From a virus: a stretch of DNA of 64,000 nt. Position numbers and translations under genes: made by a program. Shown in pieces: positions 1 to 64,000 of the stretch. The DNA lies in the IMG/VR virus record IMGVR_UViG_3300025400_000011, positions 1 through 64,000 of that record; one strand, written 5' to 3'. Position 1 is the stretch's first letter. Each line of letters begins with the position of its first letter. The notes under the pieces were generated by a model. The model had not been told where the DNA came from. It did no database searches and saw only the letters and a program-made list of their open reading frames with translations.

Positions 1-2
1 TA

Positions 3-794
3 GATGAACCCACTATTTACAATCACGGTTATTTACCCTATTTTTTAACGATAGAAGATCAAGGTTTTTCAGCGCAGTATTTGTTTACCAAAAAAACAAA
101 ACTTTTTACTGCTTTAGCTAGATCAGTCAGACTTTACAAACTCTTATTTATACAAGAACTACTTAAACGTAATCTTTACAACGATAACAGTATTATTTCT
201 TGCGGAGTTAACGTACAAGATGAAGATAAAAAAATGTATGAAGAGTTAGATAATAGATATAAAGGTATGTTTCCTATACTTGTGGATAGCACTATTGATA
301 ACCAAAAAAGTCACCTTATATGGATGAATTTTACTTACAACCATGAGTATTTTTCCGAATGTCTATTAAATGTAGTTATTGAGTCGAGCTATACAAATGA
401 TCCCTATATTACTAAAAACGGGGTTATTAAAAGCCTTACCAACCATAGTACTAGATTATTTTTAACTGAAAAAACTACCAAAGCTTTTTTTTGGAAACAA
501 ATACCGATATTTTTAGCACCACCGGGTTATGTAAAAAAGATAAGAGATATGGGGTTCGATGTGTTTGATGATGTTATCAATCACAGTTATGATGAAGTAC
601 TAGATGGTTATAAAAGAATGGTTTTAGTTACAAACGAAGTAGAGAGGCTTTCTAAGCAAGGTTTACACAGTATACTAGATTCTACTTTAAATTTACATAA
701 TAGACTTTTTTATAATCAAAACCATATAAATACCGCTAAAAACAGCGTTAACGTTAAGCTTAACAACATTTTAAGCAATTTTATTAAACAGTAG
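3..794 (+). CDS. Phage protein with glycosyltransferase-like C-terminal motif (5' partial)
   Basis: The reading frame is open to the left edge of the window, so the true start lies upstream; 263 residues are visible. The C-terminal half has the pattern N-V-V-I-E ... T-E-K-T ... P-I-F-L ... G-Y-V-K-K-I-R-D-M-G-F-D-V-F ... S-Y-D. This recalls a family common in environmental phages and in some fucosyltransferase-like enzymes (EKT followed by a GF-x-F motif). A sugar-transfer role is an inference from that motif only. It sits near a sugar-nucleotide epimerase gene (1868-2839), which fits surface or glycan modification. No membrane segment or signal peptide is visible in the part seen. Confidence 0.6.
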   Translation, partial: DEPTIYNHGYLPYFLTIEDQGFSAQYLFTKKTKLFTALARSVRLYKLLFIQELLKRNLYNDNSIISCGVNVQDEDKKMYEELDNRYKGMFPILVDSTIDNQKSHLIWMNFTYNHEYFSECLLNVVIESSYTNDPYITKNGVIKSLTNHSTRLFLTEKTTKAFFWKQIPIFLAPPGYVKKIRDMGFDVFDDVINHSYDEVLDGYKRMVLVTNEVERLSKQGLHSILDSTLNLHNRLFYNQNHINTAKNSVNVKLNNILSNFIKQ

Positions 795-850
795 CAGATA
801 TACTAAACTAAAAATATTTGCAAGGAAGTTGCTATTTTTTGTTTATAATA

Positions 851-858
851 TATAAATA
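851..858 (+). promoter_or_regulatory. T4-type late promoter element TATAAATA
   Basis: This is an exact match to the T4 late-promoter core. It ends six bases before the start codon of the outer-membrane protein gene. If it acts as a -10 element the transcript would begin at or very near the ATG. Confidence 0.6.
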
Positions 859-864
859 TAGAGT

Positions 865-1596
865 ATGAAGAAACTATTAACATTCCTCGCATTGTCATTA
901 ATCGCAATCGTTGTAAATGCTGCTCCAGTTAGCGGTGACTTAGACCTCGGATTTACTTCAAAGTTAATCCAACAAGGTCAATTAGTTGGCACTAACTATG
1001 CAACAGCTGGCGTTGATACAAATGTATACGGCATTGATCTTGCTGTAACAGCATTTGACAAAGTTAGCGACACAACCACAACTTCAGTTGTAGCTGGTAA
1101 AACAGTATCAACAACCGATGCTTCTGGTCTAAAGCGCGTTTATTTCGATGCTGGTTACAAGTTCACGTCCCCTCTCGCTGACTTAACACTCGGTGCTGAG
1201 TTGAGACACGTAAATGCAGCAGAAGCCGCTGGTCAAGCTAATCACAACTTCTTACCATTTGTAAAATTAAGTGGTAGTTGGTTTGGTGGTCATCTTAACT
1301 GGCAAGGCCGCGCTCTTAACGACACAGTCAATCGCAGCAACAACTATGAGTTCGGTGTTAATACACCAATCAATACGTTCGGTGCATTGAAGGTTGTCCC
1401 AGCACTAGTTGTTGGCTTTAACGATCCAGGCGCTGCTACTATTGCTGCACTAAAGAACGTTAAGAAGTACTACCAACCAGGCGTTGGCCTTGAGTTCCAT
1501 GGTGTAACAGCAAACTTATTTGCTCAACGCACTTCATTAACAGACTCAGCAGCTCAGATTACAGGCTACAACGTCGGCTACAAATTCAAGTTCTAA
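865..1596 (+). CDS. Outer-membrane beta-barrel (porin-like) protein
   Basis: The 243-aa product begins with a classical Sec signal peptide: MKK, a hydrophobic core, and a cleavage site after residues VNA (about residue 19). The mature part alternates polar and hydrophobic residues as in beta strands and ends in Phe (KFKF), the usual BAM recognition signal for Gram-negative barrels. It is likely exported and inserted in the host outer membrane. Possible roles are altered permeability or superinfection exclusion; neither is shown by the sequence. Codons look more GC-balanced than in the neighbours, suggesting host origin. It has its own late-type promoter (851-858) and a strong terminator (1627-1656), so it is probably a single-gene transcript. 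Confidence 0.8.
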   Translation: MKKLLTFLALSLIAIVVNAAPVSGDLDLGFTSKLIQQGQLVGTNYATAGVDTNVYGIDLAVTAFDKVSDTTTTSVVAGKTVSTTDASGLKRVYFDAGYKFTSPLADLTLGAELRHVNAAEAAGQANHNFLPFVKLSGSWFGGHLNWQGRALNDTVNRSNNYEFGVNTPINTFGALKVVPALVVGFNDPGAATIAALKNVKKYYQPGVGLEFHGVTANLFAQRTSLTDSAAQITGYNVGYKFKF

Positions 1597-1626
1597 TATT
1601 AGAACTTTTCACACCCTCAAACAACT

Positions 1627-1656
1627 AACCCCTCACTTCGGTGCAGGGGTTTTTTT
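1627..1656 (+). terminator. Intrinsic terminator after the outer-membrane protein gene
   Basis: The stem AACCCCT-CAC / GTG-(C)-AGGGGTT closes a TTCG tetraloop with one bulged C and is followed by a run of seven T. It lies 30 bases after the stop codon of the porin-like gene and overlaps the stop codon of the opposing small gene. Confidence 0.85.
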
Positions 1657-1857
1657 ATGTTCATTAATATGGAACTGAAGTGCTCTATTTAACAACAAAG
1701 CAAACTTTTTTAGATCCATACCTGCTTTTTCCTGTATAGCAAACTCTTCTTTAAGAGCTTTTAAAAATGGTTCGGATAACTTAAGAGTCTTAGGATAGAA
1801 TATACGCTGCTTTTTTTCTAGCATTCCGTATTGTTCCATTAGTTCTTCAAATTTCAT
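1633..1857 (-). CDS. Hypothetical 74-aa protein
   Basis: This small Lys/Glu/Leu-rich, probably helical protein is not one I recognise. It has no signal peptide or Cys motif. The start is preceded by GATAAATA (1865-1872, minus strand), a late-promoter-like element, and the gene follows the epimerase gene by ten bases, so it may be the last gene of that operon or have its own promoter. Its stop codon lies inside the terminator stem of the opposing gene. The residues around KTLKLSEPFLKALKEEF would suit a small DNA- or protein-binding helix bundle, but no function can be assigned. Confidence 0.6.
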   Translation of the reverse strand: MKFEELMEQYGMLEKKQRIFYPKTLKLSEPFLKALKEEFAIQEKAGMDLKKFALLLNRALQFHINEHKKTPAPK

Positions 1858-1864
1858 TTAACTA

Positions 1865-1872
1865 TATTTATC
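1865..1872 (-). promoter_or_regulatory. Late-promoter-like element GATAAATA
   Basis: The minus strand reads GATAAATA seven bases before the ATG of the 74-aa gene and overlaps the stop codon of the epimerase gene. It differs from TATAAATA only at the first base. Confidence 0.4.
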
Positions 1873-2839
1873 CCTCTTGTTGGTTAATCCTACTAAGAAT
1901 CCAGTTATAAGTTTGAGTAAGGCCATACTCTAGAGTATCCTTAGGTTTCCACCCTAGTACTTCTTGGATTTTCCCATTATCACTACATCTACCTACTACA
2001 CCACGTGGACCGGGTACATGTTTTATATTAATGGATTTTCCGGCTATTTTAGCTACTATTGCTGCAAGCTCGTTTATGCTTATCTGTCTATCACTACCTA
2101 GATTTAAAGGTTTGTCATAACTACTTGCCATTAACTGGTGTATACCATAAACACATTCATCTACATATAAAAAACTTCTAGTTTGAGTACCATCTCCCCA
2201 TACCTCTATTTCATCTGTAGCTTCTGCTACTTTTCTGCATATTGCAGCTGGAGACTTCTCTTTACCGTTGTTCCAACTACCTAGTGGTCCAAATATATTA
2301 TGAAACCGTGCTATTCTTACCTGTAGCCCATGATTTCTTGCATGAGACATATATAAACGTTCACTAAAAAGCTTCTCCCACCCGTATTCACTATCTGGGT
2401 TAGCTGGGTATGCGTCTTCTTCTTTTAAAGCTGGACTATCTGTTTTTGTTTGAGCTTCTGCAGGATATGCGCATGCACTAGAAGAATAAAATATTTTATT
2501 ACAAGTTTTATATTTTAATAAAGAACGTAATATATTAAGATTAATAGTAGCGCTGTTTTGCATTATATGTGCGTCATTATTACCTGTAAATATATATCCT
2601 GCACCACCCATATCTGCAGCGAGCTGGTATATTTCATCTACTTGATTACCGAGTAAGTTATCTACCAAACTTTGATCTATTAAATCGTATAAGTAGAACT
2701 CATCTGCATCAGTTTTAGAATATTCAGGGTATTTTAAATCAGCACCAATAACATAATAACCTTTTTGTTTTAAGCTGGTTACTAAATGGGTACCTATAAA
2801 CCCGCCCGCTCCACACACTATTACTTTTTTATTACTCAT
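1868..2839 (-). CDS. GDP-mannose 3,5-epimerase-like NAD-dependent epimerase
   Basis: The 323-aa protein is an extended short-chain dehydrogenase. It has the NAD-binding GAGGFIG (residues 10-16), the AADMGGAGYI segment, SSSACAYP (119-126) with a Cys, and the catalytic YGWEK (Tyr152, Lys156). Further on, the stretches RFHNIFGPLGSW and WGDGTQTRSFLYVDECV closely follow plant GDP-mannose 3,5-epimerase, including the Cys in SSAC that takes part in catalysis there. The expected reaction is conversion of GDP-mannose to GDP-L-galactose or GDP-gulose. The start overlaps the stop of the upstream SGNH gene as ATGA, so the two are translationally coupled. The substrate has not been shown; a related sugar nucleotide is possible. 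Confidence 0.87.
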   Translation of the reverse strand: MSNKKVIVCGAGGFIGTHLVTSLKQKGYYVIGADLKYPEYSKTDADEFYLYDLIDQSLVDNLLGNQVDEIYQLAADMGGAGYIFTGNNDAHIMQNSATINLNILRSLLKYKTCNKIFYSSSACAYPAEAQTKTDSPALKEEDAYPANPDSEYGWEKLFSERLYMSHARNHGLQVRIARFHNIFGPLGSWNNGKEKSPAAICRKVAEATDEIEVWGDGTQTRSFLYVDECVYGIHQLMASSYDKPLNLGSDRQISINELAAIVAKIAGKSINIKHVPGPRGVVGRCSDNGKIQEVLGWKPKDTLEYGLTQTYNWILSRINQQEG

Positions 2840-3615
2840 ATTAATGGTTTAATTTGTTCGTATATTATATTTGCTAAATACTTATAACCCTCGTAAGATG
2901 GGTGCGGCTTGTTTTGAGCTATCCATTCCGGTTTAAAAATAATATCATTATCTATAAACGGCAGTTTATACTTTATATAATCTTTTATAGTTTGAGAGCG
3001 ATAAGCATGATGATCAGGGTCATACGTTTTATGCCAAAAAAAATGTTTAACTCCAAAACTTTTAAACATATCACTCATAGAAGTAAAACACATTATATCT
3101 TTATACATTTCCTGTTGCTTAGAGTTTGTTTTAATCCATACCTGATTGATATCTGTACCATCTTTTTCGTCATCGGGTAATGGTATTTTATTTTGAGTTG
3201 TGTTTGTAATGTAGTACGGTGGCGGTAGTGTTACTGTACTAAATCTGGGCGCAACCAATCGCCATCTAAAAGGATCATTTTCAGTGTTACGCTCATATGT
3301 GTTTATAGGCGATTTTGGTACGTAATATTCAAACCGCTGCCCATCGGTCCATTGTATAATGGCTATAGTTTCTTTCAAGTGTTCAGGTGTTTGGTTACAC
3401 AACCAATCAAATGTGGTTCTAATAATACGCTCATTACTACCGCACCCCATAGATAGGTTTATTACTTCATCTGCACTTAACTTTTTACCCAGTAAATACG
3501 GCCAGGTAATTTTAAAACGTGTAGTGTTAGGATCTACATACGGAGTATACGTATCATCTTCAAAATCATAACCTGCTCCCCAGGTCCAGCAACATCCGTT
3601 TGTAAATAAAATCAT
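2836..3615 (-). CDS. SGNH-hydrolase-like protein
   Basis: I start this 259-aa protein at the ATG at 3615, because the upstream gene stops one base earlier (TAATATG) and the longer frame would overlap it. The N-terminus TNGCCWTWG corresponds to the TNGCSFTWG block of phage SGNH-like proteins. GCGSNERIIRTT is the Gly/Asn block, and PHPSYEGYKYLA near the C-terminus supplies the usual His. Such proteins may act as esterases or acyl-transferases on glycans. Oddly, the residue that is normally the Ser nucleophile appears as Cys (Cys9). It lies between an SDR-like gene and the epimerase in a tight operon. Confidence 0.7.
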   Translation of the reverse strand: MILFTNGCCWTWGAGYDFEDDTYTPYVDPNTTRFKITWPYLLGKKLSADEVINLSMGCGSNERIIRTTFDWLCNQTPEHLKETIAIIQWTDGQRFEYYVPKSPINTYERNTENDPFRWRLVAPRFSTVTLPPPYYITNTTQNKIPLPDDEKDGTDINQVWIKTNSKQQEMYKDIMCFTSMSDMFKSFGVKHFFWHKTYDPDHHAYRSQTIKDYIKYKLPFIDNDIIFKPEWIAQNKPHPSYEGYKYLANIIYEQIKPLI

Positions 3616-3616
3616 A

Positions 3617-4270
3617 TTACCACCAGGAACTACCGTCAATAAATAAAGAGTGTCCGTTTTGCTCTTTTGTAATGTTTTTAATAGTATTGAGCAGTGCTGT
3701 TGAACGTTCTTGCCAAACCTTCTCTTCAAACAGACCTGGATGAGGATTTATACAGAAAAATATACCTGGATGGTTGACGCTTGCAAAACCCCGAGCCATA
3801 GAAACATTTGTATATTTTTTTGCACCATACCCCGCCCATTGCCAGCACCCTTTTAGTTCAACTTCATTTTTTATAAAACCGGTTACCATCCAACCAATTT
3901 TAGTGTTATCGTTTATTTTACTTTCTAGTTTTTTAACTAAAAATACTGGTAATTGACAATCAGTCCAAAAACGATTAGCCCACATTTTAACATTACCTTC
4001 ATTAAAATCATTACCATTTTTTAAGCACCACTCTCCAGGATCATCTCCACCGTTTTGACTAAAAAATATTAAATCTAAATCAGGTAAAGTGTTTGCTATT
4101 TGTTCTGCTTGTTGTACACTTAAATTATTCCAATCTACCTTAATAGTAGTAACTCCATTAATATTCATATCTTTGCTTGTTACTACATAGCAATGATAGC
4201 CGTTATTAACTAAAGTTTGGGTGAAATTTACACCCCACTTACTACCCGTGCCTAATAATAATGCATTCAT
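3617..4270 (-). CDS. Short-chain dehydrogenase/reductase-like protein
   Basis: The 217-aa protein has a Rossmann-type start, LLLGTGSKWG (GTGSKWG at residues 7-13), followed by a beta-alpha pattern, DLIFFSQNGG in the position of the SDR NNAG strand, and Tyr148-x3-Lys152 (YGAKK) as the catalytic pair. NAD(P)-dependent oxidoreduction of a sugar or other small molecule is likely; the substrate is unknown. The ATG overlaps the stop of the radical SAM gene (ATGA) and its own stop is one base from the next start, so it is the second gene of a coupled four-gene cassette. Confidence 0.7.
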   Translation of the reverse strand: MNALLLGTGSKWGVNFTQTLVNNGYHCYVVTSKDMNINGVTTIKVDWNNLSVQQAEQIANTLPDLDLIFFSQNGGDDPGEWCLKNGNDFNEGNVKMWANRFWTDCQLPVFLVKKLESKINDNTKIGWMVTGFIKNEVELKGCWQWAGYGAKKYTNVSMARGFASVNHPGIFFCINPHPGLFEEKVWQERSTALLNTIKNITKEQNGHSLFIDGSSWW

Positions 4271-5526
4271 ATATTGTTATAAAAATCTTCTAAGTCTTTA
4301 TTTTGAGATATTATTTTTTTAAAAGTAATAGTTTCATGAGACCTATTCTCTTCTAAATAAACTATTTCATCAGTGGCTCTTTTTAATTGTTTTCTATATT
4401 CTCCATCTGCATCTACTTCAAAAAACTCTTGACTGTATAGAAAGTTAATGTAGCTTTTAAACTTATCCATTACAAGGTTGTTTTCATTAGCATATTTTTG
4501 TAGAAATGCATCACATATATCTTGTACTATTTTCTTGGGTATAGTTCTTGGGCATAACAAGTTAGTAGCATTGTCTGCATGGCATGTTTGAAAATCTGGT
4601 ATAACAGCAAACTCTTTACATAAGCTGTACAGATTATCGAAATCAAATAAGGTAGGTGTATTAACTGTAATAGAAAGTATTAGCTCTAAGTTATCATTAC
4701 TGTTTCTGTATTCTACTAACTTAGCAAAGTTTAACCTCCATTTAAAGTAATCAAGATTCGATCTTATCCATTCCCCTATTTCTCCGGTACCATCTAAACT
4801 ACAGAAAAACTTAATTTTTTTAAAATGCTTAAAACATTCAGTTAGTTCTAAGTCTTTATACTTTATTGTAGATAAGTTGCTATGATATCTTAATATTACG
4901 TTTTTTGCGTAATTTTTATCTATTAAGTTCTTTAATACGTCCCAATGAGTTTTCCAAAACATTGGCTCCCCACCAGCCCAATACAACTCTAATAAGTTCT
5001 TGAGTATATCTTCATTATTAAACTCGCTATCTATTATCTCTACACTTCTTTCTCTTTCTTCTTTGTTTAACATACCATACTGTAGTGGTATATTGTTACG
5101 AGTCTTTTCATTTTGTATTTGTGTAGAATACTCTTCTGTACACATTTTACATTTAAAGTTACAAACATTAGTTCTATAATCTAATGTTTGAGGTAACTGA
5201 TTGTATGTGCCATCTTCTGATGTGTTCTTTAAAATATCTTCTGTTCTATGAGCAAACTCTGTATTGAAGTATGTTTTATATGTATAAACGTTAACAGTCT
5301 TTCCGTGGCAACGCTCACATTCTGATAACGACTCTCCTCGCATCATTTTACGTCTTATTTCTTTCATTTGCTCGCTATTCCAAAACTCTTCTAATGACAA
5401 GTTTTTTCCAAAGTTATCATTTGAAACAGCACATAAGCATCTCTTACCTTGTGGAGAAATGTAGGAATGTATCCAAGGAACAAGACAAAATGAGTTGTTA
5501 TCCTTTAATACTTTATCAGCTTCCAT
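4267..5526 (-). CDS. Twitch/SPASM-type radical SAM protein
   Basis: The 419-aa protein carries the radical SAM signature C-x3-C-x2-C at Cys122, Cys126 and Cys129 within NVCNFKCKMC, followed by YWAGGEPMF (182-190), the GGEP SAM-binding motif. The N-terminal part has further cysteines (14, 30, 32, 70, 73, including ECERC), typical of the phage twitch-domain radical SAM family, which places an auxiliary cluster domain before or around the core. It is expected to cleave S-adenosylmethionine to a 5'-deoxyadenosyl radical; the substrate is unknown. It is the first gene of the cassette that continues with SDR, SGNH and epimerase genes. Confidence 0.85.
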   Translation of the reverse strand: MEADKVLKDNNSFCLVPWIHSYISPQGKRCLCAVSNDNFGKNLSLEEFWNSEQMKEIRRKMMRGESLSECERCHGKTVNVYTYKTYFNTEFAHRTEDILKNTSEDGTYNQLPQTLDYRTNVCNFKCKMCTEEYSTQIQNEKTRNNIPLQYGMLNKEERERSVEIIDSEFNNEDILKNLLELYWAGGEPMFWKTHWDVLKNLIDKNYAKNVILRYHSNLSTIKYKDLELTECFKHFKKIKFFCSLDGTGEIGEWIRSNLDYFKWRLNFAKLVEYRNSNDNLELILSITVNTPTLFDFDNLYSLCKEFAVIPDFQTCHADNATNLLCPRTIPKKIVQDICDAFLQKYANENNLVMDKFKSYINFLYSQEFFEVDADGEYRKQLKRATDEIVYLEENRSHETITFKKIISQNKDLEDFYNNI

Positions 5527-5622
5527 ATATTATTTTAATTATAAAATGTTTAAAAATATCTATACCATTAGCTTGATTTCCTAAGAATAAACTATACTAT
5601 AGTAACATAACTAATACATACT
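5527..5622. other. Divergent intergenic region
   Basis: This 96-base AT-rich gap separates the divergent radical SAM and acidic-protein genes and should hold promoters for both. I see TATACT and TATAGT-like boxes near 5590-5602 but no clear -35 partner at standard spacing and no TATAAATA element. Both genes lack a Shine-Dalgarno sequence. Confidence 0.35.
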
Positions 5623-6117
5623 ATGTCAAAAGAAGAATACGTTAAACTACAAGCTGTTATCGCTGCATTGCAAAAGACTGTTGAAGATCAAGAAAAGATT
5701 GATGAAATCCTTGATCTCTTAAGCAATGCTACAGTAGCTGTTGATGAAGCTGCTAAAACGGAAGAAGAAGCGGTTGATGCTTCTGAAGAAACCGGTAATG
5801 ATGAGGAAAGCGAACCAAAACCAAAGCAACAATACGTTATGCTTGTATCCGACACTAATAAGATTATTACAAAGGATCTAGTAGGTTGGGTATTACAGAT
5901 TCCAGAAGATGATGATGTAGCTACTGTTATAGATTCTATTAAGAATGGTGCTTATAACTTTAATGCCTCTAAGAAAGGCCAAAAGTATCCAGTATCATCT
6001 ATTGGTCAAGCTATTGCTAATGTACCAAACAAGTTCTTTAAGACAAACAATCTAAAGATTAAGACTAAAGAACCTGTACAGATTATTACAACTAATAATG
6101 TGTTACCAAGATCTTAA
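5623..6117 (+). CDS. Hypothetical acidic 164-aa protein
   Basis: I do not recognise this protein. The N-terminal third is helical with possible coiled coil (EEYVKLQAVIAALQKTVEDQEK). The middle (about 45-72) is a Glu-rich low-complexity linker ending in EPKPKQQ. The C-terminal part looks like a compact alpha/beta domain rich in Lys and Asn. The stop codon overlaps the stop of the opposing spike gene in the palindrome TTAA. No signal peptide or membrane segment is present. It may be a virion or assembly protein because of its location, but that is a guess. Confidence 0.7.
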   Translation: MSKEEYVKLQAVIAALQKTVEDQEKIDEILDLLSNATVAVDEAAKTEEEAVDASEETGNDEESEPKPKQQYVMLVSDTNKIITKDLVGWVLQIPEDDDVATVIDSIKNGAYNFNASKKGQKYPVSSIGQAIANVPNKFFKTNNLKIKTKEPVQIITTNNVLPRS

Positions 6118-8297
6118 GGAGTAGGCACTATAGCTGGTCCTACTAGAGTTGAACCAGGACCATTAGGGCCAGCTATTGTAGGTGCATCTTTAAGTAAGAA
6201 CTTTGTTGGTGGTGGTATACCAACAGTAGAGCTTCTACCGTCGCTACGGCCTTCATGACCGATAGCTTTATTATCGCTAACACCAATCTTAGAAGCAGCA
6301 TAAGCGTTAAATGGACTTGGTCCAACTGGTGGTTGTGCAAGTAAAGTGAGTGGTAAGTTCTTGAATACGTGAGTGTGTGGTTGTGCAATAGTTAATACAC
6401 CTGCACCAGCTGTATTTAAATCTACCGTACCTGCATTAATCTGCAATGTTACTGCTGTTTCTTTAGTAAGACTACCGCTTACTGTTAGAGGTGGTATGAT
6501 AACAGTTATACTACCTTGCATATTAGATCTAGAAATAGACCAACCACTACCTGGTGCACCAGCAGGACTTACACCGCCCGGGGCAGCTGGTCCTTTGGCG
6601 ACTATTTGAGTACTTTCTGTTACTTGGTATTCTATAGGAGCGGTTACGTGATTTACAAACATTTCACCTTCTACGTAAGCACCACCCCCGATAATAACGT
6701 TCTTTGATACACCTAAAGTGCTATCTACTACCACCTGTCCACCGATTTTATTTCTTAAGTTTAAAGTATCTGCATCAATGGTAACAAGACTACCATTAAT
6801 AGCGATTTGACCATCTTGAGAGCCTAGCGTAATAAGATCGCCTCTTACTTCAGTGGTGCCGCTAGCTATCTTCAAGTTACCTAATGTACGTAACTGCATA
6901 CCACCAGAACCAGCATCAACACTAAACTTGTTCATTGCATGTATGGTATAGTTACCACCAGGCATATCCGGTACATATAGTTCTGCAAACGCTGGAAAGT
7001 TATAAGGTCTAGTTTTAAACGTACCTGTAGGCAAATCTGGGGATATGCTTTGTATTCCGTTTAAACCATCAGTCAATATACCAGCTATATCTGATACATA
7101 AGCTTTAGCAGTGTTACGCTTTATACCCACTGTTACTACTTTATGTTTTGTGATAAACTCAAAGCTATTACCACCAAACCCCATTTCTTTTTCTTGTTCA
7201 GATAAAGGATTCACCACACTAGCTAACTGCGCAGCTAACTTTGCTGGATCGGTTATACCTGTTAAAGTACTATATATGTCACTCCATATTGATGTTGCTT
7301 TTGTACTGAAGTTACCAACCTTTAAGAAGTGATCTCCGTTAATGATATTATCACTAGTACGTCCTACATATAAGTTATTATGACCTTTTACAGTCTCAAA
7401 CTTATCAGCTAGGGTTAGTAACTGAAAGTTCTTAGGATTAAACAGAGCAGTAAAGTAGTTATTCATTTCATGATAACCACCACCGAAATGGGTCACCTTA
7501 TATGCTTCTCTATCAGTAGTATTAATAAACTCAATAGCAGCTGCACGCTGGTTAATAACCATCTTATTACGATAAGTTAAATGATCGTTTGTAGCACCTT
7601 GAGAAGCGTTTTTATCCTTATTTTCAAATGAATCTGGGTAATCAGGATAAGCACTACCTGCTTGATAGATACTGCTAAAATCGTTTTGTCCAAAAGCAGC
7701 AGCAAAGTAAACAGGTACTAATGGACTACCATCTCTAAAAAACACCCACACATGTGCACCTACATTAGGAACAGAAAATATACCCTTAGCAGCATTAGAG
7801 TATGTAGAGGGTTTATAGAGATCTGAATACTGATTAAAGTTTTGACTGTTTATCTTAGCTGTATTACCAAATGCATCACTCACCGGATGAGATTCAAAAT
7901 ACGAACCAGGTTTACCACCTTTGTTCTCTGGGTCAATGCTAGTTGCTGAAGAAGAGTTAGCATAGTTACTATTAGGTAACCCATATACTAAAGGAGCATC
8001 TGATACAGAGTTAACATCTGCATAAGCATTATAATAACCAGGGGTAGAAGCACCCATTATCGGGCTACACTGTTCTGCCCATGGTAACTGAGCTTTTAAA
8101 TCTGGTAATATTTGACTTAAGTTTTCTCCATTAGGTGTACCTGGAAAAGAAAACGTTTGATCTTGTTTTAACTGATTCCACTTGTTATAAACAATAGTAG
8201 ATATGTGAGGTACCCATACTTTCACTCTACCACGGTAATCAGGGTCATCGTTCTGTACAACTATGCCTACGTATATGCTATTAAATTGTTCTGTCAT
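6114..8297 (-). CDS. Baseplate central spike protein (T4 gp5/VgrG-like)
   Basis: The 727-aa protein opens with an OB-fold spike domain: SIYVGIVVQNDDPDYRGRVKVWVPH is the standard gp5 start, and GAHVWVFFRDGSPLVPVYFAA completes the barrel. From about residue 470 the sequence becomes a beta-helix-like series (KIASGTTEVRGDLITLGSQ, VVVDSTLGVSKNVIIGGGAYVEG) as in the spike needle. I find no lysozyme domain between them, unlike T4 gp5. The C-terminus is Pro/Gly-rich. It should sit at the tip of the tail tube and puncture the outer membrane. It is the last gene of the long minus-strand tail operon and its ATG overlaps the stop of the preceding gene. Confidence 0.85.
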   Translation of the reverse strand: MTEQFNSIYVGIVVQNDDPDYRGRVKVWVPHISTIVYNKWNQLKQDQTFSFPGTPNGENLSQILPDLKAQLPWAEQCSPIMGASTPGYYNAYADVNSVSDAPLVYGLPNSNYANSSSATSIDPENKGGKPGSYFESHPVSDAFGNTAKINSQNFNQYSDLYKPSTYSNAAKGIFSVPNVGAHVWVFFRDGSPLVPVYFAAAFGQNDFSSIYQAGSAYPDYPDSFENKDKNASQGATNDHLTYRNKMVINQRAAAIEFINTTDREAYKVTHFGGGYHEMNNYFTALFNPKNFQLLTLADKFETVKGHNNLYVGRTSDNIINGDHFLKVGNFSTKATSIWSDIYSTLTGITDPAKLAAQLASVVNPLSEQEKEMGFGGNSFEFITKHKVVTVGIKRNTAKAYVSDIAGILTDGLNGIQSISPDLPTGTFKTRPYNFPAFAELYVPDMPGGNYTIHAMNKFSVDAGSGGMQLRTLGNLKIASGTTEVRGDLITLGSQDGQIAINGSLVTIDADTLNLRNKIGGQVVVDSTLGVSKNVIIGGGAYVEGEMFVNHVTAPIEYQVTESTQIVAKGPAAPGGVSPAGAPGSGWSISRSNMQGSITVIIPPLTVSGSLTKETAVTLQINAGTVDLNTAGAGVLTIAQPHTHVFKNLPLTLLAQPPVGPSPFNAYAASKIGVSDNKAIGHEGRSDGRSSTVGIPPPTKFLLKDAPTIAGPNGPGSTLVGPAIVPTP

Positions 8298-9550
8298 GTG
8301 TTAGGAGGGTTTTGCACTGTATTAATACTTATCACTGAAGGATTACCATCACTCTTAACAGTACCTGGTATAATAGTAACTTTATTACTATTTAAGTTCG
8401 TTACGGCATTATTAGTTTGATAGTTTAATCCTACTGTTGTACCACCAACACTTACTACACTGTTAAAGCCTTGCACGGTAGCTGGTAAACGTTGTACAGT
8501 GTTAACAGTATTTTTAAGAAGATTGGTTTCCGTATTTAAAGTACCAGCAATACTACCTATACCCTGTTGTACAGTAGCTACAACTGTCTTAGTAGCTGCT
8601 AGCACTCCTTCAGCAGTATTCAGTACACTCTTTGCTGCACTTGCATAGCTCTGTAACTGTTGTAACACCTTAGTTACTGCAGTTGGGTTACCTACATTTA
8701 AGCCAAGCAACTTACCTATTGAAGGTAACTGTTTAATCTTATCTTTAATATATTGCTTTACATTAAAGATAGCTTCAGATAACATTCTACCTGGTGTTTT
8801 AATAGCGTTGTTAATCTTATCAACTGTATGATTAATGTTTTCAGTAATCTGATCAACATTCCAGTTCGAGTTGTTTTCTAAGTTACCGGTAAGGTTAGTA
8901 GCAAAAGGTATCTTTACTTTTAGTACTCCGTACTTTGTCTTAATACCAGCTTGTAAACTAAATGAAGCACCTTGATAAGCTAAAGCTTGACGTAAAAAGT
9001 TATTTGAACCTAAACCAAAGCCTTTAGGTGTAACGTTTTGATACAGTTTTAACAAATCGTTATTAAGAGAGTCTAACTCTTTAAACACATTTGATATAAC
9101 CTTGTTCTGTATAGGTAATGCAATAGGATCTCTACCAAAGTTAGGATTAGTATAGTCTGTATTGTTCGTACCATACGCTAAAGTACCTACCGAGTCTGAA
9201 AAGTTTTGATATATGTCAGGATAGTTAGCACTTAACTGTGCTACCACTTCTGGGTGGGAATAAAACATTGCCTGATCCCACCAACCATCTATCCATTGAG
9301 GGTTCAAAGCAGATAAAGGTTTAGTTATAGTGAACACTGGTTGTGGTGCTACTATATCAATACACGGATCATTTAAGTGTGTAAAAAAGTCTATTTGAGA
9401 ACCAATCGGATTAGAAGAAAACTTGGTACTATAATAAGCTTTAGCTATATTGTTCTCATTTGGATACCCTACTGCAGAATATCCAGGCACAACAGTAAGC
9501 GTATTATAATAGTCATACGTTTTTATTACTTGTTGTGCACTTAGAGCCAT
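8294..9550 (-). CDS. Predicted tail/baseplate protein, unknown
   Basis: I do not recognise this 418-aa protein with confidence. The first half has mixed composition with NPNFGRDPIALP and a Gly/Asn-rich stretch. The centre is helical, and the second half is a long Ala/Val/Thr/Gln-rich helical segment (about 290-370) that could form a coiled coil. It lies between the gp27-like hub gene and the spike gene, overlapping the latter by four bases, which points to the baseplate hub or a hub-associated protein. A TAAGTAAT element stands just before its ATG. No enzymatic motif is visible. Confidence 0.65.
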   Translation of the reverse strand: MALSAQQVIKTYDYYNTLTVVPGYSAVGYPNENNIAKAYYSTKFSSNPIGSQIDFFTHLNDPCIDIVAPQPVFTITKPLSALNPQWIDGWWDQAMFYSHPEVVAQLSANYPDIYQNFSDSVGTLAYGTNNTDYTNPNFGRDPIALPIQNKVISNVFKELDSLNNDLLKLYQNVTPKGFGLGSNNFLRQALAYQGASFSLQAGIKTKYGVLKVKIPFATNLTGNLENNSNWNVDQITENINHTVDKINNAIKTPGRMLSEAIFNVKQYIKDKIKQLPSIGKLLGLNVGNPTAVTKVLQQLQSYASAAKSVLNTAEGVLAATKTVVATVQQGIGSIAGTLNTETNLLKNTVNTVQRLPATVQGFNSVVSVGGTTVGLNYQTNNAVTNLNSNKVTIIPGTVKSDGNPSVISINTVQNPPNT

Positions 9551-9558
9551 ATTATTAC

Positions 9559-11115
9559 TTAAGTTATATTACTCTTTATATCAATGTTATCATTTGCATG
9601 TACTCTTAATGCAGTAACGTTGTTTGTGTAATCTCCTTCAGAGAAACTATGTACTACATTGTATACCATCCATTGTCCAAACAGCTTGTTAAAGAACTCA
9701 TCTCTTACACTACCTACATCTGTTTCAATACTTATAAACGTACCCGCTTCTCGTATTGGAGAACCAAATGCTGTAAAGCTCAATGAAGTATTATAATATA
9801 ATGCAGAAGTTAATAAAAAGTTTCTACCTTCTGCAAACCTACTAAGCTTATCTGTACTGTAAGAATAGATGTTTCTTAATGCTAAAGCATCTGTTTTAGT
9901 TTTGTTTAAAGTTATTAATGTATCAGGGTTAGAGTTTATCTTAAGCTTATTAGCGTAGTTAGTATTGACAAACTTTTTTACATTTTGTATATCATTATTG
10001 CTAAAATCTAGTTCAAATATTTTATTTTTTAAATCATTACTATAGCAAGGAGTGTGAATCATGTCTCTAGCGCTATCTAAAGGAGACATATCTGTAAAGT
10101 GTATGTTACGTATGTTGCTAGTAATAGGATCTTTAAAGTTAGCAAAATAACTTTTTGAGTTGGAAGGAGATATTTGTAAGTTGTACAAGTATGTTGCACT
10201 ATCGTCTCCACCAGGCAGTGATAAAGTTATTATTTCTCTTTGTAATGGACCTGCTGTAGCTATAGGCCCTTTCATCTCGATTGCTTTAGAAAAAAAGTTA
10301 GTATATGATATCAGTTTCCAATCATTGTCGTAACGGGTACGAGACAATATACATGGATCAGCTCCACCATCAGTACCTACTTGAGAGCTTACATGCTTTT
10401 TTAACAAATACTCAATCGTATCAGCCCCGGTATAGTTAGCAGGAGCGGTATAAAATATTTTACTAGAACCTACATCCCATTCACTTGTAAATGTTTGTAC
10501 ACCGTATTTTTGTAGTCCTTTTGTAATAGCGCTTTTAATAGCATTACCAGCAGGTACTTTCTTTTGATCGTCGGTAGCATAAGCCGGGTTAATATCTGAA
10601 GGTAACAACTCGTTAGTTGACCAAAGCAAGTTTGTTTCTTGTAGTATTTGATAATCAAACTCCCACAAATATAGTTTAAGTTGTTTAGTTAAAGGTGTTT
10701 CTCCTGGTATATCTTCTCTATCATATACTACAAACTTATACTGCATGCCCCAAGTATTATAATCTATTTTTGCATTAGTAGATAGTATTGCACTGTCTTC
10801 TATTATACGGAACCTTATATATACTATGTCTCTACCATCGTTTCTAAACTTATAATATTGATTAAGGTTAGCATTCGAAAATACCTTCTGTTCAAATATA
10901 TTTTGCGGGTTACGTATAACTAGACTTGCTTTCTTGTACCAACAACGAGTATCTTCTTCTATATCCAAAGTAACCATACTAGCTAAGTCCAGTTGAAACT
11001 GATTACCTTGCGAGTTATCAAAAATAATATCTAACTGATATTTTTGATTATTATAAAGCTTGGTATTAGATTCAGCAGGTGGTCGACCATTAAATATGGA
11101 ATCAAAGTTTGCCAT
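9559..11115 (-). CDS. Baseplate hub protein (T4 gp27-like)
   Basis: The 518-aa protein begins with a beta-rich domain (KYQLDIIFDNSQGNQFQLDL) and ends with EAGTFISIETDVGSV ... FGQWMVYNVVHSFSEGDYTNNV. The latter is the characteristic closing segment of gp27/gpD-type hub proteins, in which a Gly-x-Trp-x-Val strand precedes V-x-H-x-F. It is expected to form the trimeric collar that links tail tube and spike. Its ATG overlaps the stop of the gp53-like gene (TAATG). Assignment rests on that motif, on size and on the position directly upstream of the spike module. Confidence 0.68.
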   Translation of the reverse strand: MANFDSIFNGRPPAESNTKLYNNQKYQLDIIFDNSQGNQFQLDLASMVTLDIEEDTRCWYKKASLVIRNPQNIFEQKVFSNANLNQYYKFRNDGRDIVYIRFRIIEDSAILSTNAKIDYNTWGMQYKFVVYDREDIPGETPLTKQLKLYLWEFDYQILQETNLLWSTNELLPSDINPAYATDDQKKVPAGNAIKSAITKGLQKYGVQTFTSEWDVGSSKIFYTAPANYTGADTIEYLLKKHVSSQVGTDGGADPCILSRTRYDNDWKLISYTNFFSKAIEMKGPIATAGPLQREIITLSLPGGDDSATYLYNLQISPSNSKSYFANFKDPITSNIRNIHFTDMSPLDSARDMIHTPCYSNDLKNKIFELDFSNNDIQNVKKFVNTNYANKLKINSNPDTLITLNKTKTDALALRNIYSYSTDKLSRFAEGRNFLLTSALYYNTSLSFTAFGSPIREAGTFISIETDVGSVRDEFFNKLFGQWMVYNVVHSFSEGDYTNNVTALRVHANDNIDIKSNIT

Positions 11116-11492
11116 TAGCTAGGTTGATTTATTTTTTGTAGCACACTAGACACGTAATCTGGAGTTAAAATTTTCAGCTTGGTGCCAGCTTTAGGAAACT
11201 GTATAGGGTTTTGTATATTATTAATACAACATATTAACCACCATAAACCAGGTGCATTGTAAACTTTTTGAGCTATTAACGTCCAGGGCATATTATCTGT
11301 TGTTACTGTATATACCGTGTAAGTAGCAGCGTTTAAGTTTTCTGGTATATTAACAGTACCTATTAAGTTATAAAAGTAGTTCTGTATGTTAGGATCATAA
11401 ACAGTTTCACTATACACATTAAATAAGTTTTCTAAGTTTATTAAACTTAATGTAGGTAATGTAGATACATTATTTTGTTTTTGTCCGTCCAT
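11115..11492 (-). CDS. Baseplate wedge subunit with LysM-like fold (T4 gp53-like)
   Basis: The 125-aa protein shows the gp53/LysM-like sequence YTVTTDNMPWTLIAQKVYNAP followed by LWWLICCINNIQNP and GTKLKIL. This is the usual pattern of baseplate LysM proteins in contractile tails. It would hold wedge components around the hub. The upstream gene ends one base before its start (TAATATG), and its own stop overlaps the hub gene start. There are two adjacent Cys residues in the WWLICC strand. Length is shorter than T4 gp53. Confidence 0.78.
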   Translation of the reverse strand: MDGQKQNNVSTLPTLSLINLENLFNVYSETVYDPNIQNYFYNLIGTVNIPENLNAATYTVYTVTTDNMPWTLIAQKVYNAPGLWWLICCINNIQNPIQFPKAGTKLKILTPDYVSSVLQKINQPS

Positions 11493-11493
11493 A

Positions 11494-12930
11494 TTATGGT
11501 CCTAGTCCTGAGGATTTGAGAGCTGATCGTAAATTTGCTACCGCTGCAGCTGCTGCATTTTGTGCCGCTACATTAGCATTGTTAGCTGCAGTAGCTTCTC
11601 CTGCAGTACCGTTTATTACTGTATTATTGTAATTACTTTGAGTTTCTTCCGCAGCTTTTGCAGCAGCTGCAGCAGCATTAGTTGCATCTTCTAGATTTTT
11701 TGTTAATGCTTGTTTTGATTGATTGTTTTGATCAGGAGAAGTTATTACATTTATTTTTGCTCCTGAATCAGTCTGATCATAGTTATAATAAAATAAATTA
11801 CGAGAATTTATTAATAAACTTTGTATGGTTATAGTAACCTTGTAAGCTTCCGGTATTATTTTTACATTTTTACTAGATTCCGCTTTATTTACCGACATCA
11901 TTTCACCGGTAGTTATATCTACTAGTCTTGTAGTACCTAGATTGTCTACTTTTAATCCAGAAACAACTGCTACTGGGAATCTTTTAAACCCTGGTACTGT
12001 TACATCATAAATACAAGGTGGATCCATCCTGCTTAAAGATTTTCTATTAGGCAAGTTTTGATAAGTCAATGCAAATAAAAAGTTCCAGTTATCTAATATA
12101 TCAGAAACTTTTTCAGTGTTAAACAAATAAAACGTAGTAGTTATTGTGTCTCCGTTTTCGTTTGGTGTAAACATTTTTATAGTTTCTTTTGAAATGCCCG
12201 GTGCATTTAAACTAGCTAACGTCTCGGCTGGGGCAGCAAACTGTTCATAAGTTAATCCTGCACTTTGTATTTGACCAAGTATATCAGTTGCGATTTTACC
12301 TGTAAATCCACCACTCTTAAATATAGCCGCTTTAGCTAAAGCAGTCACAAGATTTTTATCGTCAACTTTAGCCCAGGATCCTAAGACTGAAGTCATATTT
12401 TGTGAACTCAAATAAGGTAAAACGTACTCATTGCCTGTAACTTTACCTTGATATAAACCATAATAAGGGTCGGTTTCACTAAAGCCGCCTGGTTGCGCGG
12501 TTCCATTATTTTCTCCTACATATTGATTTAGGTTGTTTATTGCGCTGTTAGCAAATAGCGTAGCTATATTACTTTCAATGTTTTGATCAACACCTGCGAG
12601 ATCTAATTGAGATTGGGTTTGGGATAAAAATAGTTTAAAAGCATTTAATTGAGAACTAGATGTTAGATTATATTCTATCATTTTTATTCTCGGTACATAC
12701 TGCCTTACATCATCAGTAGTGGAACCTAAATTTAATGCCCAGTTCCAAGAACCATGTACATCCCACTTACCAACATTTAACAAAGATTTTGCTCCTGTCC
12801 CCGCTACAGATACTCCCCCGGTGCTTTGCATATCTGCAGTTATGCTATTAGCCGCATCAAGTTGTTGAGTTTTTGTATCAACATCTGGACTATACCCAGC
12901 AACTGAATCTTGAGGAAATAAGTCGGCCAT
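11494..12930 (-). CDS. Baseplate / tail-tube cap-like protein (gp48/gp54 type)
   Basis: The 478-aa protein has a central domain with FLFALTYQNLPNRKSLSRMDPP, YDVTVPGFKRFPVAVVSGLKV and IIPEAYKVTITIQSLL. This succession resembles tube-cap and initiator proteins that close the tail tube on the baseplate. The last 80 residues are an Ala-rich helical tail. The N-terminal region is Gln/Ser/Gly-rich. It follows the tape-measure gene by eight bases and precedes the gp53-like gene. The family assignment is tentative; baseplate location is more certain than the exact T4 counterpart. Confidence 0.6.
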   Translation of the reverse strand: MADLFPQDSVAGYSPDVDTKTQQLDAANSITADMQSTGGVSVAGTGAKSLLNVGKWDVHGSWNWALNLGSTTDDVRQYVPRIKMIEYNLTSSSQLNAFKLFLSQTQSQLDLAGVDQNIESNIATLFANSAINNLNQYVGENNGTAQPGGFSETDPYYGLYQGKVTGNEYVLPYLSSQNMTSVLGSWAKVDDKNLVTALAKAAIFKSGGFTGKIATDILGQIQSAGLTYEQFAAPAETLASLNAPGISKETIKMFTPNENGDTITTTFYLFNTEKVSDILDNWNFLFALTYQNLPNRKSLSRMDPPCIYDVTVPGFKRFPVAVVSGLKVDNLGTTRLVDITTGEMMSVNKAESSKNVKIIPEAYKVTITIQSLLINSRNLFYYNYDQTDSGAKINVITSPDQNNQSKQALTKNLEDATNAAAAAAKAAEETQSNYNNTVINGTAGEATAANNANVAAQNAAAAAVANLRSALKSSGLGP

Positions 12931-12938
12931 AATATTAC

Positions 12939-14771
12939 TTAAGCTAGAGCTCTCCTTCTATATAACATAGTATCCGTTATTATACGCGAATTGGTTATAG
13001 GGCTACTATTTGTTGTTATATTAATACTACTATTATTATTAGTACTGCTACTACTCATAACACCAGCTGTATTTGCTGTAGCAGGTTGATTAACAGGGTT
13101 TTTTAAGTTATTTTCTAACTTACTGCTTATATCAAGCAAAGTTTTATTAACTTCACTTAATAACATATTAGAATCATTATTTATATTAGTTACGTTTGAA
13201 ATAGTTTTAAGCTCTTCTGAAGGTAAAGCTGTTACTGTGGTTTGCTTATCAGTACTAGTAGAAGAAAACAGAGAAGTAAGTTTTTCTATTGCAGGGGTGG
13301 CTGCAACACTATCAGTATCTTTTATTTTATCATTAGGTATTACAGTACCATTATTACTTGGAACAAATACTTCCGGTCCTTCTTCTCCTACCACAATAGG
13401 TACGTCTTTTTTTATATCCCCACCTTTTGCAGCACCTCCCAGCGTTGACATTTCTTCGTATGTCCAAGCACTAGCAACATCTGCAACTGGGTTTTCAGGT
13501 CCGCCCAATAAAAGATTTGTAGCTGCTGAAACAAGCAAAGGTAATAACATTTGCGTAGCAGCTTTACCTGCTCCTTGCTCAATCCCAGTTAAAATGTTAG
13601 TATTTAAACTAGAGTTTGGCGATTGATTTCCTTCTTGTTGTTCTTTACCTGAGTCTTTACCTGATGAAGTAACATTTCTTAAAGTGTTTATAAAAGAGAC
13701 TGGAGTTGCCGGTTCCTCTTCAGGTAATACTTCAAGTTCTCCTGGCCTTGGTGCTTCAGGTACAGATGTGCTTACCGTCTCAACTGAGGATGAGGGTACC
13801 TTACCTGCTGTAGAAGTATCATTTTCACTTGTTAATGAACGCTTTTCTGTTAATGCATCTTTTATTGCCGCTGCCAAGCTGTTTAATACTTCTGGCTTAA
13901 TATCTACTATTGAAACTTTTATCTCTGATGCTTCTTCGCTAAGAATAGCGTTATCTTTTGTTACTGCTTCAGACGAGCCTTCGTTTTCAACATTGTTTAC
14001 TGATTTTTTGTTTTTACCTCCTAGACTATCTTCCCTATTAACTGGTACTATAGACATATCAGTCTTAACCGATTCTCCTGTATTATTTAAATTGCTTTCC
14101 GGTATTATATCTCCTGACCAATAAGTTTCGTAAGCTTTTTTTCTGTTTTCATTAGTCTCGTCGCTTTCCCGTCTCTTATTCTCTTGTTCATCTCTATCTT
14201 TATAAATTTGCTCTCTTGCTCTTTTCAGGTCATCAGCTTTCTCTTTTTCTTTCCCTGCAAACATGCCTGTTATACTGTTTATTACAGATTTGTTTACAGA
14301 TTCTAATATTTCTTTACCGCCTAAAAAGCTTAATATACCTTGTATAGAGCTTGGTATATATCTACTAAAAAACCCCTCTACTTGACTTAACCTAGATTTA
14401 GTTGCAGTTTCTACATCTTGGAGTTTTTCTTTTTCTCCGCTTTTTTCAAAGTTTCTTTCCTTTTCCGATAATATTCTTAAAGCCTCTCTTATGACTTGAT
14501 CCTTTTCGTATATTTCTTCTAATCTACCTTCTTTATCTGTAGTAACAAAAGAAGATGCACCAGAAACACCAGATATACCTTCCTTAACACCAGTAGCAAC
14601 CTGCTTACCGATCTTATCTACTTTTTCGTTTAACTCTCCTATTAAATCAACCAGGGATTTACTTTGTGCACCTAACTTGCTACTTTTAGTTAAAGCATCC
14701 GCAAGCTTACCTATTGCTTCAGTTAAAGAAGCATTAGACTCTAATACCTGTTGATCAGTCTCTTCGGACAT
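12939..14771 (-). CDS. Tape-measure-like protein
   Basis: The 610-aa protein is mostly helical and charged, with coiled-coil regions near 15-60, 85-130 and 175-215, a disordered Ser/Thr/Glu middle, and one hydrophobic stretch (MLLPLLVSAATNLLLGG, 408-424). Residues 457-480 contain VPIVVGEEGPEVFVPSNNG followed by TVIPN. This VGE-x-GPE-x-FVPS signature is typical of the C-terminal part of phage tape measure proteins. At about 0.15 nm per helical residue the length suggests a tail near 90 nm, close to T4. It is preceded by the start-proximal element TAAGTATTTTTATG. A baseplate hub chaperone-like role cannot be excluded. Confidence 0.68.
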   Translation of the reverse strand: MSEETDQQVLESNASLTEAIGKLADALTKSSKLGAQSKSLVDLIGELNEKVDKIGKQVATGVKEGISGVSGASSFVTTDKEGRLEEIYEKDQVIREALRILSEKERNFEKSGEKEKLQDVETATKSRLSQVEGFFSRYIPSSIQGILSFLGGKEILESVNKSVINSITGMFAGKEKEKADDLKRAREQIYKDRDEQENKRRESDETNENRKKAYETYWSGDIIPESNLNNTGESVKTDMSIVPVNREDSLGGKNKKSVNNVENEGSSEAVTKDNAILSEEASEIKVSIVDIKPEVLNSLAAAIKDALTEKRSLTSENDTSTAGKVPSSSVETVSTSVPEAPRPGELEVLPEEEPATPVSFINTLRNVTSSGKDSGKEQQEGNQSPNSSLNTNILTGIEQGAGKAATQMLLPLLVSAATNLLLGGPENPVADVASAWTYEEMSTLGGAAKGGDIKKDVPIVVGEEGPEVFVPSNNGTVIPNDKIKDTDSVAATPAIEKLTSLFSSTSTDKQTTVTALPSEELKTISNVTNINNDSNMLLSEVNKTLLDISSKLENNLKNPVNQPATANTAGVMSSSSTNNNSSINITTNSSPITNSRIITDTMLYRRRALA

Positions 14772-14802
14772 AAAAATACTTAGGTATTAAACTGTCCTTA
14801 TG

Positions 14803-15561
14803 TCACTCGGATAAAAAGAAATCCGCGTTAATAAAGAACTGTACCTCTGTATTGTCGTTAGCTAGTGCTTTAGTAGCATTATCTTGTATGCTTGTTACTT
14901 TACCTGCAAAACTTTGCATAGAAGTAAGAACAGTAGCTGGTAACTGCTCTATTAAAGTTATACGATCTTTATACGAAAAAGAGCTAAAGTTTAAATCTGT
15001 GTCCTCGCTTTCTCCTACTATCCAGATGTTTTTAATATATTTGCATAGACTGTTTAAAATAACTTCTTGAGTGAGCATATCAACAGTTAGAGTTTTAGGC
15101 TCTAAATTACCTCTTAACTCTTTTTCCATGTTATAAGCATCTTCAAGGGTAGGTACTTGTACTTCTATTTTTACTCCACTATTAACAAATGTTTCATTAA
15201 CCGGTAATGTTACACTAGTAGCTGCTTGTATACAGTTACTAAAGTCAGCATTTTTCTGTTTTATAGTTGTACCTAGAATATCTTTTCTTAGTGCAAGCAA
15301 TACAAAAACTCTGTCAATAATGGTAAGCTGCTTTATAACATCTGGTTCTAGACAGTTATCTTTAATAATATCATGTGTTAATATAAAAAACTTTGTATTA
15401 TATATTACATTATCTCTAACACAGGTGTACAGGCTTTTATGTTGTTTAGCTGTAACAGGTTTAAACTTTACACTTCTTTGTAGTGTAGGCAAATAAACAT
15501 CGATAGAGTTTTTTTCAGCAAGGGTATTAAGACTTGCTAGGAAATCATTTACATTAGGCAT
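14803..15561 (-). CDS. T4 gp26-like baseplate assembly protein
   Basis: The 252-aa protein begins with DVYLPTLQRSVKFKPVTAKQHKSL, matching the opening of the T4 baseplate family (gp26/gp51-like), in which a polar beta hairpin is followed by F-x-P-x-T-x-K. The remainder is alpha/beta with no enzyme motif. Proteins of this kind help assemble the hub or act as tape-measure chaperones. It is preceded by TAAGTATTTTTATG and followed by the tape-measure-like gene, consistent with that role. The next gene upstream is a second, larger relative. Confidence 0.65.
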   Translation of the reverse strand: MPNVNDFLASLNTLAEKNSIDVYLPTLQRSVKFKPVTAKQHKSLYTCVRDNVIYNTKFFILTHDIIKDNCLEPDVIKQLTIIDRVFVLLALRKDILGTTIKQKNADFSNCIQAATSVTLPVNETFVNSGVKIEVQVPTLEDAYNMEKELRGNLEPKTLTVDMLTQEVILNSLCKYIKNIWIVGESEDTDLNFSSFSYKDRITLIEQLPATVLTSMQSFAGKVTSIQDNATKALANDNTEVQFFINADFFLSE

Positions 15562-15582
15562 AAAAATACTTACCCGGTATTC

Positions 15583-16503
15583 TTAGAATCCTAGCTCTGA
15601 GTTAGGTGTGCTAGTCGGTGGATTAAATCCAGGTGAAGGGTTTTGAGTATTATTTTTAGCAGCTTCAGCTTTATCCTGCATAAAGTACATCCAATAAACC
15701 TGTATTTCAACAGGAGTAATACTATCTACGTATTCTGGGGTAAAATCTAAATGTTTAACAGCATTGTATAAAGTTCTATAAATGTTGTTTAAGTTCTCTG
15801 TAAACAAGAACTCGATCATCTTTTGTAATACTTCAAAAGTAACACTACATGAAAGTCTCAACAACGTTTTATCATTTGTAGGATCCTTTACTAATATTAG
15901 GTCTATTAAGTTAAGTTCTTCTTCTTTAGCAACTATACTTTTTATAAGCTCGTTTACAACGGATTGAGGTAATGAGTTTATAATCATTGTTCTTTCGTTT
16001 AACGGAAAATCCTTAAAATCTACATTTAGGGTATCTGTCTTTATGTTATCTATATAAGACGCTAATACTACAAGTATATCTTTGTTATTACTAAGAAAAA
16101 CATGTTCATCTCTCACTTTATAACTAGAATACTCTACAGCAATGTCATCTACAGTTACCTTACCGGATTTATTAATATTTTTAACCTTGGTAATGATAGT
16201 ATCAACTGGTATTGTATAGTTAAAGGTAGTTTTATCCGGTAATGTACATTTTAACTTTAAATCCGGACTAACACAGTAGTTGCGTACAGTCAACAGCAAA
16301 TAAAGCTTATCTTCAAACGTTATATCTTTACCAACTATATCCGGACAAAGATCCTCTAGTATAGAGTTGTATTGTTGTAAGGTTTCTTTCTTATCAGTGT
16401 TGTATAAGCTTTTAACAAGCTCTCTATATTGTTTATAACAGAGCTCTTTTATCTGTACTTCTAGTTGTTTACTAGGGAGATAAGCATTTAACTTAAAAGG
16501 CAT
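15583..16503 (-). CDS. Second gp26-like baseplate assembly protein
   Basis: The 306-aa protein starts MPFKLNAYLPSKQLEVQIKEL and shares the general layout of the neighbouring gp26-like gene: a short beta start, a central region with LLLTVRNYCVSP and KLKCTLPDKTTFNY, and a helical C-terminal half. The last 30 residues are Pro/Asn/Thr-rich and probably disordered. It is likely a baseplate hub assembly factor or a tape-measure chaperone. It lies six bases after the tail-tube-like gene at 16510-17166. The family call is based on pattern and context, not on a strong motif. Confidence 0.55.
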   Translation of the reverse strand: MPFKLNAYLPSKQLEVQIKELCYKQYRELVKSLYNTDKKETLQQYNSILEDLCPDIVGKDITFEDKLYLLLTVRNYCVSPDLKLKCTLPDKTTFNYTIPVDTIITKVKNINKSGKVTVDDIAVEYSSYKVRDEHVFLSNNKDILVVLASYIDNIKTDTLNVDFKDFPLNERTMIINSLPQSVVNELIKSIVAKEEELNLIDLILVKDPTNDKTLLRLSCSVTFEVLQKMIEFLFTENLNNIYRTLYNAVKHLDFTPEYVDSITPVEIQVYWMYFMQDKAEAAKNNTQNPSPGFNPPTSTPNSELGF

Positions 16504-16509
16504 TGCCTA

Positions 16510-17166
16510 TTAACTTATCGAGTATGTAGAATATAACCACGTGGTTTTTATACTACGAACACCTGCTTTAGAACCACCGTAGTTAAAGTTTGCAGCTGCA
16601 ACACTTATCGGTACGGCGTTTTCGTAATAAATTCTTTTACGACTTACAAAGTCAGAATCACTACCTTGTTTATCTAAAAAATTAATAGTAATATTTGTTT
16701 TAAAATTTTGATTTTGTGCAGACTGACTGCTATCCCTTGCAAACAAACCAAAATGAGATGCATTAATAATCCATGGTCTTATAACGTTATCAACAAAAGA
16801 TTGGTTCGTTTCTAGAAAGTCTATTTCTAAAGGTACTAAATCAGTACGACCGTTCAGTACAGGGCTTGATAAAAGACCACCATACAGGGTTTCACCGCTA
16901 GCCGAGAATCCTGCTCTACCAGCTTTTATTGTTTCTCCTGGTAAAGATACTCCGTTTGCAAAAAAGATATCATTATCTGGTATCTTAGACCACAAATTAG
17001 CCACCCCGCTGGTTTGATCTGGTACTTTTGCAGTTGATAAGTTCGGAATTATTCTTTCTTGTAAGTCACTAAACCCTACAATAAAATTCGCTTCAACAGG
17101 TATATGAAAGTTAGGGTTTGACAGTACTTGTGTCAGAAACGTATTTATATCTGTTATACGATTCAT
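16510..17166 (-). CDS. Tail-tube-like protein (gp19/gp54 fold), divergent
   Basis: The 218-aa protein has VEANFIVGFSDL near the N-terminus, FFANGVSLPGETI, a loop with GETLYGGLL, and LVPLEIDFLETNQSFVDNVIRPWI. This is the same succession of strands and alpha helix seen in gp19-fold tube proteins (receptor strand, LPG turn, helix with F-x-x-W). It is more divergent than the two paralogues upstream. It may be a tube initiator or terminator ring rather than the main tube. The start is coupled to the upstream stop (TAAAATG). Confidence 0.62.
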   Translation of the reverse strand: MNRITDINTFLTQVLSNPNFHIPVEANFIVGFSDLQERIIPNLSTAKVPDQTSGVANLWSKIPDNDIFFANGVSLPGETIKAGRAGFSASGETLYGGLLSSPVLNGRTDLVPLEIDFLETNQSFVDNVIRPWIINASHFGLFARDSSQSAQNQNFKTNITINFLDKQGSDSDFVSRKRIYYENAVPISVAAANFNYGGSKAGVRSIKTTWLYSTYSIS

Positions 17167-17167
17167 T

Positions 17168-17794
17168 TTAAATACCTAATAATGAATTAGCTGTTATAGC
17201 TTGATCAGCAGATGTTTTCACCAAGTTTGCTTGTACTGGTAATGTAGTCCAGTTTTGATAGCCGAACACCACTTTTAGTTCTTGTATCTTACCACCACCA
17301 GACACATCATATGTTTGACTAGGTACATCTATAACAAATAAACCGTTTATTTTATAACTAGCTACTTTTTGAAGACTATCATTATAAACTGAAATTTGTG
17401 CGTAATCATTATCGTTAGGTATATGATTTGATGAATTAGAAGTATTAGAAGCTGATTCAATAAGTCTGTTTTGTAGCCAAGTTTTAAATATTAAGTTTTG
17501 ATCTGTATAGAAAGTAACTGCCCAGTTCTTACTATCACCGAAATCTCTTGTACCAGGGGCATGAAAGTCTACCCCTTGATATTTTACAGAAGCGACTGCT
17601 TTTTTAACGCCCGGTATAGTAAAATCTTTTATATACAAAAGAGGTGCTTGTGTGTCTGTACCAACACCTGGAACTACAAAAAATTTATTGTTAATCGAAA
17701 TACTATCTACCCTAGCTTGAAAATCGCGTGAGAACCCGTACAGTTGTATTGCGCGGTAAAAAGCATTTAAATCTTGGGAAGTGTAATCCGACAT
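17168..17794 (-). CDS. Tail tube protein paralogue (gp19-like)
   Basis: I start this 208-aa protein at the ATG at 17794 (MSDYTSQDLNAFYRA), one base after the upstream stop; an earlier TTG would overlap the previous gene. It resembles the major tube protein at 18396-18917: FYRAIQLYGFSRDFQARVDSI, TIPGVKK, YQGVDFHAPGTRDFG, WAVTFYTDQN, and a final strand pair with YDVSGGGKIQELKVVFGYQNW. It probably forms a specialised ring such as baseplate-proximal or terminal tube. The sequence TAAGTATTAATATG spans the coupled stop and start. Confidence 0.75.
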   Translation of the reverse strand: MSDYTSQDLNAFYRAIQLYGFSRDFQARVDSISINNKFFVVPGVGTDTQAPLLYIKDFTIPGVKKAVASVKYQGVDFHAPGTRDFGDSKNWAVTFYTDQNLIFKTWLQNRLIESASNTSNSSNHIPNDNDYAQISVYNDSLQKVASYKINGLFVIDVPSQTYDVSGGGKIQELKVVFGYQNWTTLPVQANLVKTSADQAITANSLLGI

Positions 17795-17795
17795 A

Positions 17796-18326
17796 TTAAT
17801 ACTTACTATCAAAATATTGGAATGCTAAAGTAACCGGAACCTTAGCTACAGTTGTACCTGCATCAGATACATTATATTCCATACTACCTATTAAAACTGG
17901 ATACACTCCGTACAGAGTAAAAGCTTTTTTTGTAGAACCTTTATCATCGTTTATTGTTATTTCTAGGTTACAGTTACCAAAACCTAAGTTACCACCACCA
18001 TAATTATTTGTAAACTTGTATGTTGCTTCACTCCAAGTGTCAAAGAGCCTTCTAATTTTTAATTTTTCATCTGAAAAAAAGTTTACTTTCCAGCTTTCAT
18101 TCTCCGGAAAAGAAGTATTGGTTGGAACCACAAAATCAAAAGCTTTGTACGGTACTTTTGTTGTATTTGTCTTTCTTGAGGGTATAGTAAGAGATTCTAC
18201 ATACAGCCATTGTTTAGCATTAAAACTTACCAAGCTTGGCGGACCTTGAAGATCAGTCACTTGGAAGCTATATTTTTTGCCGAATCCAAAATCTTGAACT
18301 GCAGTATTAAAATCCTGTAATGCCAT
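17796..18326 (-). CDS. Tail tube protein paralogue (gp19-like)
   Basis: The 176-aa protein is close in length to the major tube protein. It has DFGFGKKYSFQVTDL, ESLTIPSRKT, YKAFDFVVPTNTSF, WKVNFFSDEKLKIRRLFDTW and a C-terminal MEYNVSDAGTTVAKVPVTLAF strand pair, all gp19-type elements. The gene is separated from the major tube gene by a terminator (18350-18376), so it needs its own promoter; TAAGTATT stands just before its ATG. It is likely a minor tube component or initiator ring. Confidence 0.75.
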   Translation of the reverse strand: MALQDFNTAVQDFGFGKKYSFQVTDLQGPPSLVSFNAKQWLYVESLTIPSRKTNTTKVPYKAFDFVVPTNTSFPENESWKVNFFSDEKLKIRRLFDTWSEATYKFTNNYGGGNLGFGNCNLEITINDDKGSTKKAFTLYGVYPVLIGSMEYNVSDAGTTVAKVPVTLAFQYFDSKY

Positions 18327-18349
18327 ACTAATACTTAAGCTTAGAACAA

Positions 18350-18376
18350 TAAAAAACCCGACTTTGCAGTCGGGTT
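18350..18376 (-). terminator. Intrinsic terminator after the major tail tube gene
   Basis: A perfect nine-base stem (AACCCGACT / AGTCGGGTT) closes a TTGC loop. Read on the minus strand it is followed by a run of T (A run at 18350-18356). It lies between the major tube gene and its downstream paralogue. Confidence 0.9.
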
Positions 18377-18395
18377 AATAACAAATAACTACTGA

Positions 18396-18917
18396 TTAAC
18401 CTCTTGTCCAGTAGTGATATGCTAATGTAGCAGTAAACGTTAAAGGTTTACCAGTACCAGCAGTATCATACTTTAGTTCACCGAGCTTTTGTACATATGC
18501 TCCGTATAGGTTAAAAATGTTAAGAACATTGAGTTTATCGTCTACTTGATGTAGTTGGATAAGAGATTCAGGACCTCTTACTGATAAGTCACCTGTGCTT
18601 GTAGCATCATTGAATACTTGACCTCTTTGCCAATCTTCAAGTTTGTTACGAAGAACGTTAGCTTTATCAGCACGGAACTCAATATTCCATCCATTGCTTC
18701 CTGGGTACTTTACAGTGCCTGGGAAGTTAAAATCTAGACCCATATAAGTAGCTGTTTGGTTTTGAATGTCTCTAGAAGGTAGTGTAGCAGTAGTAATGTA
18801 AACGAAATCGTCTTCGTTGAACGTGTTATTACCGATAGAAACTACCCGTAACATGTAGTCACGTGCAAAGTCTCTTTGCTGTGCTACTCTATAGAAGTCT
18901 TGTATTGTTTGTGACAT
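18396..18917 (-). CDS. Major tail tube protein (T4 gp19-like)
   Basis: The 173-aa protein starts MSQTIQDFYRVAQQRDFARDYMLRV and has TATLPSRDIQN, YMGLDFNFPGTVKYPG, WNIEFRADKANVLRNKLEDW and KLGELKYDTAGTGKPLTFTATL, the full gp19 fold succession. It polymerises into hexameric rings inside the sheath. It follows the sheath gene directly, as in T4, has its own CATAAATA element (18924-18931) and a strong terminator after it, which fits a highly expressed monocistronic or two-gene transcript. I choose it over its paralogues as the main tube because of this position and the terminator. Confidence 0.88.
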   Translation of the reverse strand: MSQTIQDFYRVAQQRDFARDYMLRVVSIGNNTFNEDDFVYITTATLPSRDIQNQTATYMGLDFNFPGTVKYPGSNGWNIEFRADKANVLRNKLEDWQRGQVFNDATSTGDLSVRGPESLIQLHQVDDKLNVLNIFNLYGAYVQKLGELKYDTAGTGKPLTFTATLAYHYWTRG

Positions 18918-18923
18918 ATTAAA

Positions 18924-18931
18924 TATTTATG
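18924..18931 (-). promoter_or_regulatory. Late-promoter-like element CATAAATA
   Basis: The minus strand reads CATAAATATTTAATATG, so the element ends six bases before the ATG of the major tail tube gene. It differs from TATAAATA at one base. Confidence 0.5.
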
Positions 18932-18937
18932 TTAAGG

Positions 18938-21271
18938 TTATTGTAATAACTCTTGGAAGTTCTGAGATGTCTTAGTAGCATAGAAGTTTACTAAGATAAA
19001 CTCTGCAGTACGAACTGGTTTAATGTAGATATCTACTACAAGTGAGTTGTCATCAACAACACTAGGTGTGTTGTTAGTAGAGTTACATACGATTAAGTAG
19101 TCGTAAATGCCTTGAGTATTCTTAGCTAACTTAAATACGGGGTCGATTGTGTTTACTAAGCGATTCTGTGTAAATGTTGTGTTTGGTTCAAATACAAAGC
19201 TTCTGCTTGTATTAAGAACTGATTTCTCTAAGAAGAGGAATAAACGACGAACATTAATACGATCAAATGCACTTGGTGTAGCTAATAATGTCTTTTGACC
19301 TTGTATTGAGAAGCCAGAACCAGGGAAGTTTACTACTGGGTTAACCGAGATCTTATAAAGTAAATCGCGTTGTTTTTGATTTGGGTTAACAGCAATGTCA
19401 ACAATACCGTTAATAACACCACGACTTAAACCAGCTGGTGCAGCCCATGGATAAGCAACTGAATCGTTAGTTGTGTATAACGCAGAAGCAAAACCAGAGA
19501 ATGGTAACCATGTTGGCTTGTTAGTAAATGAATCTTGTATTAAGACCCAGTTACCATAAGTTGCAGCATAACTTGAGTTTGTACCAGAATAAAGATTACG
19601 TAAAGGCCAGTAAACGTTTTGTGAGAAGTTCTTAGACTTGTCGCTTAATATTTTATAGTTAATACCTTGTACAAATACTTGACGTAATGGGTCAGAAATA
19701 AAGATACAATCTTTACGAGTATTTGTTGTGAAGTTAACGAACTTGCTTGTAATGTTGCTCCAAGCTATTGTATAAGGATTTGCTGAAGCATTATAAGTAC
19801 CATCTGACTTTGATAAGTTAGTTAAAGCAGCTTGTACAGTTGTATCAAATAATGTATCGTCAAATGTGCCGGAAAGTTGGCAAGTACCGCCTGCAATAGT
19901 TGAAAGACCTGCATCAACTACAACGTCAATGTTTACTGTATCAGCATTTGCAGCTAGCTCTAAAGCATTGTCTAACTTTGCACCAATATCACCGATAACT
20001 TTGTTATTAGTTGTATCTAATGTAGGAGCATAAACACCTAATGGGAATAACTTATCAGCTACCTGCCACCCTTTTGTAGCTAGTGAAGCTTCAGTTGAGT
20101 AAAGATCTGTATTAATAACTCTTACTGATTTTTGTGCATTACCGTTATTGTCTAACCAAGTAAGTTGGTTTGAAATATTTGGGTTAACGTAAACTGTTAA
20201 GTTCTTTGAAGCGTTGTTAACAACTGTCTGTATAAAGTCGTTCTTAGGAGCACCACCGTTAACATCTTGTACAGTACGGTTAGAATAGAACGATGTTGCG
20301 TAACCTTCTACTAAGTTATAAGTTAACTGTAATGGGTTAGCAGCAAAAGGTGAAGTCTTGATCTTAAATAGTGATAAGATACCTAAATCGTTAAACTCGT
20401 TGCTTGTACCGTTAATGTTAGCAATATCGTATGAAGGAATATTTTCAACAATATGAGAAAGACTTACATTAGGGTCTGTATTTGTAGCAGATAACTGGAA
20501 GTCTAAACGGCTACTTGGTATAACTTGATACTGATGGGTACCAGTACCTACTGTTGGGTCAAAGTATGTTGTATCGCTTACAATAGTATAGATGTTGTTG
20601 ATTTCGTTAAAATTAGATGTAGGATTTAAACCTGTGTTATCTGCTAAGTTAACGTATAAACCTTCAAACTTTTCATTAATGGTTGTTTGAGCTTCGTTAA
20701 GCACAATCATACCTACACCGTTGCTGTTTAAATCTGAGAACTGATGTATTGTTGGGCATGAACCCCCACCAAGTGCTGACCATTGTACTGTGTTTTGCTT
20801 TAACTGAGTGTATTCAGATTGAGTTAAAGTAATAAGAGAAGGGGCACCGAAGTAATATGTTGAAGCTGCTGAAAGAGCTAATGTACCACCTGCACCAGTT
20901 GCTGTCGATACTGATTCACCTGCTGAAAGAGGTAATACTGGAAATACTAAAGCACTATACTTGTTAGAAACGTAACCCTCACCCATATCATCACCATAAG
21001 GTAAACGATAGACGTTTACTTGTGCGTTTGTACCACCTGTAAACTGTTGTTGTACGGAATAATAGAAATAACGTTCAGCTGCATTAGTTGGTGTACCAAA
21101 AATATTTTGGAAATCGTTACCAGATGTTAATGTTAAAATCTCATTAGCTGGTCCTTGAGCTGCAAACCCTGCGATAAATACGCTAGTTCCGTTTGGAGCT
21201 GTTGTTGTTTGGCTTAGATCTATCTCATTAATCTGTACACCAGGGGATTGTATTGAACGTAAAGTTGCCAT
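18938..21271 (-). CDS. Tail sheath protein (T4 gp18-like)
   Basis: The 777-aa protein opens with SIQSPGVQINEIDLSQ and GTSVFIAGFAAQGPANE, the sheath N-terminal strand and first domain, and closes with NVRRLFLFLEKSVLNTSRSFVFEPN, NTIDPVFKLAKNTQGIYDY and VDIYIKPVRTAEFILVNFYAT. These are the conserved sheath core, including the C-terminal strand that joins neighbouring subunits. The central several hundred residues are variable, as is usual for protruding domains. It contracts to drive the tube through the envelope. A CTAAATA element lies 15 bases before its start. Confidence 0.95.
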   Translation of the reverse strand: MATLRSIQSPGVQINEIDLSQTTTAPNGTSVFIAGFAAQGPANEILTLTSGNDFQNIFGTPTNAAERYFYYSVQQQFTGGTNAQVNVYRLPYGDDMGEGYVSNKYSALVFPVLPLSAGESVSTATGAGGTLALSAASTYYFGAPSLITLTQSEYTQLKQNTVQWSALGGGSCPTIHQFSDLNSNGVGMIVLNEAQTTINEKFEGLYVNLADNTGLNPTSNFNEINNIYTIVSDTTYFDPTVGTGTHQYQVIPSSRLDFQLSATNTDPNVSLSHIVENIPSYDIANINGTSNEFNDLGILSLFKIKTSPFAANPLQLTYNLVEGYATSFYSNRTVQDVNGGAPKNDFIQTVVNNASKNLTVYVNPNISNQLTWLDNNGNAQKSVRVINTDLYSTEASLATKGWQVADKLFPLGVYAPTLDTTNNKVIGDIGAKLDNALELAANADTVNIDVVVDAGLSTIAGGTCQLSGTFDDTLFDTTVQAALTNLSKSDGTYNASANPYTIAWSNITSKFVNFTTNTRKDCIFISDPLRQVFVQGINYKILSDKSKNFSQNVYWPLRNLYSGTNSSYAATYGNWVLIQDSFTNKPTWLPFSGFASALYTTNDSVAYPWAAPAGLSRGVINGIVDIAVNPNQKQRDLLYKISVNPVVNFPGSGFSIQGQKTLLATPSAFDRINVRRLFLFLEKSVLNTSRSFVFEPNTTFTQNRLVNTIDPVFKLAKNTQGIYDYLIVCNSTNNTPSVVDDNSLVVDIYIKPVRTAEFILVNFYATKTSQNFQELLQ

Positions 21272-21276
21272 AGTAG

Positions 21277-21293
21277 TATTTACTATTATTTAG
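21277..21293 (-). promoter_or_regulatory. Late-promoter-like elements upstream of the sheath gene
   Basis: The minus strand carries CTAAATA (21287-21293) and GTAAATA (21277-21283) in tandem just upstream of the sheath ATG at 21271. CTAAATA is the form known for T4-like cyanophage late promoters. Confidence 0.5.
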
Positions 21294-21301
21294 GCTTTTC
21301 C

Positions 21302-21316
21302 GCGAGAAAACCTCGC
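21302..21316 (-). other. Short GC hairpin between tail genes
   Basis: GCGAG and CTCGC form a five-base stem in an otherwise AT-rich gap after the 212-aa gene. There is no T run on the minus strand, so it may be a weak terminator or an RNA-stability hairpin. Confidence 0.4.
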
Positions 21317-21321
21317 AAGTT

Positions 21322-21960
21322 TTAGAGTAATTCTGCTGTTAGCTGACTGAATGAGAACGAGAACGAAGCCTCTAACTGGTCAGGATCTCTATAATTATAA
21401 GCTATGCCTGTTAGACTTGTTATGTATGCTTTGAAGTAAGTCCAACGGATTTTCTTATTGTTGTATTCATCAAGACCTTCAACAACGATGGTAGTTTGGT
21501 ATGGTTGTAGATTTGTTAAGCCTTGATACCTCGTCAAACCATCTGCTGTTCCGTAACCGAGTTGTGTTAAGTTATCTGGATCTAGTGTGCTTGTTTGAGC
21601 ACCGTTTATATAATCCAACCATTTCCATAAAACCCACCAGTTATTGAATCCGTTATCAACTGTAAAGTTTATAGTAATGTCTTGGTACTTTTCACGTTTA
21701 CCTGATGTAACACTTAAAGATTGACCAGCAAAAGGTAAATCAGCTGAGTTAATAGTAGTTTGTGGTACCACAGTACCGTAAACCGAATACTGTAAAGAAT
21801 CCAATGATACCTTTTCTGAGTTTCTACCTTGTGGGTCTAATATATTAAGCTGTTTTAATGAATCTGGTAGATTCAGAGTTAACAAGAATTTATCTTTTCT
21901 ACTCTTATTAAGAATAGATTGCTGAGGTACTGCAGTTGGGTTTATTGAAGGTAGGCTCAT
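21322..21960 (-). CDS. Tail-tube-like protein, divergent (possible tail terminator or completion)
   Basis: The 212-aa protein has DKFLLTLNLPDSLK, a loop, VVPQTTINSADLPFAGQSL, a GKREKYQDITINFTVDNGFNNWWVLWKWLDY helix-strand unit and a final YNYRDPDQLEASFSFSFSQL. The strand, P-turn, helix with WW, and final antiparallel strands echo gp19-fold proteins, and the final segment resembles Y-x-x-R-D-x-x-x-x-x-x-S-F-S-F of tube relatives. It precedes the sheath gene. I infer a tail terminator, connector or tube-like ring. Its start overlaps the nucleotidyltransferase stop (ATGA). Confidence 0.6.
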   Translation of the reverse strand: MSLPSINPTAVPQQSILNKSRKDKFLLTLNLPDSLKQLNILDPQGRNSEKVSLDSLQYSVYGTVVPQTTINSADLPFAGQSLSVTSGKREKYQDITINFTVDNGFNNWWVLWKWLDYINGAQTSTLDPDNLTQLGYGTADGLTRYQGLTNLQPYQTTIVVEGLDEYNNKKIRWTYFKAYITSLTGIAYNYRDPDQLEASFSFSFSQLTAELL

Positions 21961-23039
21961 TTTTTGTGGACGTAATACCTATTTACTAAAGGATCTAGAC
22001 CTAATACAATACCACTAGTACTAATGCCGCGTGGTTCTTTGTGCACTTTTTCCATACTCAATCCATAATAATAAGCAATAGCTTGTGCGGTTTGAGGTAT
22101 GATATATGTCTTACCTTTTGTTTTCTTTTTTAAGTTTTCTATTTCTTTAAAAGGTGACTCTGGTTCTCTATGTACTTTAGCAATAGGACTCAACGAACCT
22201 TTCGTATTTGGGTTAGTTATTTTTCTTGCACCGTTAAGACTCATACCGTCTTTTTGTGCATGGTTAGGACCTCTACTACCTTTACCGCCTGGTGCCATAC
22301 TAAACCCACCCATAAACGTTTTAAAGTTACCACCTTTAGTTTCTTGTTTTAAAGACAACTCACTATCTTTTTTGTTTATCACTCCCTGTAAAAGTCTTTC
22401 TATATCACCAGCACGTCTTAGTTCTTTATATGCTAAGTTTTCTACAGAGAACTCTCCAGCACGTTCAAGTCCGGCAGCTCTTGTTTTTAATATTTTATCT
22501 TTTATATTCTCTGCACACTCTACATCACACTTGTCGCTTAAAGCATGTTCAATAGAACTACGCATTGCTTCTACTTTAGCTATAACCTCCTTTTCATTAG
22601 CTGGTTTAACCTTACTTGGTGCAACCAACCAACTATCATCTTTTATAGAGTATACACCAGTAGCGTAATGTTTTTCGTTCCTGTCTTGTATATAAGCTTC
22701 TACATCATAGCCTTTTATTTTAATGCTGTGGGCACTATTCCATACCGTTCTTTTTGCTTTAAAATAATCTTTAAGAAGTTCTTTATCTTGTTTATATAGA
22801 TCAAGATCGGTAATAATGTGTAAATCAATATCACTATAAGGGGTGTAGTTATAGTTAGCTAAAGAACCGGTAAATGTTATATCTTCCACATCTACTGTCA
22901 GTTCTATAGACTCTAAAAATGCTTCGGCGACTTCTAATAGTTTTTCTTTTATTTCAGGTCTAAGCTTACCATGTTCCCATATCTCTGGATTGAGTTTATC
23001 ATGATATTCTAAAGTAAGCCTGTTCTCTAAAGGTAACAT
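21957..23039 (-). CDS. Nucleotidyltransferase-fold protein
   Basis: I start at the ATG at 23039 (MLPLENRLTLEYHD), giving 360 aa; a TTG three codons earlier is possible. Residues 58-72 read GSLANYNYTPYSDID, the pol-beta-type nucleotidyltransferase signature G-S ... D-x-D (Asp70, Asp72), with a third acidic position near Asp111 in YDVEAYI. The reaction would be transfer of a nucleotide to a protein, RNA or small molecule; the target is unknown. The C-terminal third is basic with MGGFSMAPGGKGSRG. Such genes occur near terminase or structural genes in T4-like marine phages. GTAAATA lies before the start. Confidence 0.75.
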   Translation of the reverse strand: MLPLENRLTLEYHDKLNPEIWEHGKLRPEIKEKLLEVAEAFLESIELTVDVEDITFTGSLANYNYTPYSDIDLHIITDLDLYKQDKELLKDYFKAKRTVWNSAHSIKIKGYDVEAYIQDRNEKHYATGVYSIKDDSWLVAPSKVKPANEKEVIAKVEAMRSSIEHALSDKCDVECAENIKDKILKTRAAGLERAGEFSVENLAYKELRRAGDIERLLQGVINKKDSELSLKQETKGGNFKTFMGGFSMAPGGKGSRGPNHAQKDGMSLNGARKITNPNTKGSLSPIAKVHREPESPFKEIENLKKKTKGKTYIIPQTAQAIAYYYGLSMEKVHKEPRGISTSGIVLGLDPLVNRYYVHKK

Positions 23040-23055
23040 ATTATACAAATATTTA

Positions 23056-23664
23056 CTATGTTGTAAGCTCTTCTTCTATAGCAGCTAAAATCGTATTATT
23101 ACCCTTTTCTGAAAAATGATTGATAATTCCTCTTTCTTTTTTGAATAACTCACAAAAGTTTAATACTTTATCTTCTTTAATAAACTTATCTAGTATATCA
23201 AGATTGGATACTACTAAGACTTTTTTATTTTTTAGAATATAGTTAATCTCTTTTCTTAATAATGCATATGTTGTTTCGTAATAATCTTTATCGTAATGTT
23301 GTAAAAAGAAGTTATAAGCTGCTTTTAACGAACGATTGAACAGATTAACCAACTTATTATTATGATACTCTATATCTGTAAAAATTAAATCTGCGTCTTT
23401 ATGTAAACTATCTTTACTATGTACGGGGTGCTTTACAGTCGGGACCCTATATGGACTGGTATGAGATATTATAACCCAGTCAAATGTTTCTAAGTTTTTT
23501 ACAGCTAATAACTGTTTGTATATTTTATACTCACTGACTCCTGCTTGGGCAATATTAGTCACGTCGTGTTTTTTAGCCAATAAAGTAGGCCAGCCTGAAT
23601 AGCTTTTATATTTAACAGACCAATCTGCAGCAAAACTATCACCGAGTATTAAGATCTTACTCAT
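23056..23664 (-). CDS. SGNH/GDSL-hydrolase-like protein
   Basis: I start at MSKILILGDSFAADW (ATG at 23664), which overlaps the upstream stop as TAATG; a GGAGAG sequence just before it is one of the few Shine-Dalgarno-like sites in the window. The 202-aa protein has block I GDSF with Ser10, a WVIISHTSPYR segment, and NHFSEKGNNTI near the C-terminus supplying the His. It is likely an esterase or deacetylase of glycans, or an inactive structural relative. It is the second gene of the block that leads into the tail operon. Confidence 0.72.
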   Translation of the reverse strand: MSKILILGDSFAADWSVKYKSYSGWPTLLAKKHDVTNIAQAGVSEYKIYKQLLAVKNLETFDWVIISHTSPYRVPTVKHPVHSKDSLHKDADLIFTDIEYHNNKLVNLFNRSLKAAYNFFLQHYDKDYYETTYALLRKEINYILKNKKVLVVSNLDILDKFIKEDKVLNFCELFKKERGIINHFSEKGNNTILAAIEEELTT

Positions 23665-24356
23665 TAAGCTCTCCAAGAGATCTTTTTCTGGCTATCTGTA
23701 GGAATACCTAAGAAAGCACATTTCCAATCTCCTTGTGCAAATAAATCTAAATGCGCCCATTGCTCTTTACGTTTTAGCATTTGTTTTGCTACATCGTTCC
23801 AATCAGTAGTTAAGAATATGTTTTCTACTCTTTCTCTTCTAGCTTCAATATCGTCAAAAAAGAACTCATCGTGCTCATAATGTATTACTTCCATTACGTT
23901 ACCTTCCCTGTCTGCATAATCTACTGAAAAATCTATACCCCACTTCGGTCTCAACTTAATAAGCTTGTATAGTTGTACATTATAAGATACCCACTCATTG
24001 AGTTGTTCTAATGCACCCTTAGCAAACGCTCTACGTTCAAACAATAAACTATGGTTCAAATAAGCACCTTCAAATGGTGTTTCTGCTCCTTCTAACGGTA
24101 CTGGATCCTTAACTATCCACGGCCTTTTTAAACAAGTTTGATCTTCATAATGTTTAGAGAGTTCTTCTCCACTAGCATCTGCAAAATACTGTTCAAGAGT
24201 AGTCATCACATAACCTTCTTGATCAAACAACTCTAAAAGTTCTGGACCAGGGTAAATAACCTGACCACCCGCTGTAGGAAACTTAATAAAGGCTTTTAAA
24301 GGTGTTTCCCAATAACCCACTGGATTAAACTTATTACCTGATAGCTTTATGTTCAT
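23664..24356 (-). CDS. Conserved phage protein of unknown function, 230 aa
   Basis: I do not recognise a named family. The protein is alpha/beta and rich in Glu, Trp and aromatic residues: LRPKWGIDFSVDYADREGNVMEVIHYEHDEFFFDDIEARRE suggests a beta hairpin and a conserved acidic helix, and WKCAFLGIPTDSQKK closes the chain. Proteins with this KPKWGxDFSxDY-like pattern appear in T4-like environmental phages. It is the promoter-proximal gene of the minus-strand tail block, divergent from terL with 48 bases between the two start codons. No membrane segment or signal is seen. Confidence 0.6.
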   Translation of the reverse strand: MNIKLSGNKFNPVGYWETPLKAFIKFPTAGGQVIYPGPELLELFDQEGYVMTTLEQYFADASGEELSKHYEDQTCLKRPWIVKDPVPLEGAETPFEGAYLNHSLLFERRAFAKGALEQLNEWVSYNVQLYKLIKLRPKWGIDFSVDYADREGNVMEVIHYEHDEFFFDDIEARRERVENIFLTTDWNDVAKQMLKRKEQWAHLDLFAQGDWKCAFLGIPTDSQKKISWRA

Positions 24357-24393
24357 GAAAATAACTTACCAGTGTATATTGGTATATCCATAG

Positions 24394-24401
24394 TAAGTAT
24401 T
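24394..24401 (+). promoter_or_regulatory. Start-proximal element TAAGTATT before terL
   Basis: The sequence TAAGTATTAATATG places this element three bases before the terL ATG. It is the same as the element at the 17794 start and related to NTAAATA late elements; there is no Shine-Dalgarno sequence. Confidence 0.45.
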
Positions 24402-24404
24402 AAT

Positions 24405-26198
24405 ATGCCAAAAGCACCCAGAGAGTCTTTTTATTTAGGTAATAAAAACTTACCTGTGCCGGAGACTCAGTTTAACTGGACACCGGAAATGGTGGAAGAC
24501 TTGGAGCGTGCACGCAAGTCTATATTACACTTTTCTCGCTTTTTTTATATTGTTAATCTTGATGAAGGTAAACAACCTATCAAACTTTATACATACCAAA
24601 AACGTATATTAAAAGCCCTGGTAGAAAACAGATTTAACGTTGTACTAGCTTCTAGACAGATTGGTAAAACGACCATCTTAACTATATTTGCTTTGTGGAT
24701 GGTTTGCTTTAATGATGACTTTCGAGTACTGTTAATTGCAAATAAAGAAACAACTGCTATTAATATTTTTAAACGTATTCGTTTAGCATACGAAATGTTG
24801 CCAAACTATATGAAACCTGGCGTAATAGAGTATGCTAAAACAGGTTTAGTATTAGCAAATGGTTCTTCCATTGGTATTAGTACCACCACATCTGATGCTG
24901 CCAGAGGTGAATCTATTAACTGTCTACTCATTGACGAAGCTGCATTTATTCCGCCAGAGTTTATGGACGACTTTTGGGAATCAGTATTTCCTGTTATTTC
25001 TTCATCTAAAAAGTCTAAAATTTTTATGCTATCTACACCTAACGGTGTAGGTAATCTTTTCTTTAACACATATACTGATGCTATTGCAAATAAAAATGGT
25101 TGGCACGCTGAACGAGTAGATTGGTGGGAGGTTCCAGGTAGAGATGAACAATGGAAAGAACAAACTGCTAGAGCACTAGGTTCAGTGGAAGCTTTTAATC
25201 AAGAATACGGTAATGAGTTTAGAGCGGCTGGTGAAAACATTTTCGATAAAAACCAGCTAGATGAACTCATTGCTAGTGCACCTGAACCAATATATGAAGA
25301 TGATGATGGTAACTTTAAAATATATAAAGACCACATTGACGGGCATTACTATAGTATAGGGGTTGACGTTGGAGAAGGTATAGGTAGAGCTAACTCTGTT
25401 ATACAAATAGTGGATGTAACAGATTTAACTAACATAGAACAAGTAGCTACATACTCTAATAATAAACTGGACCCATTTAACTTTGCTGGGAAGCTCGTAG
25501 AAATAGCCGGTCAATGGGGTAACCCGCCATTATTAGTAGAACGCAACAACTGCGGTGCTTCAGTAGTAGATGCACTAGTCAATACTCATCAGTATCCTAA
25601 TATAGTAAAGTATACCCCAAGTATGGGTTCGTTCACTGAAAAGGTAGAGAAGGATAATCGTTTAGGTGTCTATTCTCATACCAATAGTAAGTTTAACTCC
25701 ATGTCCAACTTTAGATACTGGATGAACGTATTAAGGTGTGTTAAGATATACGATAAACCAACTATTGAAGAGTTTAAAACATATATACGTCAAGATAATG
25801 GAGTGTGGAAAAAACAATCAGACAAGTACTTGGATGATAGAGTAGAAGCTCTTATATGGGCAATGTTCATATTAGAGCCTAAAGTAGTCGAACAGTTTTA
25901 TGAAGTAGCTCAGCAAGATGCTAATGGTAAGCCGCTTAAAATGTTACCAAATAACTGGGATCCATTTGTAGTTAGTGCACCAAAGCCTTCTGAAATGTAC
26001 AGAAAGTACGGACAAAAACAAGACGATGGTATTATAGCTCGTAATCCAGTTGTTATTTCTTATCAACAAAATCAAACAAATGCTGATTTGGATGAGCTAT
26101 TTGACCAGGGATGGAGAGTACCAAATGGTAGTCCAGCTGCTGGCATGTTAGATAAGCGTTTCCTTACACCAGTTGGGCACCCTTATAAACGTCCATAA
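24405..26198 (+). CDS. terL: Terminase large subunit (T4 gp17-like)
   Basis: I start at the ATG at 24405 (MPKAPRESFYLG), next to the TAAGTATT element, rather than the GTG eleven codons upstream. The 597-aa protein has the Walker A variant SRQIGKTT (83-90), Walker B LLIDE (174-178), motif III STPNG (210-214), and the RNase H-like nuclease residues Asp321 (GVDVGEG), Glu379 (VERNN) and Asp478 (DDRVEALIWA). It pumps DNA into the prohead and cuts concatemers. No intein or intron is seen. It is the only plus-strand gene between 6117 and 27286. Confidence 0.97.
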   Translation: MPKAPRESFYLGNKNLPVPETQFNWTPEMVEDLERARKSILHFSRFFYIVNLDEGKQPIKLYTYQKRILKALVENRFNVVLASRQIGKTTILTIFALWMVCFNDDFRVLLIANKETTAINIFKRIRLAYEMLPNYMKPGVIEYAKTGLVLANGSSIGISTTTSDAARGESINCLLIDEAAFIPPEFMDDFWESVFPVISSSKKSKIFMLSTPNGVGNLFFNTYTDAIANKNGWHAERVDWWEVPGRDEQWKEQTARALGSVEAFNQEYGNEFRAAGENIFDKNQLDELIASAPEPIYEDDDGNFKIYKDHIDGHYYSIGVDVGEGIGRANSVIQIVDVTDLTNIEQVATYSNNKLDPFNFAGKLVEIAGQWGNPPLLVERNNCGASVVDALVNTHQYPNIVKYTPSMGSFTEKVEKDNRLGVYSHTNSKFNSMSNFRYWMNVLRCVKIYDKPTIEEFKTYIRQDNGVWKKQSDKYLDDRVEALIWAMFILEPKVVEQFYEVAQQDANGKPLKMLPNNWDPFVVSAPKPSEMYRKYGQKQDDGIIARNPVVISYQQNQTNADLDELFDQGWRVPNGSPAAGMLDKRFLTPVGHPYKRP

Positions 26199-26224
26199 AA
26201 AAAGCCCTTATTGCTAAGGGCTTT
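26197..26224 (-). terminator. Terminator between terL and the convergent acidic gene
   Basis: A perfect ten-base stem (AAAGCCCTTA / TAAGGGCTTT) closes a TTGC loop right after the terL stop. The A run at 26197-26203 gives a T run on the minus strand, so it should end the minus-strand gene efficiently and may also act on terL. Confidence 0.9.
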
Positions 26225-26246
26225 GTGAATGTCTATGCCTTAAAAC

Positions 26247-27230
26247 TTATTGTTTAAATAGGCCTTTGCCTGGTTTTAAATCGCTGACTTTATTGTTCTT
26301 ACCGTCGTCGTATTTATCACCTAAAGCTTTTGGCTGAGGAGCTAGATCAATTTTACCTGTATCTGCTTTTTTGTGGGTAGGTTTTACTTCATCGTCACCT
26401 TCAGTTTCGATCTTATGACCGTCTTTAGTAAACTTTGTTTTAACACCGGAACCAACGTTAGCATGTCCTAAATCTTCTGTTTCAACAGCTTCTTCCATTG
26501 GCATGTTGCTTTCTTCTTCTGGACCGCCATCATGTGTGAAAGCTTGGTCTTCATCACCTAAATCACCATGCTCTTTATCATATTCTGTGTCCTTCTTAAG
26601 GAACTTTAAAAGCTTTTCAACCATTTCGATTGCTTCTTCATGTGTGCAGCATGCTTCTTCTTCGCCGCCCATTTCAGGTTCTGTACCCATCGGCTCTTCA
26701 CCAGCAGGTGCATCAGCTACTGGAGTAACTGCTTCTTCTTCACTAATAGGAGCAAAAGTACCGCTATTGATAGCGTCTTCGTATAATTTTTGGAATTTTG
26801 ATTTAGGCATAGTAAAATATTGTTTATTATATTTAGGAGTTCTGGAAGCAGAATCTACGTTCTCTTCCATTTTTTCTGGAGCTTCTTTATTTTCTTCAGC
26901 TGCTTCCATATCCTTTTTTTCTTGTTTCGTTTCCTTTTTAGCTTCTTGCTTTTCTTTAGCTTCACCTTTTTTGAAGCCTTCTGCTGCTTCAGGCCCTGTG
27001 CCTTTAACTAGTTCTTCTTTTTCTTTATCACTACCAAGAGCATTGCCTGTTTTAGGAGCATTTTCATTAAGTCTTTGTTGCTTACTTGATACTGGAATAT
27101 ATCTAGCAGCATCAGTTAAGAGAACTTCAGGCTGATTATTGCCCATCTCAATGACTGGTTGTTTTGCTGCATTTTCTTGTACCATTGAATACAAAGATCC
27201 TAAGTCGGATAGATTCTTAATTTTGCTCAT
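26247..27230 (-). CDS. Acidic Lys/Glu-rich protein, possibly head core or scaffold
   Basis: I do not recognise this 327-aa protein. Residues about 75-125 are a Lys/Glu/Ala-rich, probably helical or coiled segment (EKEELVKG, KEKQEAKKETKQEKKDMEAAEENKE cut short here). The middle contains KYNKQYFTMPKSKFQKLYEDAI, then long acidic stretches with Pro and Gly, then EEACCTHEEAIEMVEKLLKFL. The C-terminus is Lys/Asp/Gly-rich. High charge and low complexity resemble prohead core or scaffold proteins, and it is next to terL and the neck gene; this is an inference. CTAAATA stands eight bases before its start. Confidence 0.65.
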   Translation of the reverse strand: MSKIKNLSDLGSLYSMVQENAAKQPVIEMGNNQPEVLLTDAARYIPVSSKQQRLNENAPKTGNALGSDKEKEELVKGTGPEAAEGFKKGEAKEKQEAKKETKQEKKDMEAAEENKEAPEKMEENVDSASRTPKYNKQYFTMPKSKFQKLYEDAINSGTFAPISEEEAVTPVADAPAGEEPMGTEPEMGGEEEACCTHEEAIEMVEKLLKFLKKDTEYDKEHGDLGDEDQAFTHDGGPEEESNMPMEEAVETEDLGHANVGSGVKTKFTKDGHKIETEGDDEVKPTHKKADTGKIDLAPQPKALGDKYDDGKNNKVSDLKPGKGLFKQ

Positions 27231-27238
27231 TATAATAT

Positions 27239-27245
27239 TATTTAG
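27239..27245 (-). promoter_or_regulatory. Late-promoter-like element CTAAATA
   Basis: The minus strand reads CTAAATAATATTATAATG, leading into the acidic 327-aa gene. It lies in the 55-base divergent gap shared with the neck gene. Confidence 0.5.
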
Positions 27246-27274
27246 TATTCCACTGATTAATTCTATGGTTTTTG

Positions 27275-27282
27275 TAAATATT
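27275..27282 (+). promoter_or_regulatory. Start-proximal element TAAATATT before the neck gene
   Basis: The sequence GTAAATATTTTTATG leaves three bases between the element and the ATG at 27286. It decides the start: earlier in-frame starts in the longer open frame would run through the promoter region and the opposing gene. Confidence 0.5.
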
Positions 27283-27285
27283 TTT

Positions 27286-28293
27286 ATGTCTATAGCTCAG
27301 TATTGTGTTGATACCGGTCCTTATATAGCACCTGGTACTAGTTATCCTGTTGGCACTAATCTACCTGGAGGTTCAGAATGTGCACTAGGGCCTATACGTT
27401 ATTTAGACGTTGCTAACAACCAATATCAAATCCAGTTGTTTAATAACTGGTGGGCAGAGCAGATATCTCAATATGGTATGCAAGTTAACTATTATGTTAA
27501 CCAATATACATTATCTGGACATGACTTTTTCTACGGTGAACAACCTTTAGCTGGTTTCTTACCACCTATACCAATGGTAATGTGCCTAACACTTAATAAT
27601 GATAGTATTATATTGAGTAGGTTTGGTATACAAGGGGATGCTGATATAACTGCTGTTATTTCTATACAAACGTTTACGAACACTTTATCGAGTTCTCCGT
27701 TGAGTGCTATTACGTCTAGATATATATATGAACCTAAAGCAGGAGATCTTATTGAGCTATCCGAATACGGAACAACAAGACCAAATGGTAGATCCGGTCA
27801 AATATTTGAAATAACTGAGCGTGTCGATCAAAAGGGTGGAGATCGTAATCAGTTATTAGGTCATTATATATGGACAGTAAAAGGTAAGCGTTATGACTAC
27901 ACATATGAGCCTCAAGCACCTCGTGAAGCTCTATCTGAACAAGTATACGATAACAAGTTTGATGGATTTGTACCTCTTAATACAGGTACTCCTGGTGAAG
28001 ATGTAAGAGTAATAGAAAATAAAAACTATGCACAAAATATAGACAAATACAGCAGAACTAATAGTTACAACTATTTAACTAATACAAATGCCCCGCTATC
28101 TGGATATGCTAGTTACAGTGGAAATAGCGGCACTGTTGGTAAACCTGATACAGGGGTTTACGGTGCTTATGATGATAGCAGCGTATTAGTAAATCTTTAT
28201 GCAGGCGGTGGAGCTCATACTCCAGGTGCAAGTGCATTAGGAAGTTCTAATAGTCCTGACACTTATCTCGGTCTTCGTAGTCCTAACAACTAA
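27286..28293 (+). CDS. Neck protein (T4 gp14-like)
   Basis: Started at MSIAQYCVDTG (27286), the protein is 335 aa. It follows the gp14 layout: FNNWWAEQISQYGMQVNYYVN, HDFFYGEQPLAGF, MVMCLTLNNDSIILSRFGIQGDADITAV, then YEPKAGDLIELSEYG, GQIFEITERVDQ and LGHYIWTVKGKRYDYTYEPQ. These match the gp14 succession of W-x-x-EQ, Y-G, skFGl, GDLIxxP and FEI. It should sit at the head-tail junction. The C-terminal 100 residues are Asn/Gly/Ser-rich. It opens the plus-strand run that continues into the fibre genes. Confidence 0.82.
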   Translation: MSIAQYCVDTGPYIAPGTSYPVGTNLPGGSECALGPIRYLDVANNQYQIQLFNNWWAEQISQYGMQVNYYVNQYTLSGHDFFYGEQPLAGFLPPIPMVMCLTLNNDSIILSRFGIQGDADITAVISIQTFTNTLSSSPLSAITSRYIYEPKAGDLIELSEYGTTRPNGRSGQIFEITERVDQKGGDRNQLLGHYIWTVKGKRYDYTYEPQAPREALSEQVYDNKFDGFVPLNTGTPGEDVRVIENKNYAQNIDKYSRTNSYNYLTNTNAPLSGYASYSGNSGTVGKPDTGVYGAYDDSSVLVNLYAGGGAHTPGASALGSSNSPDTYLGLRSPNN

Positions 28294-28306
28294 GTAATAG
28301 GATAAT

Positions 28307-31300
28307 ATGGCGGACAATCCGTATACACAGTACCCATCAATCGTTTATCCGCATGAACTTCCAACAGTTCCAGCGGCACAACCTAGTGATTTGCTCTTTT
28401 TGGAGCAAAATAACGGAAATGGAACCTATACAACTTACTCGATAGCTATTTCTTCAGTTTCTGCTGTTGGTCCTTCTGGTCCTACCGGTCCAACAGGTCC
28501 TATAGGTCCGCAAGGCCCTGCTGGTCCTTCTGGTCCTTCTGGCGCACAAGGTGCTCAAGGTTCACAAGGTACACAGGGTTCACAAGGTGCTCAAGGCTCA
28601 ACAGGCCCGCGCGGTATTTCTGGTTATTCAGGCGCAACAGGTACTTCAGTAACAATAGTTGGTTCAGTACCAACTGCATCAGCTTTACCTTTTCCTTATA
28701 CAGGTAATGCTGGTGATGGTTATATAGTAGAAGATACCGGTCATTTAAATGTATGGAATGGTAGTGCTTGGGTAGATGTTGGTCAAATAAAAGGAGACTC
28801 TGGTACATCTGGTTTTAGCGGCGCACAAGGTGCACAAGGCAATCAAGGTGCGTCTGGTTTTTCAGGTGCTTCTGGTTCAGCTGCCATTGGGTTAATACTT
28901 TACCCAACTACTAACTCAGCTGACATAACCCCTTATAACTTTTCTGACTCAGTACCTCAAATAGGTGCACAAGTACCTCTAGATGTAGTCTTTACTAATG
29001 CTAATGACCCTGTTGGTGTTATTAGTACTATTACACTTTCTGGTGCTCCTAATAAGTCGTTAATTAATACTGGTACCTGGTACTTTGATACGTATTATGC
29101 TTTATCAGGCCCTAATGCATATAATGCTAATACATATTTTGTTTATGTAGTAAGCAAATGGGACGATGCTACAAGCACTAAGACTTCTTTATTCTCTGCT
29201 ACAAGTGATTTCATCACTAAAACGCCTTATATTGATCCTATATTATCAAGGACACCATATTATATAAGCGTACCTATACCTTTAAATGTAACTGATCGTT
29301 TAATAGTTGAAACTTTAGCTATTACTACAGACCCAGATGCAGAAGACATAACATACATTTATTTAGGTACAGATTACTATAGTAGAGTCATTACCAACAT
29401 TGCACTTGGTGCAGATGGTAAAGATGGTGCGTCTGGTTACAGTGGTTTTACAGGCCAATCAGGTTGGTCTGGTATTTCAGGTTATAGTGGTGATTCAGGT
29501 ATATCTGGTTTTAGTGGCGATTCTGGTTTGTCTGGTGAAAGCGGTATATCGGGCTATTCAGGCTTTAGCGGTATAGACGGAGATTCTGGTTATAGTGGTT
29601 ATACAGGCTTTTCAGGCTTTAGCGGTATATCAGGTTTTAGCGGTTATACAGGTATTTCAGGCTACTCAGGCTTTACAGGTACTTCAGGTTGGTCTGGTTA
29701 TTCAGGCTACTCTGGTACTTCAGGTTGGTCTGGTTATTCAGGCTTTAGCGGTTATACAGGTATATCTGGTTACACCGGTTTTAGCGGCTTTACCGGCTTT
29801 AGCGGTTTTTCAGGCTATAGCGGTATTAGTGGTTATACTGGTACCTCTGGTATTAGCGGTTACTCAGGTTATAGTGGTATATCTGGTTACACAGGCGCTT
29901 CAGGCTATTCTGGTATTTCAGGCTACTCTGGTACATCTGGTATCAGTGGTTATTCTGGGTACTCTGGTTTTAGCGGTATATCAGGCTTTAGTGGTGGCTC
30001 AGGTATATCAGGTTATTCTGGTGTAAGCGGTTATTCTGGTTTCTCTGGCTACACCGGTATTAGTGGTTATACAGGCTTCTCTGGTTACAGTGGTATTTCT
30101 GGTTTCACGGGTTTTAGTGGTAATTCTGGTATTTCTGGTTACTCTGGTTATTCTGGCTTCTCTGGTATTTCTGGTTACTCGGGCTTTACAGGTATAAGTG
30201 GTTACACTGGTATATCTGGTTATACAGGCTTTAGCGGTATATCTGGTTACTCTGGTAAAAACGGTACTTCAGTTACTATTATTGGTACGGTACCAACTGT
30301 TGGCGGTAACCCACAAGCTACATTAAACGCAGCGTTCCCAGGTGCAGTTAATGGTAATGGTGTTATAGACGAAACATCTGGTGACTTATGGGTATATGCA
30401 AATGGTACCTGGACTAATGTTGGTCAAATAAAAGGCGACACCGGTGCACAAGGTGCGCAAGGTAATTCAGGCTTTAGCGGCTTTAGCGGTATTAGTGGTT
30501 ACAGCGGCATAAGCGGTTATAGTGGTATTTCAGGCTTTAGCGGCGATTCTGGTATCAGCGGCTATACAGGCTTTAGCGGTATATCAGGCTTTTCTGGTAT
30601 ATCTGGTTATAGTGGTTATTCTGGTATTTCTGGTTACACAGGTATCTCTGGTTTTAGCGGTACATCTGGTTTTAGCGGTATTAGCGGTTATTCTGGTTTC
30701 TCAGGCTACTCTGGTATAAGCGGTTATAGCGGTAACTCCGGTATATCTGGTTATACAGGCTTTAGCGGTGGCTCTGGTATTAGTGGTTTCTCGGGTTATA
30801 GCGGTTTAAGCGGCTATACCGGTACTTCTGGTATTTCAGGTTATAGCGGCTTTACAGGTGTCTCAGGTTATACTGGTTGGTCAGGTTACTCTGGTATTAC
30901 TGGTTACTCTGGTACTTCTGGTTTCTCTGGGTTTAGCGGTTTTAGCGGCATTTCAGGCTACTCCGGCTTTAGCGGTATTAGCGGTTTCAGCGGTATTAGT
31001 GGCTTTAGCGGTGACTCTGGTATTTCAGGCTGGTCTGGCGATTCTGGCATTTCAGGCTATAGTGGTTTTAGCGGTACTTCAGGCTACAGTGGTGACTCTA
31101 CACCTGGTGTAGTATTATACCCAACTACTTTAACTTCTGATGTTGTAGGTTACAACTATATTGGACCTGATGCACAAAACGGAGCTGAAACATATGTTGA
31201 TTGTATATTTAATACAACTCAAAACCCAGCACCTGTTCTATTAACTGTAACCTTATCAGGCTATCCTTTAAGAGGTGTAATCAATACAGGCAACTGGTAC

Positions 31301-32878
31301 TTTGATACTTGGTATTCATTATCAGGTCCAAATGCATATAATGCACAAACTTATTTTACGTATATTGTAAGTACCCTTGATGTAAGCGGTAATAAGACTC
31401 AACTGTTCTCAGTAATGAGTGATCAGTTAGTTAAAACACCAAACCCAACTTACATTCGTACTCAATACTATATAGACAATGCTATATACATTAATACTTC
31501 TGACCGTATTGTAATAGATATACGTGGTTATACTACAGACACTCAAACAGAAGTCTTAACATACTATTTCTTAGGTACTACACATTATAGTAGTGTTATA
31601 ACTAATATACCTTTTGGTTTCAGTGGTCAATCTGGTTATTCTGGCTTTAGTGGTTTCTCAGGCTGGACCGGTTATAGCGGCTTCTCTGGTTTCTCTGGTA
31701 CTTCAGGTTTTAGCGGCTTTACTGGTTACTCAGGTTTCTCCGGTATAAACGGCATTAACGGTGCTTCAGGTTATACAGGCTTTAGTGGTTATACAGGCTT
31801 TAGCGGTTTTAGTGGTATATCAGGCTTTACTGGCTTCTCAGGCTATAGCGGTATAAGCGGTTTTACAGGCTTTAGTGGTTTCTCAGGTTATAGCGGCTTT
31901 AGCGGTACATCAGGTTATTCTGGTGTAAACGGTACTTCAGTTACTATTATCGGTACAGTACCGACTGTTGGTGCTAATGCACAAGCTACTTTAAATGCTG
32001 CTTACCCATCAGCTGTAAACGGTAACGGTGTCATTGACGAAACAACTGGTGATTTATGGGTATACGCTAACGGTACTTGGACTGATGTCGGTCAAGTAAA
32101 GGGTGATAAAGGTGATTCTGGTACCTCAGGTTGGTCTGGTATATCAGGTTTTTCTGGTCAATCAGGCTTCTCTGGTTTCTCAGGCTTTAGCGGTGACCCT
32201 GTTAACATTTCTAGTCAGTTAATAATGGCTACTAACTCGTTTAGCGCTGGTCAAGTACTAAGACTAAACTACGGAGACGGTTTATGGTACCTAGCTCAAG
32301 CTAATAACGTTGTAAATGCTGAAGCAACTGGTGTAGTAGAATATGCTACTTCGAGTCTATTCTATATTGTATATAACGGATTAATAACTTTCAACACTTC
32401 TGATATTAATAACTTAGTACCAGGGGATTGCTTATTCCTTTCACCAACAGTTGCTGGTGCTACAACTTCAGATAATGTAAGTGCATTAAACACAGTTTCA
32501 AAACCAATAATGCGCGCTGTTTCAAGCAACGTTGCAGTAGTTGTTAATGAACGTGGCATATTAAACACTAGCGATAATGTTCTTAACTCTTATGTTCCGG
32601 CAACATATGTAACAAATGCCTACTATACAGCTACACCTAGTGATTACTTTATCGGAGTAAATGTAGGGGGTCAAGCAACAGTTACACTACCGGTTGGTAC
32701 ACCAGGTAAGACATACACCATTAAGGATATGTCAGGAAATGCTAACACAACAACAAATCTTATTACTATATCCGCAACAAACCCAGATCTGATTGATGGA
32801 AGCACGTTTGATGTGATCGATACACCTTACGAAACAGTTTCTGTAATATATATTGGAGGTATGTGGAATTTAGTTTAA
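28307..32878 (+). CDS. Giant collagen-like tail fibre protein (1523 aa)
   Basis: After a short N-terminal domain (about 1-52) there is a classical collagen-like stretch with Pro and Gln (GPTGPIGPQGPAG, GAQGAQGSQG). Then come a GTSVTIVG module, a globular module opening LILYPTT, a long Gly-aromatic-Ser/Thr shaft, a second GTSVTIIG module, more shaft, a second YPTT module, more shaft, a third GTSVTIIG module, and a C-terminal head. The head has NSFSAGQVLRLNYGDG, GDCLFLSPTVAGA, YTIKDMSGNA and VSVIYIGGMWNLV, a typical fibre-tip domain. It lacks an S74 chaperone. It most likely forms a trimeric long fibre. An AGGATA sequence stands before the ATG. Confidence 0.85.
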   Translation: MADNPYTQYPSIVYPHELPTVPAAQPSDLLFLEQNNGNGTYTTYSIAISSVSAVGPSGPTGPTGPIGPQGPAGPSGPSGAQGAQGSQGTQGSQGAQGSTGPRGISGYSGATGTSVTIVGSVPTASALPFPYTGNAGDGYIVEDTGHLNVWNGSAWVDVGQIKGDSGTSGFSGAQGAQGNQGASGFSGASGSAAIGLILYPTTNSADITPYNFSDSVPQIGAQVPLDVVFTNANDPVGVISTITLSGAPNKSLINTGTWYFDTYYALSGPNAYNANTYFVYVVSKWDDATSTKTSLFSATSDFITKTPYIDPILSRTPYYISVPIPLNVTDRLIVETLAITTDPDAEDITYIYLGTDYYSRVITNIALGADGKDGASGYSGFTGQSGWSGISGYSGDSGISGFSGDSGLSGESGISGYSGFSGIDGDSGYSGYTGFSGFSGISGFSGYTGISGYSGFTGTSGWSGYSGYSGTSGWSGYSGFSGYTGISGYTGFSGFTGFSGFSGYSGISGYTGTSGISGYSGYSGISGYTGASGYSGISGYSGTSGISGYSGYSGFSGISGFSGGSGISGYSGVSGYSGFSGYTGISGYTGFSGYSGISGFTGFSGNSGISGYSGYSGFSGISGYSGFTGISGYTGISGYTGFSGISGYSGKNGTSVTIIGTVPTVGGNPQATLNAAFPGAVNGNGVIDETSGDLWVYANGTWTNVGQIKGDTGAQGAQGNSGFSGFSGISGYSGISGYSGISGFSGDSGISGYTGFSGISGFSGISGYSGYSGISGYTGISGFSGTSGFSGISGYSGFSGYSGISGYSGNSGISGYTGFSGGSGISGFSGYSGLSGYTGTSGISGYSGFTGVSGYTGWSGYSGITGYSGTSGFSGFSGFSGISGYSGFSGISGFSGISGFSGDSGISGWSGDSGISGYSGFSGTSGYSGDSTPGVVLYPTTLTSDVVGYNYIGPDAQNGAETYVDCIFNTTQNPAPVLLTVTLSGYPLRGVINTGNWYFDTWYSLSGPNAYNAQTYFTYIVSTLDVSGNKTQLFSVMSDQLVKTPNPTYIRTQYYIDNAIYINTSDRIVIDIRGYTTDTQTEVLTYYFLGTTHYSSVITNIPFGFSGQSGYSGFSGFSGWTGYSGFSGFSGTSGFSGFTGYSGFSGINGINGASGYTGFSGYTGFSGFSGISGFTGFSGYSGISGFTGFSGFSGYSGFSGTSGYSGVNGTSVTIIGTVPTVGANAQATLNAAYPSAVNGNGVIDETTGDLWVYANGTWTDVGQVKGDKGDSGTSGWSGISGFSGQSGFSGFSGFSGDPVNISSQLIMATNSFSAGQVLRLNYGDGLWYLAQANNVVNAEATGVVEYATSSLFYIVYNGLITFNTSDINNLVPGDCLFLSPTVAGATTSDNVSALNTVSKPIMRAVSSNVAVVVNERGILNTSDNVLNSYVPATYVTNAYYTATPSDYFIGVNVGGQATVTLPVGTPGKTYTIKDMSGNANTTTNLITISATNPDLIDGSTFDVIDTPYETVSVIYIGGMWNLV
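28639..28800 (+). repeat. GTSVTI module, three copies in one fibre gene
   Basis: Copies lie at about 28639-28800, 30262-30435 and 31930-32105. Each reads GTSVTI(V/I)G(S/T)VPT ... VWNGSAWVDVGQIKGD or the close WVYANGTWTNVGQIKGD. The second and third copies are nearly identical in protein. The pattern suggests a small beta domain with an exposed Trp, possibly carbohydrate binding. Confidence 0.7.
28885..29415 (+). repeat. YPTT globular module, two copies
   Basis: Copies lie at about 28885-29415 and 31100-31615. Both start with a V/I-LYPTT segment and share WYFDT(Y/W)Y(A/S)LSGPNAYNA and YSxVITNI. They interrupt the triplet shaft and probably form knobs on the fibre. Confidence 0.7.
29425..31930 (+). 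repeat. Gly-aromatic-Ser/Thr triplet arrays of the 1523-aa fibre
   Basis: Three blocks (about 29425-30258, 30446-31095 and 31620-31930) encode triplets such as GFS, GYS, GIS, GYT, GFT and GWS. They contain almost no proline or charge. DNA units are nine bases, with Ser and Gly codons varied between copies. Confidence 0.9.
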
Positions 32879-32905
32879 AAACACTCTCAAAACCTGCTAA
32901 AGAAA

Positions 32906-32913
32906 TATAAATA
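32906..32913 (+). promoter_or_regulatory. T4-type late promoter element TATAAATA
   Basis: An exact TATAAATA followed by TTAAC lies 20 bases before the ATG of the 1072-aa fibre gene, in the 55-base gap after the previous fibre gene. Confidence 0.6.
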
Positions 32914-32933
32914 TTAACAAATAACAAACTACT

Positions 32934-35900
32934 ATGGCAAATTCATTCGTCTACTCAGCAATTAGAGGTGCATCCGGCTTTTCCGGCTTCAGCGGGCAAA
33001 TAGGTACGTCCGGTTGGTCAGGTATATCTGGTTATTCTGGTGCATCAGGTGCCATAGGCCAATCAGGCTACTCCGGTATCTCTGGTTATTCAGGCTTTAG
33101 TGGCTTCTCAGGTTGGTCTGGTATAAGCGGCTATAGTGGTTTTACAGGTATTTCAGGTTTTAGTGGTATCAGTGGTTATAGTGGTTTCACTGGTATTTCT
33201 GGTTATACTGGTATTAGTGGTTACACTGGTATAAGCGGCTTTAGCGGCTTTACAGGTATTAGTGGTTGGTCTGGTATTTCCGGTTACTCTGGCTTCACAG
33301 GTATTTCTGGTTATTCAGGCTTTACTGGTATTTCAGGTTATTCAGGCTTTACAGGTATTAGCGGTTTTAGTGGTATTAGTGGCTACTCCGGCTTTTCAGG
33401 CTTTACTGGTATCTCAGGTTTTACAGGTATCAGTGGTTATTCCGGCTTTACCGGTATTTCAGGTTATTCTGGCTTCTCTGGTATAAGCGGTTTTACAGGT
33501 ATTTCTGGTTGGTCTGGTTATTCTGGTATTAGCGGTTTTAGCGGCTTTACCGGTATTTCAGGTTATTCTGGCTTCTCAGGCTTTACCGGTATTTCAGGTT
33601 GGTCAGGTATTTCTGGCTACTCCGGCTTTACAGGCATAAGCGGTTACAGCGGCTTTACAGGTATTTCAGGTTATACTGGTATATCTGGTTTTACAGGTAT
33701 TTCTGGTTTCAGCGGTATTAGCGGTTGGTCAGGTATTTCTGGTTATTCCGGCTTCACTGGTATAAGCGGTTATTCCGGCTTCACTGGTATTTCAGGTTAT
33801 ACCGGTATTAGCGGTTATAGTGGTATTAGCGGCTATAGTGGTTTTACAGGTATTTCAGGTTATACTGGTATATCTGGTTACAGCGGCTTTACAGGCTTTA
33901 GCGGTTATTCTGGCTTTACTGGTATTAGCGGTTACTCTGGCTTTACTGGTATTTCAGGTTATACAGGTTTCTCTGGTATCTCTGGTGGTACCGGTGCATC
34001 CATTTACGGTAGAACGTACTACCTACAAGAAGTAACAAGTGATCAAAACCCAACAGTATTTGAAGTAATGTCGTTAGTACCAGGCGGTGGTGGTACAGAT
34101 GTAAACGACGACGTATTAGCTCTTAACTCTACCACAGCAGGTCCAGGTAGCCCAAGCGCTTACGGTTGGTACTTAACACCAATTGGGGAACCAGGCTTAG
34201 TTGAAATTCCAGCTGGTTTGTGGGAATTCGATTTCTATCGTAACGTTTCTGCTAGCGCAGCAAACTTTGTTATTAGCGTATATAGTTACTCAATGGCTAC
34301 AAGCGCTACTAGCGCATTCATCTTAAGTGCTGATTCAGGCCCTGTTACAGATACAGTTTCAACTTTCCAAAAATTAGGTTACGTTACAAGCACGATTACA
34401 AAACTTTCTGCAACAGATCGTATCTTATTACAAGTTGCAGCTTACACAACAAGTACAGCAACAATTAGCGCTTCATACCATTACAATGGTAGTTCGATAT
34501 ATTCCGCTTTACGTACTCCAATCGGTCAAGGTGTTAGTGGTACATCTGGTTATTCCGGTATTGGTACTTCTGGTTACTCTGGTTTTAGCGGTATATCTGG
34601 TTTTACTGGTATCAGTGGTTTCAGCGGTATCAGTGGCTGGTCTGGTATTTCAGGCTACTCCGGCTTTAGCGGTATATCAGGTTATACAGGTATATCAGGT
34701 TATAGCGGTATTAGCGGTTACTCAGGCTTTACTGGTATTTCAGGTTACACTGGTATTAGCGGTTATAGCGGTATTTCAGGCTTTAGCGGCTTTACCGGTA
34801 TTAGCGGTTTTAGCGGTATTAGCGGTTGGTCTGGTATCTCAGGCTACAGCGGCTTTACCGGTATTTCAGGTTATACTGGTATCAGTGGTTTCACAGGTAT
34901 TTCAGGTTATTCTGGTATCAGTGGCTACAGTGGCTTTACAGGTATAAGCGGTTATTCAGGCTTTACCGGTATATCAGGTTATAGCGGCTTCACTGGTATT
35001 TCAGGTTACACAGGTACATCTGGCTACTCTGGTTATAGCGGCTTTACAGGTATAAGCGGTTATTCAGGCTTTACTGGTATATCAGGTTACTCCGGCTTTA
35101 GCGGCTTTACAGGTATAAGCGGTTACTCAGGCTTTACTGGTATATCAGGTTTCTCTGGTATCAGTGGCTATAGTGGCTTTACCGGTGTATCTGGTTTCAC
35201 TGGTATATCAGGTTTCTCTGGTATTAGTGGTTGGTCTGGTATTTCAGGCTACTCTGGCTTTACAGGTATTAGCGGTTACTCTGGTTTCAGTGGCTTCACT
35301 GGTATTAGTGGTTACTCAGGCTTTACCGGTATATCTGGTTACTCTGGTATTAGTGGCTATAGTGGCTTTACTGGTATATCGGGTTATACAGGTATAAGTG
35401 GTTTCAGTGGCTTTACCGGTATTAGCGGTTTCAGTGGTATTTCAGGCTTCAGTGGTTACACTGGTATGTCTGGTGCTACAACAAATATTTCAAGTCAAGT
35501 CATTACATACACGAACAGCTTTAGCGCTGGTCAAGTAGTACGTCTTGACAACGGTTCAAGCGGTTGGTTCTTAGCTCAAGCAGACAATGTAACAGATGCA
35601 GAAGCAACAGGTGTTGTCGCATCAGCTTCAGCTACAGGCTTCACCATTATATACATGGGCTTGATTACAAATCTTGCAAGCTTAACTCCTGGTGAATGTT
35701 ACTTCTTATCACCAACAGTTGCAGGTGCTGTAACAACAGTTGCTCCAAGTGCTTTTGGTACAGTATCGAAACCGGTCATGAGAGCTATTACATCTTCAAC
35801 AGCTGTAGTAGTAAATGAACGTGGTTATCTAAACTCTGATAACGCGTTGTTACTATATCCAAACGTACAAGGTGTACGTCTAGTAACAAGCAACCCATAC

Positions 35901-36152
35901 GTTGTACAATCAACTGACGAATATATCGGTATTAACGTTGCTACTCCAACCACTGTTTATCTACCAGCAATCGCAGGTATACAACAGGGCTTGTATGTAA
36001 CTATTAAAGATGAATCTGGTAATGCTAAGACAAACAACATTACATTATCTGGTGCAGGCGTAACCGTTGATGGTCAAGCTACTTACTTGTTAAACTACAA
36101 CTACGAAGCTGTATCATTAATATACAACGGCACTAACTGGTTTATCATATAA
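32934..36152 (+). CDS. Collagen-like tail fibre protein (1072 aa)
   Basis: A 10-residue start (MANSFVYSAI) leads into about 115 Gly-X-(Ser/Thr) triplets. A globular module follows that opens IYGRTYYLQEV and ends YNGSSIYSALRTPIGQG, then about 104 more triplets, then a C-terminal head (NSFSAGQVVRLDNG, GECYFLSPTVAGA, YVTIKDESGNAK, VSLIYNGTNWFII) homologous to the head of the 1523-aa fibre. No S74 chaperone is present. It probably forms a trimeric fibre; if the shaft is collagen-like at about 0.29 nm per residue, each shaft half would be near 90-100 nm. It has its own TATAAATA promoter element. Confidence 0.85.
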   Translation: MANSFVYSAIRGASGFSGFSGQIGTSGWSGISGYSGASGAIGQSGYSGISGYSGFSGFSGWSGISGYSGFTGISGFSGISGYSGFTGISGYTGISGYTGISGFSGFTGISGWSGISGYSGFTGISGYSGFTGISGYSGFTGISGFSGISGYSGFSGFTGISGFTGISGYSGFTGISGYSGFSGISGFTGISGWSGYSGISGFSGFTGISGYSGFSGFTGISGWSGISGYSGFTGISGYSGFTGISGYTGISGFTGISGFSGISGWSGISGYSGFTGISGYSGFTGISGYTGISGYSGISGYSGFTGISGYTGISGYSGFTGFSGYSGFTGISGYSGFTGISGYTGFSGISGGTGASIYGRTYYLQEVTSDQNPTVFEVMSLVPGGGGTDVNDDVLALNSTTAGPGSPSAYGWYLTPIGEPGLVEIPAGLWEFDFYRNVSASAANFVISVYSYSMATSATSAFILSADSGPVTDTVSTFQKLGYVTSTITKLSATDRILLQVAAYTTSTATISASYHYNGSSIYSALRTPIGQGVSGTSGYSGIGTSGYSGFSGISGFTGISGFSGISGWSGISGYSGFSGISGYTGISGYSGISGYSGFTGISGYTGISGYSGISGFSGFTGISGFSGISGWSGISGYSGFTGISGYTGISGFTGISGYSGISGYSGFTGISGYSGFTGISGYSGFTGISGYTGTSGYSGYSGFTGISGYSGFTGISGYSGFSGFTGISGYSGFTGISGFSGISGYSGFTGVSGFTGISGFSGISGWSGISGYSGFTGISGYSGFSGFTGISGYSGFTGISGYSGISGYSGFTGISGYTGISGFSGFTGISGFSGISGFSGYTGMSGATTNISSQVITYTNSFSAGQVVRLDNGSSGWFLAQADNVTDAEATGVVASASATGFTIIYMGLITNLASLTPGECYFLSPTVAGAVTTVAPSAFGTVSKPVMRAITSSTAVVVNERGYLNSDNALLLYPNVQGVRLVTSNPYVVQSTDEYIGINVATPTTVYLPAIAGIQQGLYVTIKDESGNAKTNNITLSGAGVTVDGQATYLLNYNYEAVSLIYNGTNWFII
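32959..33993 (+). repeat. First triplet array of the 1072-aa fibre
   Basis: About 115 triplets, dominated by the nonapeptide unit GISGYSGFT. Nearly every third residue is Gly and every triplet ends in Ser or Thr. Confidence 0.9.
33998..34530 (+). repeat. GRTY globular module, copy 1 of 3
   Basis: A module of about 170-185 residues opening IYGRTY and containing LTPIGEPGL(V)EIPAGLW, YSYSMATS(A)TSAFILSAD, TDRILxxV and RTPIGQGVSG. Copies 2 and 3 are in the 1089-aa fibre (about 36817-37377) and the 2185-aa fibre (about 50992-51508). It is always placed between two triplet shafts. Confidence 0.8.
34534..35476 (+). repeat. Second triplet array of the 1072-aa fibre
   Basis: About 104 triplets of the same GISGYSGFT type, leading into the C-terminal head. 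Confidence 0.9.
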
Positions 36153-36156
36153 AGTG

Positions 36157-36164
36157 TATAAATA
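36157..36164 (+). promoter_or_regulatory. T4-type late promoter element TATAAATA
   Basis: An exact TATAAATA lies 18 bases before the ATG of the 1089-aa fibre gene. Confidence 0.6.
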
Positions 36165-36182
36165 TTATTGCTTAAATGAATC

Positions 36183-39100
36183 ATGAGCAATACATTTGTA
36201 TACACAGCAATTAAAGGACAATCCGGTTTTTCAGGCGCGCAAGGTGTAGCAGGAGCTACAGGCACTTCTGGTTATTCCGGTATCTCTGGTTATACAGGTA
36301 TTAGCGGCTTCACTGGTATATCCGGTTATAGCGGCTTTACCGGCACTTCCGGTTACTCTGGTTTCACAGGTATATCTGGTTTTACAGGTATATCTGGCTA
36401 TACTGGCTTTTCAGGTATATCCGGTTATACAGGTATATCTGGCTATTCTGGTATCTCAGGCTTTAGCGGTTTTACTGGTATTAGCGGTTATAGTGGTTTT
36501 TCTGGCTTTACAGGCATCTCTGGCTATACCGGTGTAAGTGGTTACAGCGGTTTTAGTGGAACAAGCGGCTACTCTGGTATTTCAGGTTATTCAGGCTTTA
36601 CAGGTATATCTGGTTATACAGGTATATCTGGTTATTCAGGCTATTCAGGCTTTAGCGGTTTTTCAGGTATTAGCGGTTATTCCGGCTTTAGCGGTTTTAC
36701 AGGTATCAGTGGTTATTCAGGCTTTACTGGTATATCAGGCTTCACTGGTATAAGCGGTTACTCTGGTTTTTCTAGCTTTAGTGGTTATAGTGGTTTCTCT
36801 GGTGTATCTGGTCCAACAGGTGCTTCTATATACGGTAGAACATATTTTTTTAATGAAACCAATAGTGACCAACCTGCTTATGAAACAATTGCATTGACAC
36901 CGGGTGGTGGTGGGGTTACTCAATATGATGATGTTGCTTATGTTAACAGTACTAATAGTAATGCTTATAGTGCACAATCAATAGGTGGTTATTTAACTCC
37001 TATTGGAGAGCCAGGTATTGCAGAAATACCAGCTGGTATTTGGGACATTGAATGGTTTTATCAAGTAGGCGCGGGTGCAACAACACCAAACCCTTCTGCA
37101 GGCTTTGTATTTAGTTTGTATAGCTATTCAATGGCTACAAGCTCAACTAGTGCATTTATTTTAAGTGCAGATACAGGAGCAGTGTTTACAACAGCTGCAA
37201 CACCAACATATACTAAGTTTAGTTATGTAACAAGTAATATTACTTTACTTTCAGCTACAGATAGAATACTTGTTAATGTAGGAATGTATTCACCGAATAC
37301 ACAAACAGTATCGGCTACATTTATATATAATGGTGCAACTAATTATTCTGTAATTAGAACTCCAATCGGTCAAGGTGTATCTGGTGCTTCTGGTTATTCT
37401 GGTGTTGGTACTTCAGGTTATTCAGGCTTTACTGGTATATCTGGTTTTACAGGTATTTCTGGCTATAGCGGTTTTTCTGGTGCTAAAGGCTCTACAGGTA
37501 CATCTGGTTATAGCGGCTTTACAGGTATTTCTGGTTATACAGGTATATCAGGTTATAGCGGTATAAGCGGTTACTCAGGCTTTACAGGTATAAGCGGTTA
37601 TTCAGGCTTTAGCGGTTTTACTGGTATATCTGGTTACTCAGGTATTTCTGGTTGGTCTGGCTTCACTGGTATATCAGGCTTTACTGGTATTTCAGGCTAT
37701 AGTGGTTTTAGTGGTATAAGCGGTTACACCGGTATATCTGGCTATAGTGGTATCAGTGGTTTCTCAGGTTTTACAGGCATAAGTGGTTATACCGGTATAT
37801 CAGGCTATTCTGGTATTAGTGGTTTTTCAGGCTTTACAGGTATATCAGGCTTTACAGGTATTTCTGGTTACTCTGGTTTTACAGGTGTATCAGGCTATAG
37901 CGGCTTTACTGGTATTTCCGGTTATACTGGTATATCAGGTTATTCTGGCTTCTCTGGTTCTGCTGGGGTTTCCGGTTTTAGTGGTATATCTGGTTTTTCT
38001 GGTACAAGCGGTTTAAATGCTACTAATGTAAACGTAACATACAGCAACTCTTTTAGTCCAGGCAATGTTATATACAAAACTTCTGGTGGTTATGCTTTAG
38101 CACAAGCAAATGCAGCTTCTACATCAGATATTATTGGTGTTGTAATAAGTGCAACAGGTACATCATTTCAGTATGTAGCTAACGGCTACACTTCAGGCTT
38201 TACCGGTATTGTAGACGCTGCACAATACTATCTTTCAGATACTACAGCAGGTCTAATGACCACAACACCTCCTTCAGCTATTGGTTCTATTATTAAACCA
38301 GTAATGATTGGTATAGGTACTACAGCTGGTCTAATAGTTGAGTATCCTGGTTCACAGATTCAGGCTGCTAATGCAAATTCTGGTTATTCTGGTTTTTCCG
38401 GTGCAGGACAATCTGGTTACAGTGGTTTTTCTGGCTTAAAAGGCTCAACAGGCGCTCAAGGTTCTACAGGTAGTACTGGTACATCTGGTTATTCGGGCTT
38501 TAGCGGAACTAATGGTACAAATGGTACTAACGGTACTTCTGGTTATTCAGGCTTTAGTGGTACAAATGGTACTAACGGTACTTCTGGTTACTCTGGTTTT
38601 ACAGGCATATCTGGTTATAGCGGTTTTTCAGGCTTTTCTGGAGCATTTGCAGGTAGTACAGGTACTACAAATTATGTAGCTAAGTTTACAGGTACGAATT
38701 CATTAGGCACAGGCTTAATATACGACAATGGTACTAATGTTGGTGTTGGTCTAACAGCTCCTAATACAAGCTTACAAATAAATAACAATGGTACTTACGC
38801 TACGACCGGTAATATGAATACCGGTATAGTTGTAGGTAATAACACTAGCGGAGCAGCTCTCAACTCTGGTGCATATGATTCAGGTACTACTACGACTTCT
38901 TATGGCTGGTTTAATACTGGTTATGCCAATAATGCTAATATAGGCGTTTCTATGATTTTTGCTGCAGGTGGTACCGAAAAAATGCGTATTACTACTGGTG
39001 GTAATGTCGGTATCGGTACGACTGCACCTAGCGGTACACTTACAGTTGCTGGTTCTTTGTCAGCTAAAACAGCAAGTATAGCTCAAAACTTTACAGTGGA

Positions 39101-39452
39101 TGTTAACGGTAACGCTACTGCTGTATCGTTTACTTCAACATCTTCTAAAGTTGGTAAGACAAATATCAGACCATTATCATCTTTTATTGTAGATCCATTA
39201 GCAACTACTCAATTATTAAATGCAGTCGTGTATGATAGTTTAATTGATGTATCCGCTACTAACGAAATTGGTTTTATTGCAGAAGATGTATTACCAGTAC
39301 TACCAGCTGTAGTTTCCACAGAAGGAGATGTAGTTGTTGGTATTGATTATAGCCGTATAACAGCTCTTCTTACTGAAGCAGTTAAAGCACAACAAGTACA
39401 AATAAACAACCTAAATATATTAATAACGCAATTAAGTGCAAGATTAAGTTAA
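36183..39452 (+). CDS. Collagen-like tail fibre with S74 chaperone (1089 aa)
   Basis: The start MSNTFVYTAIKGQSGFSG matches the 1072-aa fibre start, suggesting the same attachment site. Then come a triplet shaft, a GRTY module (about 36817-37377), a second shaft, a head-like domain (NSFSPGNVIYKTSGG, QYYLSDTTAGL), a short third shaft with GTNGTNGTSG, and a beta domain (YVAKFTGTNSLG). The C-terminus is an S74-type intramolecular chaperone from residue 987, with Ser987 and Lys992 as the expected dyad and GFIAEDVLPVLP downstream. The chaperone should assist trimerisation and then cut itself off just before the Ser. Confidence 0.87.
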   Translation: MSNTFVYTAIKGQSGFSGAQGVAGATGTSGYSGISGYTGISGFTGISGYSGFTGTSGYSGFTGISGFTGISGYTGFSGISGYTGISGYSGISGFSGFTGISGYSGFSGFTGISGYTGVSGYSGFSGTSGYSGISGYSGFTGISGYTGISGYSGYSGFSGFSGISGYSGFSGFTGISGYSGFTGISGFTGISGYSGFSSFSGYSGFSGVSGPTGASIYGRTYFFNETNSDQPAYETIALTPGGGGVTQYDDVAYVNSTNSNAYSAQSIGGYLTPIGEPGIAEIPAGIWDIEWFYQVGAGATTPNPSAGFVFSLYSYSMATSSTSAFILSADTGAVFTTAATPTYTKFSYVTSNITLLSATDRILVNVGMYSPNTQTVSATFIYNGATNYSVIRTPIGQGVSGASGYSGVGTSGYSGFTGISGFTGISGYSGFSGAKGSTGTSGYSGFTGISGYTGISGYSGISGYSGFTGISGYSGFSGFTGISGYSGISGWSGFTGISGFTGISGYSGFSGISGYTGISGYSGISGFSGFTGISGYTGISGYSGISGFSGFTGISGFTGISGYSGFTGVSGYSGFTGISGYTGISGYSGFSGSAGVSGFSGISGFSGTSGLNATNVNVTYSNSFSPGNVIYKTSGGYALAQANAASTSDIIGVVISATGTSFQYVANGYTSGFTGIVDAAQYYLSDTTAGLMTTTPPSAIGSIIKPVMIGIGTTAGLIVEYPGSQIQAANANSGYSGFSGAGQSGYSGFSGLKGSTGAQGSTGSTGTSGYSGFSGTNGTNGTNGTSGYSGFSGTNGTNGTSGYSGFTGISGYSGFSGFSGAFAGSTGTTNYVAKFTGTNSLGTGLIYDNGTNVGVGLTAPNTSLQINNNGTYATTGNMNTGIVVGNNTSGAALNSGAYDSGTTTTSYGWFNTGYANNANIGVSMIFAAGGTEKMRITTGGNVGIGTTAPSGTLTVAGSLSAKTASIAQNFTVDVNGNATAVSFTSTSSKVGKTNIRPLSSFIVDPLATTQLLNAVVYDSLIDVSATNEIGFIAEDVLPVLPAVVSTEGDVVVGIDYSRITALLTEAVKAQQVQINNLNILITQLSARLS
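36219..38648 (+). repeat. Triplet arrays of the 1089-aa fibre
   Basis: Three blocks (about 36219-36812, 37378-38018 and 38381-38648). The first ends with one GFSSFSGYS interruption where Gly is replaced by Ser. Confidence 0.88.
36817..37377 (+). repeat. GRTY globular module, copy 2 of 3
   Basis: Opens IYGRTYFFNETNSDQ, like copy 3 (VYGRTYFFNETNSDQ), and ends SVIRTPIGQGVSG. It has a small insertion (TTPNPSAG) relative to copy 1. Confidence 0.8.
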
Positions 39453-39461
39453 ATATAGAAT

Positions 39462-40493
39462 ATGGCTACTCCATTTACATATAGTATACAAGGTGTTTCT
39501 GGTTTTTCTGGTACTCAAGGTGCAACCGGTACGTCGGGATATTCTGGTTTTAGCGGACCTCAAGGGCCACAAGGATTTAGTGGAGCTGCAGGTACTTCTG
39601 GTTATAGTGGTATATCTGGTGCACAAGGTGCACAAGGAACTAATGGAACGATTGGGCAGAACGGTGCACAAGGTGCACAAGGCGCAACAGGTGCTCAAGG
39701 TGCAGCAGGTACGTCAGGATATTCTGGTTTTAGTGGAGCTAAAGGATCTACTGGAGCTCAAGGATCTACTGGTGCTCAAGGCTCAACAGGTGCTCAAGGC
39801 TCAACAGGTGCTCAAGGCACTTCAGGCGCTCAAGGCGCAACCGGTACTTCTGGTTTTTCAGGCCAGCTTGGCGCTAACACTACTGTGTATGTACAAAGTG
39901 GTTCAGTAAGTGGTGTACCTACAGCCGCGGGTAATGGTAATCTTTGGTGGAACACAGATACTGGTGCCTTAAACATTTGGATATCGTCTTCTAGTTCTTG
40001 GGTAGTTGCAGTGCCATATGTTGATCCTTCTACTATATTTAAAACTTCTGGTGGTAACATAACTGGTAACGTTGGTATATCTGGAGCGTTAAACGTAACA
40101 GGTGCTATTACAGCTACTAGTAGTATTACTGCTAATTATTCTGATAAACGACTTAAAGATATTAAAGGCAATATTTTAAATGCGTTGTCAAAAGTTTTAT
40201 TACTTAATGGTGTGAACTACACTGCTAATGAAACTGCTCAACGTTACGGTTATTCATCTGAAACTCCTGAAGTAGGTTTAATAGCTCAGGAAGTACAGGT
40301 AGTTTTACCTGAAGTTATTAAGTTAGCACCGTTCGATACTGTAACCAATGAAGATGGTTCAACATATTCTAAGAGCGGTGAAAACTATATAACTATACAA
40401 TATGAAAGAATGATTCCTTTACTTGTTGAGGCCATAAAAGAACAGCAAGCTCAGATAGAGGAACTTAAAGCACTCATTAAAGCAAAGGCCTAA
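39462..40493 (+). CDS. Short collagen-like fibre with S74 chaperone (343 aa)
   Basis: After MATPFTYSIQGVSG there is a collagen-like shaft with Gln and Ala (GAQGATGAQG), a small beta domain (NGNLWWNTDTGALNIW, typical of fibre tips), a coiled or beta stretch (GNVGISGALNVTGAITATS), and an S74 chaperone from residue 227. The motif SDKRLKDIK (Ser227, Lys232) is the textbook S74 dyad, followed by VGLIAQEVQVVLPEV and a C-terminal helix MIPLLVEAIKEQQAQIEELK. It probably forms a short trimeric fibre. The element TAAATATAGAATATG precedes its start. Confidence 0.87.
   Translation: MATPFTYSIQGVSGFSGTQGATGTSGYSGFSGPQGPQGFSGAAGTSGYSGISGAQGAQGTNGTIGQNGAQGAQGATGAQGAAGTSGYSGFSGAKGSTGAQGSTGAQGSTGAQGSTGAQGTSGAQGATGTSGFSGQLGANTTVYVQSGSVSGVPTAAGNGNLWWNTDTGALNIWISSSSSWVVAVPYVDPSTIFKTSGGNITGNVGISGALNVTGAITATSSITANYSDKRLKDIKGNILNALSKVLLLNGVNYTANETAQRYGYSSETPEVGLIAQEVQVVLPEVIKLAPFDTVTNEDGSTYSKSGENYITIQYERMIPLLVEAIKEQQAQIEELKALIKAKA
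39753..39842 (+). repeat. 18-bp tandem repeat in fibre gene (five units)
   Basis: Five consecutive 18-bp units encode GAQGST, GAQGST, GAQGST, GAQGTS and GAQGAT. Units at 39771-39788 and 39789-39806 are identical in DNA, so copy number could change by slippage. Confidence 0.85.
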
Positions 40494-40496
40494 AGT

Positions 40497-41558
40497 ATGG
40501 CAAACCAGCTAAGTTTTCCAACTTCACCTTCAAGTGCACAAAGGTACATTTCTCCTATAGGGTGGGTGTACACTTATGACGGTTATACCTGGAATACAAC
40601 AGGTAGGTTAGGTATGGCTGGGTTTACAGCTGAAAACTCATTTTTATATCGTACCGTGTATACTCGTGGTTATGTACATTGCGGTTATCAAGGTGGTAGT
40701 CCTTGGCGTAATACTAATAGAACTATACATTTAACCGATACAACCACTAACTTAGGTGATATGATGGATAATGGTGCATCATACATTGACGGTGGGTTTA
40801 GTGATTATAACACGTATGTGTTTAATGACTCTGGTGCAGTTAATGGTACTTCTTCTTACACGTCATCAATGAGTATGACGACTGAATCTTTAAGAACTCA
40901 TAATAGTAATAGAGATTTAAAACAGTCTCGTGCAAACTGTAAAGCGTTAATGAACGCAGGACTCACTTCAATATATATTACTGGTGGTAACTCTTCTAAT
41001 ACAGATAAATTTTGCACTATTACAGATACAATGTTGTCATTAAGTCTTATTAGCGGTGGTAACTCAGGTCAAACAGCAGGTGGTCTTAGCGGTTTTTGGG
41101 GTCAGTACTATGGCTGGGTTAGTAGCGATAACTCTGGCACTAGTTGTTTTGCTTGGAGTACTGAAACTTATATAACAGTCATCAACTACAGTTTAGATAC
41201 AGACGGTCAACCGAAAGGTTTATCTAGTAAATGGGGATTTGGATACAACTCAACCGGTTCATATGCTGGTTCGTCAACATTATATAAGTTTAACGATACT
41301 AACGGTACTTCAGTATCAAGTTTTAGTCGTCCTGAATCTTGCGGAGAAGAAAATATGCAAGTAGGGCAAGATTGGGGATATGCCCTTGGTTCCTATAACG
41401 GTGGTAACCAAACAAATAACACTCAAAAGATATACTACACCACAGATACCTGTTCAGGTATGGGTTCCACTACTCAACCTAAAGGCCACGGTGGAATGTC
41501 ATCCGGTAGTTGCGGTTCTGGTAGTGTAACTTTATTAGGTGGTTCATTAGGTGGTTAA
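40497..41558 (+). CDS. Predicted virion protein, tandem paralogue A
   Basis: The 353-aa protein begins with a short YISPIGWVYTYDGYTWNTTG segment (the Tyr-Asp-Gly-x-x-Trp pattern seen in fibre-associated proteins). It continues with YRTVYTRGYVHCGYQGGSPWRNTNR, TNLGDMMDN, DGQPKGLSSKWGFGYNS, SFSRPESCGEEN, GQDWGYALGSYNG and a Ser/Gly/Cys-rich end. It is about half identical by eye to the next gene. The repeating aromatic and Gly pattern suggests a beta-propeller or beta-helix. Related proteins occur in cyanophage virions; I infer a fibre-tip or baseplate decoration. Several Cys are conserved in both copies. Confidence 0.7.
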   Translation: MANQLSFPTSPSSAQRYISPIGWVYTYDGYTWNTTGRLGMAGFTAENSFLYRTVYTRGYVHCGYQGGSPWRNTNRTIHLTDTTTNLGDMMDNGASYIDGGFSDYNTYVFNDSGAVNGTSSYTSSMSMTTESLRTHNSNRDLKQSRANCKALMNAGLTSIYITGGNSSNTDKFCTITDTMLSLSLISGGNSGQTAGGLSGFWGQYYGWVSSDNSGTSCFAWSTETYITVINYSLDTDGQPKGLSSKWGFGYNSTGSYAGSSTLYKFNDTNGTSVSSFSRPESCGEENMQVGQDWGYALGSYNGGNQTNNTQKIYYTTDTCSGMGSTTQPKGHGGMSSGSCGSGSVTLLGGSLGG

Positions 41559-41565
41559 ATAAATA
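41558..41565 (+). promoter_or_regulatory. Late-promoter-like element AATAAATA
   Basis: AATAAATATTTTTATG places the element five bases before the ATG of paralogue B. It overlaps the stop codon region of paralogue A. Confidence 0.45.
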
Positions 41566-41570
41566 TTTTT

Positions 41571-42641
41571 ATGCCTTTAAGTTTTCCATCAACACATCCA
41601 GCAGGTACAATATACGAAGGGTTTGCCAATGGCTATCTTTATGTTTTTGATGGCTACGAATGGGTAATGACTCCAAACACGTTTACCAATGCTATATCAG
41701 CCTGGTTTACCAGCTTTTTATACCGTACACTTTACACTCGTGGGTATATGCACTGTGGATATCAAAATAGTTCACTTTGGAGAAACACTAACAGGACTGT
41801 ACATAGTACTGACGTTACCACCAATCTCGGTGATATGATGGATAACGTTGCAAACTATATGGATTGTGGGTTTAGTGATTATCATTCTTATGTGTTTAAC
41901 GATAGCGGTTCATTTCAAGGTAGTTCAACTACTGTTTCTAGAATGAATATGACTACAGAGTCGTTAATAGGATATACAGGTAATGCAAATATGACTGTAA
42001 GCAGGACAGATTGTAAAACGCTTATGAGCCCTACATTAACCTACATATATATTACCGGTGGTGGTAACTCTAGCACTGATAAACTTAATACCGTATCAGA
42101 TACAACTCTTAACTCCGGTAATGTTGGCGGATCAAGTTGTTCTGGTGGTACTGCAGGCGGTCTTAGCGGGTTCTTCGGTCAGTTTTACGGTACAGTTGGA
42201 GCAAACAGTTCATCAGCTTCTTTAAACTTTTCAAATGAAACCTGGACTACTGGTACCTGGTCTTTTGCTTCTAGTACTGACGGACAACCGAAAGGTCTAT
42301 CAAGTAAAGTAGGTTACGGGTATAACTCTTCAGGTACGTATAATGGTAGTTCAACATATTACAAATTTAACGATACAACAAGATCTCAAATCTCCTCATT
42401 CAGCCGTCCAGAATCTTGCGGGGAAGAAAACTGTGAAATAGGACAAGACTGGGGCTATACGTTAGGTTCTTATAACGGTAGTGGACAAACTAATAACTCT
42501 ACTAAAACATATTATACAACAGATTCTTGTGTATCAATGGGTTCCACTACTCAACCTAAAGGACACGGAGGTGCTTCTTCTGGCGGTTGCGGTACAGGTA
42601 GTTGTTCTTTATTAGGTGGACTTCCAGGCACATCAATGTAA
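41571..42641 (+). CDS. Predicted virion protein, tandem paralogue B
   Basis: The 356-aa protein is a clear paralogue of the preceding gene: FLYRTLYTRGYMHCGYQNSSLWRNTNR, TNLGDMMDN, FSDYHSYVFNDSG, DGQPKGLSSKVGYGYNSSG, RPESCGEENCEIGQDWGY and GSTTQPKGHGG are shared in order. The Cys in HCGYQ, SCGEEN, DSCVSMG and GCGTG are kept. It has its own start-proximal element. A diverged pair could give two receptor specificities or a hetero-oligomer. The function remains unknown. Confidence 0.7.
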   Translation: MPLSFPSTHPAGTIYEGFANGYLYVFDGYEWVMTPNTFTNAISAWFTSFLYRTLYTRGYMHCGYQNSSLWRNTNRTVHSTDVTTNLGDMMDNVANYMDCGFSDYHSYVFNDSGSFQGSSTTVSRMNMTTESLIGYTGNANMTVSRTDCKTLMSPTLTYIYITGGGNSSTDKLNTVSDTTLNSGNVGGSSCSGGTAGGLSGFFGQFYGTVGANSSSASLNFSNETWTTGTWSFASSTDGQPKGLSSKVGYGYNSSGTYNGSSTYYKFNDTTRSQISSFSRPESCGEENCEIGQDWGYTLGSYNGSGQTNNSTKTYYTTDSCVSMGSTTQPKGHGGASSGGCGTGSCSLLGGLPGTSM

Positions 42642-42654
42642 CTATTTAACGAAT

Positions 42655-43287
42655 ATGAATTATTATCTTACTAAATTTTTCCGATACATACCTAATATTG
42701 ATGGTATGACCGTTATAACAGGTATTGATAATTTTAATATTGTCAGCCTTGCAACCGATACTGCTATTGCAACATTAAGTGCTTACGAAGCACATCCTTT
42801 TGAAGGCATACCAAAGACAATACCTATGGTAGAGTTGACTGAAGTTGAAGCACTGTCTGCTCATAAGTTTTATGCTGAAACTCGTGGTTACCGTAAAGCA
42901 TATTCCGATCTAGAAGGATTAGAACCGGATGCTGATGAGTTAGCAAAAGGTAGCAGAAAAACAAAAATTTACTTGACTGATGATATGACAGCAGCTACTA
43001 TATCACTAATGAAGAAAGCTCATAAGTTACACATTGATCAAGAAATGGAAGATAGACGTTTAGGTTTACCTAATCTTGATAGCACTGAAAGACCTGCTTA
43101 TAACGCAGATAAACACGCCGAATTGTTAACACAGGCAGATAGTTTATCTTCTATTGATGATCACGTTGAAGCACGAGAAACGGTACTTGGTCACGAAATG
43201 ACAAAGGATCTTGCTAGTAGAAAAGGACTTTGGGATGATACTAGAAACGCTAGAAAAGAAAAAGTAAAATTTGGATACCAATTCTAA
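42655..43287 (+). CDS. Hypothetical 210-aa protein
   Basis: I start at MNYYLTKFFRYIPNIDGM (ATG at 42655), because earlier starts overlap the upstream gene. I do not recognise the protein. It is alpha/beta at the N-terminus (GMTVITGIDNFNIVSL), with helical middle and C-terminal parts rich in Glu, Lys and Asp (MKKAHKLHIDQEMEDRRLG). There is no signal or membrane segment. It is followed one base later by the next gene (TAATATG), so the two are coupled and may act together, perhaps in virion assembly. Confidence 0.65.
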   Translation: MNYYLTKFFRYIPNIDGMTVITGIDNFNIVSLATDTAIATLSAYEAHPFEGIPKTIPMVELTEVEALSAHKFYAETRGYRKAYSDLEGLEPDADELAKGSRKTKIYLTDDMTAATISLMKKAHKLHIDQEMEDRRLGLPNLDSTERPAYNADKHAELLTQADSLSSIDDHVEARETVLGHEMTKDLASRKGLWDDTRNARKEKVKFGYQF

Positions 43288-43288
43288 T

Positions 43289-43999
43289 ATGGAAAACGAA
43301 GATATTATTAAATTTGTCGATGAAAACGAAAACTCTATCGGTATGTCCGATTTTCAGGCTCGTTATTTTGTTGTAAATTCTCAGGTAACAGATTACCGCA
43401 GAGTGCGTCAAGCTTTATTAGAGATTGACAATCGTAACGGTATGTTAAAACAGGTTCAACGTCAGCGTAAAAAGCGTATTATCGAAAAACAAATAATACA
43501 AAGAGATATCGATAATGAGTTTGATGATCTTAAAAAACAAATATTACAGGTAGACTTAGAGCAAGCAGTTTGGGACATTCATATGTATGACAAGAAAGAG
43601 AAAATGTGTCAAAATGAAATTGATATGTTTTCTGATATGGTAAGATCAATGTGTCCAGATATGCAGAGTTTAGAGAAATATAAAGACAACAATGAAGAGC
43701 TAGAACGCGAGTACTGGATTACAAGAATGGCTAAACAGGCTGCAATGGACTTAAATACTATCGGTCGTATCGGTCAAGGTAACTTAGATTCGATTTTAAT
43801 GATGCCTTTAACAGATGTTAAAGAAACACTTCAGTTAGCTATTAAATACAACGGCGTGTTAGGTAAAGGTATCGATGCTATTGGTCAAGCAACAATGAAG
43901 CAGTTAATAGGTTCAAAAGGAACCGATTTAGCTTATATTGATGATGTTGCTAAAGATCAGTTAAAGATCGAAGCCAAGACCAAGAGTGAAGATATTTAG
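43289..43999 (+). CDS. Hypothetical coiled-coil protein, 236 aa
   Basis: I start at MENEDIIKFVDENEN (ATG at 43289), directly after the upstream stop. Residues about 45-115 are strongly charged and helical (NRNGMLKQVQRQRKKRIIEKQ, then FDDLKKQILQVDLEQAVWD), indicating a coiled coil. The later part contains QAAMDLNTIGRIGQGNLDSI and is amphipathic. I know no family for it. It overlaps the next gene by 14 bases. The coupling to the preceding gene suggests a two-protein complex. Confidence 0.65.
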   Translation: MENEDIIKFVDENENSIGMSDFQARYFVVNSQVTDYRRVRQALLEIDNRNGMLKQVQRQRKKRIIEKQIIQRDIDNEFDDLKKQILQVDLEQAVWDIHMYDKKEKMCQNEIDMFSDMVRSMCPDMQSLEKYKDNNEELEREYWITRMAKQAAMDLNTIGRIGQGNLDSILMMPLTDVKETLQLAIKYNGVLGKGIDAIGQATMKQLIGSKGTDLAYIDDVAKDQLKIEAKTKSEDI

Positions 44000-45620
44000 T
44001 ATACCTCTTAACCCTAAGCTTACAGAACAACAGTTCTACACGTTTTTAGAGTTCTGTAAAGAGTATAAAGATTATATATACGACATATATTTTACTTGTC
44101 GTATTGATCCTTTCTTGCAAGATGCAATGGGTGATGTGTTTGTACAAAAAGATGCACATCAGTTTGCTATTGAAACAGCTTTATATGTACAAAAAGAAAC
44201 AGGTATAACTGTATCTGCTACGTTTAATAATATATCAGTACGAGCTAGTCAAAAGAACTTAGAGACTTGGATAAAAAACTTTAAACCTTTATATGATGCT
44301 GGTATAAGGTCTTGTACCCTACCCCATACACACTGGATGTTAACTAAACAGGTTAAACATAACTTTCCAGAACTATTTGTTAAGAACACTATTTTAAGAG
44401 CGGTTAAAGAACCAAGAGAAGTAGCAGCTTTAGCACAGGCTGGTTTTAACTATGTTAATCTTGATCGAGTACTCATGAGAGATCATGATAGACTTAGAGA
44501 GATAAAAAGAGTTAAAGACAAATACGATATCAAGCTATCTTTATTAGCTAATGAAGGTTGTGTAGGCGGGTGCCCTGTAATGGATGAGCATTACCACTTT
44601 AATAATACTAGAACAACAGGCAATCAGTACTTTACAGATCCTATTAGTAGAGTTAGTTGCCCTAAATGGCAGACTCAAGATTCAGCTGTACAGTTAACTA
44701 ATGCTAACTTTCCACCTTGGAGAGAAGATTGGTTAGAGTTTTTAGAGCTAGGTATTGATACGATTAAAATGCACGGTAGAGAGAATAGTAACCGTCTTAA
44801 TGAGACAATGGACATTATTCGTAGGTTTGCCAATAAAGAAGAAATACTGTTCAGTGGTTTCGAGCCTTATATAGAAGACACGAACTTAATAGAAAAACCT
44901 ATAAACACTTGGCGTCAAAAGATTAAGACGTGTAAGTTTAACTGTTGGGATTGTGATTACTGTACAAAAGTATGGAGAGCCAAGGGTAATAAAAACAATA
45001 AGAAAGTTGAAAAGGTAGCTCAATTATTAATAGACACTGTTAATCAGCCAATAGGAGATACTGTAGAAGGTATTACTTCAGATAAGATGAAACAGTTGTT
45101 AAACGGTATTGGTAAAATATCGACAGGTTACCTCGAAGTGGGTGTGTTAAACGGTGGCACATTTTGCGCTACCATTAAAGATAATAATCTCAAGGCATAT
45201 GCAGTCGATCATTGGCAAGAACAAACCAAATCTGCTAATGGTAAGGTAGATCTTGAATCCTCGAAAGAAAAATTTATTGAGAATGCTAAAAAGTATAAAG
45301 GTAATAACACTTTAAAGATATTCAATAGCCATTTTTTACAAGTCGAAAAATCTGATATTGGTAATATAGACTTTTTCTTTTATGATGCAGATCATAGCGA
45401 AGAAGCCAACTATCAAGCTATAATGTACTTTGCAGATAAGCTAGTAGATGAAGCTGTTCTTATATTTGACGATGCAAATTTTGATGGGGTAGTTAGCGGT
45501 GCTAAACGCGGTATTGCTGATGCTGGTTTAGAAGTAATATACGATAAGATATTATTAAATGATTTAGAAGATCCTGATATGTGGTGGAATGGTTTTTACC
45601 TGGCTATTGTAAAGAAATAA
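43986..45620 (+). CDS. U32-peptidase-like domain fused to a class I methyltransferase
   Basis: The GTG start overlaps the previous gene. The 544-aa product has two parts. Residues 1-330 form a TIM-barrel-like U32/UbiU-like domain, with LLANEGCVGGCPVMDEHYHF (Cys192, Cys196), SCPKW (Cys225) and CKFNCWDCDYC (Cys316, 320, 323, 326), which could hold an iron-sulphur cluster. Residues about 370-544 form a methyltransferase of the MTase24 type: LEVGVLNGGT (383-392) is the SAM-binding motif I, with YDADHSEEAN and IFDDANFDGV after it. Neither substrate is known. RNA, cofactor or virion-protein modification are possible. Its place among fibre genes is unusual. Confidence 0.72.
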   Translation: MKIFSIPLNPKLTEQQFYTFLEFCKEYKDYIYDIYFTCRIDPFLQDAMGDVFVQKDAHQFAIETALYVQKETGITVSATFNNISVRASQKNLETWIKNFKPLYDAGIRSCTLPHTHWMLTKQVKHNFPELFVKNTILRAVKEPREVAALAQAGFNYVNLDRVLMRDHDRLREIKRVKDKYDIKLSLLANEGCVGGCPVMDEHYHFNNTRTTGNQYFTDPISRVSCPKWQTQDSAVQLTNANFPPWREDWLEFLELGIDTIKMHGRENSNRLNETMDIIRRFANKEEILFSGFEPYIEDTNLIEKPINTWRQKIKTCKFNCWDCDYCTKVWRAKGNKNNKKVEKVAQLLIDTVNQPIGDTVEGITSDKMKQLLNGIGKISTGYLEVGVLNGGTFCATIKDNNLKAYAVDHWQEQTKSANGKVDLESSKEKFIENAKKYKGNNTLKIFNSHFLQVEKSDIGNIDFFFYDADHSEEANYQAIMYFADKLVDEAVLIFDDANFDGVVSGAKRGIADAGLEVIYDKILLNDLEDPDMWWNGFYLAIVKK

Positions 45621-45634
45621 TATAAAATATAGCT

Positions 45635-46702
45635 ATGAGTGACTTTTTAGACCGTTTTTATCTCGGAGACGAAATCTATCTCTTTGTACTCTTTACTATT
45701 ATGGTAGTAGCGGGTATTGCCAAAGAGCATAACCTGTTTGGATGTACGTACGGATGGTTAAAATTTAAACTTAAAAGTAACAAGTTAGTTATTGCTGTTA
45801 TTAGTCTTATTAGCGGTATATTACCTCTAGAAGGTAGAAGTACAGTTAGTGCAGGTATATTAGATACAGCAACAGCTTCAAAGGAGAAAGATGTAAAAGC
45901 ACGTCAAAAACTTGGACCTATCGACTTCCTTACCACCCATCACTATTATATGTGGTCTCCTATTGAGAAACCAGTAATACTACCAATGGCTGCGTTTGGT
46001 ATTACATATGCAGTATGGTTAAAAATGTTATGGCCGTTGATAGCTGTTAGTGCTGCATTTATTTTTTACTATTTATTCTTTGTTATTAAAGAAGACGAAA
46101 TAGAGATTACACCTCAAGAAAATCTTGGCGCTGGTAATTTTATCAAAAACGTAATACCGTTTATTGCTGCTGTTCTTACGTATATGCTACTTGGAGGAGA
46201 AGGCCCAGAGTTAGTGTTTCCTATCTTCGGTACTCTATTAGCTTATTATCTGTATATTACTAAGACTTATAGCTGGAAAAAGATTAGTAGTTATGTTAAT
46301 TGGACTACAATCACACTGATTGGTGTCATCTTCTTTACATCTGGTTATATGCAAGAGCATAGAGCTTGGATTGAACACGCTGTAAGAAACTGGGGCTTGG
46401 ATCCACATACATTTAGTGGTATGTATATTATTAGTATGTTACTATTTGCTGCTAGCTTTAGTATGGGTAGTGACGGTAAGTTTGCTGCACTAACAGTATT
46501 AGCTACAACAGTATTCGGTAGACAGTATCTACTATGGTTTTTTGCATTAGATTATTGTGGTTATCTTTTAACTCCAATGCACGAATGTGTTATGATTGGT
46601 AAACGTTACTTTGGTACCCCTCTATCCACATATTATAAAGCATTAGGTACCTGGGCATTTTTACTTTTATTAACTGCAGCTATTTTTACTTTTATTAAAT
46701 GA
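45635..46702 (+). CDS. Polytopic membrane protein, DUF401/ion-transporter-like
   Basis: The 355-aa protein has about eight or nine hydrophobic segments (near 15-30, 50-64, 113-145, 168-186, 190-207, 225-242, 263-280, 288-312 and 335-354). GILPLEGRSTVSAGILDTA (from residue 61) and HHYYMWSPIEKPVILP (from 102) resemble the LPMxGRxxxSA and YWxRHxWE-type motifs of DUF401 inner-membrane transporters of the ion transporter superfamily. It should lie in the host inner membrane. The transported substrate is unknown. It follows the U32-methyltransferase fusion by 15 bases, probably in the same transcript. Confidence 0.7.
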   Translation: MSDFLDRFYLGDEIYLFVLFTIMVVAGIAKEHNLFGCTYGWLKFKLKSNKLVIAVISLISGILPLEGRSTVSAGILDTATASKEKDVKARQKLGPIDFLTTHHYYMWSPIEKPVILPMAAFGITYAVWLKMLWPLIAVSAAFIFYYLFFVIKEDEIEITPQENLGAGNFIKNVIPFIAAVLTYMLLGGEGPELVFPIFGTLLAYYLYITKTYSWKKISSYVNWTTITLIGVIFFTSGYMQEHRAWIEHAVRNWGLDPHTFSGMYIISMLLFAASFSMGSDGKFAALTVLATTVFGRQYLLWFFALDYCGYLLTPMHECVMIGKRYFGTPLSTYYKALGTWAFLLLLTAAIFTFIK

Positions 46703-46738
46703 AAAACTTATTAACAGCATTCTCACGGTTTTGAAGGT

Positions 46739-46786
46739 GGATTCGTCTTTACTTTTTAGCTTTGACAAATCCGTTTATTTTTTATT
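46739..46786 (+). terminator. Possible terminator after the membrane protein gene
   Basis: GGATTCGTC (46739-46747) can pair with GACAAATCC (46764-46772) with one mismatch, and a T-rich tract (TTTATTTTTTATTTT) follows. The loop is long (16 bases), so strength is uncertain. The 140-base gap holds nothing else but the next promoter. Confidence 0.4.
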
Positions 46787-46817
46787 TTAAAACTCATACA
46801 AACTGTAGTATTTTTTA

Positions 46818-46824
46818 CTAAATA
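46818..46824 (+). promoter_or_regulatory. Late-promoter-like element CTAAATA
   Basis: CTAAATATT lies 18 bases before the ATG of the 341-aa fibre gene. It is the cyanophage-type variant of the T4 late promoter. Confidence 0.55.
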
Positions 46825-46842
46825 TTAACAACCAATACTACT

Positions 46843-47868
46843 ATGGCATATTTTAATCCAGCAAACGCTTACTCAGGTTATTCAGGCTACGGTGCACAAG
46901 GCTTCCAAGGAGCTCAGGGCGCTACAGGTGCTCAAGGTGCACAGGGTTTCCAAGGCCCACAAGGCGTTTCTGGTTACTCAGGCTTTACTGGCATAAGTGG
47001 TTATAGCGGTTTTACTGGTATTTCTGGTTACTCCGGCTTCAGCGGTGTTAAAGGTTCAACAGGTCTTTCTGGTACTTCAGGTTACTCAGGCTTTACTGGT
47101 ATTTCAGGCTACTCTGGTTTCTCTGGCCCACAAGGCTTCCAAGGACCTCAAGGTTTTTCAGGTACATCTGGTTACTCAGGCTTTACTGGTATTTCAGGTT
47201 TTAGTGGTCCTGGCGCTAACCAAACATTAAACACAAACAGCACTGTAGTATTCCAAACACTTTCAGCATTTTCAATCAGTGCAGTTAACTTAATCACGTT
47301 AAACGAGTATTTTGCATCTGCATCAAACTTTACTACATATGGTAATACGTTATTAAGTGGTGCTACTACAGTACAAGGTAACATGACTGTAAACGGTGTA
47401 GTCTTAGCTTCAGGTAATCTAGGTGTTGGTACAGCTTCACCAAGTTCCACATTAACAGTTAACGGTACATTATCAGCTGCTGGTGCAGTTGCTGTATCCA
47501 ATAACACATTTACGATTGATAAGACTGGTAACGTAGTAGCTTTAAGCTATAGTTCAACATCTACAAGACTACAAAAGACTAACATCAGAGATTTAGAAGA
47601 TGTTATTCCTGATGCTTTAGGCGTTACTCAAAACCTACACCCAGTTGTATACGATAGTTTAGTTGATGCATCAAGCAAAGACAACATCGGTCTTATTGCT
47701 GAAGACGTGTATTCTTTATTACCAAATGTGGTTAACCAATACACTGATGCTAATGGTGACCAAACATTTGTTGGTATTGATTACAGCCGTCTAACAGCTA
47801 TTCTTATTGATAACATTAAAGTGTTATCAAACAAGATTCAAGAGCTTAGTGCAAAGCTGCCACAATAA
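46843..47868 (+). CDS. Short collagen-like fibre with S74 chaperone (341 aa)
   Basis: MAYFNPANAYSGYSG leads into a mixed collagen-like shaft: GAQGFQGAQG at first, then GYSGFTGIS triplets up to about residue 123. A coiled or beta connector follows (NQTLNTNSTVVFQTLSAFSIS), a beta repeat (NLGVGTASPSSTLTVNGTLSA) and an S74 chaperone starting near Ser240 (Lys245), with GLIAEDVYSLLPNVV. It is expected to form a short trimeric fibre that matures by self-cleavage. The C-terminal chaperone resembles that of the 1089-aa fibre (KTNIR, VVYDSL), pointing to duplication. Confidence 0.87.
   Translation: MAYFNPANAYSGYSGYGAQGFQGAQGATGAQGAQGFQGPQGVSGYSGFTGISGYSGFTGISGYSGFSGVKGSTGLSGTSGYSGFTGISGYSGFSGPQGFQGPQGFSGTSGYSGFTGISGFSGPGANQTLNTNSTVVFQTLSAFSISAVNLITLNEYFASASNFTTYGNTLLSGATTVQGNMTVNGVVLASGNLGVGTASPSSTLTVNGTLSAAGAVAVSNNTFTIDKTGNVVALSYSSTSTRLQKTNIRDLEDVIPDALGVTQNLHPVVYDSLVDASSKDNIGLIAEDVYSLLPNVVNQYTDANGDQTFVGIDYSRLTAILIDNIKVLSNKIQELSAKLPQ
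46873..47212 (+). repeat. Collagen-like array of the 341-aa fibre
   Basis: A mixture of Gln-containing triplets (GAQ, GFQ, GPQ) and Gly-aromatic-Ser/Thr triplets, with one GVKGSTG unit also seen as GAKGSTG in the 1089-aa and 343-aa fibres. Confidence 0.85.
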
Positions 47869-47881
47869 CGTAAGTTAGAGT

Positions 47882-48115
47882 GTGGCTACACTTAAAACAA
47901 GCGTATTCAATCTTACCGAAACTCTAATAAACACTATTAGAGTGTATCGACAACAAGGAGCGGTGCTTGCTTCTGAGAGTAGGCAAGTTGCACGTATGGA
48001 TTCTTGTTCAAACTGTGAAAAGCTATCTGAAAAAGGCATATGTAATGTATGTGCTTGTTATATGAACTTAAAGGTTCGTCTTGAAGCAGCTAAATGCCCA
48101 CTTGGGAAATGGTAA
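47882..48115 (+). CDS. Small Cys-rich (zinc-binding) phage protein, DUF6171-like
   Basis: The 77-aa product begins at a GTG 14 bases after the previous stop. Six Cys (42, 45, 54, 57, 59, 72) form C-x2-C, C-x2-C-x-C and a final KCPLGKW. The spacing and the CPLGKW ending are typical of a small protein conserved in T4-like and other phages, probably binding zinc. Its role is unknown. In other phages it is found near baseplate genes, which agrees with the structural gene after it. Confidence 0.7.
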   Translation: MATLKTSVFNLTETLINTIRVYRQQGAVLASESRQVARMDSCSNCEKLSEKGICNVCACYMNLKVRLEAAKCPLGKW

Positions 48116-48143
48116 AAACGTATTTCTGCTGTAAGTAATAATA

Positions 48144-49178
48144 ATGCCTGTTATTAATATACAGTCCCTTACAAGTCCTACTACTTTAGCTGTAGGTACA
48201 GATGTAGGTAATCCGTATTCTTTCCAGCAATGGTTACAAAATAATAGCAATATTGATGTTAACTCTCAAGTTAGCCAATACAACACGTATTTAAAGACTT
48301 GGTACAAGAACAGAGCCAACTCACCGGCTACTATGTCTTTATATGTAAAGAACCTTTACATTAACTTCATAAAACAGCTTGGATTATCCACTCGTAATCC
48401 AGAAGAACAGGCATTTTTTAGTAGTATAGATTATAACAATGATTTGGATATACAAGGAGCAATAACTTATTATGCTCGTAAACTAAAAGACGTATCTAGA
48501 TATATAGCAGAACAACGTAATAACATAGTTTACTCCAAGATAAAAAATAACTTAATAGGTACTAGTGATTATCTGTCGAGCTTGTTTTATACCTATATCC
48601 TCAATGTTTTTACCATTAAACCAGATCCAAATAATGTGGTCATTACAAATGGTGATTTATTACAATACTTGCCTTCATTAAGTGCAATAGCGGATACTTT
48701 TAGTGTAGAAATAGAAGAGTTATACGACACTGCAAATTACTTAGATAGAGATCCAAGTGTAGATATTTCTCAGTACACCACCTTTGCTGCTAATACAAGT
48801 GCGCAGTTATATGAAACATCTTTTTACGATGTTCCTTCAGAATATATTCTTAACTTAATTATTCAGGCCCTACAATCAGCAAATACGTTAAATCCTTGCT
48901 ATGGTGTATCCGGCTTCGTAGGCACAACTATAAGTAATAATACAAATAACACTTCTACAATGAGTAATGTCTATGTTTATTCAGGCGACGGTCAAAGCAC
49001 GTCCTACCCTCTTGCAGGTATCACAAACGGTGATGCCTCTTTATATAGAGTTACTCTTGATGGTTTAGTACAAACACCTGGTACAGCTTATACCATAAGT
49101 GTTCAGAACGCAAATATACTTTTTAGTGGTATCCCGCCACTTGGTTCAGAAATAGTCATCGTAGCTCCAACCTCATAA
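48144..49178 (+). CDS. Predicted baseplate or fibre-adaptor protein (344 aa)
   Basis: The N-terminal 250 residues are helical (KTWYKNRANSPATMSLYVKN, KLKDVSRYIAEQRNNIVYSKI, SSLFYTYILNVF). The C-terminal 75 residues form a beta domain (YVYSGDGQSTSYPL, RVTLDGLVQTPGTAYTIS, ILFSGIPPLGSEIVIVAP), a common attachment domain of phage structural proteins. The stop is one base from the start of the giant 2185-aa fibre, so it may be the adaptor that fixes this fibre to the baseplate. TAAGTAATAATAATG precedes the gene. I do not assign a T4 counterpart. Confidence 0.65.
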   Translation: MPVINIQSLTSPTTLAVGTDVGNPYSFQQWLQNNSNIDVNSQVSQYNTYLKTWYKNRANSPATMSLYVKNLYINFIKQLGLSTRNPEEQAFFSSIDYNNDLDIQGAITYYARKLKDVSRYIAEQRNNIVYSKIKNNLIGTSDYLSSLFYTYILNVFTIKPDPNNVVITNGDLLQYLPSLSAIADTFSVEIEELYDTANYLDRDPSVDISQYTTFAANTSAQLYETSFYDVPSEYILNLIIQALQSANTLNPCYGVSGFVGTTISNNTNNTSTMSNVYVYSGDGQSTSYPLAGITNGDASLYRVTLDGLVQTPGTAYTISVQNANILFSGIPPLGSEIVIVAPTS

Positions 49179-49179
49179 C

Positions 49180-52100
49180 ATGTCGCTAACAACAGTAAAC
49201 CAACTTAGTCTTATACCTGCAGCCGCTGGGGTTTCAGGCCGTTCTGGTTTTTCTGGCTTCTCTGGGTTTCCTGGAGCACAAGGAGCACCCGGTGGTGCTT
49301 CTGGTTATAGTGGTCAATCAGGTACTTCTGGTTTCTCTGGGTTTACCGGTTTCAGTGGTTTTAGCGGTCTAAACGGTACAGTAGCATATTCCGGTACTTC
49401 TGGTTTCTCTGGGTTTAGCGGTTTTAGCGGTTATTCAGGCGCTACCGGTTTTAGCGGTTTTTCTAGTTTTTCAGGCTTCTCTGGGTTTTCAAGTTTTAGT
49501 GGTTATTCTGGCTACACCGGTCAATCTGGTTTTAGTGGTATATCAGGCTTTAGCGGTATAAGTGGTTTTAGCGGTATATCTGGTTATAGTGGTATGAGCG
49601 GTTTTACAGGTATATCTGGTTTCAGTGGTGCTCCTGGTGCAGCTGCAGCTTCCGGTTATTCTGGTTTTAGCGGTTATAGCGGTATTTCCGGTTATAGTGG
49701 TTTTTCTAGCTTTTCCGGTTACAGCGGTTTTAGTAGCTTTAGTGGTTACTCGGGCTTTAGCAGTTTTTCAGGTTTTTCAGGTTACTCCGGTTTTAGCAGC
49801 TTTAGCGGGTTCTCTGGTTTTAGTAGCTTTAGTGGTTTTTCAGGTACATCAGGTTATTCTGGTCAATCTGGTTTCTCAGGCTTCACTGGTTTATCAGGCT
49901 ATTCTGGTACGAGTGGTTTTAGCGGGAATTCAGGTACATCAGGTTATAGCGGGTATACCGGTTTACAAGGCTATTCTGGTTTAAGCGGTTATTCCGGACA
50001 ATCAGGTTTTAGCGGCATTTCAGGATGGTCAGGAGATTCAGGTATTAGCGGTTATTCTGGCTTTAGCGGTCAATCTGGTGCTTTAGGCATTTCAGGTTTT
50101 TCTGGTTACAGTGGTCAATCAGGCTACTCTGGTACTTCTGGTTATGTAGGTATTTCTGGTTACAGTGGTTTTAGCGGACAATCTGGTTGGTCTGGTTATT
50201 CTGGTATAAGTGGTACTAGTGGTTATTCTGGTCAATCAGGTTTTTCAGGCCCGTCTGGTTATTCCGGCTTTACAGGTATTTCTGGCTACTCTGGCTTTAG
50301 TGGTCAAGTAGGTACAACCGGTCAATCAGGTTATTCTGGTTTTAGTGGTCAATCAGGTTACAGTGGTCAATCTGGCTTCTCTGGTATTTCAGGCTTTAGT
50401 GGTTATACAGGTACATCTGGTACTTCTGGTTACTCCGGTATTAGCGGTTATTCAGGCTTTACTGGTATTTCAGGTACCTCAGGCTATTCCGGTTCAGTAG
50501 GTACATCCGGTACTTCAGGTTATTCCGGTACTTCTGGTTATTCAGGGCTTTCTGGTTACTCAGGTACAAGCGGCTATTCCGGTACTTCAGGCTATTCTGG
50601 TACAATAGGTACAAGCGGTTATTCTGGTATTAGTGGTTACTCAGGCTTTACTGGTATTTCAGGCTATTCCGGTTTTACAGGTACTTCAGGCTTTACTGGT
50701 ATATCTGGTTATAGTGGTATTTCAGGCTTTAGTGGCTTTACTGGTATTTCAGGTTATTCTGGACAATCAGGCTACTCCGGTACTTCTGGTACGGTAGGTA
50801 CTTCAGGTTACTCCGGTTATTCTGGCTTGTCTGGTGCTTCAGGTTATTCTGGTTTATCAGGCTTTAGCGGTATATCAGGTTATACAGGTATTTCAGGTCA
50901 TTCAGGCTTTAGTAGTTATTCTGGTTATAGCGGTCAATCAGGTTTTACAGGTATTTCTGGTTTCTCAGGTTGGTCAGGGCCAACAGGCGGTTCGGTTTAC
51001 GGTAGAACGTACTTCTTTAATGAAACTAATAGTGATCAAAACCCAGCAGTATTTGAACAACTAACCTTACAACCAGGTGGTATTAGTATAGAAGACGATC
51101 AAGTCACTATTACATCTGCAGCAGGTATAAGTGCTATTGGTTGGTACTTAACACCCCCAGGTGAACCTGGTTTAGTATATATTGAATCAGGTCTATGGGA
51201 TATTGAGTTCTACCGTTACGTAACGGGTGGTAGTGCTGGGTTTATATTCAGTATATACACATTCTCGATGGCTACTAGTGCCACGAGTACATTTATTTTA
51301 AGTGCTGATTCAGGACTTGTTTCTGATACAGTTTCGACATATCAAAAGATAGGCGCTGTTACAAGTAGTATCACCTCTCTATCTTCTACAGATCGTATTT
51401 TACTACAAGTAGCTGCTTATACTAACAGTGTAACACCAGTAACTGCTGCTTACCAATATAATGGTAGTTCAGTGTACAGTGTAGTACGTACTCCTATTGG
51501 TCAAGGTGTTGCTGGTCAGTCTGGTTATTCTGGCTACAGCGGTTTAGGTTATTCAGGCTACAGTGGTCAATCAGGCTATAGTGGTTTTACAGGCTTTAGT
51601 GGCTTCACTGGTATTAGTGGTTTCACTGGTACTTCAGGTTATTCAGGCTTTACAGGTATTTCTGGTGCTTCAGGCTATTCTGGTACAGTAGGTATTAGCG
51701 GTACTTCAGGTTATTCCGGCTTCACTGGTATATCTGGTTACTCTGGTATCTCTGGTTTTTCAGGCTTTACTGGTATAAGCGGTACTTCAGGTTACTCTGG
51801 CATTTCAGGTTATTCTGGTATTTCTGGTTATAGTGGTTATTCTGGTGCTTCAGGTTATTCTGGTACATCTGGCTTCTCTGGTATCTCAGGCTTTACTGGT
51901 ATTAGCGGTTATTCAGGCTTTACAGGTATTTCAGGTTATAGTGGTACTTCAGGCTACTCAGGTACATCTGGTTACAGCGGTTATTCCGGTCAATCTGGTT
52001 TCTCAGGTATATCAGGCTATAGTGGTACTTCAGGCTTTAGCGGTATATCTGGTTATAGCGGTTTTACAGGTCAATCTGGTACTTCAGGTTATAGCGGCTT

Positions 52101-55100
52101 AAGCGGTTATAGCGGTACTTCAGGTTTCTCAGGCTTCACAGGTATAAGCGGTTATTCCGGTCAATCAGGCTTTAGTGGTTTCACTGGTATATCTGGTTAC
52201 TCTGGTACTTCAGGCTTTAGTGGTATATCAGGCTTCTCTGGTTACACCGGTATTTCAGGCTTCTCAGGTATTAGCGGTTGGTCAGGCTATTCTGGCTTTA
52301 CGGGTTTATCAGGCTTTAGTGGTTACTCCGGTTTATCAGGCTTTACAGGTATTTCAGGTTACTCAGGCTTTAGTGGTCAAATAGGCTACTCTGGTCAATC
52401 AGGCTTTAGTGGTTTTACTGGTGTAAGCGGGTTCAGTGGTACATCTGGTATTTCTGGTTATTCTGGCTTTACAGGCATTTCCGGCTTTAGCGGTATTTCA
52501 GGCTTTAGCGGTATAAGCGGTTTTAGCGGTATTTCTGGTTACTCTGGTTTATCAGGGTTCTCAGGTTACACAGGTATAAGTGGTTTCTCAGGCTTTACAG
52601 GCGCTTCTGGTTTCTCTGGTATATCAGGCTGGTCTGGCTATAGCGGCTTTAGCGGTTTTTCAGGCTTTAGTAGCTACTCCGGATTTAGCGGCTTTAGTGG
52701 TTTCTCAAGCTATTCCGGTTTCTCAGGGTTTAGCGGTTTTTCAAGCTTCTCTGGTTTCTCTGGTTTTAGTAGCTTCTCTGGTTTCTCAGGCTTCAGTAGT
52801 TATTCCGGTTATACAGGTGTTTCTGGTTACTCTGGTTATTCTGGTTTTACTGGCTTCTCAGGCTTTACTGGTTGGTCTGGTTTTAGCGGTTATCAAGGCT
52901 ACTCTGGTTTTAGTGGCTTCTCTGGTTTTAGTGGAGCAGGTATAACAAGTACTGCTACTACAAGTTATATACCTAAGATGTCAAGCTCGACATCTGTAGC
53001 TAATAGTTTAGTATATGACAACGGTACTAATGTAGGTATCAATACTACTAGCCCAGCACATACATTACATGTCCAGGGGGATATATATTCTTCTGGTGCT
53101 ATTATCGGTAGTATCAACAATACACTTAAAACAACTAATGTCGGTGCTACTAGTTCAATATATGTAAGATCAGACGGTAGCACAGGCGCATTTAATGATT
53201 CTAATACTGCTTTCTATGTAGATAATATCGGTAACTTATCTATTTTCAATCAGCTTTACTATAACTCTTCTACACAAAAGTTCGTCATTGCTGGTACATT
53301 GCAAGCAGCTTCAATAGGTGCAACAAGTGCAATATATATTGCTGCAACAGGTGTTACACCTTCATTTAGTGCATGCAATACACCTTTCTATGCTGATAAT
53401 ACTGGTAACTTCTCGTTAGGTAATAAGTTTGCTTGGAACAGTAAGACAAACGTTTTAAATGTTGGTGGTACAATAAATGCTGCTAATATAGGTGCAACAA
53501 GTGCTATATACATTGCTGGTGCAACAGTAACACCTTCATTTAGTGCTTCTAATACACCTTTTTGGGTAGATAGTTCTGGTAGATTATCTCTAGGTAGCAA
53601 ACTTACCTGGGACGGTAATGGTACGTTAAATGTAGGTGGTACTATTAAGACTACAACAGCAGACGCTACAAGTGCAATATATGTAAGAGCAGATGGTGGT
53701 GTTGGTGCATTTAACGACTCTAATACAGCTTTCTGGGTAGATAATACTGGTAACTTATCTATTTTTAATAAACTTTATTACAATGCTTCTACTCAAAAGT
53801 TCTGGATCGGTGGGACATTGCAGGCTTCTACAGTAGGTTCTACTAGTGCAATATATGTACGTACAGATGGTAGTGCTGGTGCATATAACAACTCAAGCAC
53901 ACCATTCTATGTAGATAATACAGGTCAATTTTCTCTTGGTAATAATGTAACTTGGAGCGGTGGTGCATTAACAGTAAATGGTACTGTTACTACTGGTGCA
54001 TTAACAGCTACAGGTGGTAAAATATCAAACTGGAATATTAATACCAATAGTTTTACATCAACTAATGGTGATATAACTCTTAATAGTAGTTCTACCCCTT
54101 ATATAGGCGTTAATACAACCACATTTGGTAGTGCTGGTATATTCTTAGGTAAGAGTGGTACTAACTACGTATTCTATGCAGGTAACGGTAGTAATCAAGC
54201 TTTAAAATGGGACGGTAGCGCATTAACAGTATCCGGTACTATTGGTGCAACTGCTGGTAATATAGGTGGTTGGGGTATAGGTAGTACATCTCTTACATCA
54301 ACTAATATAACTATTGATAGTTCTGCCGGGTCAATAACAAGTACAGATGGTGCTGGTAGTTATGTATATCTTACTTCAAACTTTGTAAGCGGTTATGGTG
54401 GTGCTGTAACTAATAGCGCATCTTACAAGTTATATGCTTTAGGTAATGGTGCATATTTAAATATTTCAAATGCCTCTTTTAGTGTTGGTGGTGGGGTAGC
54501 TAGTAGCTCATTAGCTACGTGGTCGGTTACAGGTGGTGGTGGTACAGTTTCAATGACCCCCGGCAGATTAGATGCAAGTTCTGCAGTTTCTGGTTTTAGT
54601 GGTACTTTCACTCGTCTAGTAGTTGGTAATAACGGTTTTGATGTTACAGGTGGTGGTACAATATCTGGAGATGTAGGACTAGGTACAGGTGCCAAGATAT
54701 ACCTACATGCAGCTTCAGGTTGGGTAGGAGTTTCAGGCGGTATTGCATTCGGAGATGGTACTACAATGAACACTGCTGGTGGTTCTACTGGACCACAAGG
54801 TGCTTCTGGTACTTCAGGGTGGTCTGGTTTTAGCGGTATAAATGGCTCTAACGGTGCTTCTGGTACTTCAGGGTGGTCTGGTTTCTCTGGACAAAAAGGT
54901 GCAACAGGACCGCAAGGATTAAGAGGCCCAACAGGACCACAAGGGCAAAGAGGTCCTACAGGTTCTCAAGGCTTTAGCGGTATTTCAGGTTGGTCTGGCG
55001 CAAAAGGTGCTCAAGGTTCACCTGGTTCAACTTCTTATAACCAATCTCTCAACACATACAACTCTGTAACATTTGCAGGTCTAACAGTTTCTGATGGTAC

Positions 55101-55737
55101 AGCTAGTGATGTAGTAGCTACATTTAGTGGTTTAGTAAACCTTCAATCAGGTACAGTTGGACCACACGTAATATATACTGCAGGAGCTGCAGGTACCACT
55201 GGTAATGAATACGGTTTAGGTTTATCCGATTCTTCGTATGGTAATCCTGCAAATACTTGGTTAAAAGGTAACGGTGATGCTTCCTTTGGTGGTGCTGTTT
55301 CTAAAGGCTCTGGTTCATTTAAAATTAACCATCCGTTACCCTCGTTAAGTGCTACAAACTATTTAGTACATTCATTTATTGAAGGTCCAAGAGTAGATCT
55401 TATATATAGAGGTACAGCAGCACTTAGTGCAGGTCAAGCTGTTTTAAACTTAGATGAAACAGTAGGTATGACAGAAGGTACGTTTGTAGCTTTATGTAGA
55501 GAGGTACAAGTATTTGTTACAAATCAAACAGATTGGTCTGGTGTGCGTGGTTCAGTTACTGATAATATTTTAACCATAACATGTCAAGATCCTTCTGCTA
55601 CGTCTACTGTTAACTGGATGGTAATAGGTGAACGTCATGACCCACACATTATTAGTACAAGCTGGACTGATGCAAGCGGTAAACCTATATTAGAACCAGT
55701 TATTCCACCACCAATACCATTATCTGCTATATTATAA
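49180..55737 (+). CDS. Giant collagen-like tail fibre (2185 aa)
   Basis: This is the longest protein in the window. A short N-terminus (MSLTTVNQLSLIPAAAG) is followed by about 195 Gly-X-Ser/Thr triplets, a GRTY module, about 159 more triplets, and five tandem 57-58-aa beta repeats (53125-53988). A beta region (KISNWNINTNSFTSTNGDI), a short GPQG/GPTG collagen segment and a C-terminal domain follow (INHPLPSLSATNYLVHSFIEGP, RVDLIYRGTAALSAGQA, MVIGERHDPHI). The last domain is known from T4-like cyanophage fibres. It carries no S74 chaperone. Glycine is replaced by serine at regular intervals in parts of the shafts. Confidence 0.87.
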   Translation: MSLTTVNQLSLIPAAAGVSGRSGFSGFSGFPGAQGAPGGASGYSGQSGTSGFSGFTGFSGFSGLNGTVAYSGTSGFSGFSGFSGYSGATGFSGFSSFSGFSGFSSFSGYSGYTGQSGFSGISGFSGISGFSGISGYSGMSGFTGISGFSGAPGAAAASGYSGFSGYSGISGYSGFSSFSGYSGFSSFSGYSGFSSFSGFSGYSGFSSFSGFSGFSSFSGFSGTSGYSGQSGFSGFTGLSGYSGTSGFSGNSGTSGYSGYTGLQGYSGLSGYSGQSGFSGISGWSGDSGISGYSGFSGQSGALGISGFSGYSGQSGYSGTSGYVGISGYSGFSGQSGWSGYSGISGTSGYSGQSGFSGPSGYSGFTGISGYSGFSGQVGTTGQSGYSGFSGQSGYSGQSGFSGISGFSGYTGTSGTSGYSGISGYSGFTGISGTSGYSGSVGTSGTSGYSGTSGYSGLSGYSGTSGYSGTSGYSGTIGTSGYSGISGYSGFTGISGYSGFTGTSGFTGISGYSGISGFSGFTGISGYSGQSGYSGTSGTVGTSGYSGYSGLSGASGYSGLSGFSGISGYTGISGHSGFSSYSGYSGQSGFTGISGFSGWSGPTGGSVYGRTYFFNETNSDQNPAVFEQLTLQPGGISIEDDQVTITSAAGISAIGWYLTPPGEPGLVYIESGLWDIEFYRYVTGGSAGFIFSIYTFSMATSATSTFILSADSGLVSDTVSTYQKIGAVTSSITSLSSTDRILLQVAAYTNSVTPVTAAYQYNGSSVYSVVRTPIGQGVAGQSGYSGYSGLGYSGYSGQSGYSGFTGFSGFTGISGFTGTSGYSGFTGISGASGYSGTVGISGTSGYSGFTGISGYSGISGFSGFTGISGTSGYSGISGYSGISGYSGYSGASGYSGTSGFSGISGFTGISGYSGFTGISGYSGTSGYSGTSGYSGYSGQSGFSGISGYSGTSGFSGISGYSGFTGQSGTSGYSGLSGYSGTSGFSGFTGISGYSGQSGFSGFTGISGYSGTSGFSGISGFSGYTGISGFSGISGWSGYSGFTGLSGFSGYSGLSGFTGISGYSGFSGQIGYSGQSGFSGFTGVSGFSGTSGISGYSGFTGISGFSGISGFSGISGFSGISGYSGLSGFSGYTGISGFSGFTGASGFSGISGWSGYSGFSGFSGFSSYSGFSGFSGFSSYSGFSGFSGFSSFSGFSGFSSFSGFSGFSSYSGYTGVSGYSGYSGFTGFSGFTGWSGFSGYQGYSGFSGFSGFSGAGITSTATTSYIPKMSSSTSVANSLVYDNGTNVGINTTSPAHTLHVQGDIYSSGAIIGSINNTLKTTNVGATSSIYVRSDGSTGAFNDSNTAFYVDNIGNLSIFNQLYYNSSTQKFVIAGTLQAASIGATSAIYIAATGVTPSFSACNTPFYADNTGNFSLGNKFAWNSKTNVLNVGGTINAANIGATSAIYIAGATVTPSFSASNTPFWVDSSGRLSLGSKLTWDGNGTLNVGGTIKTTTADATSAIYVRADGGVGAFNDSNTAFWVDNTGNLSIFNKLYYNASTQKFWIGGTLQASTVGSTSAIYVRTDGSAGAYNNSSTPFYVDNTGQFSLGNNVTWSGGALTVNGTVTTGALTATGGKISNWNINTNSFTSTNGDITLNSSSTPYIGVNTTTFGSAGIFLGKSGTNYVFYAGNGSNQALKWDGSALTVSGTIGATAGNIGGWGIGSTSLTSTNITIDSSAGSITSTDGAGSYVYLTSNFVSGYGGAVTNSASYKLYALGNGAYLNISNASFSVGGGVASSSLATWSVTGGGGTVSMTPGRLDASSAVSGFSGTFTRLVVGNNGFDVTGGGTISGDVGLGTGAKIYLHAASGWVGVSGGIAFGDGTTMNTAGGSTGPQGASGTSGWSGFSGINGSNGASGTSGWSGFSGQKGATGPQGLRGPTGPQGQRGPTGSQGFSGISGWSGAKGAQGSPGSTSYNQSLNTYNSVTFAGLTVSDGTASDVVATFSGLVNLQSGTVGPHVIYTAGAAGTTGNEYGLGLSDSSYGNPANTWLKGNGDASFGGAVSKGSGSFKINHPLPSLSATNYLVHSFIEGPRVDLIYRGTAALSAGQAVLNLDETVGMTEGTFVALCREVQVFVTNQTDWSGVRGSVTDNILTITCQDPSATSTVNWMVIGERHDPHIISTSWTDASGKPILEPVIPPPIPLSAIL
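49226..50985 (+). repeat. First triplet array of the 2185-aa fibre
   Basis: About 195 triplets, with Gln at X (GQS) more often than in other fibres. The stretch near 49456-49850 has serine in place of glycine every third or fourth triplet. Confidence 0.9.
50992..51508 (+). repeat. GRTY globular module, copy 3 of 3
   Basis: Opens VYGRTYFFNETNSDQNP and ends YSVVRTPIGQGVAG, close to copy 1 in the middle (TYQKIGAVTSSITSLSSTDRIL). Confidence 0.8.
51512..52940 (+). repeat. Second triplet array of the 2185-aa fibre
   Basis: About 159 triplets. The stretch near 52655-52812 again has SYS or SFS in place of the Gly triplet at intervals of four and then three triplets. Confidence 0.9.
53125..53988 (+). 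repeat. Five tandem 57-58-aa beta repeats in the 2185-aa fibre
   Basis: Repeats begin at 53125, 53299, 53473, 53644 and 53818. Each contains (G/D)(A/S)TSxIY(V/I), then FYVDNTG(N/Q)FSLGN or close variants, and ends with L-x-V-x-GT. Spacing is 171-174 bases. They probably form a regular triple-stranded beta shaft. Confidence 0.85.
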
Positions 55738-55740
55738 TCA

Positions 55741-57303
55741 ATGCTTTCTGCAACACAAGTCGACGTTAATACAACATCTGACCAGATTAACGCTCAGTTA
55801 GTAACCCTATCTGAAAAGTATCTAGGTAATAACGTTATTGTACTATCTGGTACTAATACAGGTTATATAGGTGCAAATATTGCACCTTTAGCACCATGGG
55901 GTAACTTAGCTAATAAGTACTTCCCTACTGTTGCTACATTATCTCAGAGTGGAGACAATATATTAACTAAAGACCAGCTTGGTGGTTATTTTACACCTAA
56001 TAATCTTGGTGCTTCTACTTATTTAGCTAAAAACCTTACACCGTTTATTAATATTAACGAGGTCAAACCTGGTGTAATATACAAATATGCTGATCCAGCT
56101 AAGTTTAACAAAGGTAGTGGTTTATCTGAAAAAGATCAAGATAATATTATAACCCATATACAGGACCTAAGTTGGTTAAAGGCTACTAACACAGGTACTA
56201 TATATGATGGTCAGGTTATCGGTACTACTGATTATCAAAAGTTTGTTCCTTATCAATCTGCTTATGAAACTACTAAACTAGATACTAACGGAGTAGTAGA
56301 TGTTCGTAATGATTATGAGTTTTGGACAGGACCGCAGAAAAACATCTGGTTAACCACTAATAAGTTTACGGAAGAAGATTGGTTAAAGTACCATGATATA
56401 GATAACAGGGTACAAAGACTACTCATTAACACCGGACAAGAGCTATACTCTTGGAACACTGATGTGTTTGGTAATCAATATGCATTATATAAAGCACCGC
56501 CTGTAGAAGGGCGTACTATATACCATATGCAAAATGCTTATGGTCCGTTGTGGGTAAGAACAGTAGACGGGATAGTATATTCAGCTACAGATGCACTTAC
56601 TGCTATATACAACAAGTACTTAAACGAGCCTGCTATATATGCTCAGTTATCAGCTAATAATATTAAAAATCTTGATGTATTTTATGATACTCTAGTGTTT
56701 GATTTGAGCGGTTATACAATATTCGAAAAGATAACGTTCGATTATAATACTAAGACTATACAAACAACAGATAAAGACTTTTTATGGTTAGATTATCATC
56801 AAAACGTTTCTAGTCGTTTACTTTCCTCTTCTTCTTTAACAGGTATACATGTTAAAGATAGTGCTGCGGTTTATTATGGTGGTAACTGGTATGATGAAAA
56901 CAAAAAGACCATTACTTCTTGTTTATTATTGTCTGCTGCAGTTACTACAACAAGTACTACTTCTGCACTAGTAGTGCCTGTACTATATCAGTACGATATT
57001 AACAACCCTTCAAAGAGAACTAGAATATTCCCTACCAATAATACTGATTTTGATTACTTTACATATAGTAGAGGTATAAGTTCAGTAAATAGCGATCAAG
57101 AGTTATTAACTTATATGGAAGCACCTGTTATTACATATAATAAGGATATTGGTTCTTATATTATAAGTTTTGTTGCTTTTATTAATCAAAACTTCAAAAT
57201 AGTAACTTACAATACTAAGGAAGCTTTACTTGGTAGAATACTAGTTAACGAAGCAGTAATACCAATCGTAACAGATACAGGAAGCCCAGTAACAGTCGTA
57301 TGA
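55741..57303 (+). CDS. Predicted virion structural protein (520 aa)
   Basis: I do not recognise this protein. It is alpha/beta with many aromatic residues: PLAPWGNLANKYFPTVATLSQ, GGYFTPNNLGASTYLAKNL, INVN-type strands, then FTEEDWLKYHDIDNRVQRLL and YSWNTDVFGNQYALYK. There is no signal or membrane segment. It lies three bases after the giant fibre gene and overlaps the next gene by four bases, so it belongs to the same structural operon. A baseplate-peripheral or fibre-attachment role is an inference from this context. Confidence 0.65.
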   Translation: MLSATQVDVNTTSDQINAQLVTLSEKYLGNNVIVLSGTNTGYIGANIAPLAPWGNLANKYFPTVATLSQSGDNILTKDQLGGYFTPNNLGASTYLAKNLTPFININEVKPGVIYKYADPAKFNKGSGLSEKDQDNIITHIQDLSWLKATNTGTIYDGQVIGTTDYQKFVPYQSAYETTKLDTNGVVDVRNDYEFWTGPQKNIWLTTNKFTEEDWLKYHDIDNRVQRLLINTGQELYSWNTDVFGNQYALYKAPPVEGRTIYHMQNAYGPLWVRTVDGIVYSATDALTAIYNKYLNEPAIYAQLSANNIKNLDVFYDTLVFDLSGYTIFEKITFDYNTKTIQTTDKDFLWLDYHQNVSSRLLSSSSLTGIHVKDSAAVYYGGNWYDENKKTITSCLLLSAAVTTTSTTSALVVPVLYQYDINNPSKRTRIFPTNNTDFDYFTYSRGISSVNSDQELLTYMEAPVITYNKDIGSYIISFVAFINQNFKIVTYNTKEALLGRILVNEAVIPIVTDTGSPVTVV

Positions 57304-57800
57304 TAACTAACTATACATTTACAACTTCAACAAGTAGTGCAAAACTATATACCCCTACCATTATTGTTTTTAAACCAAGCAATATATCATTAACAGGTAA
57401 CCAGTTTTTAAGCAAAATGGTGTATCAGTTACCAGACGGGGTTATAACTAAAGTAAACACATTTGTACCTAATGGTTACGGTAATGATGATTGTAGATCG
57501 GATTTTGTATACACCGTACCTAACGTTACTACTACTTCAGTTAGCGGTTACACTACAGCTGTTATTAGTATATCTGCCTTTATAGGTCCAGGTAACTACT
57601 TTAATCCTTCTACATATACATTAAGTTTAACAGGTATACCCCCAAAGTTTACTCGCAATCCTTTAGCTTCTGCTGAAGCATATGTATTTGATGAGGTTCA
57701 TTTAGTTAAAATGAAATCCTGGGGTCCAGATAATAATCAAATACTTGCTTTAGAAGGTAAAAATCCAAACTATTTACTGCTGAATTATAATGGATTGTAA
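57300..57800 (+). CDS. Predicted virion structural protein (166 aa)
   Basis: The 166-aa protein looks all-beta: FTTSTSSAKLYTPTIIVFKP, QFLSKMVYQLPDGVITKV, TTAVISISAFIGPGNYFNP and AYVFDEVHLVKMKSWG. The ATG overlaps the stop of the 520-aa gene (ATGA), which suggests equal expression and possible association. I know no family for it. The short length and immunoglobulin-like strand pattern would suit a fibre-connecting or decoration protein. Confidence 0.62.
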   Translation: MITNYTFTTSTSSAKLYTPTIIVFKPSNISLTGNQFLSKMVYQLPDGVITKVNTFVPNGYGNDDCRSDFVYTVPNVTTTSVSGYTTAVISISAFIGPGNYFNPSTYTLSLTGIPPKFTRNPLASAEAYVFDEVHLVKMKSWGPDNNQILALEGKNPNYLLLNYNGL

Positions 57801-57812
57801 CATACATAACAA

Positions 57813-57819
57813 CTAAATA
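57813..57819 (+). promoter_or_regulatory. Late-promoter-like element CTAAATA
   Basis: CTAAATATTACTACCGATG places the element nine bases before the ATG of the 1114-aa fibre gene. Confidence 0.55.
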
Positions 57820-57828
57820 TTACTACCG

Positions 57829-60800
57829 ATGCCACTTAAAATTACAGATTTACCGCAAGTACCAGCCGGCACAATATCCCAAAACATTTCTATTCCTGTT
57901 TCCCAAAGTGAAACAGATCCAAAGACTTATAAAATGTCTTTAGCTCAGACCGTTGCTTGGTTACAGACCCAGGGCATTGGTGCAGGTGGTACCGGGCCAC
58001 GTGGCCCTACAGGTCCTATTGGCCCAACAGGTCCTATTGGCCCAACAGGTGGTATTGGACCAACAGGCCCACAGGGTATTCCTGGTTCATCAGGTTATTC
58101 TGGGTTTGGTGGTAACTCAGGCTTTTCTGGTTTTATTGGTTCATCAGGTTTCTCAGGCTTTCAAGGGGATTCAGGGTTTTCAGGTTTCCATGGTTCATCA
58201 GGTTATTCTGGTGTAAGTGGTCCTTCAGGTTTTTCTGGTTCTGCTGGTTCAAATACCGGTTTACCTGGTCCTGGTCTAGTATATACCGGTTATTATAGAG
58301 GTAATAACTATACATATTATAACTCTAACGATCGTAAAGACGTGGTCAGTTATTCTGGTGGTGGTGGTTTAGCTTATTATATCGCTAATAGTGAAACTTT
58401 AAGTAGTACTGGTTATACCGGCTACACAGGATGGCCAGCACCTGGTACAACAAGTGACTGGGCTTCATTCCAAGAAAACTTTCAAAGTGTAGCTACAGAC
58501 TTATTATTAACTAATGACGTAGCAGTAGAAAAGGTTATTACATTAGGTACAGTTGGTAACCTTTCTGCAGGTATTATACGTTCAGTAAATACCGATTGGG
58601 TAGGTACTGAAAATAGTAAAGGTTTTTGGTTAGGTAACGACGTTGATGGTTATCCAAAGTTTTTCATTGGTGATTATTCTCCGGGCGGTAGTTACCTAAT
58701 ATATGACGGTTCCCCTATAGACGGTTTTACAAATGGTACTATCATATTATCTGGTACTATATTAGCAGATCAAGGTCGTATCGGTGGTGTGGGTATTGCT
58801 AAAGGCCAGCTATATACTGGTAACCCTGGTACAGCTGGCTCTATTACAACTCCGTTCTATGTTAACGGTACCTCAGATGATGGCATGACTGACCGTACTT
58901 ATGCAGCAATGGGTAATGCTCTTAAGTTTTACCGACACAACGGTATTAATTATTTTAATCTCTCTGGTGGTATAACAGCCACTTATGGTTCTATAGGCGG
59001 GGTAGGTATTGCACTAGATAGAATTTATACTGGTAATCCTGAAACAGCTGGTTCCATTACAACCCCGTTCTATATAAATGGTAGTGCTGATCCAGGTGGT
59101 AATACAAATCGTACCTATATGACTATGGGAGATACGTTTAAGTATTACAGAGTAGCTGGTGATTCATCTAATAGTTATACCCCTATCAACTATATGTGGT
59201 TGTCTGGTGGTATTACTGCTACGTACGGCTCTATAGGCGGGGTAGGCATTGATACTGATCACATTTATACAGGTCGCCCTGATACTGCTGGAACAATAAC
59301 AACACCTCTCTTTATTAACGGTAACAATTCTGCAGTAGACGGTTCTAATACTGGTCAAGCTATAATGTACTTGGGAGATTCTTTTAAATACTATAAACAA
59401 GCTGGTGTTTCTTCTCCTACTTATAACTTACTATTAGGTAGTACAGGTTTACAAGCTGATTACACTTTGAGTTCTACAGGAGATTACCTCTGGTGGAATG
59501 GTAGTACTTTAAAATTAAAAGGTAGTATTGAAGTTACAGGAGACTCTAACTTTGCTACGACAGGTCAAGTACAAGCAGCTTCAGCAGCTGCATACTCACA
59601 ATCAATCTCATATGCAGATAAAATTGCAAACGGCACTTATCCAGGTAGTACATTTATTTCACAAAACTCTATCATATCACCGATTATCGCTGGTGTAGAT
59701 GGTTATTTTAACAGCTACTTTAAAGTAGGTTCTGGTGGTATAGTGTTAGACGGTAATAATAAACGTATGTATATCGGCAACGGTAACTACGGTAACACTG
59801 ATACAGGGTTTTATGCAAGTTACTCTGGTTGGTTCTCATTAGCTGATAAACTTACATATAACCCTTCTACAGGGCTAGCTATTACTGGTGCTATTACAGT
59901 ACAACCAGGTGGTAATGCGGCTACAGTTGCTAATGTAACAGATGCTTATAATAATGCTTCTGGTGTTGCTGATGCTGTAGCAAGAGGTAACTACACAGGT
60001 GCAGGTACTTCATTTATTAGCGGTAAGTCTATATTCTCTCCTTATATTGCAGGTGCAAGTGGTTATATTGGTGGTACCTTCACAGTAGGTCAAGCTCCTA
60101 ATCACATTTTATTTGACGGTATTAATAAAAAGATGTATATCGGTAATGGTAACTATGCTAATGGAGATACACCTTTCTATGCTGATGGTACTGGTCAGTT
60201 CTCCTTAGGTGCAAGGTTTACTTGGGATACATCTAGTAACTTAACAGTGGGTAACTATATTGGTAATAAATACCTACAATATAACTACGGTAGCAATACA
60301 CTAATACTTAAAGGTGCAGAGTCAGCTGATGGTATTACTATTACATCAAATCAGGGCATGAGGTATGTAAACGATAATGGGGTATTTACTATTACTGGTG
60401 GTTCAGCAAACGGTGTAAATCATGGTGCACAAATCGACTTTGTTGGTACTGGTGGTGCTGGTGCAGGTAGTTACGGTTTATTAAGCTTAAATGCTGGCTG
60501 GCCAGATTCTAATACCAGTGACGGTCGTATACGTTTTGGTGTAGGTAATGCAGGCACTAACGGTTATGGCGAAGGTTTAAACTATGAAGCATTTACTATA
60601 TGGAAAGACGGTTTAGTAGAAGTTGGTAGAGATGGTAGTTTAGCAAATAGCGGTAATTTACAAGTAGACAACGATATACATGTACATGGTTATATATATG
60701 CTACTAAGAGTGCACAGTTCTATCAAAACGTTGCTGTGAATGGTCAAGTAGCTGTTTATAACAACGCAGATTATACTATACAAACCGGTACAGGAAATCT

Positions 60801-61173
60801 TACTTCTGGTGGTACAGTTAACTTCCAAGTAGATTATAACGGTAATGTTAACGCAACAAGCTTTAACCCTACCTCTACAAGAAAAGTTAAAAACAACATA
60901 CGCCCTTTAAGTACATTTATTTCTAATCCTTTAAATACTCTTTCAAAACTTGAAGGTATCGTATATGATAGTAGCTTGTTCCCTAAGGTAACTAATCAAA
61001 TAGGTTATATTGCTGAAGATGTATATCAAGTTATACCTGAAATCGTGCAGTTAGATGAAAACAACGAACCTAAAGCACTAGATTATTCTCGTATTACAGT
61101 TGTATTAGTAGAAGCTATTAAACAACTTAACGACAAGATTACATCCTTACAAAACACTATTAACTCCAAGTAA
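57829..61173 (+). CDS. Tail fibre with short collagen segment and S74 chaperone (1114 aa)
   Basis: The N-terminal 50 residues (MPLKITDLPQVPAGTI) resemble a baseplate-binding start. A Pro-containing collagen segment (GPRGPTGPIGPTG, then GSSGFSGF) runs to about residue 147. A long beta-rich shaft follows with three similar units (ITATYGSIGGVGI, each followed by YTGNPxTAGSITTPFY), then LYIGNGNYG-type repeats, a distal domain (HGAQIDFVGTGGAGAGSYGLL) and an S74 chaperone from Ser1016 (Lys1021), with IGYIAEDVYQVIPEIV. It should form a trimeric fibre released by self-cleavage. Its start lies nine bases after CTAAATA. Confidence 0.88.
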   Translation: MPLKITDLPQVPAGTISQNISIPVSQSETDPKTYKMSLAQTVAWLQTQGIGAGGTGPRGPTGPIGPTGPIGPTGGIGPTGPQGIPGSSGYSGFGGNSGFSGFIGSSGFSGFQGDSGFSGFHGSSGYSGVSGPSGFSGSAGSNTGLPGPGLVYTGYYRGNNYTYYNSNDRKDVVSYSGGGGLAYYIANSETLSSTGYTGYTGWPAPGTTSDWASFQENFQSVATDLLLTNDVAVEKVITLGTVGNLSAGIIRSVNTDWVGTENSKGFWLGNDVDGYPKFFIGDYSPGGSYLIYDGSPIDGFTNGTIILSGTILADQGRIGGVGIAKGQLYTGNPGTAGSITTPFYVNGTSDDGMTDRTYAAMGNALKFYRHNGINYFNLSGGITATYGSIGGVGIALDRIYTGNPETAGSITTPFYINGSADPGGNTNRTYMTMGDTFKYYRVAGDSSNSYTPINYMWLSGGITATYGSIGGVGIDTDHIYTGRPDTAGTITTPLFINGNNSAVDGSNTGQAIMYLGDSFKYYKQAGVSSPTYNLLLGSTGLQADYTLSSTGDYLWWNGSTLKLKGSIEVTGDSNFATTGQVQAASAAAYSQSISYADKIANGTYPGSTFISQNSIISPIIAGVDGYFNSYFKVGSGGIVLDGNNKRMYIGNGNYGNTDTGFYASYSGWFSLADKLTYNPSTGLAITGAITVQPGGNAATVANVTDAYNNASGVADAVARGNYTGAGTSFISGKSIFSPYIAGASGYIGGTFTVGQAPNHILFDGINKKMYIGNGNYANGDTPFYADGTGQFSLGARFTWDTSSNLTVGNYIGNKYLQYNYGSNTLILKGAESADGITITSNQGMRYVNDNGVFTITGGSANGVNHGAQIDFVGTGGAGAGSYGLLSLNAGWPDSNTSDGRIRFGVGNAGTNGYGEGLNYEAFTIWKDGLVEVGRDGSLANSGNLQVDNDIHVHGYIYATKSAQFYQNVAVNGQVAVYNNADYTIQTGTGNLTSGGTVNFQVDYNGNVNATSFNPTSTRKVKNNIRPLSTFISNPLNTLSKLEGIVYDSSLFPKVTNQIGYIAEDVYQVIPEIVQLDENNEPKALDYSRITVVLVEAIKQLNDKITSLQNTINSK
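58769..59330 (+). repeat. Tandem beta repeats in the 1114-aa fibre
   Basis: Three units of 63-83 aa begin near 58769, 58976 and 59210. Each has IGGVGI, IYTGxPxTAGxITTPFYxNG and, later, GDxFKYY or a close variant. They probably form a repetitive trimeric beta shaft. Confidence 0.7.
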
Positions 61174-61211
61174 TATCCAGGTAAAATAGGTAGTATAACT
61201 AATCTTCACTA

Positions 61212-61218
61212 CTAAATA
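61212..61218 (+). promoter_or_regulatory. Late-promoter-like element CTAAATA
   Basis: CTAAATATTTTATATG leaves six bases between the element and the ATG at 61225. Confidence 0.5.
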
Positions 61219-61224
61219 TTTTAT

Positions 61225-64000
61225 ATGGCGATTGTTAGTACCTACCCAGTTAGCTTAACCTACAAATACGGAGTTAATGTAGGTACTCCAAACTCTTCAT
61301 ATACAACAAATGACGGAGTTACATTCGCGTTTAATCCGTTACTATCTGGAGCTAAAGATGTTACTTTAAATCAAAGTACGGTAAGTGTATTAACAAATAA
61401 CTTTGCACTTTCGGATTGTTTAAGTTCTGAACCTTATTTAAGTAATTTACAATATACAACTCAATCAGTTTTAAGCATTGGTAGTTATTACTTGTCTGCT
61501 TCTACAGCTGTTAATAGTAAAATACAGTTTATCACTGATTCTACTAAAGCTACCTTATTTACATTAAACTTTAATACAGTACTTAATACTGTTTCTTTCT
61601 CTTATTCGAACTTGTTTGTTACCTGGGTTGATGGTGATAGCTATATTAGAATGGCAGCACCGGTTAATGACAACTCTCAGTACTTTACATATAACCTATA
61701 CAAAAATAATATAAGCCTGTTTGTTGATGCACCAGGAGACTCTAGAGACGGTTATGTCTTATGTAATGTAGATAGCACTTATTTAGAAGTAGCCGTATTT
61801 GCTGGTTTTAACAATACTATCAATGTTTTTACAATAAACCGTTTATCTGAACCGTCATACAAGTCTTTAGGTAACTCTAGTAACATAAAATATGTAAGTG
61901 CTCCCAATAGTATCAATGTAGCAGCAACTACATCTGCATTAAAGTATAACTATCTATTAACAGCACCTTATACTAATGTTGATCCTACCACTAATGAACT
62001 AGGATACAATATAACCCCTCTTAAAAACTATTATTCACCTCAGCACATACAGACTCCTGTATTAAGCGCACAATCTCGTTCATATAATAAGATTTTTACA
62101 GGTTTAAACACTGAAGATGGTTACGAAAAGATTTATTTGAGTTATTTAGGTAATGAAGTAGCTCAAACATTTTATAAAGATACAGACACCTATTTTCACT
62201 ACCCTGTCAGCGCTGTAAACATTGCTTTATCAGCGAGCACATTAGCTGCAGCAGGTGCTTATGCAAGTTCGTCACCTTGGCGTTCAGATCGTTTATTTGT
62301 AAAGCGTGCCGACTACAGAAAATACACCCCTTGGGGCAATGTTAACGGTTCTCCGCAAAATGGAGTGCTATTCTGTTCTTGGTTATGGTTATCTTCTGGT
62401 GCAGGTACTGCTACTACTCCAGTATGGGTAGATAGGTACTTTGATCCAACTAAAATCAGCACTACAGCGGTGTTAAACACAAATGGTGCTGGTCCAAGCA
62501 ATAATAACTATCCAGACGTCGTGTGGGACACTATTTCAACACAAGTACTAAGTGGTGAAAGTTTATATGTTTATCATAGAATAGGAAATAATGATAATCA
62601 GCTAGTGGTAGACACACTATCTAGTAACTTAACACATTATATACAAGAATGGGCTAACCCGCTTGTCAATGCAGCTACAGGTCTGAGTGCAGGGTATGTA
62701 AACAACTTTTCTGCAAGTGCTTCTGTAACAACTTATCAAAACACAAGAGAACCTGCACTTAATACAGGTACAAGTTTTGCGGTAATGAGCATGGACAATA
62801 ATGACTTTTATTCTCCAGGCATTACATTAGCGTTCCAGGCTTACAATAATGATTGGGCTGCTATAAGAGGGGATCAGATAGTAGGTAACTATTATAATGG
62901 TGGTATTGGGTTCTTTAAGTATAACCCACTATTAACTCCTTTTGTAACTATATTAGGTAATAACTTACAGACATATAATACTAATATTGTTAGTTTAGCA
63001 AATACTTCCACTGCACCAGCAAGTGGTAATAACTTTGCATTAAAGAGTAGCTACGATGAGAGCTATTTTATAGTAGATGTATACTTTAATGTATATGAGT
63101 ACGATCAGGACGGTGTAAAACTCAATCAATACAACTTAAATGATGGTGGTGCTACAGTTAGCGGGGTTCTATTAGGTGCTCACTTAGTAAACTTTAGTAG
63201 TGTACGCCGTATAATGGTATTTACAAAGATCGGTACCGCAGTACACTGGTACATGTTTGATACTATTAATAATGCTTTATTGCTTTATCAAGGCAGTCAA
63301 GCTGGTGTTAATAACTATGCTTTAGATATAGAATGTAATCCTTATTTCTATACCGGTACAGGTAATAGTACTGTTGATAATAATGACATTATATTCCATT
63401 TACAAAACGACGTACTTGTAAAGGGTCTCAACACAAGCTCTCCACAATATATACTTTCTGCTTATAAAGCTGAGTATATTGCATGTGACCATGAAAATAA
63501 TATTTGGTTATTATATGCTGATAACAACTTATGTAAGTTAGATAACTATGGTAGACTACTATGGGATATTAGTTTAACAAACAGTCAAGCATTTACCGAT
63601 GATAAGGGTAATCTAAGAAACTCTAAACGTATTATTAACTTTACAGCCGAGCTTGACTCAAATAGTAATAAAATGCTTTACTACGGATTAGTAATCGACG
63701 GCAGAACACAGAGTGTTATTAAAGTAGAGCCATTAAGCGGTGGTATTGTAATAAACAATCAACTAACACCTGCTACATATTACAGTTTAAGTTCATCTCC
63801 ATTAAACATACAACCAGCAGGAGATTGTACTGGTTATGATTACCAGCGCAAGTATGTTTACGATGCTGAAAATACTCCAAACATTGTAAGAGTAAAAGCT
63901 TTCATTAAAAACATATCAACTCTTGAAGCCCTTGATGTTATTACACTAGATTATGATGTATCTAATCTAACGCCTGGTTGGCACCATTTTGCAGTTACTA
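61225..64000 (+). CDS. Large predicted virion protein (3' partial, 925 codons visible)
   Basis: The frame opens at MAIVSTYPVSLTYKYGVNVG and stays open to the right edge, so the gene continues beyond the window. The visible part is beta-rich with many Tyr, Asn and Ser, and no collagen triplets. Repeated motifs such as CDHENNIWLLYADNNLCKLDNYGRL-type strands (starting near 63480) resemble beta-propeller blades, and SNLTPGWHHFAVT at the very end resembles a laminin-G/concanavalin-like lectin strand. It is probably a large baseplate or fibre-associated adhesin. A CTAAATA element precedes it; there is no Shine-Dalgarno sequence. Confidence 0.75.
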   Translation, partial: MAIVSTYPVSLTYKYGVNVGTPNSSYTTNDGVTFAFNPLLSGAKDVTLNQSTVSVLTNNFALSDCLSSEPYLSNLQYTTQSVLSIGSYYLSASTAVNSKIQFITDSTKATLFTLNFNTVLNTVSFSYSNLFVTWVDGDSYIRMAAPVNDNSQYFTYNLYKNNISLFVDAPGDSRDGYVLCNVDSTYLEVAVFAGFNNTINVFTINRLSEPSYKSLGNSSNIKYVSAPNSINVAATTSALKYNYLLTAPYTNVDPTTNELGYNITPLKNYYSPQHIQTPVLSAQSRSYNKIFTGLNTEDGYEKIYLSYLGNEVAQTFYKDTDTYFHYPVSAVNIALSASTLAAAGAYASSSPWRSDRLFVKRADYRKYTPWGNVNGSPQNGVLFCSWLWLSSGAGTATTPVWVDRYFDPTKISTTAVLNTNGAGPSNNNYPDVVWDTISTQVLSGESLYVYHRIGNNDNQLVVDTLSSNLTHYIQEWANPLVNAATGLSAGYVNNFSASASVTTYQNTREPALNTGTSFAVMSMDNNDFYSPGITLAFQAYNNDWAAIRGDQIVGNYYNGGIGFFKYNPLLTPFVTILGNNLQTYNTNIVSLANTSTAPASGNNFALKSSYDESYFIVDVYFNVYEYDQDGVKLNQYNLNDGGATVSGVLLGAHLVNFSSVRRIMVFTKIGTAVHWYMFDTINNALLLYQGSQAGVNNYALDIECNPYFYTGTGNSTVDNNDIIFHLQNDVLVKGLNTSSPQYILSAYKAEYIACDHENNIWLLYADNNLCKLDNYGRLLWDISLTNSQAFTDDKGNLRNSKRIINFTAELDSNSNKMLYYGLVIDGRTQSVIKVEPLSGGIVINNQLTPATYYSLSSSPLNIQPAGDCTGYDYQRKYVYDAENTPNIVRVKAFIKNISTLEALDVITLDYDVSNLTPGWHHFAVT

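Follow-up and report, generated by a model that had tools for sequence, protein, structure and literature searches.

The shafts of four large fibres encoded by this virus consist of Gly-aromatic/Ile-Ser/Thr triplets and are probably collagen-type trimeric fibre shafts, representing a proline-free aromatic variant of phage collagen. This reading is based on the single register shared by aromatic and Pro-rich collagen triplets, on an insert domain that also occurs within a canonical phage collagen, on G1G breaks, and on the placement of aromatic residues at position X. Purifying constraint among orthologues, S74 chaperones and the fold matches of the knob domains point in the same direction. The sequence-only reading had set an unusual collagen beside a polyglycine-II (PGII) bundle or a triangular β-helix; the former is the best fit to these features, and the latter two gained no positive support.

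Seven fibres with glycine at every third residue

Gly-x-y runs were sought in all six frames of the window (64,000 nucleotides out of the 108,882 bases of the virus record), runs of at least four triplets were counted and the proteins were then read. This gave a total of 1088 triplets over seven plus-strand ORFs. The four large fibres, A, B, C and F, hold 979 triplets (247, 220, 165 and 347, respectively), and the short-shafted fibres D, E and G hold 109 (43, 36 and 30). When the residues of these proteins were shuffled, a mean of 0.8–19 such triplets and a longest run of 9 were obtained, compared with observed longest runs of 30–125. The commonest triplets across the seven ORFs are GIS (209), GYS (205), GFS (178), GFT (104) and GTS (65).

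Position X is filled by Phe, Tyr, Trp or Ile in 71% (A), 94% (B), 78% (C) and 67% (F) of triplets, and position Y by Ser or Thr in 90%, 99%, 92% and 90%, respectively. Pro occurs 10, 0, 1 and 11 times in the arrays of A, B, C and F; pooled over the seven ORFs it stands at X in 32 of 1088 triplets (2.9%), and in none of the 220 triplets of B. Charged residues take 20 of 494 X and Y positions in A, 0 of 440 in B, 2 of 330 in C and 7 of 694 in F, whereas Asp, Glu, Lys and Arg account for 20% of the other window proteins. These per-fibre counts agree with the composition first described, namely aromatic residues or Ile at X, Ser or Thr at Y, and scant Pro and charge. The ‘hundreds of consecutive triplets’ also described apply to whole proteins; single unbroken runs reach about 125 triplets at most. 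The near-absence of Pro holds overall, although fibre A opens Pro-rich, and classic and aromatic triplets are mixed in D, E and G as well as in the final run of F. The collagen triple-helix repeat PF01391 scored above cut-off in all seven ORFs; these matches reflect the low complexity and the regular Gly spacing of the arrays and are no proof of homology or fold.

Slippage or mis-assembly as the origin of the arrays was ruled out by the mixed Ser codon families, a dN/dS of about 0.2 and the agreement of assemblies. Fibre B was recovered in independent assemblies, being identical in L249 and having the same first shaft in L262, which is evidence against mis-assembly. Codon drift at low GC was rejected as the cause of the composition: array composition did not follow locus GC (r = -0.04), aromatic arrays are also present in loci of up to 55% GC, Glu and Lys codons are likewise AT-rich yet are avoided in the arrays, and a relative of 39% GC (L280) carries classic GPT/GPQ collagen.

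All fibres and their parts are given by window position on the plus strand. Fibre A (28307–32878, 1523 residues) carries its 247 triplets in six runs, together with two jelly-roll knobs and three small inserted domains. The first shaft (28469–28648, 20 triplets) opens with a classic Pro-rich stretch of the GPTGPIGPQ type, GPSGPTGPTGPIGPQGPAGPSGPSG, and runs in register into GISGYS. An insert domain of ∼ 48 residues follows (28649–28792), then the first knob (28883–29407), unbroken shafts of 96 (29408–30271) and 74 triplets (30434–31099), the second knob (31100–31615) and a shaft of 36 triplets (31616–31939). A head-closure (Hc2-like) gene (27139–28293) lies immediately upstream and, because it adjoins fibre A, this protein might be a neck or whisker fibre rather than a baseplate fibre.

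In fibre B (32934–36152, 1072 residues), the shaft of which is free of Pro and charge, 115 unbroken triplets (32967–34001) precede the knob (34002–34529), directly past which lie a G1G break (GIG, 34557–34565) and a second shaft of 101–102 triplets (34563–35480). Fibre C (36183–39452, 1089 residues) has a knob at 36828–37373, a G1G break past it (GVG, 37401–37409) and a C-terminal Peptidase_S74 chaperone domain (39156–39314). Fibre F (49180–55737, 2185 residues) shows 13 in-phase Gly-to-Ser positions (GFSSFSG). Its first shaft (49294–50994) has 189 in-phase triplets, 179 with Gly, only when ten non-Gly (mostly Ser) positions are tolerated; the knob (50995–51504), a G1G break (GLG, 51541–51549) and a second shaft (51547–52941) of 155 in-phase triplets, 150 with Gly, come after it. 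In the middle of fibre F (52942–54780) a ∼ 60-residue unit, ‘TSAIYI...FSLGNK’, recurs in the manner typical of tail spikes.

Fibre D (39462–40493, 343 residues) mixes GAQ, GST and GYS in its 43 triplets and has an S74 domain at 40140–40319, and fibre E (46843–47868, 341 residues) mixes GPQ with GYS and GFT in 36 triplets, with S74 at 47572–47733. The 30-triplet run of fibre G (57829–61173, 1114 residues; S74 at 60877–61047) starts GPTGPIGPT and ends GYSGVSG in a single register. At the collagen rise of 0.286 nm per residue, the shaft contour per chain comes to 142–298 nm with the knobs left out. The proposal that the shafts could exceed a tail of roughly 90 nm holds by this arithmetic only, and the tail length is itself an estimate.

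The tail sheath (18938–21271) and large terminase (24372–26198) genes mark this large, freshwater-type bacterial virus as a contractile-tailed phage. Given these two genes and the matches of fibre G to tail-fibre PHROGs, the fibres would be virion components, most likely tail fibres. Inside the fibre cluster lie paired neighbouring paralogous ORFs (40497–42641) of phrog_1417, which has no assigned function, and, between fibre genes, an ORF (43986–45620) in which a Cys-rich phrog_1458/phrog_36869-like N-terminal region is joined to a Methyltransf_24 domain; this fusion could modify some virion component. The phage record also encodes four radical-SAM type proteins, one in the window (4267–5526, with SPASM) and three in L343 (957–2435, 3053–4531 and 7658–9148). 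At L343 5568–12415 (record ∼ 89.6–96.4 kb) there are CHASE2-adenylate/guanylate cyclase, FecR and CsgG-like genes, which are cellular-looking cargo, host flank or part of a chimeric contig. Consecutive genes for an APS-kinase/nucleotidyltransferase, two GT2 glycosyltransferases and DUF6445 at L343 13790–17492 (record ∼ 97.8–101.5 kb) form a possible glycan modification set. The glycosyltransferases near 98.6–100.5 kb could glycosylate Ser or Thr; no link between them and the fibres was found.

Register, breaks, constraint and flanking domains

Triplets with Pro at X and aromatic-Ser/Thr triplets occur within one unbroken run in D, E, F, G and the first run of A. Such mixed single-register runs account for 98 of 547 environmental runs among the matches listed. 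Moreover, the insert domain of shaft A, TSVTIVGSVPT...VWNGSAWVDVGQIKG, has a homologue in gp98 of Gordonia phage Pupper that is flanked by canonical GPKGDTG-type collagen, and another in gp23 of phage P19250A that is flanked by GYS/GFS triplets. In these sequences the aromatic array occupies the place of collagen around the insert domain.

Breaks in the environmental arrays are mostly of the G1G type (614 of 839), followed by G5G, where one Gly is replaced in phase (91), among the matches listed. The G1G breaks of B, C and F each lie 3–4 triplets past the knob, and the position in B is also kept in orthologues. A natural G1G break is present in human COL4A5 (PMC9778032), and a G1G break in mannan-binding lectin bends the helix (PMC9898670). 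Aromatic residues (Phe, Tyr and Trp) stand at X 7430 times and at Y 27 times in the environmental arrays, among the matches listed; in the rat COL1A1 stretch that was compared, 8 of 8 Phe residues are at X. Imino-acid richness is common in collagens but does not strictly define them. Against the collagen reading, few residues stabilise the helix less, by host-guest values, than an aromatic at X or Ser at Y. The lack of Pro in fibre B also counts against it when compared with prokaryotic collagens, in which Pro takes 19% of X positions, and 31% in Gram-positives (PMC8968730).

The shaft of fibre B is under purifying constraint, with a dN/dS of 0.20–0.25 among orthologues. Gly was changed at 0 of 203–218 positions, a figure that is partly by construction, since repeats cannot be aligned with certainty and the alignment program prefers to pair Gly with Gly. 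The restriction at the other two positions is unaffected by this: X was changed in 23–46%, mostly among Phe, Tyr, Ile and Trp, and Y in 8–30%, nearly all being Ser–Thr swaps. Gaps between the orthologues are mostly whole triplets, and Ser codons of both families are intermixed in the arrays. Shaft lengths of B among relatives are unequal (115/101, 110/94 and 111/102 triplets), so length can vary.

Related knobs of ∼ 175 residues separate the shafts, two in A and one each in B, C and F. An AF2 model of the B knob gave a β jelly-roll with a pLDDT of 90. Its best viral fold matches (TM 0.74–0.84) include phage proteins labelled as collagen triple helix repeat, as well as S74/intramolecular chaperone-labelled proteins. 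Against the PDB the best matches were esterase jelly-roll domains (TM 0.6), with TNF at a TM of ∼ 0.3, and C1q-labelled viral proteins matched the knob weakly in the fold comparison. By these matches the knob is not clearly a C1q/TNF domain, and a TNF/C1q-type trimer is no more than suggested. Peptidase_S74 was found above the curated cut-off at the C-termini of C, D, E and G, and the Pfam search returned no such domain in A, B or F.

Modelling of the shafts themselves was uninformative: AF2 of the B knob, second shaft and C-terminus (716 residues, 4 sequences) had a pLDDT of 27, and the shaft as a monomer had a pLDDT of ∼ 20 with no strands predicted. A PDB sequence search with the shaft gave significant matches to collagens and collagen-like repeats, which are generic, arising via Gly position. 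PDB entry 8zxl was rejected as a member of the same class, its repeat being GAPGSQGAPGLQ.

Spread of the class and neighbour rule

In IMG/VR, at least 120 stretches matched a degenerate DNA pattern that encodes eight G-[FYI]-[S/T] triplets. Among the matches listed there are at least 524 distinct runs in at least 102 loci, with at least 13,764 triplets and a longest run of at least 333; the loci are partly non-independent and some share contigs. GYS, GIS and GFS are the dominant triplets in these loci, among the matches listed, and because the set was picked by an aromatic pattern its mean composition is biased, while the neighbour rule is unbiased. The aromatic Gly-x-y class is common in IMG/VR and occurs in many environmental viruses, a spread of which the sequence-only reading was unaware. 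No paper in the literature searched, outside which subscription papers largely lay, matched array strings such as GISGYSG or GFSGISG.

A cultured member of the class is gp23 of Methylophilaceae phage P19250A (KX815270.1, 21390–24995; L248:3410–7015; host IMCC19250), which has 281 triplets and is annotated as a ‘tail length tape-measure protein’. This annotation is mistaken, the protein being a Gly-aromatic-Ser fibre that shares the insert domain of fibre A. Cultured-phage counts are too low, since the arrays are masked as low-complexity sequence in BLAST protein searches. Two relatives by tail sheath differ in their arrays: L276 (54% sheath identity) carries aromatic arrays, and L280 (53%) a Pro-rich GPT/GPQ array ending in S74. 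A scan of genome contigs returned mostly out-of-frame GC-rich or simple repeats, the only true-looking mixed arrays being those in L134 and L207. These Gly-aromatic-Ser arrays lie on contigs that were assigned to cellular genomes, a Candidatus Nitrosotalea MAG (L134) and an Omnitrophota MAG (L207), and the genome behind L134 has three S74 domains; the arrays are probably viral DNA.

What is new here is a conserved avoidance of adjacent β-branched residues at X. Within the window no GIS triplet is directly followed by another (43.9 expected), and GIS comes after GFT 77 times (21.6 expected). In the environmental set, among the matches listed, the GIS-GIS pair was seen 27 times as against 736 expected from run composition, and it is absent from 70 of 80 informative loci (L009–L128). 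Neighbouring β-branched X residues (Ile, Val and Thr) occur at 0.24–0.26 of the shuffled level and GIT is found 9 times compared with 3085 for GIS, again among the matches listed, whereas aromatic residues at neighbouring X positions are allowed. Coupling is strongest from X to the next X, and the couplings of X to Y within a triplet and of Y to the next X exceed that of X to the next Y. The couplings of X to Y within a triplet and of Y to the next X represent the side-chain contacts recognised in collagen, lateral Y-X and axial Y-X', with X-X not recognised (PMC9599227). The strong X-X coupling seen in these sequences counts against the collagen reading. Either a structural cause or descent from an old hexapeptide unit may lie behind the neighbour rule.

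Alternative folds, proposed assembly and known systems

The shafts could instead be trimers or higher bundles of straight polyproline-II/polyglycine-II helices without superhelical twist, in which aromatic and Ile side-chains stack in rows. Arrays free of Pro and charge with aromatics at X are indeed atypical of canonical collagen, the strong and widespread neighbouring-X grammar is what a side-chain zipper needs, and a twist-free triple helix with hydrophobic rings has a precedent in a designed C1q stem assembly (PMC11869133). However, aromatic and Pro triplets lie in unbroken register, and in other phages the insert domain is set between stretches of canonical GPKGDTG collagen; on account of these shared registers and the shared domain both kinds of triplet are expected in one fold, and an untwisted bundle is considered unlikely. 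Gly at every third residue would equally fit the PGII faces of a single-chain bundle such as the S16 gp38 recognition domain or snow flea antifreeze protein. That arrangement needs a turn after each short strand, but the shafts contain runs of 96–125 triplets without turn or spacer; in addition, no gp38-type Pfam domain was found in the fibres, the PDB sequence search with the shaft matched no PGII protein and no gp38, and AF2 gave no compact monomer, albeit a weak argument. A single-chain PGII bundle is accordingly very unlikely.

Triple β-helices are frequent in phage fibres and S74 is their usual cap, so that the chaperone domains would suit a triangular β-helix or β-solenoid shaft. A strict Gly at every third position with Ser/Thr and aromatics nevertheless matches no known solenoid, AF2 predicted a shaft without strands, and classic collagen triplets are interleaved in register, which makes such a shaft highly improbable. 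Hardly to be expected, too, is a disordered FUS-like Gly/Ser/Tyr low-complexity linker of a sticky or phase-separating kind. The GYS/GFS content does resemble that of prion-like domains, and AF2 indicated disorder; but the three-residue periodicity is exact over hundreds of residues, Gly is constant among orthologues, indels are mostly whole triplets, and the X/Y asymmetry is sensitive to register.

For the preferred collagen-type shaft, three chains would assemble side by side, with the C-terminal modules (S74 in C, D, E and G) bringing them into register and the jelly-roll knobs probably helping to do so. The Gly-x-y stretches would then wind into collagen-type triple helices, in which Gly packs at the axis and Phe, Tyr or Ile at X and the small hydroxyl residues at Y face outward. 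The G1G breaks after the knobs are probably hinges, and the shafts as a whole would serve as long semi-flexible spacers from the virion anchor to the receptor-binding ends. An aromatic/Ile-Ser code may here replace Pro and ion pairs, which would set the shafts apart as a composition class of their own among phage collagens; candidate stabilisers are aromatic and CH-π packing among X side-chains, hydroxyl hydration networks, trimeric domains clamping very long runs and, possibly, O-glycosylation. It is conceivable, though on balance doubtful, that the shafts form a Pro-free, charge-free superhelix or bundle governed by a Gly-(Tyr/Phe/Ile)-Ser code and the β-branched rule, held by aromatic stacking and possibly without the canonical twist, which would be a second construction principle for a collagen-like rod. 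As a guess, an aromatic, uncharged, hydroxyl-rich rod might confer protease resistance, surface sticking or side-by-side packing.

By the usual teaching, collagen owes its stability to Pro/Hyp and ion pairs. In the present set of more than 13,700 triplets from about 100 loci, a lower bound, both are nearly absent and the neighbour chemistry is clear. Should the shafts be triple helices, they would represent a second stabilising code for collagen; otherwise, a new fibrous fold is hidden under the ‘collagen triple helix repeat’ label. Pro-free recombinant rod designs follow from the arrays, and the class accounts for the mis-annotated ‘tape measure’ of a cultured freshwater phage.

In BclA-type GPT collagens, which keep Pro at X, and in giant-virus GXT repeats (by description), the hydroxyl residue Thr dominates Y, whereas in the window Ser dominates Y and aromatic residues or Ile fill X. 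Thr makes up 31.6% of Y residues in bacterial collagens (PMC8968730). The C1q stem assembly, the experimental structure of which departed sharply from its AF3 prediction, shows that other geometries, with packed hydrophobic rings, are open to Gly-x-y triple helices (PMC11869133); it is a multi-helix assembly of hydroxyproline-containing peptides, unlike the aromatic Pro-free arrays of the window. S16 gp38 and snow flea antifreeze protein are Gly-rich PPII/PGII structures in which short helices are joined by turns in one chain. Closer in architecture are EPclA/EPclB and Pupper gp98, which share Gly at every third residue and folded caps with the window fibres. EPclA of an E. coli prophage has been proven to form a trimeric triple helix, which lacks hydroxyproline and yet is stable up to 42°C (PMC3368898). 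The Pupper gp98 shaft is rich in Pro and charge, in contrast to the aromatic/Ile X, Ser/Thr Y and very long shafts of the window. P19250A gp23 has more Glu/Asp triplets than the window fibres, its charged residues numbering 41, and the P19250A record yielded no S74 domain, but like them it consists mostly of GYS, GIS and GFS triplets and carries the same insert domain.
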